A DNA stretch of 64,000 bases from Bacteroides ndongoniae. GTDB lineage: Bacteria > Bacteroidota > Bacteroidia > Bacteroidales > Bacteroidaceae. The position numbers and the translations under genes were made by a program. The notes under the pieces are model-generated. The model searched no databases and was not told where the DNA came from. It saw nothing but the letters and a program-made list of their open reading frames with translations. Positions 1 through 64,000 of this stretch are shown here, one piece after another (positions within the stretch are counted from its first letter, which is position 1; every line of letters starts with the position of its first letter). The DNA lies in the NCBI RefSeq assembly GCF_900108345.1, contig NZ_FNVV01000013.1, positions 186,001 to 250,000 on the forward strand, in the 5' to 3' direction.

Positions 1-1
1 T

Positions 2-211
2 CTGCGCTCGGCCATGCTGTGGGACGTAATGGGCGGTGTAGCCCGCCGTTCGTGGGCCCGCAATCCGCACGCCATGGAGACCAGCGAGACCTTCAACCGC
101 ACCCATGAAGACGGCTATCACATCACGATGCCCTATCTGGCGGATGAGGAGCTGATAAATAGTTTGGCGGGCCTCACCCCTGGCCCCTCTCCCAAGGAGA
201 GGGGGAAGTAA
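2..211 (+). CDS. hutU: Urocanate hydratase, C-terminal end (partial)
   Basis: The reading frame is open from the window edge and gives about 69 residues, including ARRSWARNPHAMETSETFNR, which resembles the C-terminal part of long-form urocanate hydratases. That enzyme converts urocanate to imidazolone propionate with NAD as cofactor, in the cytoplasm. The other histidine-degradation genes follow on the same strand, which supports the call. The last 13 or so residues (GLTPGPSPKERGK) are encoded by a palindromic intergenic repeat (171-206), so the natural C terminus was probably replaced or extended by that repeat. Only the fragment can be seen, so the name rests on this short stretch plus context. 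Confidence 0.75.
   Translation: MRSAMLWDVMGGVARRSWARNPHAMETSETFNRTHEDGYHITMPYLADEELINSLAGLTPGPSPKERGK
171..206 (+). repeat. REP-like palindromic repeat, copy 1 (overlaps the hutU end)
   Basis: The core is GGCCCCTCTCCCAAGGAGAG preceded by CCTCACCCCT. The CCCCTCTCC/GGAGAGGGG arms form a hairpin. The same unit recurs inverted at 360-392, in part at 271-292, and as another inverted pair at 55857-55892 and 55971-56006. It supplies the stop-proximal codons of hutU. Confidence 0.85.
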
Positions 212-213
212 GT

Positions 214-368
214 GCTTCTTTATTTTGATAGAAATATGAATCACTTTTCCCTTTCCCTCTCTTTCCTTTTCCCCCTCTCTCAAGGAGAGGGGAGAATAAA
301 CGCTTTTTTACTTTGATAGAAATATGAATCACTTTTCCTTTTCCCTCTCTTTCCTTTCCCCCCTCTCC
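214..368 (+). repeat. Direct repeat of about 67 bp, two copies
   Basis: Positions 214-281 and 302-368 are near-identical. Each carries TTTGATAGAAATATGAATCA followed by a pyrimidine-rich tract, and the offset is 88 bp. The repeat lies between the two palindromic repeat copies and fills the gap between hutU and the formiminotransferase gene. No coding potential is seen. Confidence 0.85.
271..292 (+). repeat. REP-like palindromic repeat, partial copy
   Basis: CCCCTCTCTCAAGGAGAGGGG has the hairpin part of the repeat seen at 171-206 but lacks the CCTCACCCC head. Confidence 0.6.
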
Positions 369-392
369 CTGGGAGAGGGGCGGGGGTGAGGC
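360..392 (-). repeat. REP-like palindromic repeat, copy 2 (inverted)
   Basis: Read on the minus strand it matches copy 1: a CCTCACCCCCG head followed by CCCCTCTCCCAGGGAGAGGG. With copy 1 it forms an inverted pair about 220 bp across. Confidence 0.8.
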
Positions 393-416
393 CGGAAAGG
401 CTTATAAATAATGTAT

Positions 417-1313
417 ATGAACAGAATTATGGAATGCGTCCCCAACTTCAGCGAAGGACGCGACTTGCAGAAGATTGACCAGATTGTAGCTCCGTTCCGT
501 GCACGTGCCGGTGTGAAACTGCTTGACTATAGCAACGACGAAGACCACAACCGCCTGGTAGTGACCGTCGTGGGCGAACCCGAACCCTTGCGCGACGCAG
601 TCATCGAAGCCATCGGCGTGGCAGTAGAACTGATCGACCTGAATCACCACCAGGGACAACACCCGCGTATGGGTGCCGTCGATGTGGTGCCTTTTATCCC
701 TATCAAGGGCGTGACGATGGATGAGGCCATTGCCCTGTCGCGCGAAGTCGGCGAGGAAGTGGCCCGTCGCTACCAGCTGCCCGTCTTCCTGTACGAGAAG
801 TCTGCCACGGCTCCCCACCGCGAGAACCTGGCAGCCATCCGTAAAGGCGAGTTTGAAGGCATGGCCGAGAAGATACACCAGCCCGAATGGCATCCCGACT
901 ACGGTCCGACCGAGCGTCACCCCACCGCTGGTACTGTGGCCATCGGAGCACGCATGCCGCTGGTGGCCTACAACATCAACCTTTCCACACCCAGCTTAGA
1001 GATTGCCCACGACATTGCCAAGAAGATACGTTTCATTGGCGGCGGCCTGCGCTACTGCAAGGCGATGGGCGTAGAGCTGAAGGACCGCGGCATCACGCAG
1101 GTGTCCATCAACATGACCGACTATACCCGCACTGCCCTCTACCGTGCCTTCGAGTTGGTACGTATCGAAGCACGTCGTTACGGCGTGAGCATCGTGGGTA
1201 GTGAGATCATTGGCTTGGTGCCGATGGAAGCCCTGATTGATACCGCCTCCTACTACTTGGGATTGGAGAATTTCTCGATGCAGCAGGTACTGGAAGCACG
1301 CATTATGGAGTAA
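417..1313 (+). CDS. ftcD: Glutamate formimidoyltransferase
   Basis: Cytoplasmic enzyme that moves the formimino group of formiminoglutamate to tetrahydrofolate, the folate-dependent last stage of histidine breakdown. The N terminus MNRIMECVPNFSEGRD is typical of the family, as are SNDEDHNR with the conserved His near residue 44 and the segment INLSTPSLEIAHDIAKKIR. About 298 residues match the stand-alone formiminotransferase half of the mammalian bifunctional protein. An ATG at 411 would add two residues; 417 fits the family start better. The cyclodeaminase half is a separate gene at 2880. hutI follows after 12 bp, so the two are surely co-transcribed. Confidence 0.93.
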   Translation: MNRIMECVPNFSEGRDLQKIDQIVAPFRARAGVKLLDYSNDEDHNRLVVTVVGEPEPLRDAVIEAIGVAVELIDLNHHQGQHPRMGAVDVVPFIPIKGVTMDEAIALSREVGEEVARRYQLPVFLYEKSATAPHRENLAAIRKGEFEGMAEKIHQPEWHPDYGPTERHPTAGTVAIGARMPLVAYNINLSTPSLEIAHDIAKKIRFIGGGLRYCKAMGVELKDRGITQVSINMTDYTRTALYRAFELVRIEARRYGVSIVGSEIIGLVPMEALIDTASYYLGLENFSMQQVLEARIME

Positions 1314-1325
1314 AGACAAGGAGTT

Positions 1326-2576
1326 ATGAGCGAAAACCTGATTATATTCGATGCCCGTGTAGTGACCCCAATGGGATTTGCCGCCCGCAAGGGAGCAGAG
1401 ATGGGCGAGTTGCTGGTGATGGACCACGCCACCATCGAGGTGACCGACGGCGTCATCACCTATGTGGGTCCCAACCGCGGCGAGAACCGCGACGGGTACT
1501 ATCAGCACTACTGGCACTACAACGCCCGCGGCCGTTGCGTGCTGCCCGGCTTTGTCGATTCGCACACGCACTTCGTCTTCGGAGGCGAGCGGGCCGACGA
1601 GTTCTCGTGGCGGCTGAAAGGCGAAAGCTACATGAGCATCATGGAGCGGGGCGGCGGCATTGTCAGCACCGTGAAGGCCACGCGAGCCTCCAACTTCATA
1701 CGTCTGCGCGCCAAGGCCGAAGGTTTCCTGAAGCAGATGAACGCCATGGGCGTGACAACCGTGGAGGGCAAGAGCGGCTATGGACTGGACAAAGAGACGG
1801 AACTGATGCAGCTTCGCATCATGCGCAGCCTGAATGGCGACGAGCACCGCCGGGTGGACATCGTGCCCACCTTTCTGGGTGCTCACGCCGTGCCGCAGGA
1901 GTATGCCGGACGCACCGACGACTACATCGACTTCCTCATTCGCGAGGTGATGCCCTGTGTGGCCGAGGCCGGGCTGGCCGAGTTCTGCGACGTCTTCTGT
2001 GAGCAGGGGGTATTCTCCATCGAACAGTCGCGCCGACTGCTGCTCGCCGCCCGCGGGATGGGCTTCAACCTGAAGCTGCATGCCGACGAGATAGTGCCCT
2101 TGGGCGGTGCCGGATTAGCAGCGGAACTGTCTGCCACGTCGGCCGACCACCTGCTGCATGCCTCCGATGCCGACATTCGCGCCATGGCCGAGAAGGGAGT
2201 TGTCGCCACGCTGCTCCCCCTGACTGCCTTTGCACTGAAGGAACCCTACGCCCGCGGCCGTGCCATGATAGATGCCGGCTGTGCCGTGGCCTTAGCCACC
2301 GACCTGAACCCCGGCAGCTGCTTCTCGGGTTCCATCCCGCTGACGTTTGCCTTAGCCTGCATCTATATGCAGATGAGCATCGAAGAAGCCATCACGGCCC
2401 TCACCCTGAACGGTGCCGCCGCGCTGAACCGTGCCGGTTCGATAGGCAGCATCGAAGTGGGCAAGAAGGGCGACTTGGTGGTGCTGAACACCGACAATTA
2501 CCATTTCCTGCCCTATTACATCGGCATGAACTGCGTGATTGCGACCATCAAGGAAGGAGTGATTTATCCCTCCTGA
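1326..2576 (+). CDS. hutI: Imidazolonepropionase
   Basis: Zinc-dependent amidohydrolase that opens 4-imidazolone-5-propionate to N-formimino-L-glutamate, the third step of histidine degradation. The metal-binding motif DSHTHFVFGG places the ligand histidines at residues 80 and 82. GKSGYGLDKETELMQLRIM, KLHADEIVPLGGAGLAAEL and ATDLNPGS are also typical. The length of 416 residues is usual. Its product feeds the formiminotransferase encoded just upstream. A 303-bp gap with tandem repeats separates it from the cyclodeaminase gene, so the operon may have an internal break or a stability element there. Confidence 0.95.
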   Translation: MSENLIIFDARVVTPMGFAARKGAEMGELLVMDHATIEVTDGVITYVGPNRGENRDGYYQHYWHYNARGRCVLPGFVDSHTHFVFGGERADEFSWRLKGESYMSIMERGGGIVSTVKATRASNFIRLRAKAEGFLKQMNAMGVTTVEGKSGYGLDKETELMQLRIMRSLNGDEHRRVDIVPTFLGAHAVPQEYAGRTDDYIDFLIREVMPCVAEAGLAEFCDVFCEQGVFSIEQSRRLLLAARGMGFNLKLHADEIVPLGGAGLAAELSATSADHLLHASDADIRAMAEKGVVATLLPLTAFALKEPYARGRAMIDAGCAVALATDLNPGSCFSGSIPLTFALACIYMQMSIEEAITALTLNGAAALNRAGSIGSIEVGKKGDLVVLNTDNYHFLPYYIGMNCVIATIKEGVIYPS

Positions 2577-2879
2577 CCTGCCTCATAAAGCAATGTGTCC
2601 GGCTGTGACCGAAGGTAAGAACCGGTAGCTTTTCCTGACAGTCTTGTGCCCTTTCCACCTCGCTATACGACCGAGGGGGCCTAAGTATAGGACTGAGGGT
2701 ACCTAAGTATAGGACTGAGACCCCCTCTCTATACGACTGAGAGGGTCTAAATATAGAGCTCTGATAGTCAGTGGTTTACAGAAAGGCTTGCTGATGGTTA
2801 TAAAAAGTTACATTTACCCGTCGGTCCCGCCATTCGGACACCCGAAAAAACAGAAGTAAAACCTTAAAATCAGAATATC
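2577..2879. other. Gene-free gap inside the hut operon
   Basis: The 303 bp between hutI and the cyclodeaminase gene hold no reading frame of note. The middle is occupied by the 22-bp tandem array at 2664-2769. No convincing TAnnTTTG promoter is seen before 2880, so the downstream genes may depend on read-through. Confidence 0.7.
2664..2769. repeat. Tandem array D, 22-bp period, five units
   Basis: Units begin at 2664, 2686, 2708, 2730 and 2752, each 22 bp long and opening TATA(C/G)GAC(C/T)GAG, except the last, which diverges after TATAG. Several end in CTAAG or CTAAA. The third unit has CCCCCTCTC where the others have GGG-rich sequence, so the units can pair with each other on one strand. 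No protein is encoded, and the units are diverged rather than identical. Confidence 0.85.
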
Positions 2880-3509
2880 ATGTTAGTCGATTTAACCGTA
2901 AAAGAGTTTTTGAATAAAGTAGCCGGCAACGCCCCCGTGCCCGGCGGCGGCAGTGTGGCTGCCTTGTGTGGTGCCATCGCCTCGTCCTTAGCCGCCATGG
3001 TGGCCAACCTGACCCTCGGCAAGAAGAACTACGAAGCCTGCCAGGAGCAGATGCAGCACATCGCCGCGCTGGCAGCGGAACGGAAGGACGTTTTCGTGGC
3101 CGACATCGACCGCGACTCCGAAGCCTACGACCGCGTATTTGCCTGCTTCAAGATGCCCAAGGCCACCGATGAGGAGAAGAGTGCCCGCAGCGCCGCCATC
3201 CAGGAGGCCACGAAGCACGCCGCTCTGGTACCGATGCAGGTGGCGCGCAACGCTTACGAGCTGATGAGCGTCATCGTGGAAGTGGCCCGCCACGGCAACC
3301 GCAACGCCGTGACCGACGCCTGCGTGGCTATGATGACCGCCCGCAGTGCCGTGCTGGGCGCACTGATGAACGTGCGCATCAACTTAGGCTCGCTGAAGGA
3401 CAAGGAGTTTGCCCTGAGCTTGCAGGACGAGGCCGACGAACTGGAACGCCAGGCCCTGCTGAAAGAGAAAGCATTGTTGGACGAAATAAACCGGGAGCTG
3501 CGAGTATGA
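2880..3509 (+). CDS. Formimidoyltetrahydrofolate cyclodeaminase
   Basis: Releases ammonia from 5-formimino-tetrahydrofolate to give 5,10-methenyl-tetrahydrofolate, so that histidine carbon enters the one-carbon pool. The 209 residues match the helical FTCD C-terminal family. The N-terminal glycine-rich motif APVPGGGSVAALCGA is diagnostic of this fold. In vertebrates the domain is fused to the formiminotransferase; here it is separate, as in many Bacteroidota and Clostridia. The stop overlaps the hutH start by 4 bp (ATGA), indicating translational coupling with hutH. Confidence 0.92.
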   Translation: MLVDLTVKEFLNKVAGNAPVPGGGSVAALCGAIASSLAAMVANLTLGKKNYEACQEQMQHIAALAAERKDVFVADIDRDSEAYDRVFACFKMPKATDEEKSARSAAIQEATKHAALVPMQVARNAYELMSVIVEVARHGNRNAVTDACVAMMTARSAVLGALMNVRINLGSLKDKEFALSLQDEADELERQALLKEKALLDEINRELRV

Positions 3510-5002
3510 ACAACGTGTATTATGTAGGGTCGGGCGACCTGACCTTCGAACTGATCGAGCGAATCATCAACGAAAACCTGAAACTGGAACTGGCTCCGGA
3601 AGCCAAGCTGCGCATCCAGCGCTGCCGCGACTATCTGGACCGGAAGATTGCCGAATCCGACGTACCCCTGTACGGCATCACCACCGGCTTCGGCTCGCTG
3701 TGCAACAAGAACATCTCGCCCGACGAACTGGGCACCCTGCAGGAAAACCTCATCAAGAGCCATGCCTGCAGCGTGGGCGAGGAGATAAGGCCCGTTATCG
3801 TGAAACTGATGATGCTGCTCAAGGCACATGCCCTGTCGTTGGGGCACAGCGGCGTGCAGGTCATCACCGTGCAGCGCATCCTCGACTTCTTCAACAACGA
3901 CGTCATGCCCATCGTCTATGACCGCGGATCCTTGGGCGCTTCGGGCGACCTGGCACCGCTGGCCAACCTCTTCCTGCCCCTCATCGGCGTGGGCGACGTC
4001 TATTACAAAGGCAAGAAACGCGAAGCCATCAGCGTGCTCGACGAGTTCGGCTGGGAGCCCGTCCACCTGATGAGCAAGGAAGGACTGGCGCTGCTCAACG
4101 GCACCCAGTTCATGAGCGCCAACGGTGTGTTCGCCATCCTCAAGGCCCGGCGCCTCAGCAAGAAGGCCGACCTCATCGCCGCCCTGTCGCTCGAAGCCTT
4201 CGACGGGCGCATCGACCCCTTCATGGACTGCATCCAGCAGATACGCCCTCATCAGGGACAGATAGAGACAGGCGCAGCCTTCCGCACGCTGTTGGAGGGC
4301 AGCGAGCTCATCGCCCGGCCCAAACAGCATGTGCAAGACCCTTATTCGTTCCGTTGCATTCCGCAGGTGCACGGCGCCACCAAGGACGCCATCCGCTACG
4401 TGTCGTCGGTGTTGCTCACCGAAATCAACTCGGTGACGGACAATCCCACCATCTTCCCCGACGAGGACTGCATCATCTCCGGCGGTAACTTCCACGGTCA
4501 GCCGCTGGCCATCTCGTACGATTTCCTGGGTATCGCCCTGGCCGAGTTAGGCAACATCTCCGAGCGACGCATTGCCCAGCTCATCATGGGCCTGCGCGGG
4601 TTGCCCGAGTTCCTTGTGGCCAATCCGGGGTTGAACTCCGGCTTCATGATACCGCAGTATGCAGCCGCCTCGATGGTCAGCCAGAACAAGATGTACTGCT
4701 ACGCCGCCAGCAGCGACTCCATCGTGTCGAGCAACGGGCAGGAGGACCACGTCAGCATGGGCGCCAATGCCGCCACCAAGCTCTTCCGCATCATGGACAA
4801 TCTGGAGCACATCCTCAGCATCGAGCTGATGAACGCCGCGCAGGGTATCGAGTTCCGCCGTCCGCTCAAGACGTCGCCTCTGCTGGAACGCTTCCTGCAC
4901 GAGTACCGCAAGGAAGTGCCTTTTGTGAAAGACGACATCGTGATGTACAAGGAAATTCACAAAACCGTCGCGTTCCTGAACCGGACGAAGTTTGATTACT
5001 GA
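3506..5002 (+). CDS. hutH: Histidine ammonia-lyase
   Basis: Deaminates L-histidine to urocanate, the entry step of the pathway. The GSLGASGDLAPLANL segment contains the Ala145-Ser146-Gly147 triad that cyclises to the electrophilic MIO group. NGTQFMSANG, QDPYSFRCIPQVHGA and TDNPTIF are further family motifs. At 498 residues it has the normal length. It starts inside the stop of the cyclodeaminase gene and is the last gene of the operon. A 16-bp perfect inverted repeat 29 bp downstream (5032-5073) may end the transcript. Confidence 0.96.
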   Translation: MNNVYYVGSGDLTFELIERIINENLKLELAPEAKLRIQRCRDYLDRKIAESDVPLYGITTGFGSLCNKNISPDELGTLQENLIKSHACSVGEEIRPVIVKLMMLLKAHALSLGHSGVQVITVQRILDFFNNDVMPIVYDRGSLGASGDLAPLANLFLPLIGVGDVYYKGKKREAISVLDEFGWEPVHLMSKEGLALLNGTQFMSANGVFAILKARRLSKKADLIAALSLEAFDGRIDPFMDCIQQIRPHQGQIETGAAFRTLLEGSELIARPKQHVQDPYSFRCIPQVHGATKDAIRYVSSVLLTEINSVTDNPTIFPDEDCIISGGNFHGQPLAISYDFLGIALAELGNISERRIAQLIMGLRGLPEFLVANPGLNSGFMIPQYAAASMVSQNKMYCYAASSDSIVSSNGQEDHVSMGANAATKLFRIMDNLEHILSIELMNAAQGIEFRRPLKTSPLLERFLHEYRKEVPFVKDDIVMYKEIHKTVAFLNRTKFDY

Positions 5003-5031
5003 ATGATATAATTTTTATTAATCTTTTGACC

Positions 5032-5073
5032 ATAGAAAGAAAACTCACTTTTTATATTGAGTTTTCTTTCTAT
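5032..5073. promoter_or_regulatory. Perfect 16-bp inverted repeat: terminator or TetR operator
   Basis: ATAGAAAGAAAACTCA at 5032-5047 is matched exactly by its reverse complement at 5058-5073, with a 10-base AT-rich loop. The right arm overlaps the first bases of TATCTTTG (5071-5078), a -7-type box for the TetR gene starting at 5141. It could be the hut operon terminator, the regulator's own operator, or both. Confidence 0.65.
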
Positions 5074-5140
5074 CTTTGCTTCGTTTAATTTTCAACATGG
5101 AATCCATAGTAATGGGTTTGTACAGAGAGAGAGCATCGAT

Positions 5141-5782
5141 ATGGAAGAAAATACGAAGAATCCTGCCCCGCGGGCTGAACTGAAAAAACGAATCATCGAC
5201 AGTTCGCTCGAGGCATTTACAAAACATGGCATCAAGAGTATCACGATGGACGAGATAGCCTCCTCGTTGGGCATCTCGAAACGTACCCTCTACGAGGTGT
5301 TTTACGATAAGGAGACACTGCTGGAAGCATGCGTGCTTCGCCGCCAGGAAATGGAGGAACAGTACCTGAAGGAGGTACAAGCCGTAGCCGGCAACGTGTT
5401 GGAAGTGATCTTGAAGCTTTTCCAGTACAGCATCGAGCAGTTTCATGCCACCAATAAGAAATTTTTTGAGGACATAAAGAAGTATCCGCGGGTGGCTGAG
5501 CTGATGATGAACCGTCACAACCGCAACTCGGAAGAGGCCATCCGTTTCTTCGAGGAAGGCGTTTCGCAAGGTCTCTTCCGCGATGATGTCAATTTTGAGA
5601 TCATGAGCCTGCTTGTACGCGAACAGCTGGACTTGCTGATGAACACGGACATTTGTCAGAAGTATTCGTTCCTCTCTGTTTACGAAACAATTATGTTTAC
5701 TTATCTGCGTGGCATCTCGACCATCAAAGGGGCGCAGGTCTTGGAAAACTTTATCTGTGAATATCGTAGAAACAAGCGATAA
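5141..5782 (+). CDS. TetR/AcrR family transcriptional regulator
   Basis: The N-terminal helix-turn-helix is clear: IDSSLEAFTKHGIKSITMDE, then IASSLGISKRTLYEVFYDK. The remaining 150 or so residues would be the ligand-binding and dimerisation domain; the ligand is unknown. The start at 5141 is preferred because a longer frame from 5057 would place its start upstream of the likely -7 box at 5071-5078. At 213 residues it has normal TetR length. The 16-bp inverted repeat overlapping its promoter suggests autoregulation. It lies 46 bp upstream of the SGNH/MBOAT genes on the same strand and may control them. Confidence 0.88.
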   Translation: MEENTKNPAPRAELKKRIIDSSLEAFTKHGIKSITMDEIASSLGISKRTLYEVFYDKETLLEACVLRRQEMEEQYLKEVQAVAGNVLEVILKLFQYSIEQFHATNKKFFEDIKKYPRVAELMMNRHNRNSEEAIRFFEEGVSQGLFRDDVNFEIMSLLVREQLDLLMNTDICQKYSFLSVYETIMFTYLRGISTIKGAQVLENFICEYRRNKR

Positions 5783-5800
5783 CGTTTCCTGCATTTTTCG

Positions 5801-5808
5801 TACTTTTG
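5801..5808 (+). promoter_or_regulatory. Possible -7 box before the O-acetylation genes
   Basis: TACTTTTG fits TAnnTTTG of the Bacteroidota primary sigma factor and lies 20 bp before the ATG at 5829. No clear TTTG -33 box is seen at the expected distance. AAGGAG at 5817-5822 is a good ribosome binding site for the same start. Confidence 0.4.
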
Positions 5809-5828
5809 CCCTCCTCTAAGGAGTAAGT

Positions 5829-7211
5829 ATGGAAAAAAATGCATTGAAATATACCGCTATCTGGGTCTTCCTTGTGCTGGGTGGGCTGTTGCTGATGTAC
5901 CTGCTGCCCGACCTGAACATTGGCGGGCATAAGCTGAGGCGGGTCGATCTGCTGAGCGACGTGCGTCCGCCTGCTGTTCCGCTCGAAGAACCCGATACGC
6001 TGCTGCCTCCGCCGCCCAAGCCGAAGCCGGCCTTTGCCGATACGTGCCGTACGGGCATGACCTGCATCGAAGACTACAGCGATTCCGCCATGCGTGGCAT
6101 GGCTCCTTTCTACCGGGCACTGGACGAATTGTCGTCCCGCTCGCGCCGGGTGGTGCGCATCGCCTACTTCGGCGATTCCTTTATCGAAGGCGACATCCTG
6201 ACTGCCGATTTGCGCGAGATGCTGCAGCGCAAGTACGGTGGCCGTGGGGTAGGTTTTGTGCCCATCACTTCCATCGTCAGCGGGTTCCGCCCCACCGTAC
6301 GCCATACCTTTGGCGGTTGGGAAAGCCATTCGGCAATGGACTCGGTGGCTTTCGACAAGAGCCGGCAGGGTATCTCCGGCCATTACTTCATTCCCGGCCC
6401 CGGCGCCTATGTCGAGCTGAAGGGGCAGAGCAGATATGCCTCTCTGCTGGATACGTGCCGGCGTGTCTCCATCCTGTTCTGTAATAAGGGTGAAACCACC
6501 ATTACGGTGCGTGTCAACCGCAACGAACCCGTTACTGAAACGTTTCAGCCTACCGGCGGCCTGCAGGCGATGACCGTAGAAGGCCGTATCGGGTCGGTCC
6601 GCTGGACGGTGGATCGGGCCGACTCTACGCTGTTCTATGGCGCAACGATGGATGGCGACGCGGGCATTGCGGTAGATAATTTCTCGCTGCGCGGTACGTC
6701 GGGACTCTCTCTGCGCTCCATACCGATGCATACGCTGCGCGAATTTGACCGCGAACGCCCGTACGACCTCATTGTTCTTCAGTACGGGCTGAATGTGGCT
6801 ACCGAGCTTGGCAGGAAGTACGATAAATACATAGCCGGCATGCATACCGCGCTGGAGCACCTGAAGGAAGCCTTTCCGCAGGCCGGCATCCTGATTGTGG
6901 GCGTGGGCGACCGCGACTACAAGACCGAAGAAGGCGAGTTGCGAACCATGCCGGGAGTAAAGAACCTGATGCGTTATCAGCAGAATCTGGCGGCCGATGC
7001 CGGCGTGGCATTCTGGAATCTGTTCGAGGCCATGGGTGGCGATGGCAGCATGGCACGACTGGTGGAGGCGAAACCTGCAATGGCCAATTACGACTATACA
7101 CACATCAACTTCCGCGGCGGAAAGCATCTGGCAAAATTGCTGTACGAAGCGCTGGTTTACGGAAAGGAACAGTATGACAGGAGGCGTGCTTATGAAGAAA
7201 TGGAACCTTGA
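5829..7211 (+). CDS. Membrane-anchored SGNH-family protein (O-acetylation partner)
   Basis: A 460-residue protein with one N-terminal membrane segment (about residues 8-27), a proline-rich linker near 50-65, and a periplasmic SGNH-hydrolase domain. Block I is YFGDSFIEGD with G115-D116-S117, and the C-terminal catalytic pair is in DYTHIN (D422, H425). Such proteins act with MBOAT acyltransferases as AlgJ/AlgX-like or PatB-like enzymes that place acetyl groups on exported polysaccharide. The MBOAT gene lies two genes downstream. It overlaps the next gene by 20 bp. The acetylated polymer cannot be told from sequence. Confidence 0.82.
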   Translation: MEKNALKYTAIWVFLVLGGLLLMYLLPDLNIGGHKLRRVDLLSDVRPPAVPLEEPDTLLPPPPKPKPAFADTCRTGMTCIEDYSDSAMRGMAPFYRALDELSSRSRRVVRIAYFGDSFIEGDILTADLREMLQRKYGGRGVGFVPITSIVSGFRPTVRHTFGGWESHSAMDSVAFDKSRQGISGHYFIPGPGAYVELKGQSRYASLLDTCRRVSILFCNKGETTITVRVNRNEPVTETFQPTGGLQAMTVEGRIGSVRWTVDRADSTLFYGATMDGDAGIAVDNFSLRGTSGLSLRSIPMHTLREFDRERPYDLIVLQYGLNVATELGRKYDKYIAGMHTALEHLKEAFPQAGILIVGVGDRDYKTEEGELRTMPGVKNLMRYQQNLAADAGVAFWNLFEAMGGDGSMARLVEAKPAMANYDYTHINFRGGKHLAKLLYEALVYGKEQYDRRRAYEEMEP

Positions 7212-8127
7212 CAAGCTGTCGGCCGGGTGGCGCAACGCATTGTGCTGCTTAGTGTGGATGCTGATTGCCGTGCCGGTGGTGCAGGCGCAGGATGCCGTGC
7301 CGCTTTGCCCCATGCCGGACGTGGTGGCGGTCGGTGCCGATACGTTGCCGGTCTGCTCCATGCGTACCGATACCATTGCTCTGCCGCGGCTGACGTATCC
7401 GGCTGCTTTCCGGCAGTTGGCCGACAACGTACTGACCGACAGTCTGGGCGTCCTCGACCCGATCTGGGAGCAGTTGAGGCTGCGTCACTTGGGCGTCGTG
7501 ACGGACACGTTGCGCATCGTCCACGTGGGCGACAGCCATATCCGCGGACATATCTTCCCACGCACGGTAGGCGAAGCGATGCAGCGCGATTTTGGTACGG
7601 TCAGTTATACCGACCTCGGCATTAACGGGGCGTTTTGCGTCACCTTTACCCGTCCCGACCGTATAGACCAGATAGCCGAGCTGCATCCGGACATGCTGAT
7701 ACTGTCGTTCGGTACCAACGAGAGCCATAACCGTCGATACAACTCCATGACCCACTACAGGCAGATAGATGACCTGGTGCGTATGCTGCGCGAACGTTTG
7801 CCGGAGGTGCCCATGCTGATGACGACCCCTCCCGGCTCGTACGAAAGCTTCCGCCAAAGCCGGCGCCGTCGTACCTATAAGATCAATCCCCGTACCGATA
7901 GGACCGTGCAGACCATCCGCCGCTATGCCGACGACAATGGTCTGGCCGTCTGGGACCTGTACAATATTGCAGGAGGTGTCAGACGCGCCTGCCTGAACTG
8001 GCAGGAGGCCGGCCTGATGCGCCCCGACCATGTGCACTATTTGCCCGAGGGCTATCGTCTGCAGGGCGAGATGCTGTATCAGGCTCTGCTGAGGGCTTAC
8101 AACGATTATTGCATGGGGATGAGATAA
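7192..8127 (+). CDS. Exported SGNH/GDSL hydrolase-family protein
   Basis: About 311 residues with a signal peptide (hydrophobic LCCLVWMLIAVPVVQAQD near residues 18-35). Block I is HVGDSHIRGH (G113-D114-S115). LILSFGTNESH is a likely block III and PDHVHYLPEGY the C-terminal Asp/His block, so the catalytic set looks complete. The start at 7192 is chosen for AGGAGGC at 7179-7185 and the signal peptide; a longer frame exists upstream but lies inside the previous gene. The overlap with that gene and 31 bp to the MBOAT gene indicate one operon. It probably acts as a second acetyltransferase or esterase of the module. Confidence 0.82.
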   Translation: MKKWNLDKLSAGWRNALCCLVWMLIAVPVVQAQDAVPLCPMPDVVAVGADTLPVCSMRTDTIALPRLTYPAAFRQLADNVLTDSLGVLDPIWEQLRLRHLGVVTDTLRIVHVGDSHIRGHIFPRTVGEAMQRDFGTVSYTDLGINGAFCVTFTRPDRIDQIAELHPDMLILSFGTNESHNRRYNSMTHYRQIDDLVRMLRERLPEVPMLMTTPPGSYESFRQSRRRRTYKINPRTDRTVQTIRRYADDNGLAVWDLYNIAGGVRRACLNWQEAGLMRPDHVHYLPEGYRLQGEMLYQALLRAYNDYCMGMR

Positions 8128-8158
8128 GATTTGATGAAACTCTAAATTCAGTTGTTTT

Positions 8159-9658
8159 ATGGATGATTTGTTTTCCTGGCTCCATATCGACGTGACGCGT
8201 TTGCGCGATGTCTTTGTGTACGATCCGCATTCGCCGATGATCTTCAGCAGTGGCATTTTTCTCTGGCTGTTTGCGGCCTTTATCGTCGTCTATCTGCTGT
8301 TGCAGCGTCGTACGACGGCCCGGCTGATGTTTGTCACGTTGTTCTCGTATTATTTCTATTATAAAAGCAGCGGTACCTATTTCTTTTTGCTGGCCGTCGT
8401 CACCGTAAGCGACTTCCTGCTTGCCCTGCTGATGGACCGTACGGTGACCCGCTGGAAACGCAAGCTGTGGGTGGTCGTCAGTCTGTGTGTCAACCTGGGC
8501 TTGCTGTGCTACTTCAAATACACCAATTTCCTGCTCGAATGCTGGGCATCGCTGACGGGCGGCACCTTCTCCATGCTGGACATCTTCCTGCCTGTGGGCA
8601 TTTCGTTTTTCACCTTCCAGTCGCTGAGCTACACCATCGATGTGTATCGGCGCGAGATAAAGCCGCTCACCAATTTGCTCGATTACGCATTCTATGTATC
8701 CTTCTTCCCGCAATTAGTGGCGGGTCCCATTGTGCGCGCCCGCGACTTTATCCCGCAGATCCGCCGCCCGTTGTTTGTTTCCAACGAGATGCTGGGGCGC
8801 GGCATCTTTCTGATAGTGAGCGGCTTGTTTAAGAAGGCGGTGATATCCGATTATATCAGCGTCAACTTTGTAGAGCGCATTTTCGATAACCCTACGCTCT
8901 ATTCGGGGGTAGAGAACCTGATGGGGGTATATGGCTATGCGTTGCAAATCTATTGCGACTTTTCGGGCTATAGCGATATGGCGATAGGAATAGCCTTGTT
9001 GCTTGGTTTCCATTTCAATATCAACTTTGACTCGCCCTATAAATCGGCCTCGGTCACCGAGTTCTGGCGCCGTTGGCACATCTCGCTGTCCAGTTGGCTG
9101 CGCGACTATCTGTACATCTCGCTTGGAGGCAACCGGAAGGGGAAAGTGCGGCAGTACGTCAACCTGATTATTACCATGTTTCTGGGTGGGCTGTGGCATG
9201 GTGCTTCCTGGAACTTTGTGCTGTGGGGTGTGCTTCACGGTGTGGCCTTGGCAGTGCATAAGTTCTGGATGTCGCTGACGGGGCGCAAGAAGGGCGAGCA
9301 GAGTCATGGCATCCGGCGTTTCTTCGGGGTGGTCGTAACTTTCCACTTCGTATGTTTCTGCTGGATCTTCTTCCGCAATGCCGACTTCGCTACGTCGGTC
9401 GATATGCTTCGACAGATTTTTACCGTGTTCCGTCCGCAACTGTTGCCGCAATTGCTGGCCGGTTATTGGGAAGTGTTTGCCCTGATGGGGCTGGGATATG
9501 TACTTCACTTCCTGCCCGACAGTTGGGAACGTGCCTGTACAAAAACAGTAATCCGCCTCCCCCTGCTGGGAAAGGCGGTACTGATGATTGCACTGATTTA
9601 TCTGGTTATTCAGATGAAGAGTTCGGACATCCAGCCCTTCATTTATTTCCAGTTCTGA
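8159..9658 (+). CDS. MBOAT family O-acyltransferase (AlgI/DltB-like)
   Basis: A 499-residue multi-pass inner-membrane protein. GGLWHGASWNFVLWG contains the conserved MBOAT histidine (H347), and EFWRRWHISLSSWLRDYLYI and FFPQLVAGPI are typical of the AlgI branch. AlgI-like proteins move acetyl groups from cytoplasmic donors across the membrane to SGNH partners, and two such partners are encoded immediately upstream. The likely outcome is O-acetylation of a capsule, exopolysaccharide or peptidoglycan. The gene ends only 10 bp from the end of the convergent GH20 gene, leaving no room for a separate terminator. Confidence 0.92.
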   Translation: MDDLFSWLHIDVTRLRDVFVYDPHSPMIFSSGIFLWLFAAFIVVYLLLQRRTTARLMFVTLFSYYFYYKSSGTYFFLLAVVTVSDFLLALLMDRTVTRWKRKLWVVVSLCVNLGLLCYFKYTNFLLECWASLTGGTFSMLDIFLPVGISFFTFQSLSYTIDVYRREIKPLTNLLDYAFYVSFFPQLVAGPIVRARDFIPQIRRPLFVSNEMLGRGIFLIVSGLFKKAVISDYISVNFVERIFDNPTLYSGVENLMGVYGYALQIYCDFSGYSDMAIGIALLLGFHFNINFDSPYKSASVTEFWRRWHISLSSWLRDYLYISLGGNRKGKVRQYVNLIITMFLGGLWHGASWNFVLWGVLHGVALAVHKFWMSLTGRKKGEQSHGIRRFFGVVVTFHFVCFCWIFFRNADFATSVDMLRQIFTVFRPQLLPQLLAGYWEVFALMGLGYVLHFLPDSWERACTKTVIRLPLLGKAVLMIALIYLVIQMKSSDIQPFIYFQF

Positions 9659-9668
9659 TCTGTCGCTA

Positions 9669-12014
9669 TCAGTCTATTTCTATCTCGTCGAGGAAGAGGA
9701 AGGCGGGATTGCCTGCTCCGTTGTGTCCCTTGGGCAATACGGCAGGTCTCAGGGTGAGTTGTACATAGCGCGTCCGTACGGGGGCGAAGTCGATGCTGTA
9801 GTCTTCGATGCCTCTTGTATCGGGCGCAGTCTTCACGGGGAATGTTTTGGTGGCTATTTCGCGGTACGACTGTCCGTCGTCGGAGATGGCTACGTGCATC
9901 TCGCTGCATCCCATGATCCAGTCGCCCAAAGATACGAAGGCATGAGTTCCGGCACGTCTGATTTCGTCTCCGCTTGTTCCTAAGTCGATCACAGCCGTGA
10001 TGTCTCCGCCGATGAAACCGAGCCATTCGCCCGAGGCAAAGTTGTCACTGCCCCGTTGTCCGTCAACCAGCATGGAGGCTCCCGCATACGTATATTTCGG
10101 AGATGGCTGTATGCCGGTCAGCTGAATAGGGCAGAGTGTGGCCTTGTTGAAGAAGAAATCGCGCTGCAGCACTTTGCTATCGTTTCCGTCCGCACGGATG
10201 GCGATGGCTTTCAGTTGGGTTGTCTGATCGATGCTGATGCCTGCCGTGTCGTATGGCTGAGAGGTTTCGTTGGGTTGGCTGCCGTCGAGGGTATAGTAAA
10301 TAGGGGCATTGTCAACGGTGTTCAAGGTGATCAGGGCTGATTTCTTCGATGTTTTTCCGGTTGGGGCAGGTGAGATTTCGGCCCGGATGTCGAAGATGTG
10401 TTTGGCATAGTTCAGTCCGTCTCTTTGATAAAGTTGGATAAGAGAGAGTAGGCGTTTTACAAAGTCATTGTAATCTTTCTTCTCAGGTTGTGTCCACTGT
10501 ACTTCGGCAAGGGCGGCCATGCGCGGAAGCACCATGTACTCTACCTGTTCGGGTGACAGTATGTATTCGGTCCACAAGTTGGCCTGTGCTCCCAGAATGT
10601 GTTTCTTCTGTTGGTCGTTGAGGCCCTCAGTGGGCTCAAGGCTATATACTTTTTCTACCGGAACATATCCTCCGATGGCATCGTAAGGCTCGTTGGCCTT
10701 GTCGGCGCTTTGGAAGTAATCGAAGTAGCAATAGGTGTTCGGTGTCATGATGACGTCGTGTCCCATCTGGGCCGCTTTGATGCCTCCTGCACTGCCTCTC
10801 CACGACATGACGGTGGCGTTGGGGGCTATGTCGCCTTCCAGAATTTCGTCCCATCCGATGATTTGTCTTCCTTTCTCATTCAGGAACTTCTCGATGTGTG
10901 CCATGCAATAGCTTTGTAAACGATCTTCTGCACTGTGCTCTTTGTCGGCTTTCAGTCCTTTGGCACGGATTAAGGCCTGACACTTGAGGCACTTTTCCCA
11001 GCGGGTGCGTGGAGCTTCGTCGCCTCCGATGTGGATGTATTTCGATGGGAAAATATCGATAATCTCTGTCATTACATCTTCCAGAAATGGTAAAGTCTTT
11101 TCGTTGCCGATGCAAAGCACGTCTTCGAATACGCCCCAAAGGGGAGACACTTCATACGGGCCTCCGGTGCAACCTAATTCGGGGTAGGCTGCCAGAGCTG
11201 CCAGCATGTGTCCGGGAAGGTCTATTTCGGGGATAACGGTGATGTAGCGTTCTTGTGCATAGCGTACGATTTCGCGTGCTTCATCCTGGGTGTAGAAACC
11301 ACCGTAGGTCGTGTTGTCGTATTGGTCGGTATTGTGTCCGATGACGGTACGGTTTCGTGTAGAGCCAATTTCGGTCAGTTTCGGATATTTCTTGATTTCG
11401 ATTCGCCAGCCCTGGTCTTCGGTGAGGTGCCAGTGCAGAGTATTCATGTTATGCAGAGCCAGCAGGTCAATATACTCTTTGATAAATTCAACGGGGAAGA
11501 AGTGTCTTCCTACATCCAGCATCATACCACGATAAGCAAAACGGGGGGCATCGTTAATTTCGCCTGCGGGCAATAGGAGGGTAGCTCCTTGAGCTACGGC
11601 TGGGATAGATTTGCGTAATGTCTGTATGCCGTAGAATACACCGTTTTCGGTCTGTCCTTCAATGCGGATGCCTTCTGCCGAAGTACTTAACTTGTATCCT
11701 TCGGGATTGGTTATTTCGCTGTTGAGGCCTAAAGTGATACATCCTGTTGCACTTTCTCCTTCCTTTATGGCTTTAGTCTGGAGGGTATAACCGGTCGATT
11801 GAGCAATGTATTCAGCCAAAAATTCTGCATTGCGTTTCAGTAACGGGTTATTCTCCGGATAGGCTATTATTGTGCTTCGTGTCAGCTTGAACGGAGAGTC
11901 TTGTGTAAGGTTAACCTCTTGCGGGAGGGGAACCACGGAGTAGGAGGCTTGTTGCTCATTCGAAGAACAAGCGGCAAAAGCAAGTGCTACAATTGGTAAA
12001 AGATACTTTTTCAT
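9669..12014 (-). CDS. Beta-N-acetylhexosaminidase lipoprotein (GH20)
   Basis: A 781-residue glycoside hydrolase that removes terminal N-acetylglucosamine or N-acetylgalactosamine from glycans by substrate-assisted catalysis. It starts with a lipoprotein signal, LAFAACSS (Cys16). A GH20b-like N-terminal domain is followed by the TIM barrel; the catalytic pair is D332-E333 in HIGGDEAPRTRWE. After residue 540 comes a chitobiase-type segment (APIYYTLDGSQP), then a C-terminal discoidin-like region. Bacteroides carry many such enzymes for host mucin or N-glycan foraging. No SusC/D genes are adjacent. Confidence 0.93.
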   Translation of the reverse strand: MKKYLLPIVALAFAACSSNEQQASYSVVPLPQEVNLTQDSPFKLTRSTIIAYPENNPLLKRNAEFLAEYIAQSTGYTLQTKAIKEGESATGCITLGLNSEITNPEGYKLSTSAEGIRIEGQTENGVFYGIQTLRKSIPAVAQGATLLLPAGEINDAPRFAYRGMMLDVGRHFFPVEFIKEYIDLLALHNMNTLHWHLTEDQGWRIEIKKYPKLTEIGSTRNRTVIGHNTDQYDNTTYGGFYTQDEAREIVRYAQERYITVIPEIDLPGHMLAALAAYPELGCTGGPYEVSPLWGVFEDVLCIGNEKTLPFLEDVMTEIIDIFPSKYIHIGGDEAPRTRWEKCLKCQALIRAKGLKADKEHSAEDRLQSYCMAHIEKFLNEKGRQIIGWDEILEGDIAPNATVMSWRGSAGGIKAAQMGHDVIMTPNTYCYFDYFQSADKANEPYDAIGGYVPVEKVYSLEPTEGLNDQQKKHILGAQANLWTEYILSPEQVEYMVLPRMAALAEVQWTQPEKKDYNDFVKRLLSLIQLYQRDGLNYAKHIFDIRAEISPAPTGKTSKKSALITLNTVDNAPIYYTLDGSQPNETSQPYDTAGISIDQTTQLKAIAIRADGNDSKVLQRDFFFNKATLCPIQLTGIQPSPKYTYAGASMLVDGQRGSDNFASGEWLGFIGGDITAVIDLGTSGDEIRRAGTHAFVSLGDWIMGCSEMHVAISDDGQSYREIATKTFPVKTAPDTRGIEDYSIDFAPVRTRYVQLTLRPAVLPKGHNGAGNPAFLFLDEIEID

Positions 12015-12041
12015 ATGGTTAATTATTTAAGGATTAGGTTG

Positions 12042-12049
12042 CAAAGTTA
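12042..12049 (-). promoter_or_regulatory. Possible -7 box of the GH20 gene
   Basis: On the minus strand TAACTTTG fits TAnnTTTG and ends 27 bp before the ATG of the hexosaminidase gene. No TTTG is seen at the usual -33 spacing, so the call is weak. Confidence 0.4.
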
Positions 12050-12218
12050 TTAAAATCCACGGATTTTTATATTTGTTTTCTTAAAATCTTATAAGGCATA
12101 ATGCTCTGCATCTGTTTTACTTTATATTTATTATTTTTGTATGCCGGAAACCTCAGTAATCAGGCTTAAACTGGGCAGTTTCCTTGATTAAGTGTTATAT
12201 ATTTTAGTTTGATTTAAT

Positions 12219-12911
12219 ATGAAAAGAAATTTTTGTTTGTTATCTGTTCTTTTGCTTTCTTTATGCTTGTATACCAATGCTTTTGCACAAAAGAAAGTTT
12301 CTATTTTAGGTGATTCTTATTCTACGTACGGAGGTTATGTTTCTCCGTCTGTTAATATCTGCTGGTACGATGCTGAAGTAGGAGGTAAGAATGCTCAAAA
12401 CGATGTACGGCATGTGGAAGAGACCTGGTGGTATCGGCTGATAAAGGAAAACGGCTATCAGTTGGAGCGTAATAATTCATTTTCGGGAGCTACCGTCTGT
12501 TGTACCGGTTATGATAAGAACGACTATTCTGATCGGGCTTTTATCACCCGTATGTATAATCTGGGACGTCCCGATGTGATTTTTATATTTGGTGGGACAA
12601 ATGATAGTTGGGCAGGTGCCCCGATTGGAGAATATCAATATTCCGATTGGAGTAAAGAAGATTTGTATCAGTTCCGTCCGGCTTTTTGCTTTTTGCTCGA
12701 TTCCCTGATCAAGTTGTATCCGGAGGCAACCATTTATAATATTACCAATTCGGAATTGTCAGCTGAAGTAACATCTTCAATGGCCGAGATATGCCGTCAT
12801 TACAATGTGCAGAACATCCTTTTGCATGATGTGGAAAAACAATCTGGTCATCCTTCTGTAGCTGGTATGAAGAGTATCTGTGAACAAGTGGCGAGTGTTG
12901 CATGCAAGTAG
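12219..12911 (+). CDS. Exported SGNH/GDSL hydrolase
   Basis: 230 residues with a signal peptide (MKRNFCLLSVLLLSLCLYTN, cleavage near Ala23). Block I is VSILGDSYSTYGG (Ser33). FIFGGTNDSWAG is the block III Asn region, and SGHPSVAGM holds the C-terminal His. The catalytic set looks intact, so it is probably a secreted lipase, esterase or carbohydrate acetylesterase; the substrate is unknown. The gene is richer in A+T than the preceding histidine genes. It stands alone and ends in a strong hairpin terminator at 12946. Confidence 0.85.
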   Translation: MKRNFCLLSVLLLSLCLYTNAFAQKKVSILGDSYSTYGGYVSPSVNICWYDAEVGGKNAQNDVRHVEETWWYRLIKENGYQLERNNSFSGATVCCTGYDKNDYSDRAFITRMYNLGRPDVIFIFGGTNDSWAGAPIGEYQYSDWSKEDLYQFRPAFCFLLDSLIKLYPEATIYNITNSELSAEVTSSMAEICRHYNVQNILLHDVEKQSGHPSVAGMKSICEQVASVACK

Positions 12912-12945
12912 TAGCTTTGTCTTTTAAGATAAAGAAGACTTTTTT

Positions 12946-12995
12946 GATGAAGGGGCAATCTTTAATATAACTTTTAGCCCCTTCATCTTTCTTTT
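12946..12995 (+). terminator. Rho-independent terminator of the SGNH gene
   Basis: GATGAAGGGGC (12946-12956) pairs perfectly with GCCCCTTCATC (12977-12987), followed by a T-rich run. Confidence 0.85.
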
Positions 12996-13265
12996 CTGAA
13001 TTCGTATTCTTTCTTCCTCCAAATCTTTCTCTTTTCTCCTCCTTGTCCTTTCCTTTTGGCCATTTAGTCCCTTTCTTTCCCCCTTTTCCCTTTCTATCTC
13101 CTTTTTCTTCTCTTTTTCCCCTTTCGCGCGCGCATGTGAATATATAATGTGTTCCCTTTTCCTTTCCCCGTGATTCCTCCTTTAAAAACATGTTCTACAA
13201 CATATCTATAAATCAGCTATTTAGCAAAAACTTCATCAAAAAGTTGAAAAAAAGTGTTTGATATA

Positions 13266-13297
13266 TTTGGAGCATAATTAAAAACCCACTACTTTTG
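13266..13297 (+). promoter_or_regulatory. rRNA promoter P1
   Basis: TTTG (13266-13269), a 20-bp spacer, then TACTTTTG (13290-13297). This matches the Bacteroidota -33/-7 pattern. It is followed directly by CACCCGCTTTCG, which recurs at the other stable-RNA promoters in the window. Confidence 0.85.
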
Positions 13298-13484
13298 CAC
13301 CCGCTTTCGAGAACGAGAGCAGCGGCGAAATGACATTCTGAGATACGCGGAACAAACGATTCGCAGTTTTAGATCTTTTTCTGCTTACATTCTGTAAGGA
13401 AAGTGAGCCTGAAGGTAATCTTTGTCAAGCAGCGCTTCACAAAGAACCCCTGAAAAAGAAAAACGAAAAAAAACTTCGAAAAAA

Positions 13485-13517
13485 TTTGGAAGATATGAAA
13501 TAAAGTTCTTATCTTTG
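13485..13517 (+). promoter_or_regulatory. rRNA promoter P2
   Basis: TTTG (13485-13488), a 21-bp spacer, then TATCTTTG (13510-13517), followed by CATCCGCTTTCC. It repeats the P1 arrangement about 220 bp downstream. Confidence 0.87.
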
Positions 13518-13765
13518 CATCCGCTTTCCGAAAGAAAAGCCTTCGTCAAGAAGAAACGATCTATGAAGAGATTACATAAACAATACGTAGTACAAGAGCG
13601 GAGAAATGAAGATTGCAAGATCTGATTTCTCCGGGTAAAGAAGAACCGTCAATGCTCTTTCCTTATATATATATAAAGAAAGAGAAGAATTGAGAACTTC
13701 GGTAAATCAATCGGTCGTCCTGAACAGAGCAAATGCCGACAGGCAACTGTCGCAAAAGATATTCT

Positions 13766-15296
<1,531 letters not shown>

Positions 15297-15420
15297 TGGA
15301 GTGACGTCCGAAAGATGAAGTTCGGATGGTTCTCTTACCGTTCTCTTGTACCTGCGTGATTGTTTTTACGATATTGCGAGAAAAGTAGAAGCCGAGCCGA
15401 AAGGCGAGGGTTAGACTGAC

Positions 15421-15494
15421 AGTCCTATAGCTCAGTTGGTTAGAGCGCTACACTGATAATGTAGAGGTCGGCAGTTCAACTCTGCCTGGGACTA
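15421..15494 (+). tRNA. tRNA-Ile (GAT)
   Basis: A 74-nt cloverleaf in the 16S-23S spacer. The acceptor AGTCCTA pairs with TGGGACT (one G-T). The anticodon loop CTGATAA reads GAT. The CCA end is not encoded. Confidence 0.95.
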
Positions 15495-15507
15495 CCTGAA
15501 AATATCT

Positions 15508-15581
15508 GGGGGATTAGCTCAGCTGGCTAGAGCACCTGCTTTGCAAGCAGGGGGTCAACGGTTCGAATCCGTTATTCTCCA
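15508..15581 (+). tRNA. tRNA-Ala (TGC)
   Basis: A 74-nt cloverleaf 13 bp after tRNA-Ile. The acceptor GGGGGAT pairs with ATTCTCC using two G-T pairs, and the anticodon loop TTTGCAA reads TGC. The Ile-Ala pair is the usual spacer content of Bacteroides rRNA operons. Confidence 0.95.
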
Positions 15582-15721
15582 CTTATGTGATGGGATGCCT
15601 GAATTTTGATTCTTCATTCATAATTCTTCATTCTTCATTCACGACGATCTATGACATGATGTACAAAATGAAAGTAAAAGTTGAAAGCTGAAAGTATATA
15701 TCGACTGCTGTGTCGATAAGA

Positions 15722-18602
<2,881 letters not shown>

Positions 18603-18681
18603 GGTCTTGAATAGTAACAGCATAGTCGTTATATACGTTCAGAATTGAAAGTTTTACTTTCAGACATCATGTCGACCTTAT

Positions 18682-18792
<111 letters not shown>

Positions 18793-18799
18793 TAGTAGA

Positions 18800-18835
18800 A
18801 GCCTCTTCGGACAGTTCCGGAGGGGCTTTTTTTTT
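18800..18835 (+). terminator. rRNA operon terminator
   Basis: AGCCTCTTCGGA pairs with TCCGGAGGGGCT (two G-T pairs) around a short loop, then nine T residues. Confidence 0.92.
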
Positions 18836-18970
18836 CCCTCCGCATGCACGTAGAATTCTTTTTTTCCCCTCAGGCACGGATGACACGGAAAGACACGGGA
18901 AAGCCGCGCCTGAAAACAATATATACCGCATGTCTTTCTTTTGAATTGTGCTTTCCAAATGCGCCGACTG

Positions 18971-19086
18971 CTGTGTTCCGGTGCAACAGTTACTGCACTG
19001 TTAGTGCACCAACTGTTGCACTGCGAGTGCACTGACTACTGCACTGTGAGTGCAATAACTGGTGCACTCACTGGGGATAACTGGGG
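18971..19086 (-). repeat. Tandem array A1, four 23-bp units
   Basis: Four units start at 18981, 19004, 19027 and 19050, each GTGCA-N8-TGCAC-N5, so every unit is a small inverted repeat. Flanks are CTGTGTTCCG on the left and GGGGATAACTGGGG on the right. The same element lies in the opposite direction at 43259-43378, including both flanks. It is listed on the minus strand relative to that copy. Confidence 0.9.
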
Positions 19087-19201
19087 AGTTTTAGAAGGAT
19101 AATAGGCAAAATTGGCTGGAGAAGATTAACCAGGCTGTGAGTCAGACTGGCTAAGGATCGGAAAATAGAATATTGTACAGGCTGAATAAGTATATAAAAG
19201 T

Positions 19202-19256
19202 AACGCTGCCCTTGAAACCGTAACCTGATGAAGGAGAAAGTTTCAGTGGCAGCGTT
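19202..19256 (-). terminator. Long hairpin, terminator of the transporter operon
   Basis: AACGCTGCC with GAAAC pairs with GTTTC and GGCAGCGTT across a loop of about 21 bases, interrupted by a 3-base internal loop. It lies 75 bp after the end of the minus-strand operon, and the minus strand continues into ACTTTTATA. Confidence 0.65.
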
Positions 19257-19330
19257 GCCTTTCGTTTTTGTTTCTTGATTGATCCTACTGTAAGTGCTCC
19301 ACCGGAACGATGTAAAGCGTGGATAGTGCT

Positions 19331-20146
19331 TTACTCTATGACGTTGATTCTGGCTTTTTCTTTCAGCTTGATGTTCAGTTCGGCTTTTTCGCTCAGCGGA
19401 GTCCAGAGCACCTGGCGGCATTCATTTTTTTGCAAATAACAGTTAGGTTCGTATGAGCCGCTAAGGTGTTCGGTGTCGATATGGAATGAATCTGTGTCAA
19501 CTGTCCACTCTGTGATAAAGTCAAGATTGAGATATAAGTTATCTACTTGTCCACTCTGGAAAAACAGGGCTGGAGCCTTGGCTGAAAGGGATTTTATCCG
19601 GCAATCATTAATGAGCGTTGCTCCTTGGCTATTGATATTGAACGCAAGTGAGTCGCGGGATAGGCCGCTGAACTGTGTATGCATGTTATAGCTTTCTGAG
19701 ATGATTTCCTCTACTCCTTGGGGAATATTCATTTGGATAGCTTCGCAACGTACTCTCAGCCATTTCAGTTTTTGGTATTGTGGAGCCAGTTTGTCTGTCG
19801 GGAACGAGAAATAAATTTGGAGGGTGTCGCCTGCTGTCTTCCATTCCATGTAATTGTTTAATTCGGAAGTGTATGTCAGGTTGCCGGTCAGTGAATCGGT
19901 TGGGCCGATTTTCAGTGTTGTCTGTTCAAAGCTGACATGCCTTTCTTCGAGATCCTGTGCTTCCACTTTACACATCAGGTGTACAACTCTGCATTCGGGC
20001 ATTTGTCTGCTTGTTTGTTCTCCTTTGATGTCTAAACAGGATTCTTCCCAGGTGGTACCTGTGCTGAGAATAGATGCCAGGGTGCCAATCACCAGTATTG
20101 CTCCGGCAAACAGCATTCCTATTATAATATATGTGGTACGTTTCAT
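19331..20146 (-). CDS. Membrane-anchored protein of unknown function
   Basis: 271 residues with one N-terminal membrane segment (about 5-28, IIIGMLFAGAILVIGTLAS) and then a soluble, apparently beta-rich region facing the periplasm. I do not recognise the family with certainty; the repeated short hydrophobic strands recall adhesin-like head domains (DUF2807 type), but this is a guess. It starts inside the stop of the GntR regulator (4-bp ATGA overlap), so it belongs to the ABC transporter operon and is translated with it. It may sense or assist the transporter, whose cargo is unknown. Confidence 0.7.
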   Translation of the reverse strand: MKRTTYIIIGMLFAGAILVIGTLASILSTGTTWEESCLDIKGEQTSRQMPECRVVHLMCKVEAQDLEERHVSFEQTTLKIGPTDSLTGNLTYTSELNNYMEWKTAGDTLQIYFSFPTDKLAPQYQKLKWLRVRCEAIQMNIPQGVEEIISESYNMHTQFSGLSRDSLAFNINSQGATLINDCRIKSLSAKAPALFFQSGQVDNLYLNLDFITEWTVDTDSFHIDTEHLSGSYEPNCYLQKNECRQVLWTPLSEKAELNIKLKEKARINVIE

Positions 20147-20526
20147 AATTCGTTTTCTTTATTTTTATTCTTTATAAACTCTTGATACATGGCCGAGAGT
20201 TCTTCAGGCTTAATGTCGAGGGTGTACATTTGCTTGAAGAAATAGTCGGCTTCTTCTTTCAGAAAATATTCGCGTCGTAGCGAAAGTATCAGTTTGGATG
20301 CGCCGGGTGAAACAAAGTAGCCGATGCCACGCTTGTTGTAGATGATTCCTTGCGATTGCAGGTAGTCGTACGAGCGCATAGTGGTATTGGCATTAACTTC
20401 CACCACAGCTGCATATTCTCTGACCGATGGTATGCGTTCGTCTTCCCCGTATTTTCCGAGTAATACTTCGTCGCAGATACGGTCTGCAATTTGCAGATAG
20501 ATGGCTTTGCTTTCTTTAAAATTCAT
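20143..20526 (-). CDS. GntR-family (YtrA-type) transcriptional regulator
   Basis: 127 residues. The winged helix-turn-helix is in the first 75 or so (YLQIADRICDEVLLG, RIPSVREYAAVVEVNANTTM, then LQSQGIIYNKRGIGYFVSP). A short helical C terminus replaces the usual effector domain, as in the YtrA subfamily. Those regulators commonly repress the ABC transporter operon they belong to. Here the gene is third, one base after the permease, so repression of the whole operon in a feedback loop is likely. The signal is unknown; in Gram-positive relatives it is often cell-envelope stress. Confidence 0.9.
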   Translation of the reverse strand: MNFKESKAIYLQIADRICDEVLLGKYGEDERIPSVREYAAVVEVNANTTMRSYDYLQSQGIIYNKRGIGYFVSPGASKLILSLRREYFLKEEADYFFKQMYTLDIKPEELSAMYQEFIKNKNKENEL

Positions 20527-20527
20527 G

Positions 20528-21349
20528 TTACCAGCGATTTATGATTTCTGATTCTTTGAAACGGAAATAGGCGAGCGTCCAGTTGAACAGGGCTATGAAT
20601 GAACATAAGCTAATGACAACAAAACTGAAAGAATCCTCCGAGCTGTATATCCCGTTTATTACATGTACTTTAAATTGTTCTGCAAAGACTTTTGCAACAA
20701 TAACTCCTACCGTGATGTATGCAATGCTGATACACACAAGGGCTACGCAAGTATTGACAAACGAGCGTTTGGGCCAGATGACGCTGCCCAGTACAAAGAA
20801 AGATTGCAGGCAGAAATAAACGGCTATGTTAATGCTGATGCTTGATTTAGCCTGATAGAATCCCGATTTCAGAAAATAATCCCAAGGTACGGGAGCTATC
20901 GGTTCGATGTCCGGGTAGAAGATGTTGTAAATCACTACGCGTGTCCAGTCGGCCAGTTTGAATGCTATCAGAAAGCATACCAGAAAGGCAAAAGTATATA
21001 TCAGCCATCGTGCGAGGAACTTTTCGAACATGGTGGCGGGTGTCATCAGGATGTTTATCCGTCCGGTTTTGCTTTTCATCCGTTCCATGACGAAAGAAGC
21101 GCTCAGCATTCCCATGATATGTATGGCTATGACAAACAATGTCACTGTCATGTTCCACATGATGTCTTCGGAATAATGACTTCCGGGCAGTTCGCTTGAG
21201 TATTGCAAATAACCTCCCCATATCAGAATGATGGCCATGATGCCGTACATCATGACGAAACGGAGCAGGTTGGGGCGCCAGCTTTCCACCATCTCTTTGC
21301 GACAGATACTGGCAAAGCGAGGCATGCTGAAAAAAGTATCTTTTATCAT
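20528..21349 (-). CDS. ABC transporter permease
   Basis: 273 residues with about six hydrophobic segments (for example IMAIILIWGGYLQYS, VTLFVIAIHIMGMLSASFVM, FAFLVCFLIAFKLA, VALVCISIAYITVGVIVA). It resembles ABC-2 type permeases of the YtrC or GldF kind rather than MacB. It follows the ATPase gene after 8 bp and precedes the GntR gene by 1 bp, so the three surely form one transcript. Substrate unknown. Confidence 0.85.
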   Translation of the reverse strand: MIKDTFFSMPRFASICRKEMVESWRPNLLRFVMMYGIMAIILIWGGYLQYSSELPGSHYSEDIMWNMTVTLFVIAIHIMGMLSASFVMERMKSKTGRINILMTPATMFEKFLARWLIYTFAFLVCFLIAFKLADWTRVVIYNIFYPDIEPIAPVPWDYFLKSGFYQAKSSISINIAVYFCLQSFFVLGSVIWPKRSFVNTCVALVCISIAYITVGVIVAKVFAEQFKVHVINGIYSSEDSFSFVVISLCSFIALFNWTLAYFRFKESEIINRW

Positions 21350-21357
21350 ATTCTTTG

Positions 21358-22203
21358 CTATTTTGTGGGGTGAAACATCTCGGCAATCTGTTCCGGCAGG
21401 GACAGGGTTGCACCAAACAATAATTCCAGATTCAACTCAGTCTCTTCACCGTCTGTATTAGGCAACATCAGATAATTGCCCTGTATGGATGGCAGCGTGT
21501 ATAGAGCCTGTGCGGCCAGCGTGCGGTCGTCGCTTTCTACAAACATGAATTTGTCGCAGATATCGCTTGTCGATGCATCAAGCAGAATGCGGCTGTTGTC
21601 TATAATCAGTACGTGATCCAGCACCTTGTCTATATCGCGTACCTGATGGGTAGAAATCACAATGGTTCGTTCGTCCGACATGCCCGATGCAATGAATTTG
21701 CGGAACTGGCTTTTGCCGGGGATGTCCAGACCATTGGTCGGCTCGTCCATCAGCAGAAGCGAAGTGTTGGTGGCAAGGGCGAAACTCATAAAGACTTTTT
21801 TCTTCTGTCCCATTGACAGGCTGCCCAGGTCAGTATCCAGATCCATTTCGAAGAAGTGCAGATACTTCACCATGTCTTCTTTGCTGAATTTCGGATAGAA
21901 CGAACTGTTCAGTTCGATATAACTTACCAGTGAGATAGCCGGAAGCTGGAATTCTTCCGGAACCAGAAACATGTCCTGTAAAGTGGCAGGTAACCGCCGG
22001 CGGACATTTAAGTCGTGAAACGTAACCTCTCCACTCTTCGGAGTAAGCAGACCTGCCATCAGGTAGAGCAGTGTAGATTTACCGGTACCGTTCTTGCCCA
22101 ACAGCCCGTAGACCTTTCCTTTTTCCAGCGCAAGCGAGAAGTCGTGCAAGACTTCTTTTTTCTTGCGGTGATAGCTGAATGAAATGTTTTTTACTTGCAA
22201 CAT
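21358..22203 (-). CDS. ABC transporter ATP-binding protein
   Basis: 281 residues. Walker A is GLLGKNGTGKST (about 34-45), the signature is LSMGQKKK, Walker B is LLLMDEPTNGLD, and the switch His is in ISTHQVRD. It is first in an operon with a permease, a YtrA-type regulator and an anchored protein. It powers transport by the adjacent permease. The C-terminal 70 residues after the core are an extra regulatory segment seen in some BcrA/YtrB-like ATPases. No clear promoter is seen in the upstream 100 bp. Confidence 0.92.
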   Translation of the reverse strand: MLQVKNISFSYHRKKKEVLHDFSLALEKGKVYGLLGKNGTGKSTLLYLMAGLLTPKSGEVTFHDLNVRRRLPATLQDMFLVPEEFQLPAISLVSYIELNSSFYPKFSKEDMVKYLHFFEMDLDTDLGSLSMGQKKKVFMSFALATNTSLLLMDEPTNGLDIPGKSQFRKFIASGMSDERTIVISTHQVRDIDKVLDHVLIIDNSRILLDASTSDICDKFMFVESDDRTLAAQALYTLPSIQGNYLMLPNTDGEETELNLELLFGATLSLPEQIAEMFHPTK

Positions 22204-22587
22204 ACCGTAATTTGTTTAAAGTCAGATGTCAGGCTCCAAGATACAAGTGCAGGCCTTATCAACCTGTATCTTTGCCTTTCCTTCTGCTGATTAAGTGTAT
22301 TAGTATAATAGTGCACTGCAAATATAAAGAGGATTTTTAGAAAAACAATAGTTCGCGCATAAAAAAGTTTTTTTTTGGGGGAACGTGGTATTGGAATGCG
22401 GTAGGGTTTTACGGCAGAAGGATAATTCCACCTTATTATAATAGGCAGTGGGGATGGGCAAGTGTATTGCTGAGGATTTTTTTATGTGGCAGGCAGATTG
22501 ATTGAGTGGCTCACTGCCCCACGAAAGGAAAGGAGGAATATAACAAAAAAGGTGGCCTTTGCGGGTCACCTTTCTTTCTATATTTAG
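22204..22587. other. Gene-free gap
   Basis: 384 bp with no supported gene. The right end carries the terminator of the initiator tRNA (22545-22573). The rest is A+T-rich, with no repeat or promoter I can defend. Confidence 0.65.
22545..22573 (-). terminator. Terminator of the initiator tRNA gene
   Basis: On the minus strand AAAGGTGACC, loop, GGCCACCTTT and then T residues, starting 15 bp after the tRNA end. Confidence 0.8.
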
Positions 22588-22660
<73 letters not shown>

Positions 22661-22680
22661 ATGTTTCTCATTTGCGAGTG

Positions 22681-22711
22681 CAAAGGTACGGATTTTATTT
22701 GAATATGCAAA
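22681..22711 (-). promoter_or_regulatory. tRNA-fMet promoter
   Basis: On the minus strand TTTG, a 19-bp spacer, then TACCTTTG, followed by CACTCGCAAAT. The GC-rich start matches the rRNA promoters. Confidence 0.85.
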
Positions 22712-22940
22712 TTTTTTGCAGAATATTTTTTTCTGGTTGATAATGGAGGCAATACTTGGGAAGATATTATCTGTATGAGCAAGCAAATTTTTTCAGACGA
22801 AGATGATGCGATGTTCAATGAGATTTGTTCGTATAAGCGTTGCTTCAATATGGGGCGAATTATAAATTCCATGTTTATCTGTGCCATCTGCGTCCGAAGC
22901 ATGTATTTCAACTCCAGATTGGTATTAATTGCTTTATTTG

Positions 22941-22972
22941 TTTGTAATATATGCGGAAAAGTCTTACTTTTG
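22941..22972 (+). promoter_or_regulatory. Promoter of the TetR-fabG operon
   Basis: TTTG (22941-22944), a 20-bp spacer, then TACTTTTG (22965-22972), 31 bp before the ATG at 23004. Confidence 0.8.
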
Positions 22973-23003
22973 CTCAAATTATTAAGCAATGTGCAATTAA
23001 CCT

Positions 23004-23591
23004 ATGACCGTATCGAAGACAAAAGCCAAGTTAGTGGATGTAGCTCGTCAGCTATTTGCAAAGATGGGGGTGGAGAATACCACGATGAATGATATCGCCC
23101 TCGCTTCCAAGAAAGGCCGACGTACGCTGTATACCTATTTTAAAAGTAAGGAAGACATCTACATGGCTGTTGTCGAGTCGGAACTCGATATCCTTTCGGA
23201 CATGATGAAACGCGTAGTCGAGAAGGATATTTCGCCCGATCTGAAACTGATGGAAATGATTTATACCCATCTGGATGCGGTGAAAGAGGTGGTTTACCGT
23301 AACGGTACGTTGCGTGCCAATTTCTTCCGCGATATATGGCGGGTTGAGAAAGTCCGTAAGCGCTTCGATGCCAACGAAATATTGATTTTCAGGGATGTCT
23401 TGCGCGAAGGAATGGAGAAAGGCGTGTTCGATATCGACGATTTGGACATGACAGCCGAAATCATGCATTACAGTATAAAGGGTATTGAGGCACCTTATAT
23501 TCGGGGGCATGTCGGTGCCAATCTGGACGATGATACGCGTGACCGTTATGTGACACGTCTGGTATTGGGTGCCTTGGGAAAGAAAGTATAA
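23004..23591 (+). CDS. TetR/AcrR family regulator (next to fabG)
   Basis: 195 residues with a standard N-terminal helix-turn-helix: KLVDVARQLFAKMGVENTTM then IALASKKGRRTLYTYFKSKE. The C-terminal domain presumably binds a ligand. It lies 30 bp upstream of fabG on the same strand, with a promoter just before it. By analogy with FabR/FadR-like TetR proteins it may control fatty acid synthesis, but that is inference from position only. Confidence 0.88.
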   Translation: MTVSKTKAKLVDVARQLFAKMGVENTTMNDIALASKKGRRTLYTYFKSKEDIYMAVVESELDILSDMMKRVVEKDISPDLKLMEMIYTHLDAVKEVVYRNGTLRANFFRDIWRVEKVRKRFDANEILIFRDVLREGMEKGVFDIDDLDMTAEIMHYSIKGIEAPYIRGHVGANLDDDTRDRYVTRLVLGALGKKV

Positions 23592-23621
23592 TTATCAATC
23601 ATTCATAAATCAATTACAATT

Positions 23622-24368
23622 ATGGGATTATTAAATGGAAAAACAGCCCTTATCACCGGCGCCGCTCGTGGCATCGGTAAGGCTATCGCTCTGAAGTTTG
23701 CTCAAGAAGGAGCCAATATCGCTTTCACCGACCTGGTGATCGATGAAAATGCCGAAGCTACAGTTAAAGAAATTGAAGCGTTGGGTGTAAAGGCCAAAGG
23801 ATATGCTTCGAATGCAGCCAGCTTCGAAGATACAGCTAAGGTTGTTGAGACCGTACATGCCGATTTTGGCCGCATTGATATTCTGGTTAACAATGCAGGT
23901 ATCACTCGCGACGGTTTGATGATGCGTATGAGCGAACAACAATGGGATATGGTAATCAACGTCAACCTGAAGTCGGCGTTCAACTTTATCCATGCATGTA
24001 CTCCGATTATGATGCGTCAGAAAGCCGGTAGCATCATCAACATGGCTTCTGTAGTAGGTGTTCACGGTAATGCCGGACAGGCTAACTATTCTGCTTCGAA
24101 GGCAGGTATGATTGCTTTGGCCAAGTCTATCGCACAGGAACTCGGTTCGCGCGGTATCCGTGCCAATGCCATCGCTCCGGGCTTTATCATGACAGCTATG
24201 ACCGATGCCCTGTCTGACGAGGTGAAGGCTGAATGGTGCAAGAAGATTCCTTTGCGTCGTGGCGGTACGCCCGAAGACGTGGCTAACATTGCTACCTTCC
24301 TGGCTTCTGATATGTCATCTTATGTATCCGGTCAGGTGATTCAGGTAGATGGTGGTATGAATATGTAA
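23622..24368 (+). CDS. fabG: 3-oxoacyl-ACP reductase (short-chain dehydrogenase)
   Basis: NADPH-dependent reduction of 3-oxoacyl-ACP in fatty acid elongation, in the cytoplasm. 248 residues, the usual FabG length. The Rossmann motif TGAARGIGKAIA is at residues 12-23, then NNAG, and the catalytic Ser-Tyr-Lys appears as NMASVVGVHG and NYSASKAG. The C terminus GQVIQVDGGMNM is typical of FabG, which makes this better than a generic dehydrogenase call. It follows a TetR gene and precedes a pseudouridine synthase by 9 bp. Confidence 0.93.
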   Translation: MGLLNGKTALITGAARGIGKAIALKFAQEGANIAFTDLVIDENAEATVKEIEALGVKAKGYASNAASFEDTAKVVETVHADFGRIDILVNNAGITRDGLMMRMSEQQWDMVINVNLKSAFNFIHACTPIMMRQKAGSIINMASVVGVHGNAGQANYSASKAGMIALAKSIAQELGSRGIRANAIAPGFIMTAMTDALSDEVKAEWCKKIPLRRGGTPEDVANIATFLASDMSSYVSGQVIQVDGGMNM

Positions 24369-24377
24369 TCAGTGCCT

Positions 24378-25052
24378 ATGACTGTCCTGTACGAAGACAA
24401 TCATATCATTATAGTCAATAAGACCGCTTCCGAGATTGTTCAGGGAGACAAGACCGGCGATACGCCGCTTTCGGAGATTGTCAAACAGTATCTGAAGGAA
24501 AAGTATCAGAAACCCGGCAACGTCTTTATCGGTGTGACCCACCGCCTGGACCGCCCCGTGAGCGGTCTTGTTGTTTTTGCCAAGACCAGTAAGGCGCTTG
24601 GACGTCTGAATGAGATGTTCAGAGTCGGCGAGGTGAAGAAAACTTATTGGGCCATTGTGAAGAACATGCCCCCTGAGCCGGAGGGCGAACTGGTGCATTA
24701 CTTGGTGCGCAACGAGAAGCAGAACAAGAGCTATGCTTACGATTCAGAGAAACCCGGCAGCAAGAAAGCTATTCTGCACTATCGCCTGATAGGGCGTTCG
24801 GACAATTACTGTCTGCTTGAAGTCGATCTGAAGACCGGACGCCATCATCAGATTCGTTGCCAGTTGGCTAAGATGGGCTGTCCCATCCGTGGTGACTTGA
24901 AGTATGGCTTTCCGCGTTCCAATCCCGATGGAAGCATTTGCCTGCATGCACGTCGGGTCCGTTTTGTACATCCGGTTTCGAAAGAACTCATTGAGGTGGT
25001 AGCGCCTGTTCCTGATAGTAATTTGTGGCATGCCTTTCCGGCAGATATCTGA
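24378..25052 (+). CDS. RluA-family RNA pseudouridine synthase
   Basis: Isomerises specific uridines in rRNA or tRNA to pseudouridine. The motif THRLDRPVSG carries the catalytic Asp58, followed by VVFAKTSKALGRLNEMF. LKTGRHHQIRCQLAKMGCPI and GDLKYG are family blocks. At about 224 residues it is short and lacks an N-terminal S4 domain, as in RluA or TruC-like members; the target cannot be told. ATG 24378 is preferred over the GTG at 24372. It is the last gene before a strong terminator, in one transcript with TetR and fabG. Confidence 0.9.
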   Translation: MTVLYEDNHIIIVNKTASEIVQGDKTGDTPLSEIVKQYLKEKYQKPGNVFIGVTHRLDRPVSGLVVFAKTSKALGRLNEMFRVGEVKKTYWAIVKNMPPEPEGELVHYLVRNEKQNKSYAYDSEKPGSKKAILHYRLIGRSDNYCLLEVDLKTGRHHQIRCQLAKMGCPIRGDLKYGFPRSNPDGSICLHARRVRFVHPVSKELIEVVAPVPDSNLWHAFPADI

Positions 25053-25521
25053 TTGTCATTTCCGGTAGCTGATGATGCGCCGGTCGGATGAAAAATATAA
25101 AAGCCGTTCCCCAGAATAGACAAGGAGGGAACGGCTTTTATATAGCAGTGTGCTTACTATTATTCGGCGACCTTCGTTTGATGCTTGGTTTTGGGCGCCC
25201 CTGGCCACGACTGGCCAGAGACGCACCACCACAAACAAACATAAACAGGGCTGCTACTAATACTTTGTCATAATCTCATAAATTCATTTGCTTTTTTTAG
25301 ATTCTATAATTTAGGTTTGGGCTTACTCTTTTCCTGTTTTGCTGTAGTTGTGGATGGGTGTATACATCTCACTACATTATTTTAATCTCAAAATACGTGC
25401 CAGATTCAAGAATCTTCTATAATTGGCTGATCCTTAGATGAAAAGGGTAAATAGGCGAAAAAATCCCAGTGTGGAAAAAGTGTGGAATTGTGGAAAAAGT
25501 GTGGAATAAGTCCACACTTTT
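25053..25521. other. Gene-free gap
   Basis: 469 bp without a credible gene, between convergent genes. It has a terminator at each end (25098-25144 and 25494-25523). Between them are short palindromes such as GGGCGCCC and a TGGCCA pair near 25195-25215. Confidence 0.7.
25098..25144 (+). terminator. Terminator of the TetR-fabG-rlu operon
   Basis: TAAAAGCCGTTCCC pairs perfectly with GGGAACGGCTTTTA (14-bp stem). Confidence 0.85.
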
Positions 25522-25523
25522 TT
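25494..25523 (-). terminator. Terminator of the sigma-54 regulator gene
   Basis: AAAAAGTGTGGA pairs perfectly with TCCACACTTTTT around a 5-base loop. It overlaps the stop codon of the minus-strand gene. Two more GTGTGGAAAAA half-copies lie just beyond it. Confidence 0.75.
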
Positions 25524-26895
25524 AATCTGTGATATTATAAAGTTTCAGCTTGTTGTAGAGTGTTTTTCTATCAATGCCCAACAGTTGTGCCGCACGGCTC
25601 TTGTTGTTGCCAGTCTGTTGCAGGGCATGGATGATTTGCTGTTTTTCAGTCTCTTCGTTGCGCAGGGCCATGTTCGGTATGGGGGCAGCCTGCTCTTTTA
25701 TTTCCTTCAGTTCGCTCAGTTCGTTCAGAGTGATGAATTTTCCCTGTGCCAGCAGGGTGGCGCGGCGCACAATGTTCTTCATCTGGCGCAGGTTGCCCGG
25801 CCAGTGATAGTCCAACAGGGCTTTCGAGGCCTTTTCGTCGAAGCCGATGAGCTGTTTGTCCATCTCGCGGTTGGCCTGATCCAGAAAGAAGTTAGCGAAG
25901 AGCAGGATGTCTTCGCGGCGTTCTTTCAGCTGTGGCATGCGCAGGGTGAATTCGTTGATGCGGTGATACAGGTCTTCACGGAAAGAGCCTTTTTCGATGG
26001 CCTGTTCCAGATTTTCGTTGGTAGCTGTCACCAGACGGACATCTACGTTGATTTCCTTGTTCGAACCTACGGGACGGATTTTGCGCTCTTGCAATGCACG
26101 CAACAGCTGAATCTGAACTTCGTAGCTCAGATTACCAACTTCGTCCAAAAAGATGGTTCCGCCATTGGCTGCAACAAAAGCTCCGGTCTTGTCGGTCAGT
26201 GCGCCGGTAAAAGCGCCTTTCACGTGGCCGAAAAACTCGGAGGCAGCAAGCTCCTTGGGTATGGAGCCGCAGTCGATGGCCACAAACGGTTGATCGGCCC
26301 GCTTGCTGAGCTGGTGAATGCGGTGGGCTACGTATTCTTTACCTGTTCCGCTTGCCCCATTGATAAGTACGGACATGTTGGTGGGTGCAACCAGTTTCAC
26401 ATAAGTGTACAGTTGCTTGGCCGCATCGCTTTCTCCTTCCAAAAAATCAGTATGGAAGGCCGAATGCTCTGTCCGGTTGGCTGGATGTTCTTTCTTCTCT
26501 TTGGTAGTTACGGGGTGATGGGTGGGGGCAGCCGGTGTACTGAGTGCTTCGTTTATTTTCTTCAGCAGTTCGTCCGGATTGATAGGTTTGGCCACGTAGT
26601 CGCATGCACCTAATTTCATCGCCTGTACGGCCGACTGGATGTCGGCATATCCGGTCATAATAATCAGGGGAATGGACTGGCCTTTTTCACCCAGCCATTT
26701 CAGCAAGTCTATGCCGTCGCGGTCGGGAAGTCGCAAATCGGACAATATCAGGTCGATGCATTCCGACTCACCGATGAGTTTTTGTGCACGGGCAATGCTG
26801 CTGGCCGAACTGACCTGGAATCCTTTCTTTCCGAGCCATGTTTTCAGCATCATGCCGTAAGTGATATCATCTTCTACGATCAATATTGACTTCAT
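25522..26895 (-). CDS. Sigma-54-dependent response regulator (NtrC family)
   Basis: 457 residues with three domains. The receiver has Asp53 as phosphate acceptor (SDLRLPDRDG), with acidic D9-D10 and the PINPDELL segment holding the conserved Lys. The AAA+ domain has Walker A NGASGTGKE near 180, and GAFTGA near 228, the loop that touches sigma-54. The C-terminal Fis-type helix-turn-helix is NKSRAAQLLGIDRKTLYNKL. It therefore activates sigma-54 promoters on phosphorylation. No kinase gene is adjacent; a hybrid kinase with a terminal Hpt lies 3.7 kb away and is a candidate partner. Confidence 0.94.
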   Translation of the reverse strand: MKSILIVEDDITYGMMLKTWLGKKGFQVSSASSIARAQKLIGESECIDLILSDLRLPDRDGIDLLKWLGEKGQSIPLIIMTGYADIQSAVQAMKLGACDYVAKPINPDELLKKINEALSTPAAPTHHPVTTKEKKEHPANRTEHSAFHTDFLEGESDAAKQLYTYVKLVAPTNMSVLINGASGTGKEYVAHRIHQLSKRADQPFVAIDCGSIPKELAASEFFGHVKGAFTGALTDKTGAFVAANGGTIFLDEVGNLSYEVQIQLLRALQERKIRPVGSNKEINVDVRLVTATNENLEQAIEKGSFREDLYHRINEFTLRMPQLKERREDILLFANFFLDQANREMDKQLIGFDEKASKALLDYHWPGNLRQMKNIVRRATLLAQGKFITLNELSELKEIKEQAAPIPNMALRNEETEKQQIIHALQQTGNNKSRAAQLLGIDRKTLYNKLKLYNITD

Positions 26896-26986
26896 AGCCT
26901 TCTGTTTTACTTCTTTTAAAGTACAAAGGTAAGACGTTTTGCCCGAAAGTCGTATATTTGCAAACTTAATTTAAACAAAAAGTAAG

Positions 26987-27826
26987 ATGAAAAGGTATTT
27001 TATACTATTATTAATATTACTGGTTGGCGGGCTGACCGCTTGCGGGCCGGGAAACAAGAAGAACAGAAGTATGGAAACAGAAACAAAGTTGAAGATTGAA
27101 ACAAGTGCCGGTGACATTGTGGTGAAGCTCTATAATGAGACTCCGCAACATCGTGATAATTTTATCAAGCTGGCCGAGAACGGAACTTACGAAGGGACTC
27201 TTTTTCATCGTGTCATTAAGGACTTTATGATACAGGCCGGCGATCCGGAATCGAAGAATGCGCCGAAAGGTAAAATGCTGGGTTCGGGCGATGTTGGCTA
27301 CACGATTCCTGCCGAGTTTGTCTATCCCAAATATTTCCATAAAAAAGGTGCTTTGTCGGCTGCCCGTCAGGGTGATAACGTGAATCCGCAGAAAGCTTCG
27401 TCGGGTTGTCAGTTCTATATCGTTACGGGTAAGGTATACAGTGACTCGGCTTTGCTGAGCATGGAACAGCAGATGGGACAGATGCGCTTGAACAATGCAT
27501 TCAACGCCTTGGCACAAAAGCACATGAAGGAAATCTATAAGCTCCGTAAGAGCGGCGACCACGAAGGCTTGATGAACTTACAGGATACCTTGATTGCACA
27601 GGCTGAAGCCGAGGTTGCCAAAATGCCCGAGTTCCGTTTTACGCCCGAGCAGGTAAAGGCTTACACAACCGTAGGAGGTACACCCCACCTGGACGGTGAA
27701 TATACCGTGTTCGGTGAAGTGCTGGAAGGCATGGATGTAGTAGACAAAATCCAGAAGGTGAAAACCGACCGCAACGACCGTCCCGAAGAAGATGTGAAGA
27801 TTATCAAAGTGGAAGTATTGGAATAA
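26987..27826 (+). CDS. Cyclophilin-type peptidyl-prolyl isomerase lipoprotein
   Basis: 279 residues with a lipobox (VGGLTACG, Cys19), so probably membrane-anchored in the periplasm. It catalyses proline cis-trans isomerisation and helps fold envelope proteins. The fold shows LFHRVIKDFMIQAGDPESK (catalytic Arg), GALSAARQGDNVNPQKASSG and GGTPHLDGEYTVFGEV. An insertion of about 60 residues (LLSMEQQMGQMRLNNAFNAL onwards) splits the domain between the active-site strand and the TPHLDG block; this is common in Bacteroides members. The M16 peptidase gene follows after 21 bp. Confidence 0.93.
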   Translation: MKRYFILLLILLVGGLTACGPGNKKNRSMETETKLKIETSAGDIVVKLYNETPQHRDNFIKLAENGTYEGTLFHRVIKDFMIQAGDPESKNAPKGKMLGSGDVGYTIPAEFVYPKYFHKKGALSAARQGDNVNPQKASSGCQFYIVTGKVYSDSALLSMEQQMGQMRLNNAFNALAQKHMKEIYKLRKSGDHEGLMNLQDTLIAQAEAEVAKMPEFRFTPEQVKAYTTVGGTPHLDGEYTVFGEVLEGMDVVDKIQKVKTDRNDRPEEDVKIIKVEVLE

Positions 27827-27847
27827 GTATAAAGCGGGAAAAGGGGA

Positions 27848-29083
27848 ATGTTCAAGATCAACAGACATACGTTGGACAATGGTCTGCGGCTGGTGCATTA
27901 CGAAGATGCCAGTACGCAGATGGTTGCGCTGAATATCGTCTATGATGTGGGTGCGCGCGACGAGCATCCGCAGCATACAGGCTTCGCGCATTTGTTTGAA
28001 CACCTGATGTTTGGTGGATCGGTGAATATCCCCGATTACGATACTCCGCTTCAGCTGGCCGGCGGCGAGAACAATGCATGGACCAACAACGACATTACTA
28101 ATTACTACCTCACGGTGCCCAAAGCCAATGTGGAAACCGGCTTCTGGCTGGAATCCGACCGTATGCTGGGACTGGCCTTTAGCGAGCACAGTCTGGAGGT
28201 ACAGCGCGAGGTGGTGATGGAGGAATTCAAGCAGCGTTGTCTCAATCAGCCTTATGGCGACGTGGGACATCTGCTGCGTCCGTTGGCCTATCAGGTACAT
28301 CCGTATCGCTGGCCCACTATCGGTAAGGAGCTTTCGCACATTGCACAGGCAACGCTGCAGGAAGTGGAAGACTTCTTTTACCGGTATTATGCACCCAACA
28401 ATGCCGTACTTGCCGTGACGGGCAACATCTCGTGGGAAGAAACTCTACGGCTTACCGAAAAGTGGTTTGCTCCTGTCCCTTATCGTCATGTACCGGAAAG
28501 ACATCTGCCCGCCGAACCCGAACAACAGGCGGAACGCAGACTAACGGTAGAACGCAATGTACCGTTGGATGCTTTGTTCATGGTCTATCACATGTGCAGT
28601 CGGGACGATGCCGACTACTATGCTTTCGACATCCTTTCGGATATCCTCAGCAACGGGCGTTCGAGCCGTCTGATCCGGCATCTTGTGCAGGAGCAGAACT
28701 TGTTTTCCAGTATCGATGCTTATATCAGTGGGTCGCGCGATGCCGGATTGTTTCATATCAGCGGAAAACCTGCTGCGGGTGTGTCACTTGAGCAGGCCGA
28801 GGCGGCTGTACGCAAGGAACTGGAACAGTTGCAGCAACAGCCCGTAGAAGCTGCTGAGTTGGAGAAGGTGAAGAACAAGTTCGAGTCTACCCAGATATTC
28901 GGGAATATCAATTACTTGAATGTAGCTACCAACCTGGCCTGGTACGAGCTGACTGGACAGGCCGAGGACATCAACCGGACGGTGGAGCGTTATCGTGCGG
29001 TGACTTCCGGACAGTTGCAGGCTGTGGCACGTCAGGCTTTTCGGCAGGAAAACTGTTCGGTGCTGCATTATCGGAAGGGATAG
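27848..29083 (+). CDS. M16 family zinc metallopeptidase
   Basis: 411 residues, a single-unit insulinase-like peptidase. The inverted zinc motif is H48-L-F-E51-H52 in GFAHLFEHLMFGG, and a downstream SLEVQREVVMEE holds the third ligand Glu. There is no signal peptide, so it is probably cytoplasmic. It shares a transcript with the cyclophilin gene. Bacterial M16 proteins often work as pairs with one inactive subunit; no second subunit is seen nearby, so it may act as a homodimer. Confidence 0.92.
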   Translation: MFKINRHTLDNGLRLVHYEDASTQMVALNIVYDVGARDEHPQHTGFAHLFEHLMFGGSVNIPDYDTPLQLAGGENNAWTNNDITNYYLTVPKANVETGFWLESDRMLGLAFSEHSLEVQREVVMEEFKQRCLNQPYGDVGHLLRPLAYQVHPYRWPTIGKELSHIAQATLQEVEDFFYRYYAPNNAVLAVTGNISWEETLRLTEKWFAPVPYRHVPERHLPAEPEQQAERRLTVERNVPLDALFMVYHMCSRDDADYYAFDILSDILSNGRSSRLIRHLVQEQNLFSSIDAYISGSRDAGLFHISGKPAAGVSLEQAEAAVRKELEQLQQQPVEAAELEKVKNKFESTQIFGNINYLNVATNLAWYELTGQAEDINRTVERYRAVTSGQLQAVARQAFRQENCSVLHYRKG

Positions 29084-29147
29084 GCTTGCGCAATCTTTTA
29101 TGTGCTTGCGAAACTTAAAGAACTTTTATTCTAAAAAGAGATAACCA

Positions 29148-30491
29148 ATGAAACATTGGATGCAGACCTACGGTGGTCATTACCGTGCCCTTGTCCGTTT
29201 AGGTTTTCCCATCGTGGTGGGACAATTGGGCGTAATCATATTGGGATTTGCCGATACGTTGATGATAGGCCACCACAGTACAGAGGAACTGGGGGCGGCT
29301 TCGTTCGTGAACAATCTTTTCAACTTATGCATCATTTTCAGTACCGGTTTCAGTTACGGACTGACGCCTGTGGTGGGTGCGCTTTACGGTAACCGTCGTT
29401 TCCCCGAAGCCGGTCAGGCTTTGCTGTGCAGTCTGGTGGCCAATGCGCTGGTAGCCGTACTGCTGACGCTGATTATGGGGGGACTCTATTTCAATATCGG
29501 GCGTTTAGGACAGCCCGAAGAGCTTTTGCCGCTTATCCGTCCTTACTATCTGGTGTTGCTTGCTTCGCTGCTTTTTGTTCTGTTGTTCAACGGCTTCAAA
29601 CAGTTTACCGACGGTATTACCGATACAAAGACAGCTATGTGGCTGCTTCTGGGCGGCAACGCGTTGAACATTGCAGGCAATTACATTCTGATCAACGGTA
29701 AATTGGGACTGCCCGAGCTAGGATTACTGGGAGCGGGGCTGAGTACGCTGTTTTCGCGCATTGTGATGGTGGTAGCATTTGCCCTTATCGTATGGCGCAG
29801 CCGCCGCTTTGCCCGCTACAGGGTAGGACTGTGGCGGTTGGGTTGGTCGGCTGCCGTATTCCGCCGGCTCAATGCGCTGGGTTGGCCTGTAGGCTTGCAG
29901 ATGGGTATGGAGACTGCTTCGTTCAGTCTTAGTACGGTGATGGTGGGTTGGCTGGGTACGATGGCACTGGCTGCACATCAGATTATGCTTACCATTTCGC
30001 AATTCACGTTTATGATGTTCTATGGTATGGGAGCAGCGGTAGCGGTACGTGTCAGCAATTTCCACGGGCAGGGCGATACGCCCAATGTGCGCCGGGTGGC
30101 TTATGCCGGTTTTCATCTGATTCTGTTTATGGAGGTCGTTTTGCTTAGCATTGTCTTTGCCTGCCGTAGCCGGGTGGGCGGATGGTTTACGGACAGTGCC
30201 GAGGTGTCGGCCATGGTGTCGGCTCTGTTCTTCCCGTTCCTTATCTATCAGTTTGGCGACGGTCTGCAGATTAACTTCGCGAATGCCTTGCGTGGTATTT
30301 CGGACGTAAAGCCGATGATGCTGATAGCGTTTATCGCCTATTTTGTCATATCTTTGCCTGTAGGATATTTTTGTGGATTCGTGTTGAATCTGGGTGTAAC
30401 GGGAGTCTGGATGGCATTCCCCTTCGGCCTGACCAGTGCCGGCCTGATGCTGTGGCTCCGTTTCCGCTGGGATACGTACAAGAAGAACTGA
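29148..30491 (+). CDS. MATE family efflux transporter
   Basis: 447 residues with 12 predicted membrane segments. It belongs to the multidrug and toxin extrusion family, which exports cationic drugs or metabolites with Na+ or H+ exchange. Typical features are RLGFPIVVGQLGVIILGFAD with the conserved Asp, the symmetrical second half after about residue 230, and LGVTGVWMAFPFGLTSAGL at the end. The gene sits 64 bp after the peptidase and 55 bp before the hybrid kinase, so all could be co-transcribed. Substrate unknown. Confidence 0.92.
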   Translation: MKHWMQTYGGHYRALVRLGFPIVVGQLGVIILGFADTLMIGHHSTEELGAASFVNNLFNLCIIFSTGFSYGLTPVVGALYGNRRFPEAGQALLCSLVANALVAVLLTLIMGGLYFNIGRLGQPEELLPLIRPYYLVLLASLLFVLLFNGFKQFTDGITDTKTAMWLLLGGNALNIAGNYILINGKLGLPELGLLGAGLSTLFSRIVMVVAFALIVWRSRRFARYRVGLWRLGWSAAVFRRLNALGWPVGLQMGMETASFSLSTVMVGWLGTMALAAHQIMLTISQFTFMMFYGMGAAVAVRVSNFHGQGDTPNVRRVAYAGFHLILFMEVVLLSIVFACRSRVGGWFTDSAEVSAMVSALFFPFLIYQFGDGLQINFANALRGISDVKPMMLIAFIAYFVISLPVGYFCGFVLNLGVTGVWMAFPFGLTSAGLMLWLRFRWDTYKKN

Positions 30492-30546
30492 AGAATGTCT
30501 TTTCAATCTCTGATTGGGCATAAAGAACAAAAAATAGTAGATACTT

Positions 30547-32868
30547 ATGAACAGCGTTTCGAAACTGAAGATCATTTTGGGCTATGCCCTGTTGCTGGTG
30601 GTGCTGCTGTCGGCCTTGTTCTTTGTGCACAGAGAGGTCGAGAAGCTCACCCAGTCCGAGGGTAAAGACATGCAGTGGGCCGACAGTCTGCTGGTGTTGC
30701 TCAAAGAGAAGGACGAGAATACCATCCGGATGCTGCGTACGCTGAGCGAGATGAATGAAAAGATGCTCTCGACCAGCGATATCGAACATATTATTGCCGA
30801 GCGGATCGACTCGGTCGTCGTGCAGCAGCGCGTGCAACGGCGGGTCATTACGCATCGTGACACGATGGTGACACGGCCTAAGAAGAAAGGCTTTTTCAAG
30901 AGGTTGGGCGAAGTGTTTTCGCCTCCTAAGAAGGATACTGCCATCCAAGTGAAGACATCGCTGGAGTTTGCCGTCGATACGGTGATCGATGTCTACAATC
31001 CGACAGATTCTTTACAGGCCAAATTACGTGAAATTACCGAGAAGAAGCGTGCCGATAGCGTTATCGTGCGGCGACGCAATTATAATCTGAAACGAATGGA
31101 CCACATGCTTTCGGCACGAATCGACAGCTTGTTGAAGAATTACGAGGAAGAAACGCTTCAACGTGCCCGTACTGAGGCCGAATATCAGCAGGAGGTTCGT
31201 CAGCGTTCGGCGCGTACCATTGCCGGAGTGGCTGTGGGGGCTGTATTGCTGGCAGCTTTCTTCCTGGTGCTGATAGGGCGCGACGTGGCGCGCAGTAACC
31301 GTTATAAACGAGAACTGGAGGTAGCCCGTCGCCGTGCCGAAGACCTGTTGGTGACGCGCGAGAAGCTGATGCTGGCCATTACGCACGACTTCAAGGCACC
31401 TTTAGGCTCCATCATGGGGTATGCTGATCTGTTGTCAAGGCTTACGGTGGACGAACGTCAGCGTTTCTATCTGGATAATATGAAGACTTCGTCGGAACAT
31501 CTGCTGAAGTTGGTAGTCGATCTGCTCGATTTTCATCGTCTTGATCTGCATAAAGCCGAGGTTCATCGTGTGACCTTCCATCCCGCCCATTTATTAGAAG
31601 AAATCTATGTCAGCTTTGAACCATTGACGGCAGAAAAAGGGCTGACCCTGAGCCGTGAGATTTCGGACGAGTTGAACGGCACGTATATTTGCGATCCCCT
31701 GCGCCTGCGGCAGATCATCACCAACCTGCTGTCGAATGCGGTCAAGTTCACCGACAAGGGAGGCATTACGCTGACGGCACGTTATGAGAACCGTCGTTTG
31801 GTAGTAGCCGTATCCGACACCGGAAAGGGCATGGAACCGGCCGATCGCGAACGCATCTTCCAGGAGTTTACCCGCTTGCCTAGTGCACAGGGGAAAGAAG
31901 GGTTCGGTTTGGGACTTTCCATAGTTCGCATGCTGGTGCAGCTGCTCGAAGGTAGTATCGATGTGGATAGTGTTCCCGGCAAGGGCAGTACGTTCACGGT
32001 TCGCATCCCCATCTTCCCAGTGAACAAGAGCGAGGCTGACGGCAAGAAACAGGCGTTACCCGAAAAGCAAGAAACAGATGTACTCGTTGCAGAAGAAGTG
32101 AGACAGCCGGAACCGGAAAGTCTGGCATTGAAGAGAGTGTTGCTGATTGATGACGACCGCATCCAGCTGACGCTGACTGCAGCCATGTTGTCGCAAAGCG
32201 GCATCGGGTCTGTGTCGTGTCTGCAATTAGACGAACTGCTCGACGCTCTTCGCACGGAACAGTTCGATGTGTTGCTGACGGATGTACAGATGCCGGCCAT
32301 CAGCGGATTCGACCTGCTAAAGTTGTTGCGCGCTTCCAATATTCCTCAGGCAAAAGAGATTCCGGTAATAGCCGTCACGGCCCGTAGCGACATGCAGCGC
32401 AGCGAGTTTGTTGAGCATGGCTTTGCCGGATGCCTGCACAAGCCCTTTACGGTGTCGGAACTGCTGGGCGAACTGGGTGGGCAGGAAATACCGCAGCGGA
32501 CGGAAACAGCAACAGGGAATGCAGACGTTCCTTCACCACATGGTTATAACTTCTCGGCACTGACCGCCTTTTCGGGTAACGATGCTGAGGCTTCGAAGTC
32601 CATCCTCGAAAGTTTTGCTACCGAGACCGGGCTGAATAGAGAACGCTTGAAGAAAGGTCTTGATGACGGTAACCTGAAAGATGTTTCGGCCGTAGCGCAT
32701 AAGATGATACCGTTGTTCACCCTGATTGGTGCGACGGAACTGGTCGTACGTTTGCGCGAGTTGGAGGCTGCCCGCGATGTACCTTTCACCGACCACCTGA
32801 AACAATGCACGGGCGAGGTGCTTGCCGCGGTCGATGAGGTGTTGGAGCAGTTGAAGAAAGAATTCTGA
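30547..32868 (+). CDS. Hybrid sensor histidine kinase with receiver and Hpt
   Basis: 773 residues. Two membrane segments (about 7-27 and 225-245) bracket a periplasmic coiled region of about 195 residues. The kinase core has His280 in ITHDFKAPLGS, the N box NLLSNAVKFT, and G boxes DTGKGM and GFGLGLSI. A receiver follows with Asp579 (LLTDVQMPAISG), and a C-terminal Hpt with His718 (AVAHKMIPLF). This His-Asp-His chain implies a phosphorelay to a separate response regulator, which is not adjacent. The sigma-54 regulator at 25522 is a possible target. The signal is unknown. Confidence 0.94.
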   Translation: MNSVSKLKIILGYALLLVVLLSALFFVHREVEKLTQSEGKDMQWADSLLVLLKEKDENTIRMLRTLSEMNEKMLSTSDIEHIIAERIDSVVVQQRVQRRVITHRDTMVTRPKKKGFFKRLGEVFSPPKKDTAIQVKTSLEFAVDTVIDVYNPTDSLQAKLREITEKKRADSVIVRRRNYNLKRMDHMLSARIDSLLKNYEEETLQRARTEAEYQQEVRQRSARTIAGVAVGAVLLAAFFLVLIGRDVARSNRYKRELEVARRRAEDLLVTREKLMLAITHDFKAPLGSIMGYADLLSRLTVDERQRFYLDNMKTSSEHLLKLVVDLLDFHRLDLHKAEVHRVTFHPAHLLEEIYVSFEPLTAEKGLTLSREISDELNGTYICDPLRLRQIITNLLSNAVKFTDKGGITLTARYENRRLVVAVSDTGKGMEPADRERIFQEFTRLPSAQGKEGFGLGLSIVRMLVQLLEGSIDVDSVPGKGSTFTVRIPIFPVNKSEADGKKQALPEKQETDVLVAEEVRQPEPESLALKRVLLIDDDRIQLTLTAAMLSQSGIGSVSCLQLDELLDALRTEQFDVLLTDVQMPAISGFDLLKLLRASNIPQAKEIPVIAVTARSDMQRSEFVEHGFAGCLHKPFTVSELLGELGGQEIPQRTETATGNADVPSPHGYNFSALTAFSGNDAEASKSILESFATETGLNRERLKKGLDDGNLKDVSAVAHKMIPLFTLIGATELVVRLRELEAARDVPFTDHLKQCTGEVLAAVDEVLEQLKKEF

Positions 32869-32913
32869 CGTCTTCCGGAAATTCTGTTGCAGGCTGACAG
32901 ACCGGAAACGGGG

Positions 32914-33696
32914 CTATATAATTTTCATTTCTTTGGCTATTCTGCAGGCTTCGATGGAGTTCCTCACTTGCAGTTTGTTTAATATATCCTGCCGGTGCCG
33001 GTTCACGGTGTTGATGCTTATGTACAGTTCGTCGGCGATGTCTTTGCTTGTTCTTCCCTGGCTGATCAGCTGAAGGACTTGCCTTTCGCGTCGGGAGAGG
33101 ATATTGAGGCCGTTGTCGTCTTTCAGCTCGATTGTCTGTCCGCTGACGGCGTTGGCTACGATTCCTTTTGCCGATATGTCGAACAGAAGAGGGTTGTACA
33201 GACATAATGCTAGCCATAAGTTGTTGCTGGTAGGAGACATAGCGATGTAGAACAGTCTGTGCAGTACCCAGATATAGTTTCCGGCGAGATTTTTCATACG
33301 CAACTTGTTCATCAGAAAGAAGGACGATTGCTTGTCCTTGGGTTGCTTCCTTACGAAATGGAAGAAACGGAGTTCTTGCAGATATTTGCTGTTCAGGTCG
33401 TCCGGATGGATAAGCTGGAGAATTTTTTCTTCCCAGATGGAGTAAATCCGTTCGGTTTTGTTGTCTTCTTTGAGGCCGAGGGTTTCCGCAAACTTGCCAT
33501 AGTAAATGTAGCTAGTGTCTGTATGCATGTCGCTCAGTACGGCAATGGCCTGTTCGGTACAGGCGTAGCTTCGGGCAATGTTTTTGAAGTAGTTCAGTTC
33601 GTCGGGACACACTGGCATGCCGTCGGACGCTGGTTTGAGTAGTTCGTTGTTCAGCTGATGGATGATTTCCATGGCAAAATGGTTATTAATAGTCAT
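32914..33696 (-). CDS. LuxR-type helix-turn-helix regulator
   Basis: About 260 residues. The C-terminal DNA-binding domain is clear: LSRRERQVLQLISQGRTSKD and ELYISINTVNRHRQDI. The N-terminal 190 residues look like a PAS-type sensor (IWEEKILQLIHPDDL, then FHFVRKQPKDKQSSFF). No receiver domain is present. ATG 33696 is used; a longer frame begins with TTG at 33729, which lies inside a likely -7 box (TATTTTTG, 33734-33727). It is convergent with the kinase gene and divergent from the DUF1349 gene. The target genes are unknown. Confidence 0.85.
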   Translation of the reverse strand: MTINNHFAMEIIHQLNNELLKPASDGMPVCPDELNYFKNIARSYACTEQAIAVLSDMHTDTSYIYYGKFAETLGLKEDNKTERIYSIWEEKILQLIHPDDLNSKYLQELRFFHFVRKQPKDKQSSFFLMNKLRMKNLAGNYIWVLHRLFYIAMSPTSNNLWLALCLYNPLLFDISAKGIVANAVSGQTIELKDDNGLNILSRRERQVLQLISQGRTSKDIADELYISINTVNRHRQDILNKLQVRNSIEACRIAKEMKII

Positions 33697-33816
33697 TGTA
33701 CAGTTGGATGCGAGACTGTATTTTTGCAAAAATAATCAATTTGTACAAAGACCGATCAGAAAAGTGCCGGAAAAGCTATAATCGGCCTTTGGCAATAGTT
33801 TTAAAACAAGTTCAAG

Positions 33817-34470
33817 ATGAAAAAACGGGTATTATCAATTTTATTTGTTGCAATGTCTTTACAGTCGGCTATGGCACAGTCTTTGGAAAAAATGCAGTGG
33901 TTCAACGAACCGGAAGAATGGGAAATAGAGGGGCGTACATTGTCCATGTTTGTAACGCCTCAGAGTGACTATTGGCGTATTTCGCACTACGGATTTACAG
34001 TGGACGATGCGCCTTTCTACTACGCCACGTATGGAGGCGAGTTCGAAGCCAAGGTGAAGGTGACGGGAGACTATAAAGCGCGTTTTGACCAGGCAGGCCT
34101 CATGCTGCGCATCGATCACGAGAACTATATCAAGGCCGGTATTGAGTTTGTGGACGGAAAATTCAATTTGAGTACGGTAGTCACTCACAAAACTTCCGAC
34201 TGGAGTGTCATTGCTTTGGACCAAAAGGTGGATTGTGTCTGGATAAAGGCCGTTAGACGACTTGATGCTGTCGAAGTGTTTTATTCTTTCGACGACAAGG
34301 AATATATACTGATGCGCAATGCCTGGATGCAGGATAATATCCCCATGCAGGTCGGACTGATGGGAGCCAGTCCCGATGGCGAGGGGTTCAAGGCTACCTT
34401 CGAGCACTTCAAGGTGAAACACTTGCCCGACCAGCGCAGACTGGAGTGGCTTAAGAAAAATGCCGAGTAA
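33817..34470 (+). CDS. Exported DUF1349 family protein
   Basis: 217 residues with a signal peptide (VLSILFVAMSLQSAMAQS, cut near residue 21). The rest is a beta-sandwich of the concanavalin-like DUF1349 kind, with segments ARFDQAGLMLRIDHENYIKA, SVIALDQKVDCVWIKAVRR and QVGLMGASPDGEGF. Related proteins are thought to bind or act on carbohydrates, but no catalytic residues are known. It is a single-gene unit transcribed away from the LuxR regulator, which may control it. Confidence 0.85.
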   Translation: MKKRVLSILFVAMSLQSAMAQSLEKMQWFNEPEEWEIEGRTLSMFVTPQSDYWRISHYGFTVDDAPFYYATYGGEFEAKVKVTGDYKARFDQAGLMLRIDHENYIKAGIEFVDGKFNLSTVVTHKTSDWSVIALDQKVDCVWIKAVRRLDAVEVFYSFDDKEYILMRNAWMQDNIPMQVGLMGASPDGEGFKATFEHFKVKHLPDQRRLEWLKKNAE

Positions 34471-35031
34471 GTTTGCCTGTTTTTCCGATTAGGCTGCAGA
34501 CACTACGATACGTGTATTTGCAGCCTTTCTACCACACTTGTGTCGCTCGTGTGGGACACTTGCACGGCTCGCGAGCAACACTTGTACGGCTCGCGAGCCG
34601 TGCAAGTGTTGTATATCGGGTTTGCTGGGCTGTTGTAGGGAGCACTGTAAAAGGCTTTAATACAGAGTCTTGTATTTTGTATTGTTTTTGTTCCGGAGAG
34701 AACAATGTTTCTTTTATGCCGTACGCATGTTTGGAAGGTGTTCCGGCAAAGATGTATGTGTATATGTTTTTTCTTTCACTGCCGTTTCTATAACGGTTGT
34801 TGTGTTTCACGTTTCACCGTAAACGGCTATTCCCCAGTTGGTTGCTGTGAAAGGTGCATGCAGTTGAGGCCTTTTGTGTGTGAAAGGTGAAATACTTTTC
34901 TGCCTCAGAGCAACAAATGTCGAAATTAATTGTTTACTTTGTGAATGTTTGTGAGGGAGGGATGCGGCTTGTGTAGTTTGGCATAGGTATGATTCGCCGT
35001 CCTTTACAAAAAAACACTTCGTATCTTGTGT
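34471..35031. other. Gene-free gap with array B1
   Basis: 561 bp without a credible gene. It holds tandem array B1 (34534-34611) and further on two GTGAAAGGTG copies (34848 and 34878) facing a TTTCACGTTTCACC at 34806. The second B site (49626) is followed by the same GTGAAAGGTGAA motif. Confidence 0.75.
34534..34611 (+). repeat. Tandem array B1, 22-bp period
   Basis: Units start at 34534, 34556 and 34578 with ACACTTG, followed by a half unit GTGCAAGTGT. The end (34578-34609) is a 32-bp palindrome with one mismatched pair, centred on GGCTCGCGAGCC. It is related to B2 at 49626-49708. Confidence 0.88.
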
Positions 35032-38000
35032 ATGGAAAAGAAAAAGAAATGGTTGAAATGGGTGGTCTGGATATTGCTCACGCCGGTCCTGCTGTTCGTT
35101 CTGCTGATGATATTGCTTTATGTGCCTCCGGTTCAGAATTTTCTGCGGAAGCAGATAACGTCTATTGCATCCGAATCAACGGGTATGGACATCTCCGTGG
35201 AGCGTATCGACCTGCGTTTTCCACTGAATCTGCTGGTACGTGGAGTGCAGGTGATACAGCCTGCTGACGTTTCGGCGGGAGTGATGAAGCCTGATACGTT
35301 GCTTACCTTGGAAAGTCTGAATGTGCATGTGCAGGCCTGGCCTTTGCTACGTGGGCAGGTCGAGGTGGACGACATTACGCTGAATCAGGCTACAGTCAAT
35401 ACTTCCAATCTGGTAGACGGAATGCTGGTCAAGGGGGTACTTGGAAAATTTTCGCTTAAAAGTCACGGTATCAACCTGATGAACGAAACTGTCGTACTGA
35501 ACGATGTGGAACTGGCCGATACTCACCTGCAGGTGATGCTCGCCGACACAATCGAGGCAGTGCCCGATACGACTTCGACGCCTGTCAACTGGAAGGTGAA
35601 ACTGAATACCATGCGGTTGAAAAACATATCGGTCGGCCTTGATATGCCGCTCGATTCGATGCAGCTGGCTGCCCGTCTTGAAGAAGTGGGATTGGAAGAT
35701 GCCACTGTCGATTTGGAACGTCAGCTTTATGGTTGGCGCCGCTTTCAGCTTGCCGGAGCGACACTTACGTATGATTCCGGTTCGGCTCAGCCAGCCGAAG
35801 GTTTCGACGCATCGCACATAGCCTTGCGCGACATACGGATAGGAGTTGACTCGGTGTTGTATCATGGCAGAGATATGAGTGCTGTGATACGCGAATTTTC
35901 GATGAACGAGCGTTCCGGACTGAGTGTTACGTCGTTGACCGGACGCCTCTTGTCAGATTCGACTGTGATACGGGTACCTTCCCTGCAACTGCAGACGCCC
36001 AACAGCGAAATGAACCTGACGGCGCAAACCTATTGGGAGTTGGTCGATATACCCACTACCGGACGCTTGTCGGCCCGCTTCAATGCCTTTATCGGTAAGC
36101 AGGATGTATTGCTTTTTGCCGGTGGCCTGCCCGACAGTTTCAAGGAATCTTATCCCTTCCGCCCGTTGGTGATTCATGCCGGTACAGAAGGTAACCTGAA
36201 ACAGATGCAGATTTCACGCTTTACGGCCGATCTGCCGGGAGCCTTCTCGCTGAGCGGCGGGGGCGAATTGTGGAACCTGACTGATAGCCTGACACGCACA
36301 GGAACGCTGGACTTCGAGATGCAGACGCACGACCTGAATTTTCTGGCCGACTTGGCCGGAACAGCTTCCGACGGTTCTTTTATCATCCCTGACAGTATGA
36401 ACTTGGGAGCACGTCTCGATCTGGAAGGCTCACGCTATACAGCCCAGCTGAAACTGAACGAAGGACACGGGCTTCTCGATCTGAATGCTTTTTATGATAC
36501 GTCTGCCGAGACTTACGAAGCTGATTTGGTGATAGACTCTCTGCAACTGCATCACTTCCTGCCGAAAGACTCCCTTTATCTGCTATCGGCTAAAGTACGT
36601 GCCAAAGGGCAGGGAACCGACTTTACTTCATATCGGACAAAGGCTACCGTACAGGCATCACTGGATAGGTTGCAGTATGGCCCTTGGAACGTATCGGGTG
36701 TACATCTGGATGCCGGGCTGAAGTCTCAGCTTGCTACGGTCAGCCTGACCAGTGACAATGCTTTGTTGCAGATGCAGGCCGATGCCGATATGCGCCTCGA
36801 TCGTCGCTATTTGGACGGCAAACTGAAAATGGATGTGGCTCAGCTCGATTTGCACAAATTGGGCATCGCCCCCCAACCTCTGAAGCGTCCTTTTGCCTTT
36901 GCGGTAGGAGCGGAGGCCCGTCGAGACTCCATCAAACTGAATATGAATGCGGGCGATTTGAAGCTGAATTTCCGTGCCGAGAATACGCTGAAACATTTGC
37001 TTGATCAGTCCGATCGCTTCATGAAAGAGTTGACAGCCCAGATAGACAACCGTAAGCTGGATCATGCTGCCCTGCGCGAGTTGCTTCCATCGGCAGGCAT
37101 GTATCTGACGGCAGGCAAGGAAAATCCTGTCAGCTATTATCTGGCAACGAAAAACATTTCTTACAATGATTTCAGTTTAGGCTTTGGGTTTACTCCCGAA
37201 ATAGGTATCAACGGACGAACAGCACTACACGGACTGCACGTCGACTCGTTGCAGCTCGATACGTTGTTCTTTGCCATCGCACAAGATACGACCCGCATGA
37301 AGCTGCAAGGAGGTGTCGTCAATGCTCCCGGCAACCCTCAGTTTGTATTCCGCAGTACGCTGACGGGCGAGATACGCAGCGAGGATGCCGAACTGACCGC
37401 TGACTTTGTGGATGGTGAAGGCCGTACAGGACTGTTGTTTGGCATTAATGCCCGTCCGCTGACAGAGGGAAATGGCAAAGGCAATGGAGTATTGTTCCGC
37501 CTTACCCCGTCGGAACCTGTCATCGCTTCCCGTAAGTTTCATTTTGCCGATGAGGCCAACTGGCTGTATCTGCACAAGGACATGCGTCTGTACGCCAATG
37601 TGGATATGGATAGCGACGATGGCATGTGTTTCCGTATGCAGTCGGCCAGGGACGATACGGTGTCGTTGCAGAACATGAATATCGAACTCGATCGTTTCAG
37701 GCTGAGCGAGCTGACTGCTATCATGCCTTATATGCCTCGCATAACGGGATTGTTCTCGGCCGAGGCACACTATGTACAGACTGCAACTTCCCTGCAACTG
37801 TCGGCCGAGGCAAACATCAAGCAGCTGACGTACGAGAAACAGCCGGTAGGCGATGTGGGATTGGGTGCTACCTGGCTGCCCGGTGAAACGGGGCAACACT
37901 ACCTCAACTCTTATCTGATGGTGAACGATGAGGAAGTAATGACTGCCGACGGAACCCTTACTCAGAAAGGCGAGAAGGAATCGCTGGATGTAATGGCTAC

Positions 38001-39588
38001 GTTGGAACGTTTCCCTCTGCAAATAGCCAATGCTTTTGTGCCCGACCGTATGGTACAGCTTAGCGGACATGTGGGCGGCGGATTGCATCTGGAAGGCTCG
38101 TTGGATACACCTGTGCTTAATGGTGACATTTCTTTGGATAGTGTGTCGGTATATGCCCGTCAGGCGGGAGCAAAGTTCTGGTTTGACAACCGCCCGATAC
38201 ATTTCGAAAACAATCGGTTGTTGTTCAATCAGTTTGCCATTTATACGACCAGCCGCAATCCTTTCACGATAGACGGTAATGTTGATTTCCGCGATATGAA
38301 CCGGCCTACTGCTGACTTGAATCTGCGGGCAAAGAATTATACATTGCTCGATGCTCCGCGCACCCGCGAAAGTCTGGTGTACGGCAAGGTATGTGTCGAC
38401 CTGATGGCCACCGTACGCGGTCCGCTGGATGCGTTGGTGATGCGAGGCAATATGAATCTGTTGAGCAACACCGATGTGACATACGTCATGACCGATTCGC
38501 CGCTGACGGTACAGGACCGTCTGGACGGCCTGGTAACCTTTACTTCGTTTTCCGATACGACCACTGTCCGGCAGGCCGAGGTACCGACGTTGTCGCTGGG
38601 CGGAATGGATATGGTTGTATCGGTTCACATAGACAACTCTGTGCAGTTGCGGGCCGACCTCAATCCAGACCGCAGTAATTACGTAGTGCTGGAAGGCGGC
38701 GGTGACCTTACGCTGCAATATACCCCGATGGGTGATATGAATCTGAACGGGCGCTATACGCTGTCGGGAGGAAGACTGAAGTATTCGCTTCCTGTCATTC
38801 CGTTGGAAGAATTCCAGCTGACAAATGGCAGTTATGTGGAGTGGAGAGGCGATCTGATGAATCCTATCCTGAACCTGAAGGCAACAGAGCGTAAACGTGC
38901 TTCGGTGGCCAGCGATGATAACGGCGGGTCGAGGATGGTCAGCTTCGATGTTTCCATCTCTATCAAGAACCGCTTGGAAGCGCCCGATCTGGTGTTCGAC
39001 ATTACAGCCCCCGAAGATGCAACGGTCGAGAACGAACTGCAGGCTATGGGAGCCGAGGAGCGTAGTACGCAGGCCATTGCCATGCTTGCTACGGGTGTCT
39101 ACATGAAGAACGGCGGCAAAGGAGGCGGCCTGAATATGGGTGCCGCACTGAACAGTGTGCTGCAGAGCCAGATCAATGCTCTTGCCGGTTCGGCGTTCGA
39201 GAAGATGGATGCCAGCTTCAGCGTAGGCATTGAGGACCGGACGGCAGCCGAAACTGGCGAGAAACAGACCGATGTAAGTTTCCGCTATTCGCAACGCTTC
39301 TTCAACGACCGCGTACAAATTGTGATTGGCGGCAAGGTATCAACCGGAGCCAATGCTACCAACGATGTAGAATCGTTCATCGACAACATCTCGCTGGAGT
39401 ATCGTCTGGATGCTTCGGGCACCCGTTATGTGCGTGTGTTCCACAACAAGAACTACGAGAGTATTCTGGACGGTGAAATTACAGAAACAGGTGTCGGCCT
39501 CGTGCTTCGCCGGAAAATGGACCGCCTGGGCGAGCTTTTCATCTTCAAGCGTAATAAGAAGAAGGACGAAAAACTGATAGAAGAGTGA
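35032..39588 (+). CDS. tamB: TamB-like translocation and assembly module protein
   Basis: About 1518 residues. It has one N-terminal membrane anchor (residues 7-29, VVWILLTPVLLFVLLMILL), a very long beta-strand-rich middle part, and a C-terminal DUF490/TamB domain near 1080-1480 (LVVRGNM-like strands, VENELQAMGAEERSTQAIAM, SFSVGIEDR). TamB and AsmA-like proteins form a hydrophobic groove across the periplasm and are linked to lipid transport and outer-membrane protein assembly. The next gene encodes an Omp85-type barrel, its expected partner. ATG 35032 is used; a TTG two codons upstream is less likely. Confidence 0.9.
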   Translation: MEKKKKWLKWVVWILLTPVLLFVLLMILLYVPPVQNFLRKQITSIASESTGMDISVERIDLRFPLNLLVRGVQVIQPADVSAGVMKPDTLLTLESLNVHVQAWPLLRGQVEVDDITLNQATVNTSNLVDGMLVKGVLGKFSLKSHGINLMNETVVLNDVELADTHLQVMLADTIEAVPDTTSTPVNWKVKLNTMRLKNISVGLDMPLDSMQLAARLEEVGLEDATVDLERQLYGWRRFQLAGATLTYDSGSAQPAEGFDASHIALRDIRIGVDSVLYHGRDMSAVIREFSMNERSGLSVTSLTGRLLSDSTVIRVPSLQLQTPNSEMNLTAQTYWELVDIPTTGRLSARFNAFIGKQDVLLFAGGLPDSFKESYPFRPLVIHAGTEGNLKQMQISRFTADLPGAFSLSGGGELWNLTDSLTRTGTLDFEMQTHDLNFLADLAGTASDGSFIIPDSMNLGARLDLEGSRYTAQLKLNEGHGLLDLNAFYDTSAETYEADLVIDSLQLHHFLPKDSLYLLSAKVRAKGQGTDFTSYRTKATVQASLDRLQYGPWNVSGVHLDAGLKSQLATVSLTSDNALLQMQADADMRLDRRYLDGKLKMDVAQLDLHKLGIAPQPLKRPFAFAVGAEARRDSIKLNMNAGDLKLNFRAENTLKHLLDQSDRFMKELTAQIDNRKLDHAALRELLPSAGMYLTAGKENPVSYYLATKNISYNDFSLGFGFTPEIGINGRTALHGLHVDSLQLDTLFFAIAQDTTRMKLQGGVVNAPGNPQFVFRSTLTGEIRSEDAELTADFVDGEGRTGLLFGINARPLTEGNGKGNGVLFRLTPSEPVIASRKFHFADEANWLYLHKDMRLYANVDMDSDDGMCFRMQSARDDTVSLQNMNIELDRFRLSELTAIMPYMPRITGLFSAEAHYVQTATSLQLSAEANIKQLTYEKQPVGDVGLGATWLPGETGQHYLNSYLMVNDEEVMTADGTLTQKGEKESLDVMATLERFPLQIANAFVPDRMVQLSGHVGGGLHLEGSLDTPVLNGDISLDSVSVYARQAGAKFWFDNRPIHFENNRLLFNQFAIYTTSRNPFTIDGNVDFRDMNRPTADLNLRAKNYTLLDAPRTRESLVYGKVCVDLMATVRGPLDALVMRGNMNLLSNTDVTYVMTDSPLTVQDRLDGLVTFTSFSDTTTVRQAEVPTLSLGGMDMVVSVHIDNSVQLRADLNPDRSNYVVLEGGGDLTLQYTPMGDMNLNGRYTLSGGRLKYSLPVIPLEEFQLTNGSYVEWRGDLMNPILNLKATERKRASVASDDNGGSRMVSFDVSISIKNRLEAPDLVFDITAPEDATVENELQAMGAEERSTQAIAMLATGVYMKNGGKGGGLNMGAALNSVLQSQINALAGSAFEKMDASFSVGIEDRTAAETGEKQTDVSFRYSQRFFNDRVQIVIGGKVSTGANATNDVESFIDNISLEYRLDASGTRYVRVFHNKNYESILDGEITETGVGLVLRRKMDRLGELFIFKRNKKKDEKLIEE

Positions 39589-39611
39589 CAAGAAGAATGA
39601 GGAGAAATGAT

Positions 39612-41966
39612 ATGAAACGACTGATATTATATATAATAGGTGTGGCTTTTCTGTCGGCATGTTCTACAACGAAACATCTGCCCGAAGGAGAAATACTCTA
39701 TACGGGACAGAAGCCGATGATCGTGGAAAACCGCAGCACTACGCCGGTAGGCGAGACGGCTATGGAAGAGATTGAAGCTGCCCTTGCCACTGCTCCGAAC
39801 AATTCCTTTTTCGGTAGTTCGACCGTGCGTATTCCGTTTCCTTTTGGCCTGTGGGTATACAATGGGTTTGTGAAGTACGAGAAAGGCATCGGCCGCTGGA
39901 TATTCAATAAGTTTGCAGCCAAGCCGGTATTGCTTTCCTCAGTCAATCCCGATATCCGTCAGAAAGCGGCGAGCAATCTGTTGCGCGATTATGGTTATTT
40001 CAATGGTACGGTGAGTTATCAGACTTTTATCGACCCGAAGGATTCGCTGAAGGCCAAGTTGCAGTATACGGTCGACATGCGCAATCCTTATGTGATTGAT
40101 ACGGTGACCTATCACGGTTTCAGTGAACGTACGCTGCGTATCATGGAGGCGAGCCGTCGCCGGTCGCTCATCAGTCCGGGCGAGCAGTTTAATGTACTCG
40201 ATCTGGATGGTGAACGTACTCGCATCAGTGATTTGCTTCGCAACGTAGGATGTTATTATTTCCGTCCTGATTATCTGGTATACCAGGCCGATACTACGCT
40301 GATGCCCGGTGGGCATGTGGCTATGCGTATGGTACCGGTTGCCGGCATGTCGAAACAGGCAGAACGGCCTTTTTATGTGGGGCGGAAATCATTTTTCCTG
40401 ATGGGAAGACAAGGAGAAATGCCCAATGACAGTGTGGAGTACAAAGGTCTGAAGATTTATTATCACGACAAGTTAAAGCTTCGTTCCAATATGGTGTACC
40501 GATGGACGAACTATCAGGGTTATCGCATGAAGCGTCAGGTGCAGGACAGTACCGGTATCACACGCCGCCGCTCGTTCGAAGGACTGTATAGTGCTTATCG
40601 CCAGAGTCGTGTGCAGAGTCGTCTGTCCAACGTTGGCATTTTCCGTTATGCCGATATTCAATATGTGCCTCGCGATACGGCACTTGTTTCCGATACGCTC
40701 GATGTTAAGATTGTGGCTATGCTCGACAAGCCTTACGATGCTGAGTTCGACTTCAATGTAAAGATGAAAAGTAACAACCAGACTGGTCCGGGAGCATCGT
40801 TTACGTTGGCGAAGAACAATGTGTTTGGTGGTGGCGAGACGTGGAATGTGAAGTTGAGCGGGTCTTACGAATGGCAGACGGGTAAAGACCGTTCTTCGCT
40901 GATGAACAGTTACGAAATGGGCCTATCCACGTCGTTGATGTTTCCGCGTGTTGTTTTTCCCCGGATGGGCGATCGTGAGTATGACTTTCCGGCTACGACA
41001 ACTTTCCGTCTGTATGTTGATCAGCTGAATCGTGCCAAGTACTATAAATTGCTGGCTTTTGGCGGAAACGCTACGTATGATTTTCAACCCAAGCCTACCA
41101 GCAAGCATAGCTTTACACCTTTCCGGCTAACCTTTAATGTGCTGCGTAATCCTACAGAGGCGTTTCAGAATCTGCAGGCAGAAAATCCGGCTCTGTATGT
41201 CAGCTTGCGCGACCAGTTTATTCCGGCCATAGAGTATACTTATACATACGACAACGCTTCATTGCGTTCGGTACGTAACCCCATCTGGTGGCAGACAACC
41301 GTAGCATCGGCAGGTAACCTGACTTCTGCGATTTACCGAATGTTTGGTGAACCTTTCAGTAAAAGGGATAAAACGCTGTTGGGGGTACCTTTTGCCCAAT
41401 TCCTGAAGTTGAATACGGAGTTTCGTTATCATTTCCGAATAGACAGAAATCAGATGATTGCTTCACGTATAGCTGCCGGTGCCATTTGGTCGTATGGCAA
41501 TGCTATTACGGCACCTTATACCGAACAGTTCTATATCGGTGGTGCCAACAGTGTACGTGCTTTTACGGCGCGTAATATCGGTCCTGGTGGCTATCCGCCC
41601 GATGAAGACAATAAGTACTCGTTCATCAATCATGTGGGTGATATCCGTTTCGAAGCCAATGTGGAGTATCGTTTCCGTATTATCAGTGATTTACACGGAG
41701 CTTTGTTCCTCGATGCGGGTAACGTGTGGCTGATGCGTAAGGACGATTCCCGACCCGGTGGTGAACTGACTCTGAAAGATTTTGCCAACCAGATAGCTTT
41801 GGGCACGGGAGTCGGTTTGCGTTACGATTTGGATTTCCTTGTTTTCCGTGTCGACTGTGGTGTCGGACTTCATAATCCTTACGACACTGGCAAGTCGGGT
41901 TATTATAATATTCCGAAGTTCCGCGATAGCTTGGCTGTACATTTTGCCATTGGTTATCCGTTCTGA
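39612..41966 (+). CDS. BamA/TamA family outer-membrane protein
   Basis: About 784 residues. The signal ends in a lipobox-like FLSACSTTKHLP (Cys17). POTRA-like repeats fill the first 350 or so residues, then a 16-strand-type barrel ends in HFAIGYPF, with the terminal Phe of outer-membrane barrels. FYIGGANSVRAFTARNIGPG is the conserved barrel loop of Omp85 proteins. The start at 39612 has GAGGAG 8 bp upstream. It is 23 bp after tamB, so the two make a TamA-TamB-like pair for the envelope. A lipid anchor is unusual for Omp85 outside Bacteroidota. Confidence 0.92.
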   Translation: MKRLILYIIGVAFLSACSTTKHLPEGEILYTGQKPMIVENRSTTPVGETAMEEIEAALATAPNNSFFGSSTVRIPFPFGLWVYNGFVKYEKGIGRWIFNKFAAKPVLLSSVNPDIRQKAASNLLRDYGYFNGTVSYQTFIDPKDSLKAKLQYTVDMRNPYVIDTVTYHGFSERTLRIMEASRRRSLISPGEQFNVLDLDGERTRISDLLRNVGCYYFRPDYLVYQADTTLMPGGHVAMRMVPVAGMSKQAERPFYVGRKSFFLMGRQGEMPNDSVEYKGLKIYYHDKLKLRSNMVYRWTNYQGYRMKRQVQDSTGITRRRSFEGLYSAYRQSRVQSRLSNVGIFRYADIQYVPRDTALVSDTLDVKIVAMLDKPYDAEFDFNVKMKSNNQTGPGASFTLAKNNVFGGGETWNVKLSGSYEWQTGKDRSSLMNSYEMGLSTSLMFPRVVFPRMGDREYDFPATTTFRLYVDQLNRAKYYKLLAFGGNATYDFQPKPTSKHSFTPFRLTFNVLRNPTEAFQNLQAENPALYVSLRDQFIPAIEYTYTYDNASLRSVRNPIWWQTTVASAGNLTSAIYRMFGEPFSKRDKTLLGVPFAQFLKLNTEFRYHFRIDRNQMIASRIAAGAIWSYGNAITAPYTEQFYIGGANSVRAFTARNIGPGGYPPDEDNKYSFINHVGDIRFEANVEYRFRIISDLHGALFLDAGNVWLMRKDDSRPGGELTLKDFANQIALGTGVGLRYDLDFLVFRVDCGVGLHNPYDTGKSGYYNIPKFRDSLAVHFAIGYPF

Positions 41967-42034
41967 TAGTTTGTTACAATAAGTAGGTCTGTTTGTGGGG
42001 TGTAGGTTATTTTGGTTGTATTCCGGCAATTTTA

Positions 42035-42066
42035 TTGGATTATTCCAGCAAAATTCTTTAACTTTG
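42035..42066 (+). promoter_or_regulatory. Promoter of the nucleotidyltransferase gene
   Basis: TTG (42035-42037), a 21-bp spacer, then TAACTTTG (42059-42066), about 51 bp before the ATG at 42118. Confidence 0.65.
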
Positions 42067-42117
42067 TCGCATTATCTATGCAAAACGATATACTAACCTA
42101 TTTTTAATATAACTGAT

Positions 42118-43029
42118 ATGAAACCAACTTTATTTTTGCTGGCTGCTGGTATGGGTAGCCGTTACGGAGGCTTGAAACAATTGGACGGACTGGGTCCGAA
42201 TGGTGAAACCATTATGGATTATTCTATCTACGATGCAATCAAGGCCGGATTTGGCAAGCTTGTTTTTGTTATCCGTAAGGATTTTGAACAAGATTTCCGT
42301 GATAAGATTCTGTCTAAATACGAAAATCATATTCCGTGTGAATTGGTATTCCAGTCATTGGACGCACTGCCCGAAGGTTTTACTTGCCCTGAAGGCCGTA
42401 CGAAACCGTGGGGTACAAACCATGCAGTAATGATGGGCGCCGACGTTATTAAGGAACCTTTTGCTGTAATCAACTGCGACGACTTCTACGGACGTGATTC
42501 TTTCCAAGTAATGGGTAAATTCCTTGCTAACTTGCCGGAAGGTTCCAAGAATGTATATTCAATGGTTGGTTTCCGTGTAGGTAACACACTGAGCGAGAGT
42601 GGAACTGTATCACGTGGTATTTGTACTACAGACGATAAGCATCTGTTGACTTCTGTAGTAGAACGTACTAAGATCCAACGCATTGACGGTGAAGTGAAGT
42701 ATATTGATGACAACGGTGAATGGACAGCTACAGCCGACACAACTCCGGTCAGCATGAACTTCTGGGGCTTTACTCCCGATTACTTTGCTTATAGCGCAGA
42801 GTTCTTCAAGACTTTCCTGAGCGATCCGAAGAACATAGAAAATCTGAAGAGCGAGTTCTTTATTCCGTTGATGGTAGATAAACTGATCAACGAAGGTACT
42901 GCTACTGTAGAGGTATTGGATACTACCAGCAAATGGTTTGGCGTTACCTATCCGGAAGATCGTCAAAGCGTAGTTGACAAGATCAAGGCATTGGTTGATG
43001 CCGGTGAATATCCAGCTAAGTTGTTCTGA
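42118..43029 (+). CDS. Sugar-phosphate nucleotidyltransferase family protein
   Basis: 303 residues. The N-terminal motif LLAAGMGSRYGGLKQLDGLG is the nucleotide-binding loop of NDP-sugar pyrophosphorylases, and VINCDDFYGRD supplies the metal-binding Asp. Such enzymes join a sugar phosphate with an NTP to make an activated sugar. The exact sugar cannot be told; it is not a clear match to GlmU, RmlA or GalU. It is a single gene with its own promoter and a hairpin terminator 27 bp after the stop. Codon use suggests high expression. Confidence 0.85.
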   Translation: MKPTLFLLAAGMGSRYGGLKQLDGLGPNGETIMDYSIYDAIKAGFGKLVFVIRKDFEQDFRDKILSKYENHIPCELVFQSLDALPEGFTCPEGRTKPWGTNHAVMMGADVIKEPFAVINCDDFYGRDSFQVMGKFLANLPEGSKNVYSMVGFRVGNTLSESGTVSRGICTTDDKHLLTSVVERTKIQRIDGEVKYIDDNGEWTATADTTPVSMNFWGFTPDYFAYSAEFFKTFLSDPKNIENLKSEFFIPLMVDKLINEGTATVEVLDTTSKWFGVTYPEDRQSVVDKIKALVDAGEYPAKLF

Positions 43030-43056
43030 TCAGAAACTTATATAACCATTATAAAG

Positions 43057-43091
43057 AAAGCGTGGAACTGTTGCAAGTTCTGCGCTTTTTT
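43057..43091 (+). terminator. Terminator of the nucleotidyltransferase gene
   Basis: AAAGCG and GAACT pair with AGTTC and CGCTTT across a short loop, then six T residues. Confidence 0.8.
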
Positions 43092-43440
43092 GTTACTACA
43101 GGTCAGGCCAAGTGGGGAAAAAAGTAACGAAACAGTAATTTTCTCCGGTTGAATACTTTTTGATAGAAAAGGACAGCCGCATCAAAGCAGGCGGCTGTAC
43201 CTACTCGCTAACTAACGGCCTGAGTAATGGATGGCTAAGGCTTAACGGCTGGTTACAGTTCCCAGTTATCCCTTGTTAGTGCAATAACTGGTGCACTAAC
43301 AGTGCAGTAGTCAGTGCACTCACAGTGCAATAGTTAGTGCACTTGCAGTGCAGCAGGCAGTGCACTGGAACGGCACAGTATGCGCATTATCTTTTCCTGA
43401 TTTAGTTAGATGCTTTTTCGGGCAGATGTGGTATAAAATA
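43092..43440. other. Gene-free gap with array A2
   Basis: About 350 bp with no credible gene between a terminator and the left end of the insertion sequence. Array A2 occupies 43259-43378. The rest shows nothing I can name. Confidence 0.7.
43259..43378 (+). repeat. Tandem array A2, four 23-bp units
   Basis: Units GTGCA-N8-TGCAC-N5 start at 43279, 43302, 43325 and 43348. The flanks CCCAGTTATCCC and TGGAACGGCACAG match those of A1 read on the other strand. When the two elements are aligned by their flanks, the second unit has the same N8 (GTAGTCAG) while the first has the exact reverse complement (ATAACTGG against CCAGTTAT). Confidence 0.9.
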
Positions 43441-43510
43441 AAAGAGGGTGTGTCGTAATACGCGATTCACCCTCTTTTCTTTATCAGCGATAAGAGCGTA
43501 GTTAACTCTT

Positions 43511-45070
43511 TCAGGCAGCGATATTCTGAAGATAATCTCGATTATTTTGTTCCCAATAGCTTAAATGAGCGGTAATAAGGCCGTAAAGGTGTTTAATTGG
43601 CCAATTTATACCCTCTTTATTCATCTTGGTACACATCTTTTTTATATTGAAGGCGATGGCCAGGAAGGAAAAGTCCATAAGAACCTTGTCCTTCCCAAAA
43701 TGACGGAAGCGCTTGTAGTTCATGTTGAATTTTATCTGTCCAAATACAGCTTCCGGCTCTATACACCTTTGCCCTCTGTATTTCAACCCTTCTTCGGAAC
43801 AGAGAAGTTCCCGGGCTTTCTGTTTGTATATCCTGAGTCGGTGATTCAGTTCTATCGTCCTGTTTCCTTTAGCTTTAAAACACAGACATCTTAACGGACA
43901 TCCTTCGCATCTGACAGCCCTATACCTGACATATTCGACTACATATCCGGATTCGGTTTTCGTATGCCTGGTACCTACCCTCTGCATCTTTTGCCCCATT
44001 GGACAGACGCAGTAATCCTGTTCTTCATTGTAGAAAAAGTTTTCGGCCTTAAAAGGATCCGGTTTAAATCTTGGCCGCTGCTCCATGTGGAAATAATTGT
44101 ATTTGACGTATGCTTCCATCCCGTTTTCCGACATAAAGTGGTAATTCTCTTCTGATCCGTAACCGGAATCAGCAACCACCGTATGAGCCAACTGGCCGTA
44201 TCTGTCGGCAAAGGACTTCAGAAAGGGAATCATCGTCAAGGTGTCAGTCGGATTCGGGAAAAGAGAATAATCGATAATGAATTGATTTTCCGTAGCAATC
44301 TGAAGATTATATCCGGGTTTTGTCTGACCGTTACGCATGGCATCCTCTTTCATTCTTATAAAGGTGGCTTCTTTGTCTGTCTTGGAATAAGAGTTACGGT
44401 CCTGAAGATTGTCCAAATGGGTGTTGTATTCCTGAAGCTTATCCCTGTGAGCTTCCAGTTCTTTCAGCTGTTTGTGTTTCTTTTTCAGCTCTGATTTCTG
44501 CTCTTTCGTGGAAGGCTCTGCAGTCTGTTCAAGGGCATTGCGTAATTCCCCAGCCATTTCTGTCAATATGGAAGGGGTAAACTCAATTCCATCGTTGTTT
44601 TCCGAAGCTTTTTCCTGAGCGATGACGTCATCTATTTGGCTTAACAGAACCCTGATTTTCTTCATCAGGCGTTCACGATTATGTTCAACAGTCTTCCGCC
44701 ATACAAAAGTATATTTGTTGGCCTTGGACTCAATCTTTGTTCCGTCAATATATTCCACATTCAGACTGACGAAACCTTTGGATGAAAGCAGAAGTACGGT
44801 TTGGGTAAACACTTCGTTAATCTCCTTCTTCACCCGGTTACGGAAACGGTTGATAGTAATAAAGTCCGGTTTCTCATAACCGGCTAACCAAATGTAATGG
44901 ATATCACGATGAAGAAGCTTTTCTATTTTCCGGCAGGAGTATATATTGTTCATATAGGCATACAAGATAACCTTTAGCATCATCTTGGGATGGTAAGGAC
45001 TACGGCCGCATTCTTTGTATAACTTCCTGAAACTTTCAAGATTCAGGCTTTCAACCAAAGCGTCAACCAT
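43511..45070 (-). CDS. IS1182-family transposase, N terminus disrupted
   Basis: 519 residues of a DDE transposase. Family marks are SPYHPKMMLKVILYAYMNNI and KPDFITINRFRNRV. The DDE core includes YIDGTKIESKANKYTF, VADSGYGSEENY and the C-terminal region VFGQIKFNMNYKRFRHFG with the Glu. The usual N-terminal block lies in two frames: LLPKDFRK in one, RIDEDIAENDPVR running into the called Met in the other. A one-base loss in an A run near 45115 would explain this. It also lacks an upstream ATG, so the copy may be inactive unless the ribosome shifts frame. Confidence 0.85.
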   Translation of the reverse strand: MVDALVESLNLESFRKLYKECGRSPYHPKMMLKVILYAYMNNIYSCRKIEKLLHRDIHYIWLAGYEKPDFITINRFRNRVKKEINEVFTQTVLLLSSKGFVSLNVEYIDGTKIESKANKYTFVWRKTVEHNRERLMKKIRVLLSQIDDVIAQEKASENNDGIEFTPSILTEMAGELRNALEQTAEPSTKEQKSELKKKHKQLKELEAHRDKLQEYNTHLDNLQDRNSYSKTDKEATFIRMKEDAMRNGQTKPGYNLQIATENQFIIDYSLFPNPTDTLTMIPFLKSFADRYGQLAHTVVADSGYGSEENYHFMSENGMEAYVKYNYFHMEQRPRFKPDPFKAENFFYNEEQDYCVCPMGQKMQRVGTRHTKTESGYVVEYVRYRAVRCEGCPLRCLCFKAKGNRTIELNHRLRIYKQKARELLCSEEGLKYRGQRCIEPEAVFGQIKFNMNYKRFRHFGKDKVLMDFSFLAIAFNIKKMCTKMNKEGINWPIKHLYGLITAHLSYWEQNNRDYLQNIAA

Positions 45071-45131
45071 GCGTACAGGATCGTTTTCTGCAATATCTTC
45101 ATCGATTCTTTGCGGAAATCTTTAGGTAATA

Positions 45132-45165
45132 ACAAAGCCCCAGCTTGTGAAAGTCGGGGCTTTGT
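45132..45165 (-). terminator. Hairpin between the tRNA genes and the transposase
   Basis: CAAAGCCCC pairs with GGGGCTTTG. It sits between the IS right end and the transposase start and would block read-through into the transposase. Confidence 0.55.
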
Positions 45166-45171
45166 GCTAAA

Positions 45172-45206
45172 AAAAAGAAGGTGTGCTTTTTGACACACCT
45201 TCTTTT
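45172..45206 (-). terminator. tRNA-Pro terminator overlapping the IS right end
   Basis: On the minus strand AAGAAGGTGTG, loop, CACACCTTCTT and then a run of T residues, only 6 bp after tRNA-Pro. The left arm is also the proposed IS terminal inverted repeat. Confidence 0.75.
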
Positions 45207-45211
45207 TTGTG

Positions 45212-45284
45212 TCGGAATGAGGCGACTCGAACGCCCGACCCCTACGTCCCGAACGTAGTGCGCTACCAACTGCGCTACATTCCG
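45212..45284 (-). tRNA. tRNA-Pro (CGG)
   Basis: 73 nt. The acceptor CGGAATG pairs with CATTCCG, and the anticodon loop TTCGGGA reads CGG. CCA is not encoded. It is transcribed after tRNA-Phe from the same promoter. Confidence 0.95.
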
Positions 45285-45303
45285 ATACCTTATTAAAAAA
45301 AAG

Positions 45304-45376
45304 TGGTGTCACCAGGAATCGAACCGGGGACACAAGGATTTTCAGTCCTTTGCTCTACCAACTGAGCTATGACACC
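45304..45376 (-). tRNA. tRNA-Phe (GAA)
   Basis: 73 nt. The acceptor GGTGTCA pairs with TGACACC, and the anticodon loop CTGAAAA reads GAA. CCA is not encoded. It is the first gene of a two-tRNA unit. Confidence 0.95.
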
Positions 45377-45401
45377 ATTGCTTATCTTTCGATTGCGGGT
45401 G

Positions 45402-45432
45402 CAAAGGTAAGCCTTTTTTTTGATACTGCAAA
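45402..45432 (-). promoter_or_regulatory. tRNA-Phe/tRNA-Pro promoter
   Basis: On the minus strand TTTG, a 19-bp spacer, then TACCTTTG, followed by CACCCGCAAT. The spacing is identical to the tRNA-fMet promoter. Confidence 0.87.
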
Positions 45433-45517
45433 TTTTTAGCGGGAAAATGTGTAAAAAAGATGCCTTCCTTTATTAAAAGTATTGTGTTAAAGGAAATACG
45501 GATGTAGAGTTTGTATC

Positions 45518-46141
45518 TTATTGGGAGGGGGGAGTTCCTTTTACGCGGAATGAAGCAAAAATCTTTTGAATCAGTTTTTCAGCATTGGACTGCCGTTGAT
45601 AAAAATCCTCAGTGACAAATAGTTTGAGTAAGTGCATCCGTTGTCCGTCGGGGTATATTAAGTAGTATATGCGTTCTTGGATATAAACCCAGCCTTTATC
45701 TTCACTATAATTTTGTCCTTTACGGGTGATAAGTATCTGTTTTTGTCCCGGCTTTGCCTTTTGTTCACTCCGTTTTACATCACTTACTCCGGAGATACTG
45801 TTGTTCCGTTGAATTTCTTTTTCCATATCGGCCATTGTGACTGCCTTTCCGTCCCGTCGTTCGTAGCTTTGTAGGAAGATGCCGTATCCATCGAAGAACT
45901 TTCCTTTTTTAGGTGAGTTCCATTGGAATATGTATAGGTGATAAGGGCCGGCATTGCGCTCGTAGGGAGTGCCGTCTTTTTTCTGAAGACTGCCTGGTTC
46001 CCAGTCGCTGGGGAGGGTGATGCTGTAAAGCTTGTTTTCGATAACTTTTTCTCCTTTTCCTGTCTTGTCTTTTGCAAAGGCAGGAACGCTCATTGTCAAT
46101 AGAAATAGAGGTAAAGCGAGGCAGAGTAATAGTTTTTTCAT
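45518..46141 (-). CDS. Exported protein of unknown function
   Basis: 207 residues with a clear signal peptide (LLLCLALPLFLLTMSVPAFA, cut near residue 24) and no lipobox, so probably periplasmic. The mature part has KLYSITLPSDWEPGS near its start and FYQRQSNAEKLIQKIFASFR near its end, a layout like small exported proteins that share the PsbP/DUF1795-type fold. I do not recognise a named family with confidence. ATG 46141 is used because it opens the signal peptide; a longer frame adds 11 residues of no value. It stands alone. Confidence 0.75.
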   Translation of the reverse strand: MKKLLLCLALPLFLLTMSVPAFAKDKTGKGEKVIENKLYSITLPSDWEPGSLQKKDGTPYERNAGPYHLYIFQWNSPKKGKFFDGYGIFLQSYERRDGKAVTMADMEKEIQRNNSISGVSDVKRSEQKAKPGQKQILITRKGQNYSEDKGWVYIQERIYYLIYPDGQRMHLLKLFVTEDFYQRQSNAEKLIQKIFASFRVKGTPPSQ

Positions 46142-46272
46142 ATTTGTTTGTCGGGTTAATATTGTCAGATACAAATATATGGGTTATGATGAACGAATCG
46201 GAGAGCTTGTCGTACTTTTAATGTATATTAAGAATTACTACTTCTATAGTCTTGTCTTATGGGTGGCTATAT

Positions 46273-46300
46273 AAAAAAGGGCCGCTTGTGGGCGGCCCTT
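46273..46300 (-). terminator. Terminator of mdh
   Basis: On the minus strand AAGGGCCGC, loop, GCGGCCCTT and then six T residues, 24 bp after the mdh stop. Confidence 0.88.
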
Positions 46301-46324
46301 CTTATGATAGTTTTCATCAGCTTA

Positions 46325-47326
46325 TCAGTCGATGTTCGGGTTGATGCTGTGCCATTGGTCGATAGTAGGCAGAACACCCATTGCGATTACTTCGTCACGC
46401 AGAGCGCACAAGTGTTCGTAGCTCTTGTCCAAAGCAGCTTGTTCTTCGGCAGTTCCGCTCAAAGCAGCGCAGTGGCAGCCTTCAGTGTCGATAGAAGTTT
46501 CCCAAGCCATCATGATGTGGTCATACTTATCGTTTGATACGTATGTACCTGCAGGCCAACGGAATGCTTTACCACCCATAGCAGCACCGATCATTTCGAT
46601 AGAAACGTATGCCGGGCTTTGGAATGAAGAACGTCCGCGGAGGTTGATGATGTTGGCACCACCTTTGGTTACCTTCTGCTGGATTTCAGCCCATTGTTCT
46701 TTAGTCAGAGCGTCAGTACCGATGATGTCGGTCAAAGCCTTACCGTTTACTTTAGCTGTAGAAGCGAATACGGCCATCTGTTCGCCGTGGCCACCGTATG
46801 TACGGCAGTTTTCAACAGCGTCCATAGAGATGCCGAAGTGTTTAGCCAATTCGCTGCGCAGACGAGTAGAGTCGAGAGCGGCAAGTGTAGTTACCTGACC
46901 CGGTTTCAAACCAGAGTACAACAGAGTGATCAGACCGGTGATGTCGGCCGGGTTGAAGATAACAACGATATGTTTTACGTCGGGGCAGTATGTCTTAACA
47001 TTCTTACCGAATTCTTCAGCGATAGCAGCATTGCCTTTCAGCAGGTCTTCACGAGTCATACCAGCCTTACGGGCAGCACCACCAGAGTTTACGATATATT
47101 TAGCACCAGTCAAAGCTTCCTTGATATCGGAAGTGAAAGTGATGTTTACACCTTCGAAACCGCAGTGGAACAGTTCCTCAGCAACACCTTCCAGACCGGG
47201 AGCGTACGGGTCGTACAAGCAGATGTTGTTAGTCAAGCCCATCATGATGGCAGTTTGAGCCATGTTCGAACCAATCATACCGGCTGCGCCGACGATGGTC
47301 AGTTTCTCGTTAGTTAGAAATTCCAT
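46325..47326 (-). CDS. mdh: Malate dehydrogenase
   Basis: Interconverts malate and oxaloacetate with NAD(H) in the cytoplasm. In Bacteroides it serves the reductive branch that makes fumarate and succinate. 333 residues. VGAAGMIGSN is the nucleotide-binding loop, NSGGAARKAGMTREDLLKGN carries the substrate-binding Arg, DSTRLRSELA the second Arg region, and YGGHGEQMAVF the catalytic His. The length and the HGEQ form fit the Bacteroidota branch of the LDH/MDH family. It is a single gene with a strong terminator and probably high expression. Confidence 0.93.
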   Translation of the reverse strand: MEFLTNEKLTIVGAAGMIGSNMAQTAIMMGLTNNICLYDPYAPGLEGVAEELFHCGFEGVNITFTSDIKEALTGAKYIVNSGGAARKAGMTREDLLKGNAAIAEEFGKNVKTYCPDVKHIVVIFNPADITGLITLLYSGLKPGQVTTLAALDSTRLRSELAKHFGISMDAVENCRTYGGHGEQMAVFASTAKVNGKALTDIIGTDALTKEQWAEIQQKVTKGGANIINLRGRSSFQSPAYVSIEMIGAAMGGKAFRWPAGTYVSNDKYDHIMMAWETSIDTEGCHCAALSGTAEEQAALDKSYEHLCALRDEVIAMGVLPTIDQWHSINPNID

Positions 47327-47379
47327 AATCTTTATTATTTAAAAGTGAATATAAAGGTCTCTTTTTATATTTCTCGCCA

Positions 47380-47387
47380 CAAAGATA
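47380..47387 (-). promoter_or_regulatory. Possible -7 box of mdh
   Basis: On the minus strand TATCTTTG lies about 54 bp before the mdh ATG. No clear TTTG stands at the -33 distance. Confidence 0.45.
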
Positions 47388-47585
47388 ATAAAATTAGCAT
47401 AGACTTGTTCATAGAAGAAAGTTATCTTTTAGATTGAAAAGTTATAATTATATTCAGTTTACATTCGCCGGCAGGTTTTAGGTGGGGAGTATGGGGGGGT
47501 ATTTTGTCTGTTCGGCCTAAAAATGAGCTTCCCGATTTTGTTCTGCCTGCTGTTTCCATTATCTTTGCCCGAAAAGTAGAAGATT

Positions 47586-48425
47586 ATGAGCATCGAATTA
47601 GGAAAATTCAACAGACTGAAGGTCGTGAAGCAGGTGGATTTCGGCATGTATCTCGACGATGATATAGAGGGTGAGATTCTTCTGCCCAAACGCTACGTGC
47701 CGCAAGATTGCAAGGTAGGCGACGAACTGGACGTCTTTATCTATCTGGACAACGAAGAACGTCTGGTGGCCACTACGCAGCAACCGCTGGTGCAAGTAGG
47801 CCAGTTTGCTTGTCTGGAGGTAGCCTGGGTCAATCAGTATGGAGCTTTTCTGAACTGGGGCTTGATGAAGGACCTGTTTGTGCCTTTCAGTGAGCAGAAG
47901 ATGAAAATGCAGGTGGGCAAGCGTTATGTCGTTCACGTTCATCTGGACGAAGAAAGTTTCCGGATTGTGGCTTCGGCTAAGGTAGACCGTTATTTGTCGA
48001 AGGAAAAAGCCGACTATGTGCCGGGACAGGAAGTGGAAGTGCTGATCTGGCAGAAGACCGACTTGGGTTTCAAGGCCATTATCGAGAATCGTTTCGGAGG
48101 ATTGCTCTACGACAGCGAGATATTTCAGCCGCTGCATACCGGTATGCGCCTGAAGGCATACGTGAAGCAGGTGCGCGACGACGGCAAGATAGACCTGATG
48201 CTTCAGAAGCCCGGTGCAGGCAAGGTGGACGACTTTGCAAAGACGCTGCTCGAACATATCCGCAGCAACGGCGGACGCACGCCGCTGAACGACAAGACGC
48301 CGGCCGAAGAGATATATGCGATGTTCGGCGTCAGCAAGAAAACGTTCAAGAAGGCAGTGGGCGACTTGTACAAGAAACGCCTGGTGGTGCTGCAGGACGA
48401 CGGCATTGTGCTGGCAAAAGAATAG
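47586..48425 (+). CDS. CvfB-like S1 RNA-binding protein
   Basis: 279 residues. Three S1-like beta-barrel regions fill the first 215 or so (LKVVKQVDFGMYLDDDIEG, then VNQYGAFLNWGLMKDLFVPF, then DLGFKAIIENRFGGLLY), followed by a C-terminal winged helix (EEIYAMFGVSKKTFKKAVGD, LYKKRLVVLQDDGI). This is the CvfB/YitL layout. Such proteins bind RNA and in staphylococci affect virulence gene expression; the role in Bacteroidota is not established. It stands alone between mdh and an exported hypothetical protein. Confidence 0.9.
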   Translation: MSIELGKFNRLKVVKQVDFGMYLDDDIEGEILLPKRYVPQDCKVGDELDVFIYLDNEERLVATTQQPLVQVGQFACLEVAWVNQYGAFLNWGLMKDLFVPFSEQKMKMQVGKRYVVHVHLDEESFRIVASAKVDRYLSKEKADYVPGQEVEVLIWQKTDLGFKAIIENRFGGLLYDSEIFQPLHTGMRLKAYVKQVRDDGKIDLMLQKPGAGKVDDFAKTLLEHIRSNGGRTPLNDKTPAEEIYAMFGVSKKTFKKAVGDLYKKRLVVLQDDGIVLAKE

Positions 48426-48621
48426 GGATTTCCCTACCAGGGAATAGAGTATGTGACGAGGGAGGGGAATTTTCTCTCCCTATTTTTGTGCCATGAGCAA
48501 GGCACCGGAGCGGAAATGGCCGGCGTTTGACAGGCTTCGCACTAGAGAGTAGAGAGAACGGAGCCGGAATCCTTGCCGATAGTAACATGAAGAAATCAAT
48601 ACTTTAAAAAAGGAGGGAACC

Positions 48622-49401
48622 ATGAAACGATTTATCATCCTGTTTTGTACCGTTCTGGCAAGTACTGTTTTGTGTAGTGCTGCGATGAGCAGCAGCCGTG
48701 TGCGTCTTGAAGCCCGTTTCCTGACGGACAAAATGGCTTACGAACTGAAGCTGAGCAAAGCGCAGTATAACGATGTGTACGAAATCAACTACGACTTTAT
48801 CGCGAACATCGGTTCGTTGATGGACAATGTGCTTCGTGGCGAAGAGTGGGCATTGAACCGCTATTACGATTGTCTGGACATCCGCAACGACGACTTGCAC
48901 TGGGTGCTCAACCGTAGCCAGTACGGCCACTTCATTCAGGCAGCCCATTTCTTCCGTCCTGTTTATGTATCGGGCGGACGTTGGAATTTCCGCATTTATC
49001 TGACTTACACCAACCATAAGCATTTCTATTATCCGTGTCCTCCACACTATAAGACGTATTGCGGTGCACATGCTCGCCCTCGTCACAACCATGTGAGTTA
49101 TTATAAAGGACGTTACCATCATGCGTTTTACGCGGGCAATTTTCGCATCCGCGATGGTAAGCACTATCATTCCAGCCGCCGTTCGGACTTTGGAAGCATC
49201 CGCTTGCGTCCCGGTTCGTCAAAAGCTCCCGACTGGAAAGCACCGAGTCGTCCGAAACCCAAACCCGAAAAGGCTCCGGTGAAAGTCATTCGCCCTAAAA
49301 AAGACAAGGATAAGGCCCCGGCTCACCGCCCTTCAAGAGAGCCTTCGAGAAAGGAACAGAACGACCGTGCTTCGTCCAACTCCATACGAAAAAGGGCGTG
49401 A
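48622..49401 (+). CDS. Exported basic protein of unknown function
   Basis: 259 residues with a signal peptide (FIILFCTVLASTVLCSAAMS). The first half has LEARFLTDKMAYELKLSKAQ, which resembles the LTxEQ-type helices of Spy/CpxP-like periplasmic chaperones. The middle is rich in His and Tyr (YTNHKHFYYPCPPHYKTY, HARPRHNHVSYYKGRYHH), which could bind metal. The C terminus after about residue 200 is Lys/Arg/Pro-rich and probably unstructured. GGAGGG at 48611-48616 is a good ribosome binding site. I know no named family. Confidence 0.75.
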   Translation: MKRFIILFCTVLASTVLCSAAMSSSRVRLEARFLTDKMAYELKLSKAQYNDVYEINYDFIANIGSLMDNVLRGEEWALNRYYDCLDIRNDDLHWVLNRSQYGHFIQAAHFFRPVYVSGGRWNFRIYLTYTNHKHFYYPCPPHYKTYCGAHARPRHNHVSYYKGRYHHAFYAGNFRIRDGKHYHSSRRSDFGSIRLRPGSSKAPDWKAPSRPKPKPEKAPVKVIRPKKDKDKAPAHRPSREPSRKEQNDRASSNSIRKRA

Positions 49402-49949
49402 AATGTACGATTTTTGCTGACGATGTTACGTAGAGTGAAGTTTTTGTTACCAGAATGCAAGTGATGAAGAATGCTTTCAGAAAATGTATGAAGCGTTACA
49501 AAAGCGTGACAATGACTCTGTAACTTGCTGATTATGACGATTGTCAGTTTTTGTCAGTTACTTTTTCTTGTGTGTAATTCTCATTTTATTTAATTTTAGA
49601 CACTGATACAGAGGGGCTTCGAGCAACGCTTGTGTTGCTCGTGAGCCACACTTGTGTCGTTCGTGAGCCGTGCAAGTGTTTCTCGCGAGCCGTGCAAGTG
49701 TGGCTCACAACGGCTGTAGGTAGTTTCCGGTGCTGAAGTAGATGTTTGTGTTCGCCATGTGCCACTTGGCGGTTGTAAAGTCCCTCTTTGTAACAGCTGT
49801 TAGGGGAAAAGAAAGGTGAAAGGGTGAAGGCTGTAGCCGGAAACAACACTGTCTGAAGACAGATGTTTTTCTCTCCTTTCACGCTTTCACCGGCTTCTAA
49901 CTGTTGATTATCAGTGGAATGTGGTGAAAGGTGAAGTCTCACACTGGCT
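49402..49949. other. Gene-free gap with array B2
   Basis: 548 bp without a credible gene. It holds array B2 (49626-49708) and then GTGAAAGGTGAA-type motifs in both directions between 49816 and 49940, the same combination as after array B1. Confidence 0.75.
49626..49708 (+). repeat. Tandem array B2, 22-bp period
   Basis: Units start at 49626, 49648, 49670 and 49692. The first two begin AC(G/A)CTTGTGT and the last two begin with the reverse complement form GTGCAAGTGT, so the array turns around at its centre. CTCG(T/C)GAGCC or TTCGTGAGCC is shared by units 1-3, and the array is clearly related to B1. Confidence 0.88.
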
Positions 49950-51917
49950 TCACAATTCTTTTGATTCACTTTCCATTTCTTCTTCCCCTTCCTCAGCCTG
50001 TGCATGGAAACTTGCAAGAGCTGCACCGCGCAGTGTGACATTGGCTATGTCCACTTTTGCGGCCTGTTCCTCACTGATGAGTCCTTTCTTAGCCAGCCGT
50101 TCGGCGATGAGGCGGAAGTAGCCTTCCTGGCTGTCGCGCAGACGCCCGTCGGGAGTGAAAGAACTCTTGTAATGCTTGGGCTTGGGGATGATGGATGCCA
50201 GGAAGATACACTCTTCCAGCGAGAGCTGTGAAGGCCGTTTGTCGAAGTAGAAGTCGGCTGCTTCGTGAATACCATAAATCAGAGGACCCCATTCGGCAAT
50301 GTTCAGATATACCTCGTACATGCGCTCTTTGGACGTGAGGTGTTGCCCTTCGATCAGCCAGACTATGAGTGCTTCTTCCAGCTTGCGGGCTATGTTCTTG
50401 TTGCGGGTCAGGAAGACGTTCTTGACCAGTTGCATCGAGATGGTGCTGCCTCCCCGTGCAAACTTGCGTACTTTGAGGTCGTGTATCAGGGCTTCGCGCA
50501 GTGCGTCGGGCAGGAATCCGTGATGATAGAAGAAGGCACCGTCTTCGCTTTGCATGACGGACATCTGCAACAGGTCCGGCACTTCGGCAAGGGGAGTGAA
50601 GTGCTCCCACGACGGCCCTACAGGGAAGGTGCGGACAGGACGGCCGTCTTCGTAGGCCGTGTATTCAAATTCGTCGCTCATCTTGTTCAGCGGAGTGTGT
50701 CCGAATTGGCGGATGCGGAAATTTCTGCTTTTCAGTTCCGATTCAAGGCGGAGGCTGTCCAGTTGGACAAAGTCTACATCGAGCAGAAAATGATAAGCCA
50801 GTTCGCCTTCGGTGCGGATGCCTTCCAGGTTCTCGAACAATCCCTTGGGAAGCGAGCTGAACAGTTCTTCGGCCGGAAACCAGGGCTTGTCGACGGATGC
50901 AGTGAAGTGCCATGTTGGCTCCGCTCCCGATTGTTGCGGGTGTTCTATCCGCATGTAGGGGTGAAAGATGAGTGCATTGAAGCGTACCAGACTGGCACTG
51001 TCCAGCTCGACGGATTGCGGTGCCACATCGACGTGGAAGCGAAGTTGGCCGTGGTCAAGGTTGATCTTATCGGTGGACAGACGCTTGTGATAGACGTGCA
51101 AGCCGCGCACTTCGGCTTCTCCTACAAGGCAAGCAAGGCTGTTGTCGCTTTTCTCTTGCGACAGACGGCACGTAAGGCTGTCAAACTGTACCTCGGCTCC
51201 AAAACGTCGGCGGATGTAGGGGACGGTGAGTTGGGGAGCAGTGAGCGTGGCATGCAGGCGGCGGTCCGACGGATTCAGTTCGCCACTGATGTTCCACTGT
51301 TGCCTGAGACTGTCTTCCTGAATGAGCATTTGAGACTGGAAGCGTCGGTCGGAAATGTGCAATTGAGGGATGTGGAAAGCAACAAAGTTGCTGTCGTTTC
51401 GTTCGTAGATATGAAGGTTGTTCAGTTCGCCGTTGCCCGGAAGCAGACCGAAAAGCAGGTCGAGCAGGGTATTGACGCGGCGGGCGTAGTTTCTCTCTGC
51501 TTTAGGTACTTCGGGTTGGGAGTCTTTCGAGGAGGGAAGGAACAGAAAATCGTAGTTGGCTTTGCCATCTTGCTTGATGAAGCGGAGTGAGAGTTCGTCC
51601 ATACCGACGTGACGGACATTGATATTGCCTCCAAGTAGTGCCCACAGTCCGATGCGTACATCGAGTGACTGCAGGGACAACAGTGTATCGCGTCCTGCGG
51701 GAACAACGGTCAGCCCCTCGACAGCGATGGTCCGGAGCCCTTTCATGTGCAGCTTTTCATAGCCGATGTCGAGTCCGTAGCGTTGCTCTAAACGGGCCAT
51801 GTGTTTGCCGGCTACGTGTCGTAACAAGCTTCCGCGGCTCAGGAAGGCCACTGTGGCAACCAACAGAAATAGCAGCAGTATGGAGGCTGCTGCTACTTTT
51901 ACATGTTTTTTGTTCAT
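49950..51917 (-). CDS. AsmA-like / GT51 peptidoglycan transglycosylase fusion
   Basis: 655 residues. A membrane anchor (about 9-29) is followed by some 400 residues of AsmA/TamB-like beta structure, then a GT51 glycosyltransferase domain near 445-620. The catalytic Glu458 is in QSEDGAFFYHHGF; RKFARGGSTISMQLVKN, ERMYEVYLNIAEWG and PSQLSLEECIFLASI are further GT51 blocks. It should polymerise lipid II into glycan strands in the periplasm, and it has no transpeptidase domain. Monofunctional enzymes such as MtgA have about 240 residues, so the large N-terminal part is unusual. That part shares the DTLL-L-SL-V pattern with TamB of this window. Confidence 0.88.
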   Translation of the reverse strand: MNKKHVKVAAASILLLFLLVATVAFLSRGSLLRHVAGKHMARLEQRYGLDIGYEKLHMKGLRTIAVEGLTVVPAGRDTLLSLQSLDVRIGLWALLGGNINVRHVGMDELSLRFIKQDGKANYDFLFLPSSKDSQPEVPKAERNYARRVNTLLDLLFGLLPGNGELNNLHIYERNDSNFVAFHIPQLHISDRRFQSQMLIQEDSLRQQWNISGELNPSDRRLHATLTAPQLTVPYIRRRFGAEVQFDSLTCRLSQEKSDNSLACLVGEAEVRGLHVYHKRLSTDKINLDHGQLRFHVDVAPQSVELDSASLVRFNALIFHPYMRIEHPQQSGAEPTWHFTASVDKPWFPAEELFSSLPKGLFENLEGIRTEGELAYHFLLDVDFVQLDSLRLESELKSRNFRIRQFGHTPLNKMSDEFEYTAYEDGRPVRTFPVGPSWEHFTPLAEVPDLLQMSVMQSEDGAFFYHHGFLPDALREALIHDLKVRKFARGGSTISMQLVKNVFLTRNKNIARKLEEALIVWLIEGQHLTSKERMYEVYLNIAEWGPLIYGIHEAADFYFDKRPSQLSLEECIFLASIIPKPKHYKSSFTPDGRLRDSQEGYFRLIAERLAKKGLISEEQAAKVDIANVTLRGAALASFHAQAEEGEEEMESESKEL

Positions 51918-51978
51918 ATCTTTATGCTTATAGTCTCGTCTAAATCCTTTTCGGGCACAAAGATACGACTATTTTACG

Positions 51979-53307
51979 TCATTCTATCGGTATGCCTTGA
52001 TAGAAGTCCAGAATCTTGGTGCGGAACAGATAGTCGTACTTGGCTTGCAGTTCGTCGCTTTGGGCTTTCATCAGGTTTTGTTTGGCTTCGTTATACTCGA
52101 CGGCTGTTGCCTTACCGTTGATGTACTTCTCGTTCATCAGCTGGAAGGAAGCCTGGCTGGCTTCAGTGGCGGCACAACTGCTGGTGTATTTGCTTTCGGA
52201 AGCGGTAGCGTTGTACCAAGCCTGTTGAATCTCCTTGTAGAGGGTCTTCTTGGCATTGTCCAGTTGCAGGGCATAGCTTTCGCGTTGCAGGCGGGCCGTG
52301 CGTACCCGGTTGCGGGTGCTCAGCCGGTTGAATATGGGTACGCTCAGGCTGAGGCCGATGTACTTGCTGAAGTTGTCACCCATCTGCTGGTTAAACGTAC
52401 GGTTGATGGTCGAGTAGTAACTAGTGCCCAGGCTTCCGTTCAGGTTGATTTGCGGATAGAAACCGCTCTGTGCGATGCGGATGCTGTGACGGCTGCCTTC
52501 CAGACGATACTGGGCTGCCTGTATGGCGGGCTTGTTGACTACGGCATTCTGGTAGATTTCGTCAGGAGGCGTCAGCGGAGTTATTTCCAGCTGGACGGAA
52601 GGTTCTTCCAGTGCGAAGCCTTCGGGCGTTTCCAGTTCGATGAGCTGGCTGAGGTCGAGCAGGGCCAGCTGATAGTCGTTGTTGGTCTGTACGGCAGTCA
52701 TTTCGTCTTGTGCCACACGTGCTTTGGCTTCGGCCACTTCGGCCGGCGAGGCTTTTCCCACTTCGGCCAGGCGGCTGATGCGTTGCAGCTGTTCTTTGCT
52801 CAGGGCTACCTGTCCTAAGGCTACCTGATGCAGTTCTTTGTTGAATAATACTTGCAGATAGTACGATGCCACGTTGATGGAGATGTCTTCTTTGGCTTTC
52901 TCCAGGTCAGCAGTGGCGGCTTTCAGATTCAGTTTGGCCAGTGCGTACTGGTGCGGAATCTGCAATCCGGTGAACAGGGGAACGCTGGCACTGAGTGACA
53001 TGTTGGTACCGTTGCTGCTGGTGTTGACGTATACGGTAGAGTAGTCGCCGGTGCTTTCGTCGGGCACGGCGGTTTGCGTACGTCCCCAGTTCCAGCTTTG
53101 GTTGGCGCTACCGTTCACGCTGGGCAGTCGTGCCCATTTGGCTGTATTTACTTCTACTTCGCTTTGGCGGGCGGCGTTTTCGCTTTGCCTGATGTTGATG
53201 TTGTGCTCGATGGCGTATTCAATGCAGCGGCGCAACGACCAAGTGTCTTGTGCCTGCAAGCCGGTGGCAGCACAGGCTATGCAGGCTATGGTGAGTAATC
53301 GTTTCAT
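51979..53307 (-). CDS. TolC family outer-membrane efflux protein
   Basis: 442 residues with a signal peptide (LLTIACIACAATGLQAQD). It has the two-fold repeated TolC layout with long coiled helices (ALAKLNLKAATADLEKAKED, QLQRISRLAEVGKASPAEVA). TolC proteins form the outer-membrane channel of tripartite pumps. It is the last of five genes with the adaptor, two permeases and ATPase upstream, and lies 30 bp after the adaptor. The export substrate is unknown. Confidence 0.93.
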   Translation of the reverse strand: MKRLLTIACIACAATGLQAQDTWSLRRCIEYAIEHNINIRQSENAARQSEVEVNTAKWARLPSVNGSANQSWNWGRTQTAVPDESTGDYSTVYVNTSSNGTNMSLSASVPLFTGLQIPHQYALAKLNLKAATADLEKAKEDISINVASYYLQVLFNKELHQVALGQVALSKEQLQRISRLAEVGKASPAEVAEAKARVAQDEMTAVQTNNDYQLALLDLSQLIELETPEGFALEEPSVQLEITPLTPPDEIYQNAVVNKPAIQAAQYRLEGSRHSIRIAQSGFYPQINLNGSLGTSYYSTINRTFNQQMGDNFSKYIGLSLSVPIFNRLSTRNRVRTARLQRESYALQLDNAKKTLYKEIQQAWYNATASESKYTSSCAATEASQASFQLMNEKYINGKATAVEYNEAKQNLMKAQSDELQAKYDYLFRTKILDFYQGIPIE

Positions 53308-53337
53308 AAGAATTGTCTCGGATGGTTAGGTTAGTGG

Positions 53338-54453
53338 TTAATTTTCTTCTTCATCGTTTTTGTTGGCATTGCGTATCAGGTCGTTGGTAGTGATGCCTTT
53401 CTTGACGGCTATCTTTATGCCGTCGCTCATACCTACTTCGATGGGCTGACGACGGAACTGCTGCTGTGGTACGCTGTCGGTCAGTACATAGACAAAGGTA
53501 CTGTCGTCCTTGAATTCGACGCAGCCTTCGGGAATAGCGAGTACCTGGCTGGCACGTTCGAGTACGATTTCACCGTTGGCCGAATAGCCTGAGCGGATAA
53601 CCACTGTGTCGGGCACAGTAACGGCTGCCTTGATTTCGAACTGATTGGCACCGTTGGCTTCGGTCGACTTGGGGGCGATGTACTCCAGCTTGGCTTGGAA
53701 AGTGAGGTCCTGCAAGGCACCGATAGTGATTTTCACCGGCATGCCTTCGCTGACACGGCCCACTTCGGTTTCGTCGATATTGCCACGGAAGATGAGGTCG
53801 TTCATGTCGGCCACGGTGGCGATGGTGGTTCCGTCGTTGAAGGTATTACTCATGATGACGGAGTTACCTACCTTGACGGGTACGTCCAGGATAAGTCCTT
53901 CGATAGTAGAGCGTATCAGGGTGCTGGAGAAGGAGGCACTGTTTTGGGTGATTCCCTCTTTTACAATCTGCAGGTTGTCCTTGGCGGCTTGCAGTTCTTC
54001 GCGTGCCTGGCGGACGGTGACTTCGCCTTTCTCATATTCTTCGGCACTGATCAGTTTGTCCTTGTAAAGTTTCTCTAAGCGGGCAAAGTCGGTTTCGGCC
54101 TGTCGTCCGTTGATTTCGGCCAAGCGGACGCGGCTTTCGGCAGCATTCAGTGTGCCCAGTTCGGGGATGACTTTTACCTTGGCTATCACTTCGCCCTTCT
54201 TTATCTTCTGTCCGGCTTCTTTGTAGACTTCTTCGATGATACCCGAAATCTGGGGCTTGATGAGGACCTCGTCCCGTGGTTCTATCTTACCGGTGACGAC
54301 GGTAGTCTTTTCCAGGTCGGCCACAGCAGGACGGACTGTTTCGTATACGGTGACTTCTGGTTTCGACTTCTGGTAAAGGAATACGAAGGTCCAGATGAAG
54401 ATGCCGGCAACGATAACCAGCAATGCGCTTTTCAGAATCTTTTTTGCTTTCAT
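53338..54453 (-). CDS. MacA/HlyD-like periplasmic adaptor
   Basis: 371 residues with an N-terminal membrane anchor (LLVIVAGIFIWTFVFLY). The lipoyl-like halves (GKIEPRDEVLIKPQISGIIE, VPVKVGNSVI) flank a coiled-coil hairpin (LAEINGRQAETDFARLEKLY to AAKDNLQIVKEG), followed by beta-barrel and membrane-proximal parts. Such adaptors link the inner-membrane ABC transporter to TolC. The tail ends in acidic NDEEEN. A gap of about 150 bp with array C separates it from the permease gene upstream. Confidence 0.92.
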   Translation of the reverse strand: MKAKKILKSALLVIVAGIFIWTFVFLYQKSKPEVTVYETVRPAVADLEKTTVVTGKIEPRDEVLIKPQISGIIEEVYKEAGQKIKKGEVIAKVKVIPELGTLNAAESRVRLAEINGRQAETDFARLEKLYKDKLISAEEYEKGEVTVRQAREELQAAKDNLQIVKEGITQNSASFSSTLIRSTIEGLILDVPVKVGNSVIMSNTFNDGTTIATVADMNDLIFRGNIDETEVGRVSEGMPVKITIGALQDLTFQAKLEYIAPKSTEANGANQFEIKAAVTVPDTVVIRSGYSANGEIVLERASQVLAIPEGCVEFKDDSTFVYVLTDSVPQQQFRRQPIEVGMSDGIKIAVKKGITTNDLIRNANKNDEEEN

Positions 54454-54498
54454 ATTTGATGTTTGTTGTTAGTTTATATTCTTATGTTGGGTGATTGG

Positions 54499-54600
54499 TT
54501 TTCGAGCGATCGTTCGAAGGAGTCTCGAATAGTCGTTCGAAAGTCGTTGGAATGCTCGTTCGAACGGCATTGAAATGCGGATTTCAAAGCCGTTCGAGTT
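54499..54600. repeat. Tandem array C, 23-bp period
   Basis: Three units of 23 bp start at 54510, 54533 and 54556 with TCGTTCGAA, followed by a part unit GGATTTCAAAGCCGTTCGAG that reads as the reverse complement type. A TTTTCGAGCGA half unit precedes them. The array sits between the permease and adaptor genes of one operon. Confidence 0.87.
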
Positions 54601-54601
54601 A

Positions 54602-55843
54602 CTATTCGTCGCGTATTGCCTCTATCGGTTTGATGGCCATGGCACGGTAGGCTGGTGCCAGCCCTGCCAGTACGCCAAGAGCGATGAGCAGGATACAGGT
54701 GCCGACGGCCATGCCGAAGCTGACCTGGTAGTGCGTCTCGATGACTCCTTGCGGATTGGCAGCTGCCTCAAGAACCTGCAGCACCAGTACGGCTAGCGAG
54801 ATGCCAGCCATGCCCGCTACAGTAGTCAGCACCATGCTTTCGGAGAGAATCTGTTGCAGGATGTCGCGCGGACGGGCACCGATGGCACGGCGGATGCCTA
54901 TTTCGGTGGTACGTTCGCGTACGGTCACCATCATGATGTTCGACACGCCGATAGCGCCGGCGAAAAGGGTACCCAGGCCCACCATCCAGATCAGGATATG
55001 CACACCCGTCATCAGGGCATCCATCATGGAGAACATGGCTTCGACGTTGAGCATCATCACAGCCTGTTTGTCGTCGGGCGAGATGTAGTGGGCTGCTTTG
55101 ACGGTCTGTTTCACCTGCTCTTCCACGTCGGCCACCTTTACACCTGGTTTCATGGTGAAACAGATCAGTTCTACGGTATTGCCTAGGTTGTACATCTTTC
55201 GCATCGTAGTGTAAGGCAGGGTGACGGCTTCGGAAGCCTGTCCCTGGATGTTGACATTGCCCTCGGACGAGCACATGCCTATTACCCGATAGTAGATACT
55301 GTCTACCTGTATGTATTTTCCGCAGGGGTCATCTCCTTTGGGGAAGAGACTTTCGTAGACACGTTTGCCAATCACACATACTTTGCGCGCTTCACGGATG
55401 TCCACGTCGTTGATGAACCGTCCATAAGCAATCTCCTGATGCTCTATCTGTTCGTAGTCCGGATAGAGACCTTTGACGCTGCAATCGTATTTGTTACCTT
55501 CGTAGATGGCAGTCTTGCCCCATTGGGCCACTGAAGGAGTAGCAATCTCTATCTTGCTCAACTTACCAATTCGTTCGACATCGGCCATTTCCAGATCCCA
55601 GCTTCGTCCTTTGCGGAAGCCTTTGTATGCTTCGCCTGTCGGTTGGGCGAAAATAAAACCAGAATTGGTGGCAAATCCTTCGAATTGTTTTCGCAATTCC
55701 TGTTCCATGCCTTGCCCACCTCCTATGAGAGCCACAAGCATGAAGATACCCCAAAATACGCCGAAAGCTGTCAGCAGGCTTCGCGTCTTGTTACGGGTGA
55801 TGGTGACGAGGATTTCCTCGCAAGTGTCTTTGTCTATTTTCAT
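54602..55843 (-). CDS. MacB-type ABC transporter permease (second)
   Basis: 413 residues with the MacB/FtsX layout: an N-terminal membrane segment (LLTAFGVFWGIFMLVALIG), a large periplasmic domain of about 220 residues, then three membrane segments (HILIWMVGLGTLFAGAIGVS, SMVLTTVAGMAGISLAVLVL, FGMAVGTCILLIALGVLAGL). TEIGIRRAIGARPRDILQQI is the conserved coupling region. MacB proteins use ATP to drive export from the periplasm through TolC. The separate ATPase is encoded two genes upstream. It is paralogous to the permease at 56013. Confidence 0.92.
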   Translation of the reverse strand: MKIDKDTCEEILVTITRNKTRSLLTAFGVFWGIFMLVALIGGGQGMEQELRKQFEGFATNSGFIFAQPTGEAYKGFRKGRSWDLEMADVERIGKLSKIEIATPSVAQWGKTAIYEGNKYDCSVKGLYPDYEQIEHQEIAYGRFINDVDIREARKVCVIGKRVYESLFPKGDDPCGKYIQVDSIYYRVIGMCSSEGNVNIQGQASEAVTLPYTTMRKMYNLGNTVELICFTMKPGVKVADVEEQVKQTVKAAHYISPDDKQAVMMLNVEAMFSMMDALMTGVHILIWMVGLGTLFAGAIGVSNIMMVTVRERTTEIGIRRAIGARPRDILQQILSESMVLTTVAGMAGISLAVLVLQVLEAAANPQGVIETHYQVSFGMAVGTCILLIALGVLAGLAPAYRAMAIKPIEAIRDE

Positions 55844-55856
55844 AATGAATAAGAAA

Positions 55857-55892
55857 CCTCACCCCCGGCCCCTCTCCCAAGGAGAGGGGAGT
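55857..55892 (+). repeat. REP-like palindromic repeat, copy 3
   Basis: CCTCACCCCCGGCCCCTCTC, then CCAAGGAGAGGGG. The same unit as at 171-206, here between the two permease genes. Confidence 0.88.
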
Positions 55893-55970
55893 AGGAGGCG
55901 ATACTTTATGATGAATGTATTATACCATATTATATATTAATCTCTATTTTTAAATTCTATGTCTTTTTCT

Positions 55971-56006
55971 CCCCTCTCCTTGGGAGAGGGGCTTGAGGGG
56001 TGAGGC
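55971..56006 (-). repeat. REP-like palindromic repeat, copy 4 (inverted)
   Basis: Reverse complement of the unit at 55857-55892, about 78 bp away. Together they form an inverted pair like the one at 171-392. Confidence 0.88.
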
Positions 56007-56012
56007 TTTCCT

Positions 56013-57272
56013 TTAATCCGCCCTCAACGCCTCAATCGGTTTAATCTTCGTAGCCTTTCGGGCGGGGAAGAATCCGGCCAGCGTACCGGCAATGACCAGC
56101 GTCAGTGTGGCTTGTATGGCGATGCGCAGATCCACCGTAGGGTCGCTGAACATTTTGGCCTGGAACATGCTGGCATCCATTGTCTGGTTTCCGAATGTGT
56201 TGTCCATCCACTCCGTCACTCCGATTCCTGCCACCATGCCGATGTAGCCGAACAAGGTAGTGATGGTAATACTTTCGATGATGATGAGCCACAGGATAGA
56301 GGCCGGTTTGGCGCCCAGTGCCTTACGGATGCCAAACTCGTGGGTTCGTTCGCGTACGGTGATGAGCATGATGTTCGACACACCTACAATACCACTCAAC
56401 AGAGTGAAGATACCAATCACCCAAATGGCTGTGCGTAGGATGCCCATGGCATTCATGGTACGCAGGTAGTCGGTGAAGCGGTTCCATATCCAGATAGCGC
56501 TGGTGTCGTCGGGCGAGAAGCGGTGGTTCGCACCGATTACACGGCGATATTCTTGTTCGAAGGCTTCGTTGCTTTCGATGGAAGTCAGGCCATCGGTAGT
56601 CAGTAGGATGTTGTTCAATTTATTCCCTTTGTTGTAGATGGTTTGTAAGGTGCTGAAGGGGATGTAGGCTTCGCTGGGCTCACTATTGCCCTGATCGTTG
56701 TAAAGCCCTACAACCTGATAGACCACACCGCTGGCATTGACAAACTGACCAATAGGATTGGTATGTGTCTTACCAAAAAGAATATCAGCAGATTTCTTAT
56801 GGAGGACAATGACCTTACGTCGTTCTTTCAAGTCGGTGACGTTGATAAAGCGTCCTTCTGCAGTTTTGATAGCTTCAATTTCGGTGTAGTTGGGGTGTAC
56901 TCCCAGCAATGATAAATTGACATATTCTTTGCCGAAACTGATGTTGAGGCTGCTCTGGCGTACAGTGGCACCCACGCTGGTCACGTTTTCGGGGAATTGT
57001 GTCTCGGTGTCTGCTAGGTCTCGGTTGTCTAACTCAATGCGTCGTCCTTCTTTCAGTCCGTCATACGACAGAGTGGTCCAACCAGGAAAGATGCGGATAG
57101 AGTTGAGCGCCCGCTCGGACGAATTCTGTTCGAAGGCATGGATGAGGCCGTTGCCTGCTCCCAGGAGGACGATGAGCATAAAGATGCCCCATGCCACGGC
57201 GAATCCTGTCAGGAAAGTGCGGAGTTTGTTGCGCTTCAGGGTGCCGTATATTTCTTGCCAAAGGTCAATCAT
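56013..57272 (-). CDS. MacB-type ABC transporter permease (first)
   Basis: 419 residues, the same layout as its neighbour: an N-terminal segment (FLTGFAVAWGIFMLIVLLG), a periplasmic domain, then three membrane segments, with EFGIRKALGAKPASILWLI as coupling region. It starts 28 bp after the ATPase gene. Two different permeases with one ATPase imply a heterodimeric transporter. The 169-bp gap before the second permease holds an inverted pair of palindromic repeats. Confidence 0.92.
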   Translation of the reverse strand: MIDLWQEIYGTLKRNKLRTFLTGFAVAWGIFMLIVLLGAGNGLIHAFEQNSSERALNSIRIFPGWTTLSYDGLKEGRRIELDNRDLADTETQFPENVTSVGATVRQSSLNISFGKEYVNLSLLGVHPNYTEIEAIKTAEGRFINVTDLKERRKVIVLHKKSADILFGKTHTNPIGQFVNASGVVYQVVGLYNDQGNSEPSEAYIPFSTLQTIYNKGNKLNNILLTTDGLTSIESNEAFEQEYRRVIGANHRFSPDDTSAIWIWNRFTDYLRTMNAMGILRTAIWVIGIFTLLSGIVGVSNIMLITVRERTHEFGIRKALGAKPASILWLIIIESITITTLFGYIGMVAGIGVTEWMDNTFGNQTMDASMFQAKMFSDPTVDLRIAIQATLTLVIAGTLAGFFPARKATKIKPIEALRAD

Positions 57273-57300
57273 ATTTGTCTTTTTTAGAAGATAGAAGATG

Positions 57301-58017
57301 TCATTTCATAAATCCATTTTTCCCGAACGGAGAAGCATCGTGATTTAAATTCTCTTCGATGGTGCCTATGATGCCGTCCTTAATGTGGATAATCTTGTCT
57401 GTCTGGTTGGCAACGCCGCTTTCGTGGGTCACGACAACGATCGTCATGCCTGTCTGATGAAGATCTTTCAGAATCTGCATCACTTCGACTGAAGTCTTGC
57501 TGTCGAGAGCACCGGTCGGCTCATCGGCCAGAATGATTTGCGGGCGGGTGATAAGAGCGCGGGCAATGGCTACACGCTGTTTCTGACCACCTGACATTTC
57601 GTTGGGCATGTGGTTGGCCCAGTCTTTCAGTCCCAGACGGTCAAGGTATTCCAATGCCAGGGCGTTGCGTTTCTTCCGGCTCACTCCCTGATAGAAGAGG
57701 GGAAGGGCTACGTTCTCGACTGCATTCTTGAAAGAAATAAGGTTGAATGACTGGAAAATGAAACCAATCATACGGTTACGATACTCGGCGGCACGCGTCT
57801 CACTCAGATTCTTGATAAGGGTACCATTCAGATAATATTCACCTGTATCGTAGTTGTCCAATATACCTAATATATTAAGTAAGGTGGATTTTCCAGATCC
57901 TGAAGCACCCATAATGGATACAAATTCTCCTTTCTCGATGTGCAGGTTTATGCCTTTGAGTACATGCAGTGGCGCGCCATTGTTGTAGGTCTTATTGATG
58001 TCTTTTAGTAGTATCAC
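57301..58017 (-). CDS. ABC transporter ATP-binding protein (LolD/MacB type)
   Basis: 238 residues. Walker A is [13 protein letters not shown] (about 34-46), the signature is [15 protein letters not shown], Walker B is [12 protein letters not shown], and the switch His is in [10 protein letters not shown]. It belongs to the MacB/LolD group of ATPases that energise mechanotransmission-type exporters. It is first in a five-gene operon: ATPase, permease, permease, adaptor, TolC. The likely function is export of a peptide, lipid or drug from the periplasm. Confidence 0.94.
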
Positions 58018-58194
58018 GACTCTCTTGATTTAATGTTTGCTCTTATTAATTTTTACTATTAGACGCACAAGTGTTGCGAAAAGTTGCAAATCGGCTGAAT
58101 TTTTTTAAAAAAAGATTTTGTAGTGTCGTTTTTCTTTGTGACTTTTGTAAACATAAACATTTTAACAACTAACCCTTTAAAAACAATTAATATC

Positions 58195-59175
58195 ATGAAT
58201 TCAACCATGGAGAAGCCCTACGTAGTAGGTATTGATATAGGTGGGACAAATACAGTTTTCGGTATTGTTGACGCGCGTGGAACGATTGTGGCTACAAGTT
58301 CTATTAAAACAGGAGCGTATGCTGATGTCAACGATTATGTGGACGAAGTATGCAAACACCTGTTGCCGTTGATTATAGCCAACGGTGGTGTGGAAAGAAT
58401 AAAGGGTATCGGTATTGGTGCTCCTAACGGCAATTATTATAGCGGTACAATTGAATTTGCTCCAAATTTGCCTTGGAAAGGTGTAATTCCATTGGCTAAT
58501 ATGTTCGAAGAACGTTTGGGGATTCCTACGGCACTGACCAATGATGCCAATGCTGCTGCTATCGGTGAAATGACATATGGTGCTGCGCGCGGAATGAAAG
58601 ATTTCATCATGATAACATTGGGTACAGGCGTTGGTAGTGGAATTGTGGTCAATGGTCAGATGGTATATGGCCACGATGGTTTTGCCGGTGAGTTGGGACA
58701 TACCATTATTCGCCGTGAGAATGGCCGTGTTTGTGGATGCGGACGTCGTGGCTGTCTGGAAACATACTGTTCGGCTACGGGTGTGGCACGTACGGCACGC
58801 GAGTTCCTTACTGCACGTACCGAACCTAGTTTGCTTCGTTCTATCCCAGCTGAGAATATCACTTCGAAGGACGTGTACGATGCAGCTGTAAAGGGTGATA
58901 AACTGGCTCAGGATATTTTCGAGTTTACAGGAACACTCTTAGGCGAGGCATTGGCCGACTTTATTGCTTTCTCCAGTCCGGAAGCGATTGTACTGTTTGG
59001 CGGATTGGCTAAATCTGGTGACTATATCATCAAGCCTGTTCAGAAAGCTATTGATGAAAATGTACTTAATATCTATAAAGGAAAAACGAAATTGCTTATT
59101 TCGGAACTCAAAGATGCAGATGCAGCTGTGCTGGGTGCCAGTGCATTGGGTTGGGAACTGAAAGATGTAAAATAA
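58195..59175 (+). CDS. ROK family sugar kinase (probable glucokinase)
   Basis: About 326 residues. The N-terminal phosphate-binding loop is VVGIDIGGTNTVFG, the catalytic Asp lies in LTNDANAAAIGE, and LGTGVGSGIVVNG is the second phosphate loop. VCGCGRRGCLETY holds the zinc-binding cysteines 180, 182 and 187 of the ROK signature. This fits glucokinase, but N-acetylmannosamine or other hexose kinases of the same family cannot be ruled out. ATG 58195 is preferred over a frame beginning at 58123, which starts in A+T-rich leader sequence. Single gene. Confidence 0.9.
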   Translation: MNSTMEKPYVVGIDIGGTNTVFGIVDARGTIVATSSIKTGAYADVNDYVDEVCKHLLPLIIANGGVERIKGIGIGAPNGNYYSGTIEFAPNLPWKGVIPLANMFEERLGIPTALTNDANAAAIGEMTYGAARGMKDFIMITLGTGVGSGIVVNGQMVYGHDGFAGELGHTIIRRENGRVCGCGRRGCLETYCSATGVARTAREFLTARTEPSLLRSIPAENITSKDVYDAAVKGDKLAQDIFEFTGTLLGEALADFIAFSSPEAIVLFGGLAKSGDYIIKPVQKAIDENVLNIYKGKTKLLISELKDADAAVLGASALGWELKDVK

Positions 59176-59407
59176 GCAGATTCGATTTATAAGAAACTAT
59201 TAGAACGAAGAGAAGGGTGTGTTTATTGGAAAATAACATGCTCTTTTCTTTTTTTATTGAATTGCGCAGATTTTTGTGGACAATCAGGCTTAAAGCGTCT
59301 AGGTTTTACTTGTGTAGCTTAAGTTATGATATGTGGCTGATAAGTGTGGAAACAAAAAAGAGTGTATCGTTGCGGATACACTCTTGTTCGATAGCGGTTC
59401 AAAATGA

Positions 59408-59761
59408 TTAGCCGTTAGCTCTTTTTTCTTTGATTCTTGCTTTCTTACCAGTGAGGGCACGCAAGTAATACAATTTGGCACGACGTACTTTACCCACTTT
59501 GTTTACTTCGATGCTGTCGATAGCCGGTGATTCAATCGGGAAGATACGCTCTACACCTACGGTACCTGACATTTTGCGTACAGTGAAACGCATCTTTTCG
59601 CCATGACCGGAAATCTTGATAACAACACCACGGTACAGCTGTACACGTTCCTTGTTACCTTCGATGATACGATATGCTACTGTTACTGTGTCACCTGCCT
59701 TGAAGCTCGGGTGTTGCTTGCCGGTAGCAAATGCTTCTTCTGCAATTTTAATTAAATCCAT
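59408..59761 (-). CDS. rplS: Ribosomal protein L19
   Basis: 117 residues with the usual L19 features: [50 protein letters not shown], and [20 protein letters not shown]. It lies at the subunit interface of the large ribosomal subunit. Its leader of about 90 nt has a promoter of the stable-RNA type (59851-59882). No partner genes such as rimM or trmD are nearby. Confidence 0.96.
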
Positions 59762-59850
59762 TGTTTTTATTATTAAATTGTTTGATCGTTACAACGCAAC
59801 ATACCAGGCTTCTCTCGGTGTGTCCTGACAGCGATTGCGCGAAAGCGGTG

Positions 59851-59882
59851 CAAAGGAACGAATTATTTGTCAGATACACAAA
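59851..59882 (-). promoter_or_regulatory. rplS promoter
   Basis: On the minus strand TTTG, a 20-bp spacer, then TTCCTTTG, followed by CACCGCTTTCGCGC. The last part resembles the sequence after rRNA P1 and P2. Confidence 0.78.
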
Positions 59883-60022
59883 TGTTTTCGGCTTATTTTT
59901 GTTTGAAGTGTCTTTTCTCTAAGTTTGGAGAGGACGGTATTCTTTTCCTGTAGTTTTTCCGGTGGCGTGTCCCGGTTTTTTAAAATAAGTTTTTGCCTTG
60001 TTTATTTTTCCTTTTGCAATAC

Positions 60023-60051
60023 TTGTTGTTCGTCAAGAAAAAGTATCTTTG
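60023..60051 (+). promoter_or_regulatory. Promoter of the 5'-nucleotidase genes
   Basis: TTG (60023-60025), an 18-bp spacer, then TATCTTTG (60044-60051). It lies 57 bp before the ATG at 60108. Confidence 0.7.
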
Positions 60052-60107
60052 TGGCAATAAAGAAAAAAATAAGTATGTGTCCGTTTAGCGGATTTTCAGT
60101 AAAACAA

Positions 60108-60881
60108 ATGCAGATGAAAAAGAATTATTTGAATCTTCTTTCAGGGACGGTGCTGGGTACTGTCTTCTTTTTAATGTCGTGTCACTCTGCTTACGAGGTA
60201 ATAAAGGTTGAGGGGGAAAGGGTGGCAATTGATTCTTCGTGGGATGCTCGTTCCGATGCGGATGCGCAGGCGTTGCTTGCTCCTTATAAGGCTACGGTGG
60301 ATAGTATTATGTATCGGGTCGTAGGTACGGCAGATGTGTCGATGGACCGTAAACGTCCGGAAGATCTTTTGTCGAATCTAGTAGCCGATGTGTTACGCGA
60401 ATCGGCGGTACCGGTTTTGGGTAAACCGGCAGATATGGGTCTTGTCAATATAGGTGGTTTACGCAGTGTGCTGACAGAAGGACCTATTAGTTGTGCTGAG
60501 ATTTATGAGATACTGCCTTTCGAAAACGCGCTTTGTGTACTTACGATAAAGGGGACCTATTTAAAGCAACTGTTTGAAAATATTGCAGCCCGTGGTGGAG
60601 AAGGTGTTAGTGGTATAAATCTGGAAATCACGTCTGATGGAAAGTTGTTGAAGGGCACGATAAGTGGCTGTTCAGTAGAGGATGAGAAACTGTATACGAT
60701 CGCAACAATTGATTATCTGGCAGAGGGAAATGATGGTATGACAGCATTGATACAGGCTGAAAAACGGGAATGTCCCGATGGGGCACGTTTGCGTGACCTT
60801 TTTATGCAGTATGTAGAGAAACAGACGGCTGCCGGGAAAGTGATTACGTCACGTATGGAAGGTCGGATTGTCGTAAAATGA
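60108..60881 (+). CDS. 5'-nucleotidase C-terminal domain lipoprotein
   Basis: About 257 residues. The signal ends in a lipobox (VFFLMSCHS), so it is lipid-anchored. The rest is the substrate-binding C-terminal domain of UshA-like 5'-nucleotidases: NLVADVLRESA, MGLVNIGGLRSVLTEGPIS, EIYEILPFENALCVLTIKG and YLAEGNDGMTAL. The catalytic metallophosphatase half is encoded by the next gene. An ATG at 60075 would give a longer, poorer signal; 60108 or 60114 fits better. The gene order is domain C then domain N, the reverse of the single-chain enzyme. Confidence 0.88.
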   Translation: MQMKKNYLNLLSGTVLGTVFFLMSCHSAYEVIKVEGERVAIDSSWDARSDADAQALLAPYKATVDSIMYRVVGTADVSMDRKRPEDLLSNLVADVLRESAVPVLGKPADMGLVNIGGLRSVLTEGPISCAEIYEILPFENALCVLTIKGTYLKQLFENIAARGGEGVSGINLEITSDGKLLKGTISGCSVEDEKLYTIATIDYLAEGNDGMTALIQAEKRECPDGARLRDLFMQYVEKQTAAGKVITSRMEGRIVVK

Positions 60882-60924
60882 TGTCTGAGTATGATTTTTC
60901 AGTTGTTCAATCTTTAAAGTTTTG

Positions 60925-61785
60925 ATGAGTCGTATGAAACGTTTTTATATTGTCGGCCTGCTGTTGGTTTGTATGGCCGTTGTTGTCTCGGCACAACAGA
61001 AAGAGTTGTTTATTCTTCAGACTAGCGATACGCATAGTCGTATTGAACCTATTCCCCCGCATACAGCCGATCCGGCTGCCGGTATGGGTGGAGTAGTGCG
61101 TCGGGCTACATTTGTGAAAGAATTCCGTAATGAGCATCCTGATGTATTGCTTTTCGATTGCGGTGATATCTCGCAAGGTACACCTTATTATAATTTGTTT
61201 AAAGGGGAAGTTGAGATAAAGTCTATGAATCTGATGAAGTATGACGCTATGACCATCGGTAATCATGAGTTTGATTTTGGCATGGATAATATGGCGCGCT
61301 TGTTTCGTATGGCCAATTTCCCGGTTGTTTGTGCTAATTATGACATGACAGGTACTGTTCTTGAAGGTATTGTGAAACCTTACGTTGTTCTCGAACGTAG
61401 TGGATTGAAAATAGGAGTATTCGGCATCAGTCCGAAACTGGAGGGTTTGGTTCAAGCTGACAAGTGCGAAGGTGTGGTCTATAAAGATCCTGTGGCTACA
61501 GCTCAGGAGATGGCTGATCTGTTGAAGAACAAAGAGCATTGCGACGTGGTTATCTGTCTTTCGCATTTGGGTATTCAGCCGGGAGCTGCTGACTCGGAAG
61601 AATATGACAACAACCTTGTAGCCAAGACACGTAATATTGATGTGATTTTGGGTGGCCATACCCATACCAATATGGAACATCCTGCGATCTATCAGAATGC
61701 TGACGGAAAAGATGTTCCTATTATGCATGTTGGCAAGAGCGGTGTTTATGTTGGTAAGATGAAGTTGACACTACAAGCGGAATAA
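60925..61785 (+). CDS. 5'-nucleotidase metallophosphatase domain protein
   Basis: 286 residues with a signal peptide (FYIVGLLLVCMAVVVSAQQ). The calcineurin-like metal-binding motifs are complete: QTSDTHSR (Asp35, His37), DCGDISQG, GNHEFDFG and GGHTHTN. This is the catalytic half of a UshA-like enzyme, which removes phosphate from nucleotides in the periplasm. It lacks the substrate-binding C-terminal domain, which is encoded just upstream as a separate lipoprotein with a 43-bp gap. The two products probably work together. Confidence 0.9.
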   Translation: MSRMKRFYIVGLLLVCMAVVVSAQQKELFILQTSDTHSRIEPIPPHTADPAAGMGGVVRRATFVKEFRNEHPDVLLFDCGDISQGTPYYNLFKGEVEIKSMNLMKYDAMTIGNHEFDFGMDNMARLFRMANFPVVCANYDMTGTVLEGIVKPYVVLERSGLKIGVFGISPKLEGLVQADKCEGVVYKDPVATAQEMADLLKNKEHCDVVICLSHLGIQPGAADSEEYDNNLVAKTRNIDVILGGHTHTNMEHPAIYQNADGKDVPIMHVGKSGVYVGKMKLTLQAE

Positions 61786-61815
61786 TCTTTTTCCTTAAAG
61801 AGTGAGGATGTGTAG

Positions 61816-64000
61816 ATGATGAAAAAGAAGATTCAGATATATTTGTTAGAGGCTGTTCTATTGTTATCGGGAATTTTTGTACAGCCTGTGTCAGCACGAA
61901 GTGTGGAATATACACAGGTCGCAACAAAAGATGAGGCTTGCAGACAGTGGGTCGATTCAGTTTTTTCCCGGTTAACACGGAACGAGAAGATCGGACAATT
62001 ACTGGTGGCTACGTTGCCGGCTGAGGCAAGCCGCCAGAATAAAAAGATGGTCCGTACGTTGGTTAGAAAATACAAAATCGGTGGATTGGTATTCGATGGA
62101 GGTACTCCGGAAGAACAGGCTATTCTGACCAATCTGGCACAGGGCGGATCTGAACTCCCCTTGTTGATTACGACACGGGGAAGACGCCTGTCGGATCGTC
62201 TTTCGGGAGTCCCTGTGTTCCCTAATGAGGCAGCTTTGCAATGCATGACAGATACAATACTGATGCAGAAGTATCGTACTGAAGCCTTACGTGAGTTTCA
62301 TGAACTGGGGATGTTTGGTGATATCTTGCCAGCAGAACTGGAAGGCGAACGTTTTCTGGAAGGTATGGTTGTGTCTTACGGAAATGCTTTGCGCGAACAT
62401 GATGAATTGGTGAAAGCATTGCAGTCGGGCGAACTGCCAGAAGATGAGTTGGAGGAACGCTGCCGAAAAGTGTTGGCACGTAAATATATGTTGGGTTTAC
62501 GTGGAAGACAGCCGAATTTGCAGGTCAGTGGTATCAGCTATCGTATTAATACAGAATCGGCACAGGCATTGGCTGCCGATTTGCGTCGGGCTGCGGTGAC
62601 GGTGGTCAGCAACTATTTTGGAGTTTTACCTTTGGCCCCGGTTGAAGGAGATATTGCGGTGCTTAGTATTGGCGAAGCAGGAAAAGACTCGGCTTTTGTG
62701 GAAAGATTGAAGGAGAGTGCTGGAATTGTCCGTTATCAGTTGGCTGCCGATGCTGATGCGGCGGCGTGTGAATCGGTAAGGTTAGAGTTGCAGCCGTTTC
62801 GTCGTATGATTGTCAGTATCACAGGACAGGGTTTACAGATATTGGGCCCTGAAGTGCAGAACTTTCTGGAAAGCCTGGAAGTACAAGCTCCGTTGGTCTA
62901 TGCGTTCTTTGCTCCTTTTCAGTCAACATATGCGTTGGAGCAGGCTTTGGCAAGGTCCAGTGCGTTAGTGTTGGCTCATTCTCAAGAATCTGATTTGCAG
63001 CAGTATGTAGCCGATGTTTTGTTTGCGAAGGATTCGGCAACGGGGCGTCTGTTTGTCAATATAGGCCGGTCTTTTCCGGTGGGAGCAGGATGCAGTATTG
63101 CAACGGGAATGAAACCGGTACGGATGTTACCCGAAGATATCGGAATGAAGTCGTACGTTTTGCAGCAGATAGATAAAGTGGCCATAGACGGGCTGAAAAA
63201 AGGTGTATATCCAGGGTGCCGGATTCTGGTCTGGAAAAATGGCCAGACTATTTATGACAGAGGTTTCGGAACGCATTCTTTGCAGGACACGACTTCGGTT
63301 CGGCAGACTGATATGTTCGATTTGGGTGCATTGACTATGCCTATGTCTACTGTGTTGGCGGTGATGAAGTTGTATGAGGAAGGACGATTGAAACTGGATG
63401 CTAAAGTATCTTCTTATCTTCCTTTTTTGCGCGGCAGTAATAAACGCAACATTACGATTCGTGACTTGTTGTTTCACGAAGCTGGATTGGCACCTCATTT
63501 ACGTTTCTACATTGAAACGATCGATCCGCGTTCTGTACACGGACCATATGCCCAAAGTTGGGCAGACCAGTGGCATCGGACACGGGTCAGCGAGCACAGC
63601 TATTTTTGTACAGATTTTAAGTTTAAGAAGGGGTTGATATCGTCTTCGCGGACGTCTTCACATACATTGCAGGTGGCTGATGGACTGTGGCTGAACAAAA
63701 GTTTTAAGAATACTATGTTGCAAATGATTGCCAAAAGTGATCTGATAGGCAGGCGTTCGGTGTACAGTAGTCTGGCTGGAATCCTGTTGCAACAGGTGGT
63801 GGAATCAATAACACAATTGCCGCTGAATCTGTATGTGGCAAAAGAGTTTTATGCTCCGATGGGGTTGCAGCGTACAATGTATTTGCCATTGTCGCGTTAT
63901 GATAAGTCGGAAGTAATGCCGACTGCCTTCAATGATTTCTTATGCCGGCAGGATTTGTGCGGATACGTTTATGATAAGACAGCAGCCTGTATGGGTGGTG
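61816..64000 (+). CDS. Degenerate GH3 / beta-lactamase-like fusion (partial)
   Basis: The frame is open from 61816 to the window end, at least 728 residues. A signal peptide is followed by WVDSVFSRLTRNEKIGQLLV, the start of a GH3 NagZ-like domain. The KHFPGHGD catalytic segment and the nucleophile region are missing; sequence jumps from FGDILPAEL to the C-terminal helix RCRKVLARKYMLGL. From about residue 455 a class C beta-lactamase-like domain follows (IDKVAIDGLKKGVYPGCRIL), but the SxxK motif reads A505-L-T-M508, and the Tyr motif is Y650-S-S. Both domains look catalytically dead. It may have kept a binding role. Confidence 0.8.
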   Translation, partial: MMKKKIQIYLLEAVLLLSGIFVQPVSARSVEYTQVATKDEACRQWVDSVFSRLTRNEKIGQLLVATLPAEASRQNKKMVRTLVRKYKIGGLVFDGGTPEEQAILTNLAQGGSELPLLITTRGRRLSDRLSGVPVFPNEAALQCMTDTILMQKYRTEALREFHELGMFGDILPAELEGERFLEGMVVSYGNALREHDELVKALQSGELPEDELEERCRKVLARKYMLGLRGRQPNLQVSGISYRINTESAQALAADLRRAAVTVVSNYFGVLPLAPVEGDIAVLSIGEAGKDSAFVERLKESAGIVRYQLAADADAAACESVRLELQPFRRMIVSITGQGLQILGPEVQNFLESLEVQAPLVYAFFAPFQSTYALEQALARSSALVLAHSQESDLQQYVADVLFAKDSATGRLFVNIGRSFPVGAGCSIATGMKPVRMLPEDIGMKSYVLQQIDKVAIDGLKKGVYPGCRILVWKNGQTIYDRGFGTHSLQDTTSVRQTDMFDLGALTMPMSTVLAVMKLYEEGRLKLDAKVSSYLPFLRGSNKRNITIRDLLFHEAGLAPHLRFYIETIDPRSVHGPYAQSWADQWHRTRVSEHSYFCTDFKFKKGLISSSRTSSHTLQVADGLWLNKSFKNTMLQMIAKSDLIGRRSVYSSLAGILLQQVVESITQLPLNLYVAKEFYAPMGLQRTMYLPLSRYDKSEVMPTAFNDFLCRQDLCGYVYDKTAACMGG

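What the first reader, a model, noticed from the sequence alone, without database searches (positions are those of the whole stretch)
2664..54600. Six intergenic tandem arrays in four families, all with a 22-23 bp unit
Array D (2664), A1 (18981), B1 (34534), A2 (43279), B2 (49626) and C (54510) differ in sequence but share a unit of 22 or 23 bp, three to five units, self-complementary parts and an intergenic place. Units are diverged, yet the period is exact, so the length seems selected. A period near two DNA turns would line up all units on one face, as for a DNA-binding protein or nucleoid structure; alternatively they form ladder-like RNA hairpins in 3' regions. I know of no described Bacteroides element that fits. 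The period and positions are seen; function is inference.
Basis: partly seen in the sequence, partly recalled or inferred. Interest (0 to 1): 0.78.

Follow-up and report, generated by a model that had tools for sequence, protein, structure and literature searches.

The report
Fourfold palindrome arrays between bacterial genes
Short DNA arrays of usually four similar palindromes, spaced two turns of the double helix apart, are scattered by the dozen between the genes of gut bacteria related to Bacteroides; they look like docking sites for a DNA-binding protein that is not yet known.

Summary
All six arrays are present and the 22/23-bp period is a property of the genome: in 464 kb (window plus 20 evenly spread 20-kb stretches) 25 of 43 non-coding tandem arrays have period 22 or 23; Markov sequence gives none. 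The typical array is four dyad-symmetric 17-18-bp sites with 5-bp spacers: family A 12 of 13 arrays (one has three), family D 9 of 9. Other families (B, G, H) also have arrays of five to ten units. Family A is in 0 of 98 congeneric genomes drawn, but an unrelated-sequence family (TGTACA every 22 bp) has 24-60 exact four-site matches in each of five congeners. TGTACA pairs within 70 bp lie at 22, 44 or 66 bp, give or take 1. Arrays persist at the same gene junction in two species, twice shifted by one unit yet still four. Mirror positions mostly do not covary, spacers rarely pair, and A1 and A2 lie beyond predicted terminators, so an RNA ladder is unlikely, though not excluded. Best reading: tetrads of sequence-specific DNA-binding sites on one helical face near gene ends, with sequence turning over between species. 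Binder and function are inferred. Nearest known: BrickBuilt (P. gingivalis) and REP/BIME; neither fits fully.

The parts
2659..2763 (.). Array D: four 17-bp dyads CTNAGTATA[C/G]GACNGAG (2659, 2681, 2703, 2725) at 22 bp plus a degenerate fifth (2747); between a hutI-like gene and an FTCD_C/fchA-like gene
18981..19067 (.). Array A1: four 18-bp dyads GTGCA-N8-TGCAC (18981, 19004, 19027, 19050) at 23 bp, downstream of the rRNA operon
18797..18830 (+). Predicted intrinsic terminator after the 5S gene; array A1 starts 150 bp beyond it
34534..34609 (.). Array B1: four units of the CTCGNGAG / ACACTTGYACGG family at 22 bp, three direct and one inverted
43279..43365 (.). Array A2: four 18-bp dyads GTGCA-N8-TGCAC (43279, 43302, 43325, 43348) at 23 bp, between convergent genes
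43060..43092 (+). Predicted intrinsic terminator of the left gene, before A2
   Evidence: fold -14.0 kcal/mol plus T tract; the stricter scan does not list it
43438..43473 (-). Predicted intrinsic terminator of the right gene (IS1182-type transposase), before A2 on the minus strand
   Evidence: fold -10.9 kcal/mol plus T tract; the stricter scan does not list it
49621..49706 (.). Array B2: four B units at 22 bp, two in each orientation, between convergent genes
54512..54599 (.). Array C: three TTCGAA sites at 23 bp plus an inverted one out of register; unique in this genome; weakest of the six

Best explanation
Each array is a tetrad of binding sites for a dimeric, sequence-specific DNA-binding protein. 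The four 17-18-bp dyads lie two helical turns apart, so four dimers sit on one face of about 90 bp of DNA and can bind cooperatively, much as lambda CI dimers fill adjacent 17-bp operators (comparison from general knowledge). The sites lie mostly near gene 3' ends, where the complex would act as a boundary (insulator, roadblock or nucleoid/supercoil anchor) rather than as a promoter switch. Several families of differing sequence share one genome, and families turn over between species, so I infer several related proteins of changing specificity. SHOWN: fixed register; four as the usual count (strict in families A and D, prevailing in TGTACA); dyad symmetry; intergenic 3'-end placement; same junction kept in two species; lineage-limited sequence. 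INFERRED: a protein binder, cooperativity, boundary function. Not identified: the protein.
For: Period: 25 of 43 non-coding arrays at 22/23 bp, 0 hits in 928 kb of Markov sequence. Register: TGTACA pairs within 70 bp are at 22 (69), 44 (45), 66 (20), the 7 others all within 1 bp of these. Count: family A 12 arrays of four and one of three; D 9 of 9 with four units at exactly 22 bp in either orientation, up to 4 mismatches allowed; TGTACA chains of two or more: G026 nine of four, two of three, one of two; G003 nine of four, two of three (G003 stretches partly chosen near predicted arrays). Family A dyads: outer A in 34 and T in 33 of 35 units, symmetric degenerate core, free spacers (the GTGCA/TGCAC arms were required by the search pattern). 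Seven four-site arrays at orthologous junctions of G003 and G026, two shifted by one unit yet still four. Double deviants at mirror positions are rare at some columns, e.g. 1 seen against about 10 and 7 expected for columns 1-16 and 4-13 in G003. In-array spacers are less alike than shuffled in three genomes. Placement: 51 of 51 A/B/D arrays examined intergenic; nearer the 3' end in 23 of 27 co-directional gaps (my count).
Against: No binding protein was found or tested; among 142 of 177 flanking proteins no family recurs more than four times, AraC-type HTH twice (25 of 222 families shown). The count of four is not universal: of 30 arrays at 22/23 bp in the unbiased sample 14 span about four units, 11 two or three, 5 five to ten; family F has 2 of four, 2 of three, 2 of two; a G array (L224) and an E array (L182) run on with further or degenerate units. 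Mirror-site depletion is not general: G098 shows none at column 1 and G003 none at column 7; the central pair is more complementary than expected in G003 and G112. Some arrays are reduced (L284) or absent at the orthologous place (L244 to L280). Identical arrays recur at several G003 loci and a 196-bp segment with a B array is duplicated, so dispersal by copying occurs. Conservation of the TGTACA sites is ascertained in most pairs. Placement near 3' ends could come from avoidance of promoters. Convergent excess in A/B/D (16 of 51 against 18 of 139 gaps) is not seen for TGTACA (6 of 31 against 26 of 147).
Confidence: 0.5

Rival explanations
1. They are REP/MITE-like non-autonomous mobile elements: the palindrome array is what a transposase recognises and copies, and the usual count reflects the transposition mechanism rather than a host function.
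For: Many dispersed copies per genome; identical arrays at several G003 loci; a 196-bp duplicated segment with a B array; lineage-limited families; BrickBuilt precedent; outer inverted repeats around some other arrays (L219, L232, by eye).
Against: No transposase family among the 25 commonest of 222 families of 142 neighbours; the two Y1 transposase loci of the genome hold none of the A, B, D, E, F or TGTACA motifs and no tandem array; no target-site duplication seen in the one duplicated case; family A arrays keep no memory of unit order (core 4.07 of 8 in register, 3.98 off, 8 arrays); arrays are kept at the same junction in two species with unit turnover; no match of A in plasmids, of B in phages, or of the A pattern in viral contigs (A in phages and B in plasmids not searched).
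Confidence: 0.25
2. They act in RNA: ladders of small hairpins that end transcription or protect mRNA 3' ends, as proposed for REP.
For: 3'-end placement; 4 of 13 gene ends facing non-rRNA A arrays have a terminator-like hairpin plus T tract within or at the end of the array; most facing gene ends (36 of 51) have no predicted terminator before the array, so many arrays may be transcribed.
Against: 15 of 51 facing gene ends do have a terminator before the array (A 5 of 13, B 9 of 29, D 1 of 9; control gene ends 51 of 160 within 150 nt); A1 lies 150 bp beyond the 5S terminator; no compensatory covariation at seven of eight mirror column pairs; sequence rather than pairing is conserved in family A; exact helical register has no evident RNA rationale.
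Confidence: 0.12
3. They are by-products of replication slippage or quasi-palindrome correction without function.
For: Unit loss and register shift do occur (L195/L284, L277/L272, L296/L297); some arrays have five to ten units.
Against: Units within an array are less alike than chance, opposite to slippage; double deviants at mirror sites are rare rather than common at several columns, opposite to palindrome correction; the count is four in 12 of 13 A and 9 of 9 D arrays; 60 other Bacteroidota loci (1.06 Mb) show 1 of 55 non-coding arrays at 22/23 bp.
Confidence: 0.06

Closest known systems
BrickBuilt MITE/minisatellite of Porphyromonas gingivalis (PMC4596501; passages and section 5 read)
   Same: Order Bacteroidales (recalled); 23-nt imperfect tandem repeats, strictly intergenic, 19 loci in ATCC 33277; the paper also cites 22-nt repeats in W83
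   Different: 1 to 22.8 units rather than usually four; leader and tail segments with inverted-repeat ends; no palindromes or half-site code in what I read; one family rather than many per genome
REP / BIME with RAYT (PMC3733652, passages read; PMC2817692, start of abstract in a listing)
   Same: Short dispersed intergenic palindromes, tens to hundreds per genome, preferentially between convergent or co-directional genes; serve as protein-binding sites in known cases
   Different: REPs are 20-40-bp palindromes, single, paired or in variable clusters; here exact 22/23-bp register and usually four units; no transposase gene found with the arrays
Lambda-type operator arrays (from general knowledge)
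   Same: 17-bp dyads, spacing near 23 bp, dimers on one DNA face, cooperative higher-order assembly
   Different: A prophage switch at two loci, not dozens of copies at gene ends; no repressor identified here
Neisseria dRS3/NIME repeats (from general knowledge)
   Same: Fixed short arms around free interior bases, many intergenic copies
   Different: Not tandem arrays at a helical period

Membership tests
REP/RAYT (REPtron) | Cognate Y1 transposase gene flanked by the repeats | tested here: not met
   Two Y1_Tnp genes in the genome; their 3.3-kb loci hold no A, B, D, E, F or TGTACA motif and no tandem array; no Y1 family among the 25 commonest families of 142 of 177 array-flanking proteins
REP/RAYT (REPtron) | GTAG or CGTC tag at the foot of the hairpin | not tested
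   Not scored
BrickBuilt-type MITE | 23-nt imperfect intergenic tandem repeat | tested here: met
   (22 or 23 bp, intergenic)
BrickBuilt-type MITE | Variable copy number (1 to about 23) with leader and tail | tested here: not met
   A 12 of 13 and D 9 of 9 have four units, although B, G and H arrays vary more; A arrays L005 and L006 fill the gene gap with 7-16 bp to spare on each side
MITE in general | Terminal inverted repeats and target-site duplication | tested here: inconclusive
   Outer inverted repeats in L219 and L232 (by eye); none evident for A; no TSD seen in L033/L034
Intrinsic terminator / RNA ladder | Compensatory covariation of stem pairs | tested here: not met
   (TGTACA family in three genomes; only the central adjacent pair is more complementary than expected)
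Cooperative operator array (works like) | Dyad sites at integral helical spacing | tested here: met
Cooperative operator array (works like) | Specific protein bound cooperatively | not testable with these tools
   Needs EMSA, pull-down or ChIP

The most novel reading that the evidence does not exclude
Bacteroidaceae chromosomes carry an undescribed set of boundary or 'nucleoid anchor' sites: probably hundreds of dyad arrays per genome in several sequence families, each family read by its own fast-evolving DNA-binding protein and laid out in zones. In this genome motif B is dense at one end of contig C1 and in contig C10, which GC skew and one near-parS place around the origin, while none of the 13 A arrays lies in C10.
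Probability: 0.2. Interest if true: 0.93.

Novelty: new variant of a known kind. Interest (0 to 1): 0.78.

Why it matters
How Bacteroides and its relatives, major gut commensals, organise their chromosomes and insulate neighbouring genes is, to my knowledge, poorly understood. A defined, countable motif (dyads every 22/23 bp, usually four, at gene ends) with a control that scores nothing makes it directly testable: the binder can be fished out with one DNA bait. Turnover of the recognised sequence at constant architecture also poses a clean evolutionary question: what keeps the number at four.

Tried and rejected
RNA ladder: no covariation at seven of eight mirror pairs, and A1 and A2 lie beyond predicted terminators; not excluded, since 36 of 51 facing gene ends have no predicted terminator before the array. 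Long-range hairpin between spacers: within-array reverse-complement similarity is not above between-array similarity in G003 and G112; only S1-S2 in G098 (p 0.003) stands out. REPtron: no transposase neighbour. Phage or plasmid origin: no match of A in plasmids or B in phages; the two viral contigs with the TGTACA pattern are tandem repeats of other sequence. Same-position conservation in distant Bacteroidaceae: in L092 and L125 the next gene follows the transglycosylase directly (gap 1 and 0 bp), so there is no room for an array; the identity of that neighbour was not checked. Whole-array copying as the source of family A: unit order carries no signal. TGTACA arrays downstream of rRNA: no rRNA seed in the nine loci checked.

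Statistical cautions: the 25-of-43 histogram rests on the window plus the evenly spread stretches; stretches were partly chosen near known arrays and are not in it. Gene gaps come from my own gene finder. Spacers inherited by copying are not independent, so the permutation results are weaker than they look; one search counts each mirror double twice, so I give halved figures. The context rows count both members of four ortholog pairs. A strict regex for D found only one chain of two; the tolerant search found four units in 9 of 9. Contig order and origin are inferred from GC skew and one near-parS; the stretch at C2:30 kb also has negative skew, which leaves the order open. The C1 boundary of 1.88 Mb was chosen after seeing the data. 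The exact B places were listed only in part.

Papers: the searches listed no paper on such arrays in Bacteroides; the library holds open-licence papers only. I saw passages of PMC3733652, PMC1525189 and PMC10969869, passages and section 5 of PMC4596501, and listings of the rest.
Full report
OBSERVATION. Tandem Repeats Finder reports D, A1, B1, A2, B2 and C at the given coordinates with periods 22 or 23. Read closely, the arrays consist of imperfect palindromes of 17 or 18 bp separated by 5 bp. A: AGTGCA-N8-TGCACT, 23 bp. D: CTNAG-TATA[C/G]GA-CNGAG with RNNNY spacers, 22 bp. B: CTCGNGAG dyads alternating with ACACTTGYACGG, 22 bp. In B and D units may be inverted inside the array without loss of register. 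C: three TTCGAA sites at 23 bp, unique and weaker.

GENOME-WIDE. The window is G000:C2:186001-250000 of a 4.95-Mb genome. Family A has 13 places, D 9, B 40 scored of 118 candidates; a B half-site pattern matches 230 times with up to one mismatch, control 0. An autocorrelation scan of the window plus 20 evenly spread 20-kb stretches gives 43 non-coding arrays of period 8-40: 19 at 22, 6 at 23, and 18 others (8: 5; 14: 3; 21: 3; 10: 2; 19: 2; 11, 13, 16: 1 each). 928 kb of Markov sequence gives none. Against an even spread over periods the binomial p is 8e-20. Further families appear: TTCTCA-N6-TGAGAA (E), TTTCCCAGTTAGGAAA (F), TAAACTGATAGTTTA (G), TGCAGTGACACTGCA (H), CAAGCAATG and others.

RELATIVES. 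By BLAST in 60 relatives A has no match and B one, in G024. The exact A pattern is in 0 of 98 congeners drawn and gives 25 three-unit matches in G000, which equals 12 arrays of four plus one of three. The architecture is shared: non-coding arrays at 22/23 bp are 14 of 17 in G026, 5 of 5 in G003, 3 of 5 in G021, 4 of 7 in G030, 1 of 2 in G012 and 0 of 1 in G017. Named relatives also have them, for example B. xylanisolvens, Phocaeicola intestinalis and Mediterranea massiliensis. In 20 Bacteroidaceae or near loci 9 of 27 non-coding arrays are at 22/23 bp (two of the nine are low-complexity); in 60 other Bacteroidota loci 1 of 55. A pattern of four TGTACA at 22 bp occurs in 9 of 99 congeneric genomes: 60 in G003, 49 in G026, 45 in G098, 43 in G074 (matches not listed), 24 in G112; also 7 in G113, 5 in G034 and 3 in G119, where the listed matches are of other types and partly overlap, and 1 in G064 (not listed). 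At least one of the G003 and two of the G112 matches are of other types too. The reversed control gives 0 in all but G096 (3).

COUNT AND REGISTER. TGTACA pairs within 70 bp are at 22 (69), 44 (45) and 66 (20); the seven others differ from these by 1 bp. Chains of two or more TGTACA sites at 22 bp: G026 (360 kb) nine of four, two of three, one of two; G003 (480 kb, partly chosen stretches) nine of four, two of three; none longer. D: 9 of 9 loci have four units exactly 22 bp apart, either orientation, up to 4 mismatches. In 41 G000 pieces A has 6 of 6 chains at four, E 2 of 2, G 2 of 2, F 2 of four, 2 of three, 2 of two, isolated single sites left out; but one E array (L182) and one G array (L224) continue with further or degenerate units. 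Over all 30 arrays at 22/23 bp in the unbiased sample, coding-masked ones included, 14 span about four units, 9 about three, 2 two, and 5 five to ten. So four is strict in A and D, prevails in TGTACA and is loose elsewhere.

EVOLUTION. In family A (8 four-unit representatives) core and spacer bases are no more alike between same-position units than between different-position units (4.07 against 3.98 of 8; 0.994 against 0.991 of 3), so whole-array copying has left no trace. Seven four-site arrays lie at the same gene junction in G003 and G026; five are in register, two fit better shifted by one unit and still have four (L277/L272, L296/L297); one more pair has four against three sites (L195/L284) and one array is absent (L244/L280). 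In the five in-register pairs spacers differ at 24 of 240 positions, while 60-bp flanks are 67-82% identical. Site positions were ascertained by the pattern in most pairs and are not counted. Within an array, spacers are less alike than shuffled ones in G003, G112 and G098 (10.75 against 11.39; 11.04 against 11.73; 9.08 against 9.59 of 16). Mirror columns: complementary pairs are not in excess at seven of eight column pairs in each genome tested except a small excess at 7-10 in G098 (32 against 29), and fewer than expected at several; the central pair 8-9 has an excess in G003 and G112 (63 against 45; 32 against 22). Double deviants are depleted at columns 1 and 4 in G003, 4 and 6 in G112, and 6 in G098, but not at column 1 in G098 or column 7 in G003.

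PLACEMENT. Of 51 A/B/D arrays (13, 29 top-scoring, 9) all are intergenic: 16 convergent, 27 co-directional, 8 divergent; background gaps of 150 bp or more are 18, 90 and 31 (convergent excess p 0.004; divergent deficit p 0.21). By my count from the rows, co-directional arrays lie nearer the 3' end in 23 of 27 (three of these are rRNA paralogs). In the TGTACA family 22 are co-directional, 6 convergent, 3 divergent, and 19 of 22 lie nearer the 3' end, but convergent gaps are not in excess (background 84 co-directional, 26 convergent, 37 divergent). Five family-A arrays follow the 5S gene of rRNA operons. A1 lies 150 bp beyond the 5S terminator. A2 lies between two terminators predicted; the stricter scan does not list them. 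Of 51 gene ends facing non-rRNA A, B or D arrays 15 have a terminator before the array and 7 a terminator-like hairpin within or at the end of it; control gene ends 51 of 160.

INTERPRETATION. Fixed register, a usual count of four in unrelated sequences, dyad half-sites with a symmetric degenerate code and persistence at a junction despite unit turnover point to selection on DNA-level binding of four protein dimers. Gene-end placement suggests a boundary or anchoring role; that step is inference. The binder is unknown: among 142 of 177 flanking proteins no family recurs more than four times (GH43).

ZONATION (tentative). GC skew changes sign near C10:350 kb and C1:500 kb, also between C2:30 kb and the window; the only near-parS is at C10:496004, one mismatch. 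Exact B motifs cluster at the C1 end (16 loci in 1.88-2.33 Mb against 13 in 0-1.88 Mb; p 2e-5, boundary post hoc). None of 13 A arrays lies in C10 (p 0.06; 0.14 if rRNA copies count once).

KNOWN ELEMENTS. BrickBuilt is the closest, then REP/BIME. Membership fails on unit count and on transposase association respectively.

Noticed in passing
window 184-380: 88-bp tandem repeat (2.2 copies) with CCCCTCTCC..GGAGAGGGG arms before the gene at 411
   Followed up: no
L033 and L034, about 1471-1666: A 196-bp segment with a B array is duplicated 15 kb apart in the genome (98% identical) with unrelated flanks; no target duplication seen
   Followed up: partly
L182 15942-16166: A 225-bp array of about ten B-like 22-bp units, an exception to the count of four
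   Followed up: no
L175 13735, L184 6987, L191 2499: Intergenic period-8 repeats built on GTTAACTC/GTCAACTC recur in this genome
   Followed up: no
L257, L260, L261, L264 (G003); L242, L249 (G026): TGTACA arrays lie inside a larger shared intergenic repeat (CCGGTTTAC..array..CCCGCCTGAGA) that in L260 and L249 is followed by CTAGA-type repeats
   Followed up: partly
L085 and L086: Two paralogous-looking loci each hold a 179-aa Y1-type transposase ORF
   Followed up: partly
other Bacteroidota loci: Period-14 arrays are the commonest non-coding tandem repeats there (18 of 55)
   Followed up: no

What the first reader, a model, noticed from the sequence alone, without database searches (positions are those of the whole stretch)
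61816..64000. Double pseudoenzyme: GH3 and beta-lactamase domains both lack catalytic residues
The protein resembles the GH3/serine-hydrolase fusions common in Bacteroides, but the GH3 part lacks the KHFPGHGD block and nucleophile region, and the serine-hydrolase part has Ala505 and Met508 in place of Ser and Lys and Y-S-S in place of Y-x-N. The frame is otherwise intact for over 700 codons, so it is kept by selection. A sensor or inhibitor of cell-wall fragments is one idea. It follows the split nucleotidase closely.
Basis: partly seen in the sequence, partly recalled or inferred. Interest (0 to 1): 0.62.

Follow-up and report, generated by a model that had tools for sequence, protein, structure and literature searches.

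The report
Dead twin of a cell-wall enzyme
This Bacteroides gene is a catalytically dead twin of a two-part, probably cell-wall-trimming enzyme whose intact copy is the very next gene; across the genus this twin has lost one or both active sites about ten times over while evolution kept the rest of the protein, so it very likely does a non-enzymatic job.

Summary
The frame runs past the window to a natural stop (860 aa). Ser and Lys of the SxxK site are Ala505/Met508, and the GH3 barrel lacks about 150 residues including the acid/base loop and nucleophile. Two corrections: Y-S-S is not a lesion (intact relatives have YSC or YSD), and the third BLA motif (HTG) is intact. The next gene, about 20 bp on, is a fully intact GH3-beta-lactamase fusion. 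The window gene is the upstream copy (U) of an ancient tandem pair confined to the genus Bacteroides. U is one clade. The adjacent downstream copy (D) is intact in 51 of 52 sampled pairs. U copies lost GH3 in about 8-10 lineages and the SxxK site in about 9, in every combination. Dead U copies stay in frame and their BLA fold is about as constrained as in live copies (omega about 0.06). A U-specific 40-residue patch between motifs 1 and 2 persists in dead and live copies. AlphaFold predicts a folded BLA domain and an ordered mini-barrel. Most likely U is a retained non-catalytic partner of D, or a ligand-binding protein; the mechanism is untested.

The parts
61816..64000 (+). Upstream copy (U) of the tandem GH3-BLA pair, double pseudoenzyme; the gene ends 398 bp beyond the window (860 aa; L004:2317-4899)
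61816..61896 (+). Probable Sec signal peptide, residues 1-27 (MMKKKIQIYLLEAVLLLSGIFVQPVSA)
   Evidence: Read from the sequence; no signal-peptide program was run
61936..62376 (+). GH3 N-domain remnant, residues 41-187: start and end of the barrel kept, about 150 residues with the acid/base loop and nucleophile deleted near residues 168-180; predicted as an ordered mini-barrel
   Evidence: pLDDT mostly above 90 for residues 41-165
62428..63120 (+). GH3 second domain (alpha/beta), residues 205-435, retained
   Evidence: alignment; model; omega 0.15 in the clade of the window gene, 0.17 in D of the same genomes
63151..64000 (+). Beta-lactamase/PBP4B-type serine hydrolase domain, residues 446-860 (last 132 residues lie outside the window)
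   Evidence: PF00144 140 bits; closest orthologue model gives Z 37 over 336 residues to 6kjh
63328..63330 (+). Nucleophile Ser replaced by Ala505
63337..63339 (+). Catalytic Lys replaced by Met508
63502..63624 (+). U-specific conserved patch, residues 563-603 (RFYxxxIDPxSVhGPYxQSWxDxWHxT..SEHsYxxxDFkF), kept in dead and live U copies and different in D
63763..63771 (+). Y650-S-S: second-motif Tyr retained
60922..61785 (+). Metallophosphoesterase half of the conserved split 5'-nucleotidase, next gene upstream
   Evidence: PF00149; synteny

Best explanation
U is a secreted or periplasmic pseudoenzyme made by tandem duplication of a GH3 (NagZ-like) plus serine-hydrolase (PBP4B/EstB-like) fusion enzyme early in the genus Bacteroides. 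Its catalysis became dispensable because the intact twin D supplies it. U has lost one or both active sites repeatedly while its fold, and a U-specific patch that should lie near the rim of the BLA pocket, are kept by selection. Mechanism, inferred: U acts non-catalytically as a partner subunit of D, forming a heteromer that stabilises, positions or gates D during cell-wall fragment trimming, like the catalytically dead prozyme of trypanosome AdoMetDC. Shown here: pseudoenzyme status, paralogy, adjacency, repeated loss, purifying selection. Not shown: binding to D, ligand, phenotype, and that D acts on peptidoglycan.
For: Intact D is the next gene, starting about 20 bp after the stop of U. Tandem order nt5C-metallophos-(U)-D is kept in the loci examined. 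U is one clade, SH-aLRT 100, found in 1 of 30 genera of the family. D keeps both catalytic sites in 51 of 52 pairs; in the 52nd (G125) D is truncated. Losses in U: GH3 in 8 (fewest changes) to 10 (losses only) lineages, SxxK in 9. Codon-model omega in the BLA domain: 0.066 in the clade of the window gene, 0.069 and 0.062 in two clades whose members all share a lost Ser or Lys, against 0.046-0.052 in live U and 0.023-0.078 in D. A random-mutation simulation gives about 5 stop codons at only 0.05 changes per site and no run without stops. Among residues conserved in live U and in D but lost in dead U are S505, K508, Y650, H807, T808. U-specific residues R563, V574, P577, Q580 and T589 are in all 17 BLA-dead copies. 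Ordered models, mean pLDDT 87 and 84. Where D is missing (G019) or truncated (G125), U keeps both active sites.
Against: No physical or genetic evidence that U and D interact. Many Bacteroides species have D alone, so U is not required for D in general. Dead copies show somewhat higher amino-acid divergence than D of the same genomes in several pairs, and the GH3 remnant is about 3 times more relaxed (omega 0.138 against 0.044). The window gene has no close relative (63% identity at best), so its own omega rests on long, partly saturated branches, and its Ser/Lys losses may be more recent than its divergence from G113 and G130.
Confidence: 0.45

Rival explanations
1. Ligand-binding protein: dead U binds muropeptides or D-amino-acid peptides in the largely intact BLA pocket without cutting them, as a sensor, buffer or delivery protein.
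For: Lineages with a clean Ser-to-Ala change and Lys kept (G028, G072, G111, G060, G133; G028 and G111 also keep Tyr and HTG) leave a nearly complete pocket. The U-specific patch lies between motif 1 and motif 2, which in class C folds lines the pocket entrance (position inferred from fold topology).
Against: Pocket residues Tyr650, His807 and Thr808 also drift in several dead copies; no signalling domain or adjacent regulator was found; no ligand was tested.
Confidence: 0.27
2. Slow decay: U is a redundant duplicate on its way out, and the dead copies are transient relics.
For: U is absent from many Bacteroides species, decays in many lineages, and dead copies are slightly faster.
Against: Purifying selection in clades that share an ancestral lesion (omega 0.06-0.07); all dead copies are open frames with a full BLA domain; no U remnant was seen between metallophos and D in U-less loci.
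Confidence: 0.13
3. U is still an enzyme with a rebuilt active site or a different chemistry.
For: Tyr650 and HTG are retained in the window copy; Lys-to-Gln recurs in several lineages.
Against: Both nucleophiles (Ser; GH3 Asp) are gone, and dead copies carry different residues at the Ser position (A, D, E, G, T), not a new constant one.
Confidence: 0.05

Closest known systems
RmNag3 of Rhodothermus marinus (PMC6987092): GH3 beta-N-acetylglucosaminidase with an additional C-terminal beta-lactamase domain
   Same: Same three-part architecture (GH3 domain 1, domain 2, beta-lactamase domain), signal peptide
   Different: RmNag3 is an active GlcNAcase with no adjacent glycoside hydrolase gene; the window copy has lost the GH3 catalytic part and the SxxK residues and sits beside an intact paralogue
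Intact downstream paralogue D (L004:4923-7964, 1013 aa)
   Same: 44% identity, same architecture, same gene cluster and strand
   Different: D keeps KHFPGHGDTDTDSH, TDAL, SLTK, YSC, HTG; U lacks the first three
PBP4B/YfeW, EstB, EstG and class C beta-lactamases (PF00144)
   Same: Complete fold of the C-terminal domain
   Different: SxxK is A-L-T-M; U-specific patch between motifs 1 and 2
Prozyme of Trypanosoma brucei AdoMetDC (PMC5201418)
   Same: Catalytically dead paralogue kept beside its live twin; regulates it by heterodimerisation
   Different: Unrelated fold; for U the interaction with D is only a hypothesis

Membership tests
Glycoside hydrolase family 3 (NagZ type), as active member | PF00933 barrel above gathering score | tested here: not met
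   15.8 bits against 27 for the window part; not listed for the full protein
Glycoside hydrolase family 3 (NagZ type), as active member | KHFPGHGDTxxDSH acid/base loop and TDAL nucleophile | tested here: not met
   Deleted in the alignment with D
Serine beta-lactamase/PBP4B-like hydrolase (PF00144), as active member | Fold and profile above cut-off | tested here: met
   140.4 bits against 27; closest orthologue model Z 37, rmsd 2.3, 336 aligned
Serine beta-lactamase/PBP4B-like hydrolase (PF00144), as active member | SxxK nucleophile and Lys | tested here: not met
   A505, M508
Serine beta-lactamase/PBP4B-like hydrolase (PF00144), as active member | Tyr of motif 2 and [KH]TG of motif 3 | tested here: met
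   Y650-S-S and H807-T-G
Bacteroides U clade (upstream copy of the tandem GH3-BLA pair) | Falls inside the U clade, adjacent 5' to D, carries the U-specific patch | tested here: met
Prozyme-type activating pseudoenzyme | Forms a heteromer with its live paralogue and changes its activity | not testable with these tools
   No complex prediction or assay available
Peptidoglycan-fragment enzyme (D and live U) | Cleaves GlcNAc-MurNAc or D-Ala peptides | not testable with these tools
   Inferred from NagZ and PBP4B model matches of D, below their cut-offs, and from RmNag3 (PMC6987092)

The most novel reading that the evidence does not exclude
A whole genus has repeatedly and independently turned the upstream twin of a bifunctional cell-wall enzyme into a dedicated non-catalytic subunit, by knocking out either or both active sites, so the locus is a natural series for how a bacterial regulatory pseudoenzyme evolves.
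Probability: 0.35. Interest if true: 0.7.

Novelty: new variant of a known kind. Interest (0 to 1): 0.5.

Why it matters
Dead paralogues that regulate live enzymes are best described in eukaryotes. Here, in common gut bacteria, one tandem gene shows about nine or ten independent losses of each of two active sites with the folds kept, and the live twin is next door whenever U is dead in the pairs examined. That makes it directly testable whether the fold was retained for partner binding or ligand binding, and it warns against annotating these genes as beta-lactamases or glucosidases.

Tried and rejected
Pseudogene or sequencing artefact: rejected, since the frame is open to a natural stop and the same state occurs in other isolates and MAGs. 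Missing motifs hiding later in the frame: rejected. Y-S-S as a lesion: rejected. First genome-contig scan with the window gene alone found nothing; the alignment query worked. Biopython YN00 failed on saturated pairs and NG86 dS was undefined for several, so codon-model omega was used; one codon run failed on a thread setting. A correlation between GH3 loss and SxxK loss across U was tested and is not significant. Literature searches found no paper on this dead copy. Fold searches of the orthologue were dominated by the BLA domain, so GH3-like matches of the remnant were not assessed by structure. Promoter and terminator scan gave nothing above chance for promoters.

Full report
Observation. 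The frame starting at 61816 is open to the window end. The window lies at G000:C2:186001-250000 of a 4.95 Mb genome. In the genome the gene runs on for 398 bp to a natural stop, 860 aa in all. Ala505 and Met508 replace the Ser and Lys of SxxK. The GH3 acid/base loop and nucleophile are missing because about 150 barrel residues are deleted. Tyr650 and the HTG motif are kept, and Y-S-S is not a lesion because intact relatives have YSC or YSD.

What it is. The next gene (L004:4923-7964, about 20 bp after the stop) is an intact fusion of 1013 aa with PF00933 at 249.5 bits and PF00144 at 156.7 bits. Its nearest named models, all below cut-off, include PBP4B and NagZ-type hexosaminidase. The one characterised protein of this architecture found in the library is RmNag3, an active beta-N-acetylglucosaminidase (PMC6987092). 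The window gene and this neighbour are 44% identical, so the window gene is the upstream copy (U) of a tandem pair and the neighbour is D.

Spread. A search of 159 genomes of the same genus and a named scan of bacterial genomes show that the genus is Bacteroides in the broad sense (record titles include Bacteroides and Mediterranea). D is found in most species, U in about a third. In a search of 399 genomes of the family, U-grade matches occurred in only 1 of 30 genera. At this locus the order is rplS (opposite strand), 5'-nucleotidase C-domain gene, metallophosphoesterase, optional U, D. A tree built without the active-site columns puts all 52 paired U copies on one branch (SH-aLRT 100), with single-copy genes scattered among D, as expected for one old duplication and later losses of U (quick tree, LG+G4).

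Repeated loss. Of 52 paired U copies, 27 keep both sites, 8 lost GH3 only, 7 lost SxxK only, 9 lost both (GH3 deleted), and one full-length copy has point lesions in both. On the tree GH3 was lost in 8 lineages by fewest changes or 10 if only losses are allowed, and SxxK in 9. In dead copies the Ser position became A, D, E, G or T (one keeps Ser), and the Lys position, where changed, Q, R or M. D keeps both sites in 51 of 52; in G125 D is truncated after the GH3 barrel. G019, a MAG of 74% completeness, has a U-clade copy and no D found. In both of these U is fully live. Two cases are too few for a test.

Selection. Codon-model omega for the BLA domain is 0.066 in the clade of the window gene (G000, G113, G130), 0.069 in the three copies sharing Gly for Ser, 0.062 in the four sharing Gln for Lys, against 0.046-0.052 in live U sets (0.029 in the GH3-less, BLA-live set) and 0.023-0.078 in D of the same genomes. 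The second GH3 domain is as constrained as in D (0.147 against 0.168), and the N-terminal remnant is relaxed but not free (0.138 against 0.044). Neutral mutation would give stops quickly: about 5 at 0.05 changes per site, none of 200 runs free of stops. For the window gene itself the branches are long and third positions near saturation, so the two clades with shared lesions are the cleaner evidence.

Signature of function. Of residues conserved in live U and in D, those that vary in BLA-dead U include the catalytic Ser505, Lys508, Tyr650, His807 and Thr808, with some others. Because dead copies were defined by loss of Ser or Lys, the first two are true by construction; Tyr, His and Thr are not. 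In contrast R563, V574, P577, Q580 and T589 are in all 17 BLA-dead copies and nearly all live ones, and differ in D. They lie between motifs 1 and 2, which in class C folds lines the pocket entrance; that placement is inferred.

Structure. The closest orthologue (G113, also lacking the GH3 catalytic part and the Lys) is predicted at mean pLDDT 86.9, with a complete class C/EstB-type domain (Z 37.1, rmsd 2.3, 336 aligned to 6kjh). The window's own 728 residues are predicted at mean pLDDT 83.9, with the GH3 remnant mostly above 90. So the shortened barrel is predicted to be an ordered mini-domain.

How it most likely works. Shown: U is a double pseudoenzyme, a tandem paralogue of an intact enzyme, kept by selection. 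Inferred: it works without catalysis, most likely as a partner of D by analogy with dead paralogues such as prozyme (PMC5201418), or as a binder of cell-wall fragments. These two are not separated by sequence data. Decay on the way to loss is the third option and is disfavoured by the constraint in clades that share old lesions.

Novelty. No paper on this gene was found. Pseudoenzyme paralogues are a known kind; a bacterial, bifunctional, repeatedly inactivated tandem twin is a new variant of it.

Noticed in passing
window 59925-61785: The 5'-nucleotidase is split into a C-domain gene and a metallophosphoesterase gene. The pair is present next to D in nearly all relatives examined, so the split is old and ordinary.
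   Followed up: yes
L148 (G019), 8545-11913: A MAG has a U-clade copy with both active sites intact and no D beside it; an ATPase-like gene on the other strand follows.
   Followed up: partly
L130 (G125), 10227-11450: D is truncated after its GH3 barrel while U is fully intact; real rearrangement or assembly fault.
   Followed up: partly
U copies of G025, G113, G147 and the clade G045/G105/G095/G096: Catalytic Lys became Gln in about four separate lineages, which is more uniform than the changes at Ser.
   Followed up: no
window 13767-15295: A 16S rRNA gene lies in the window; another copy in the same orientation lies about 65 kb downstream at G000:C2:265423.
   Followed up: no
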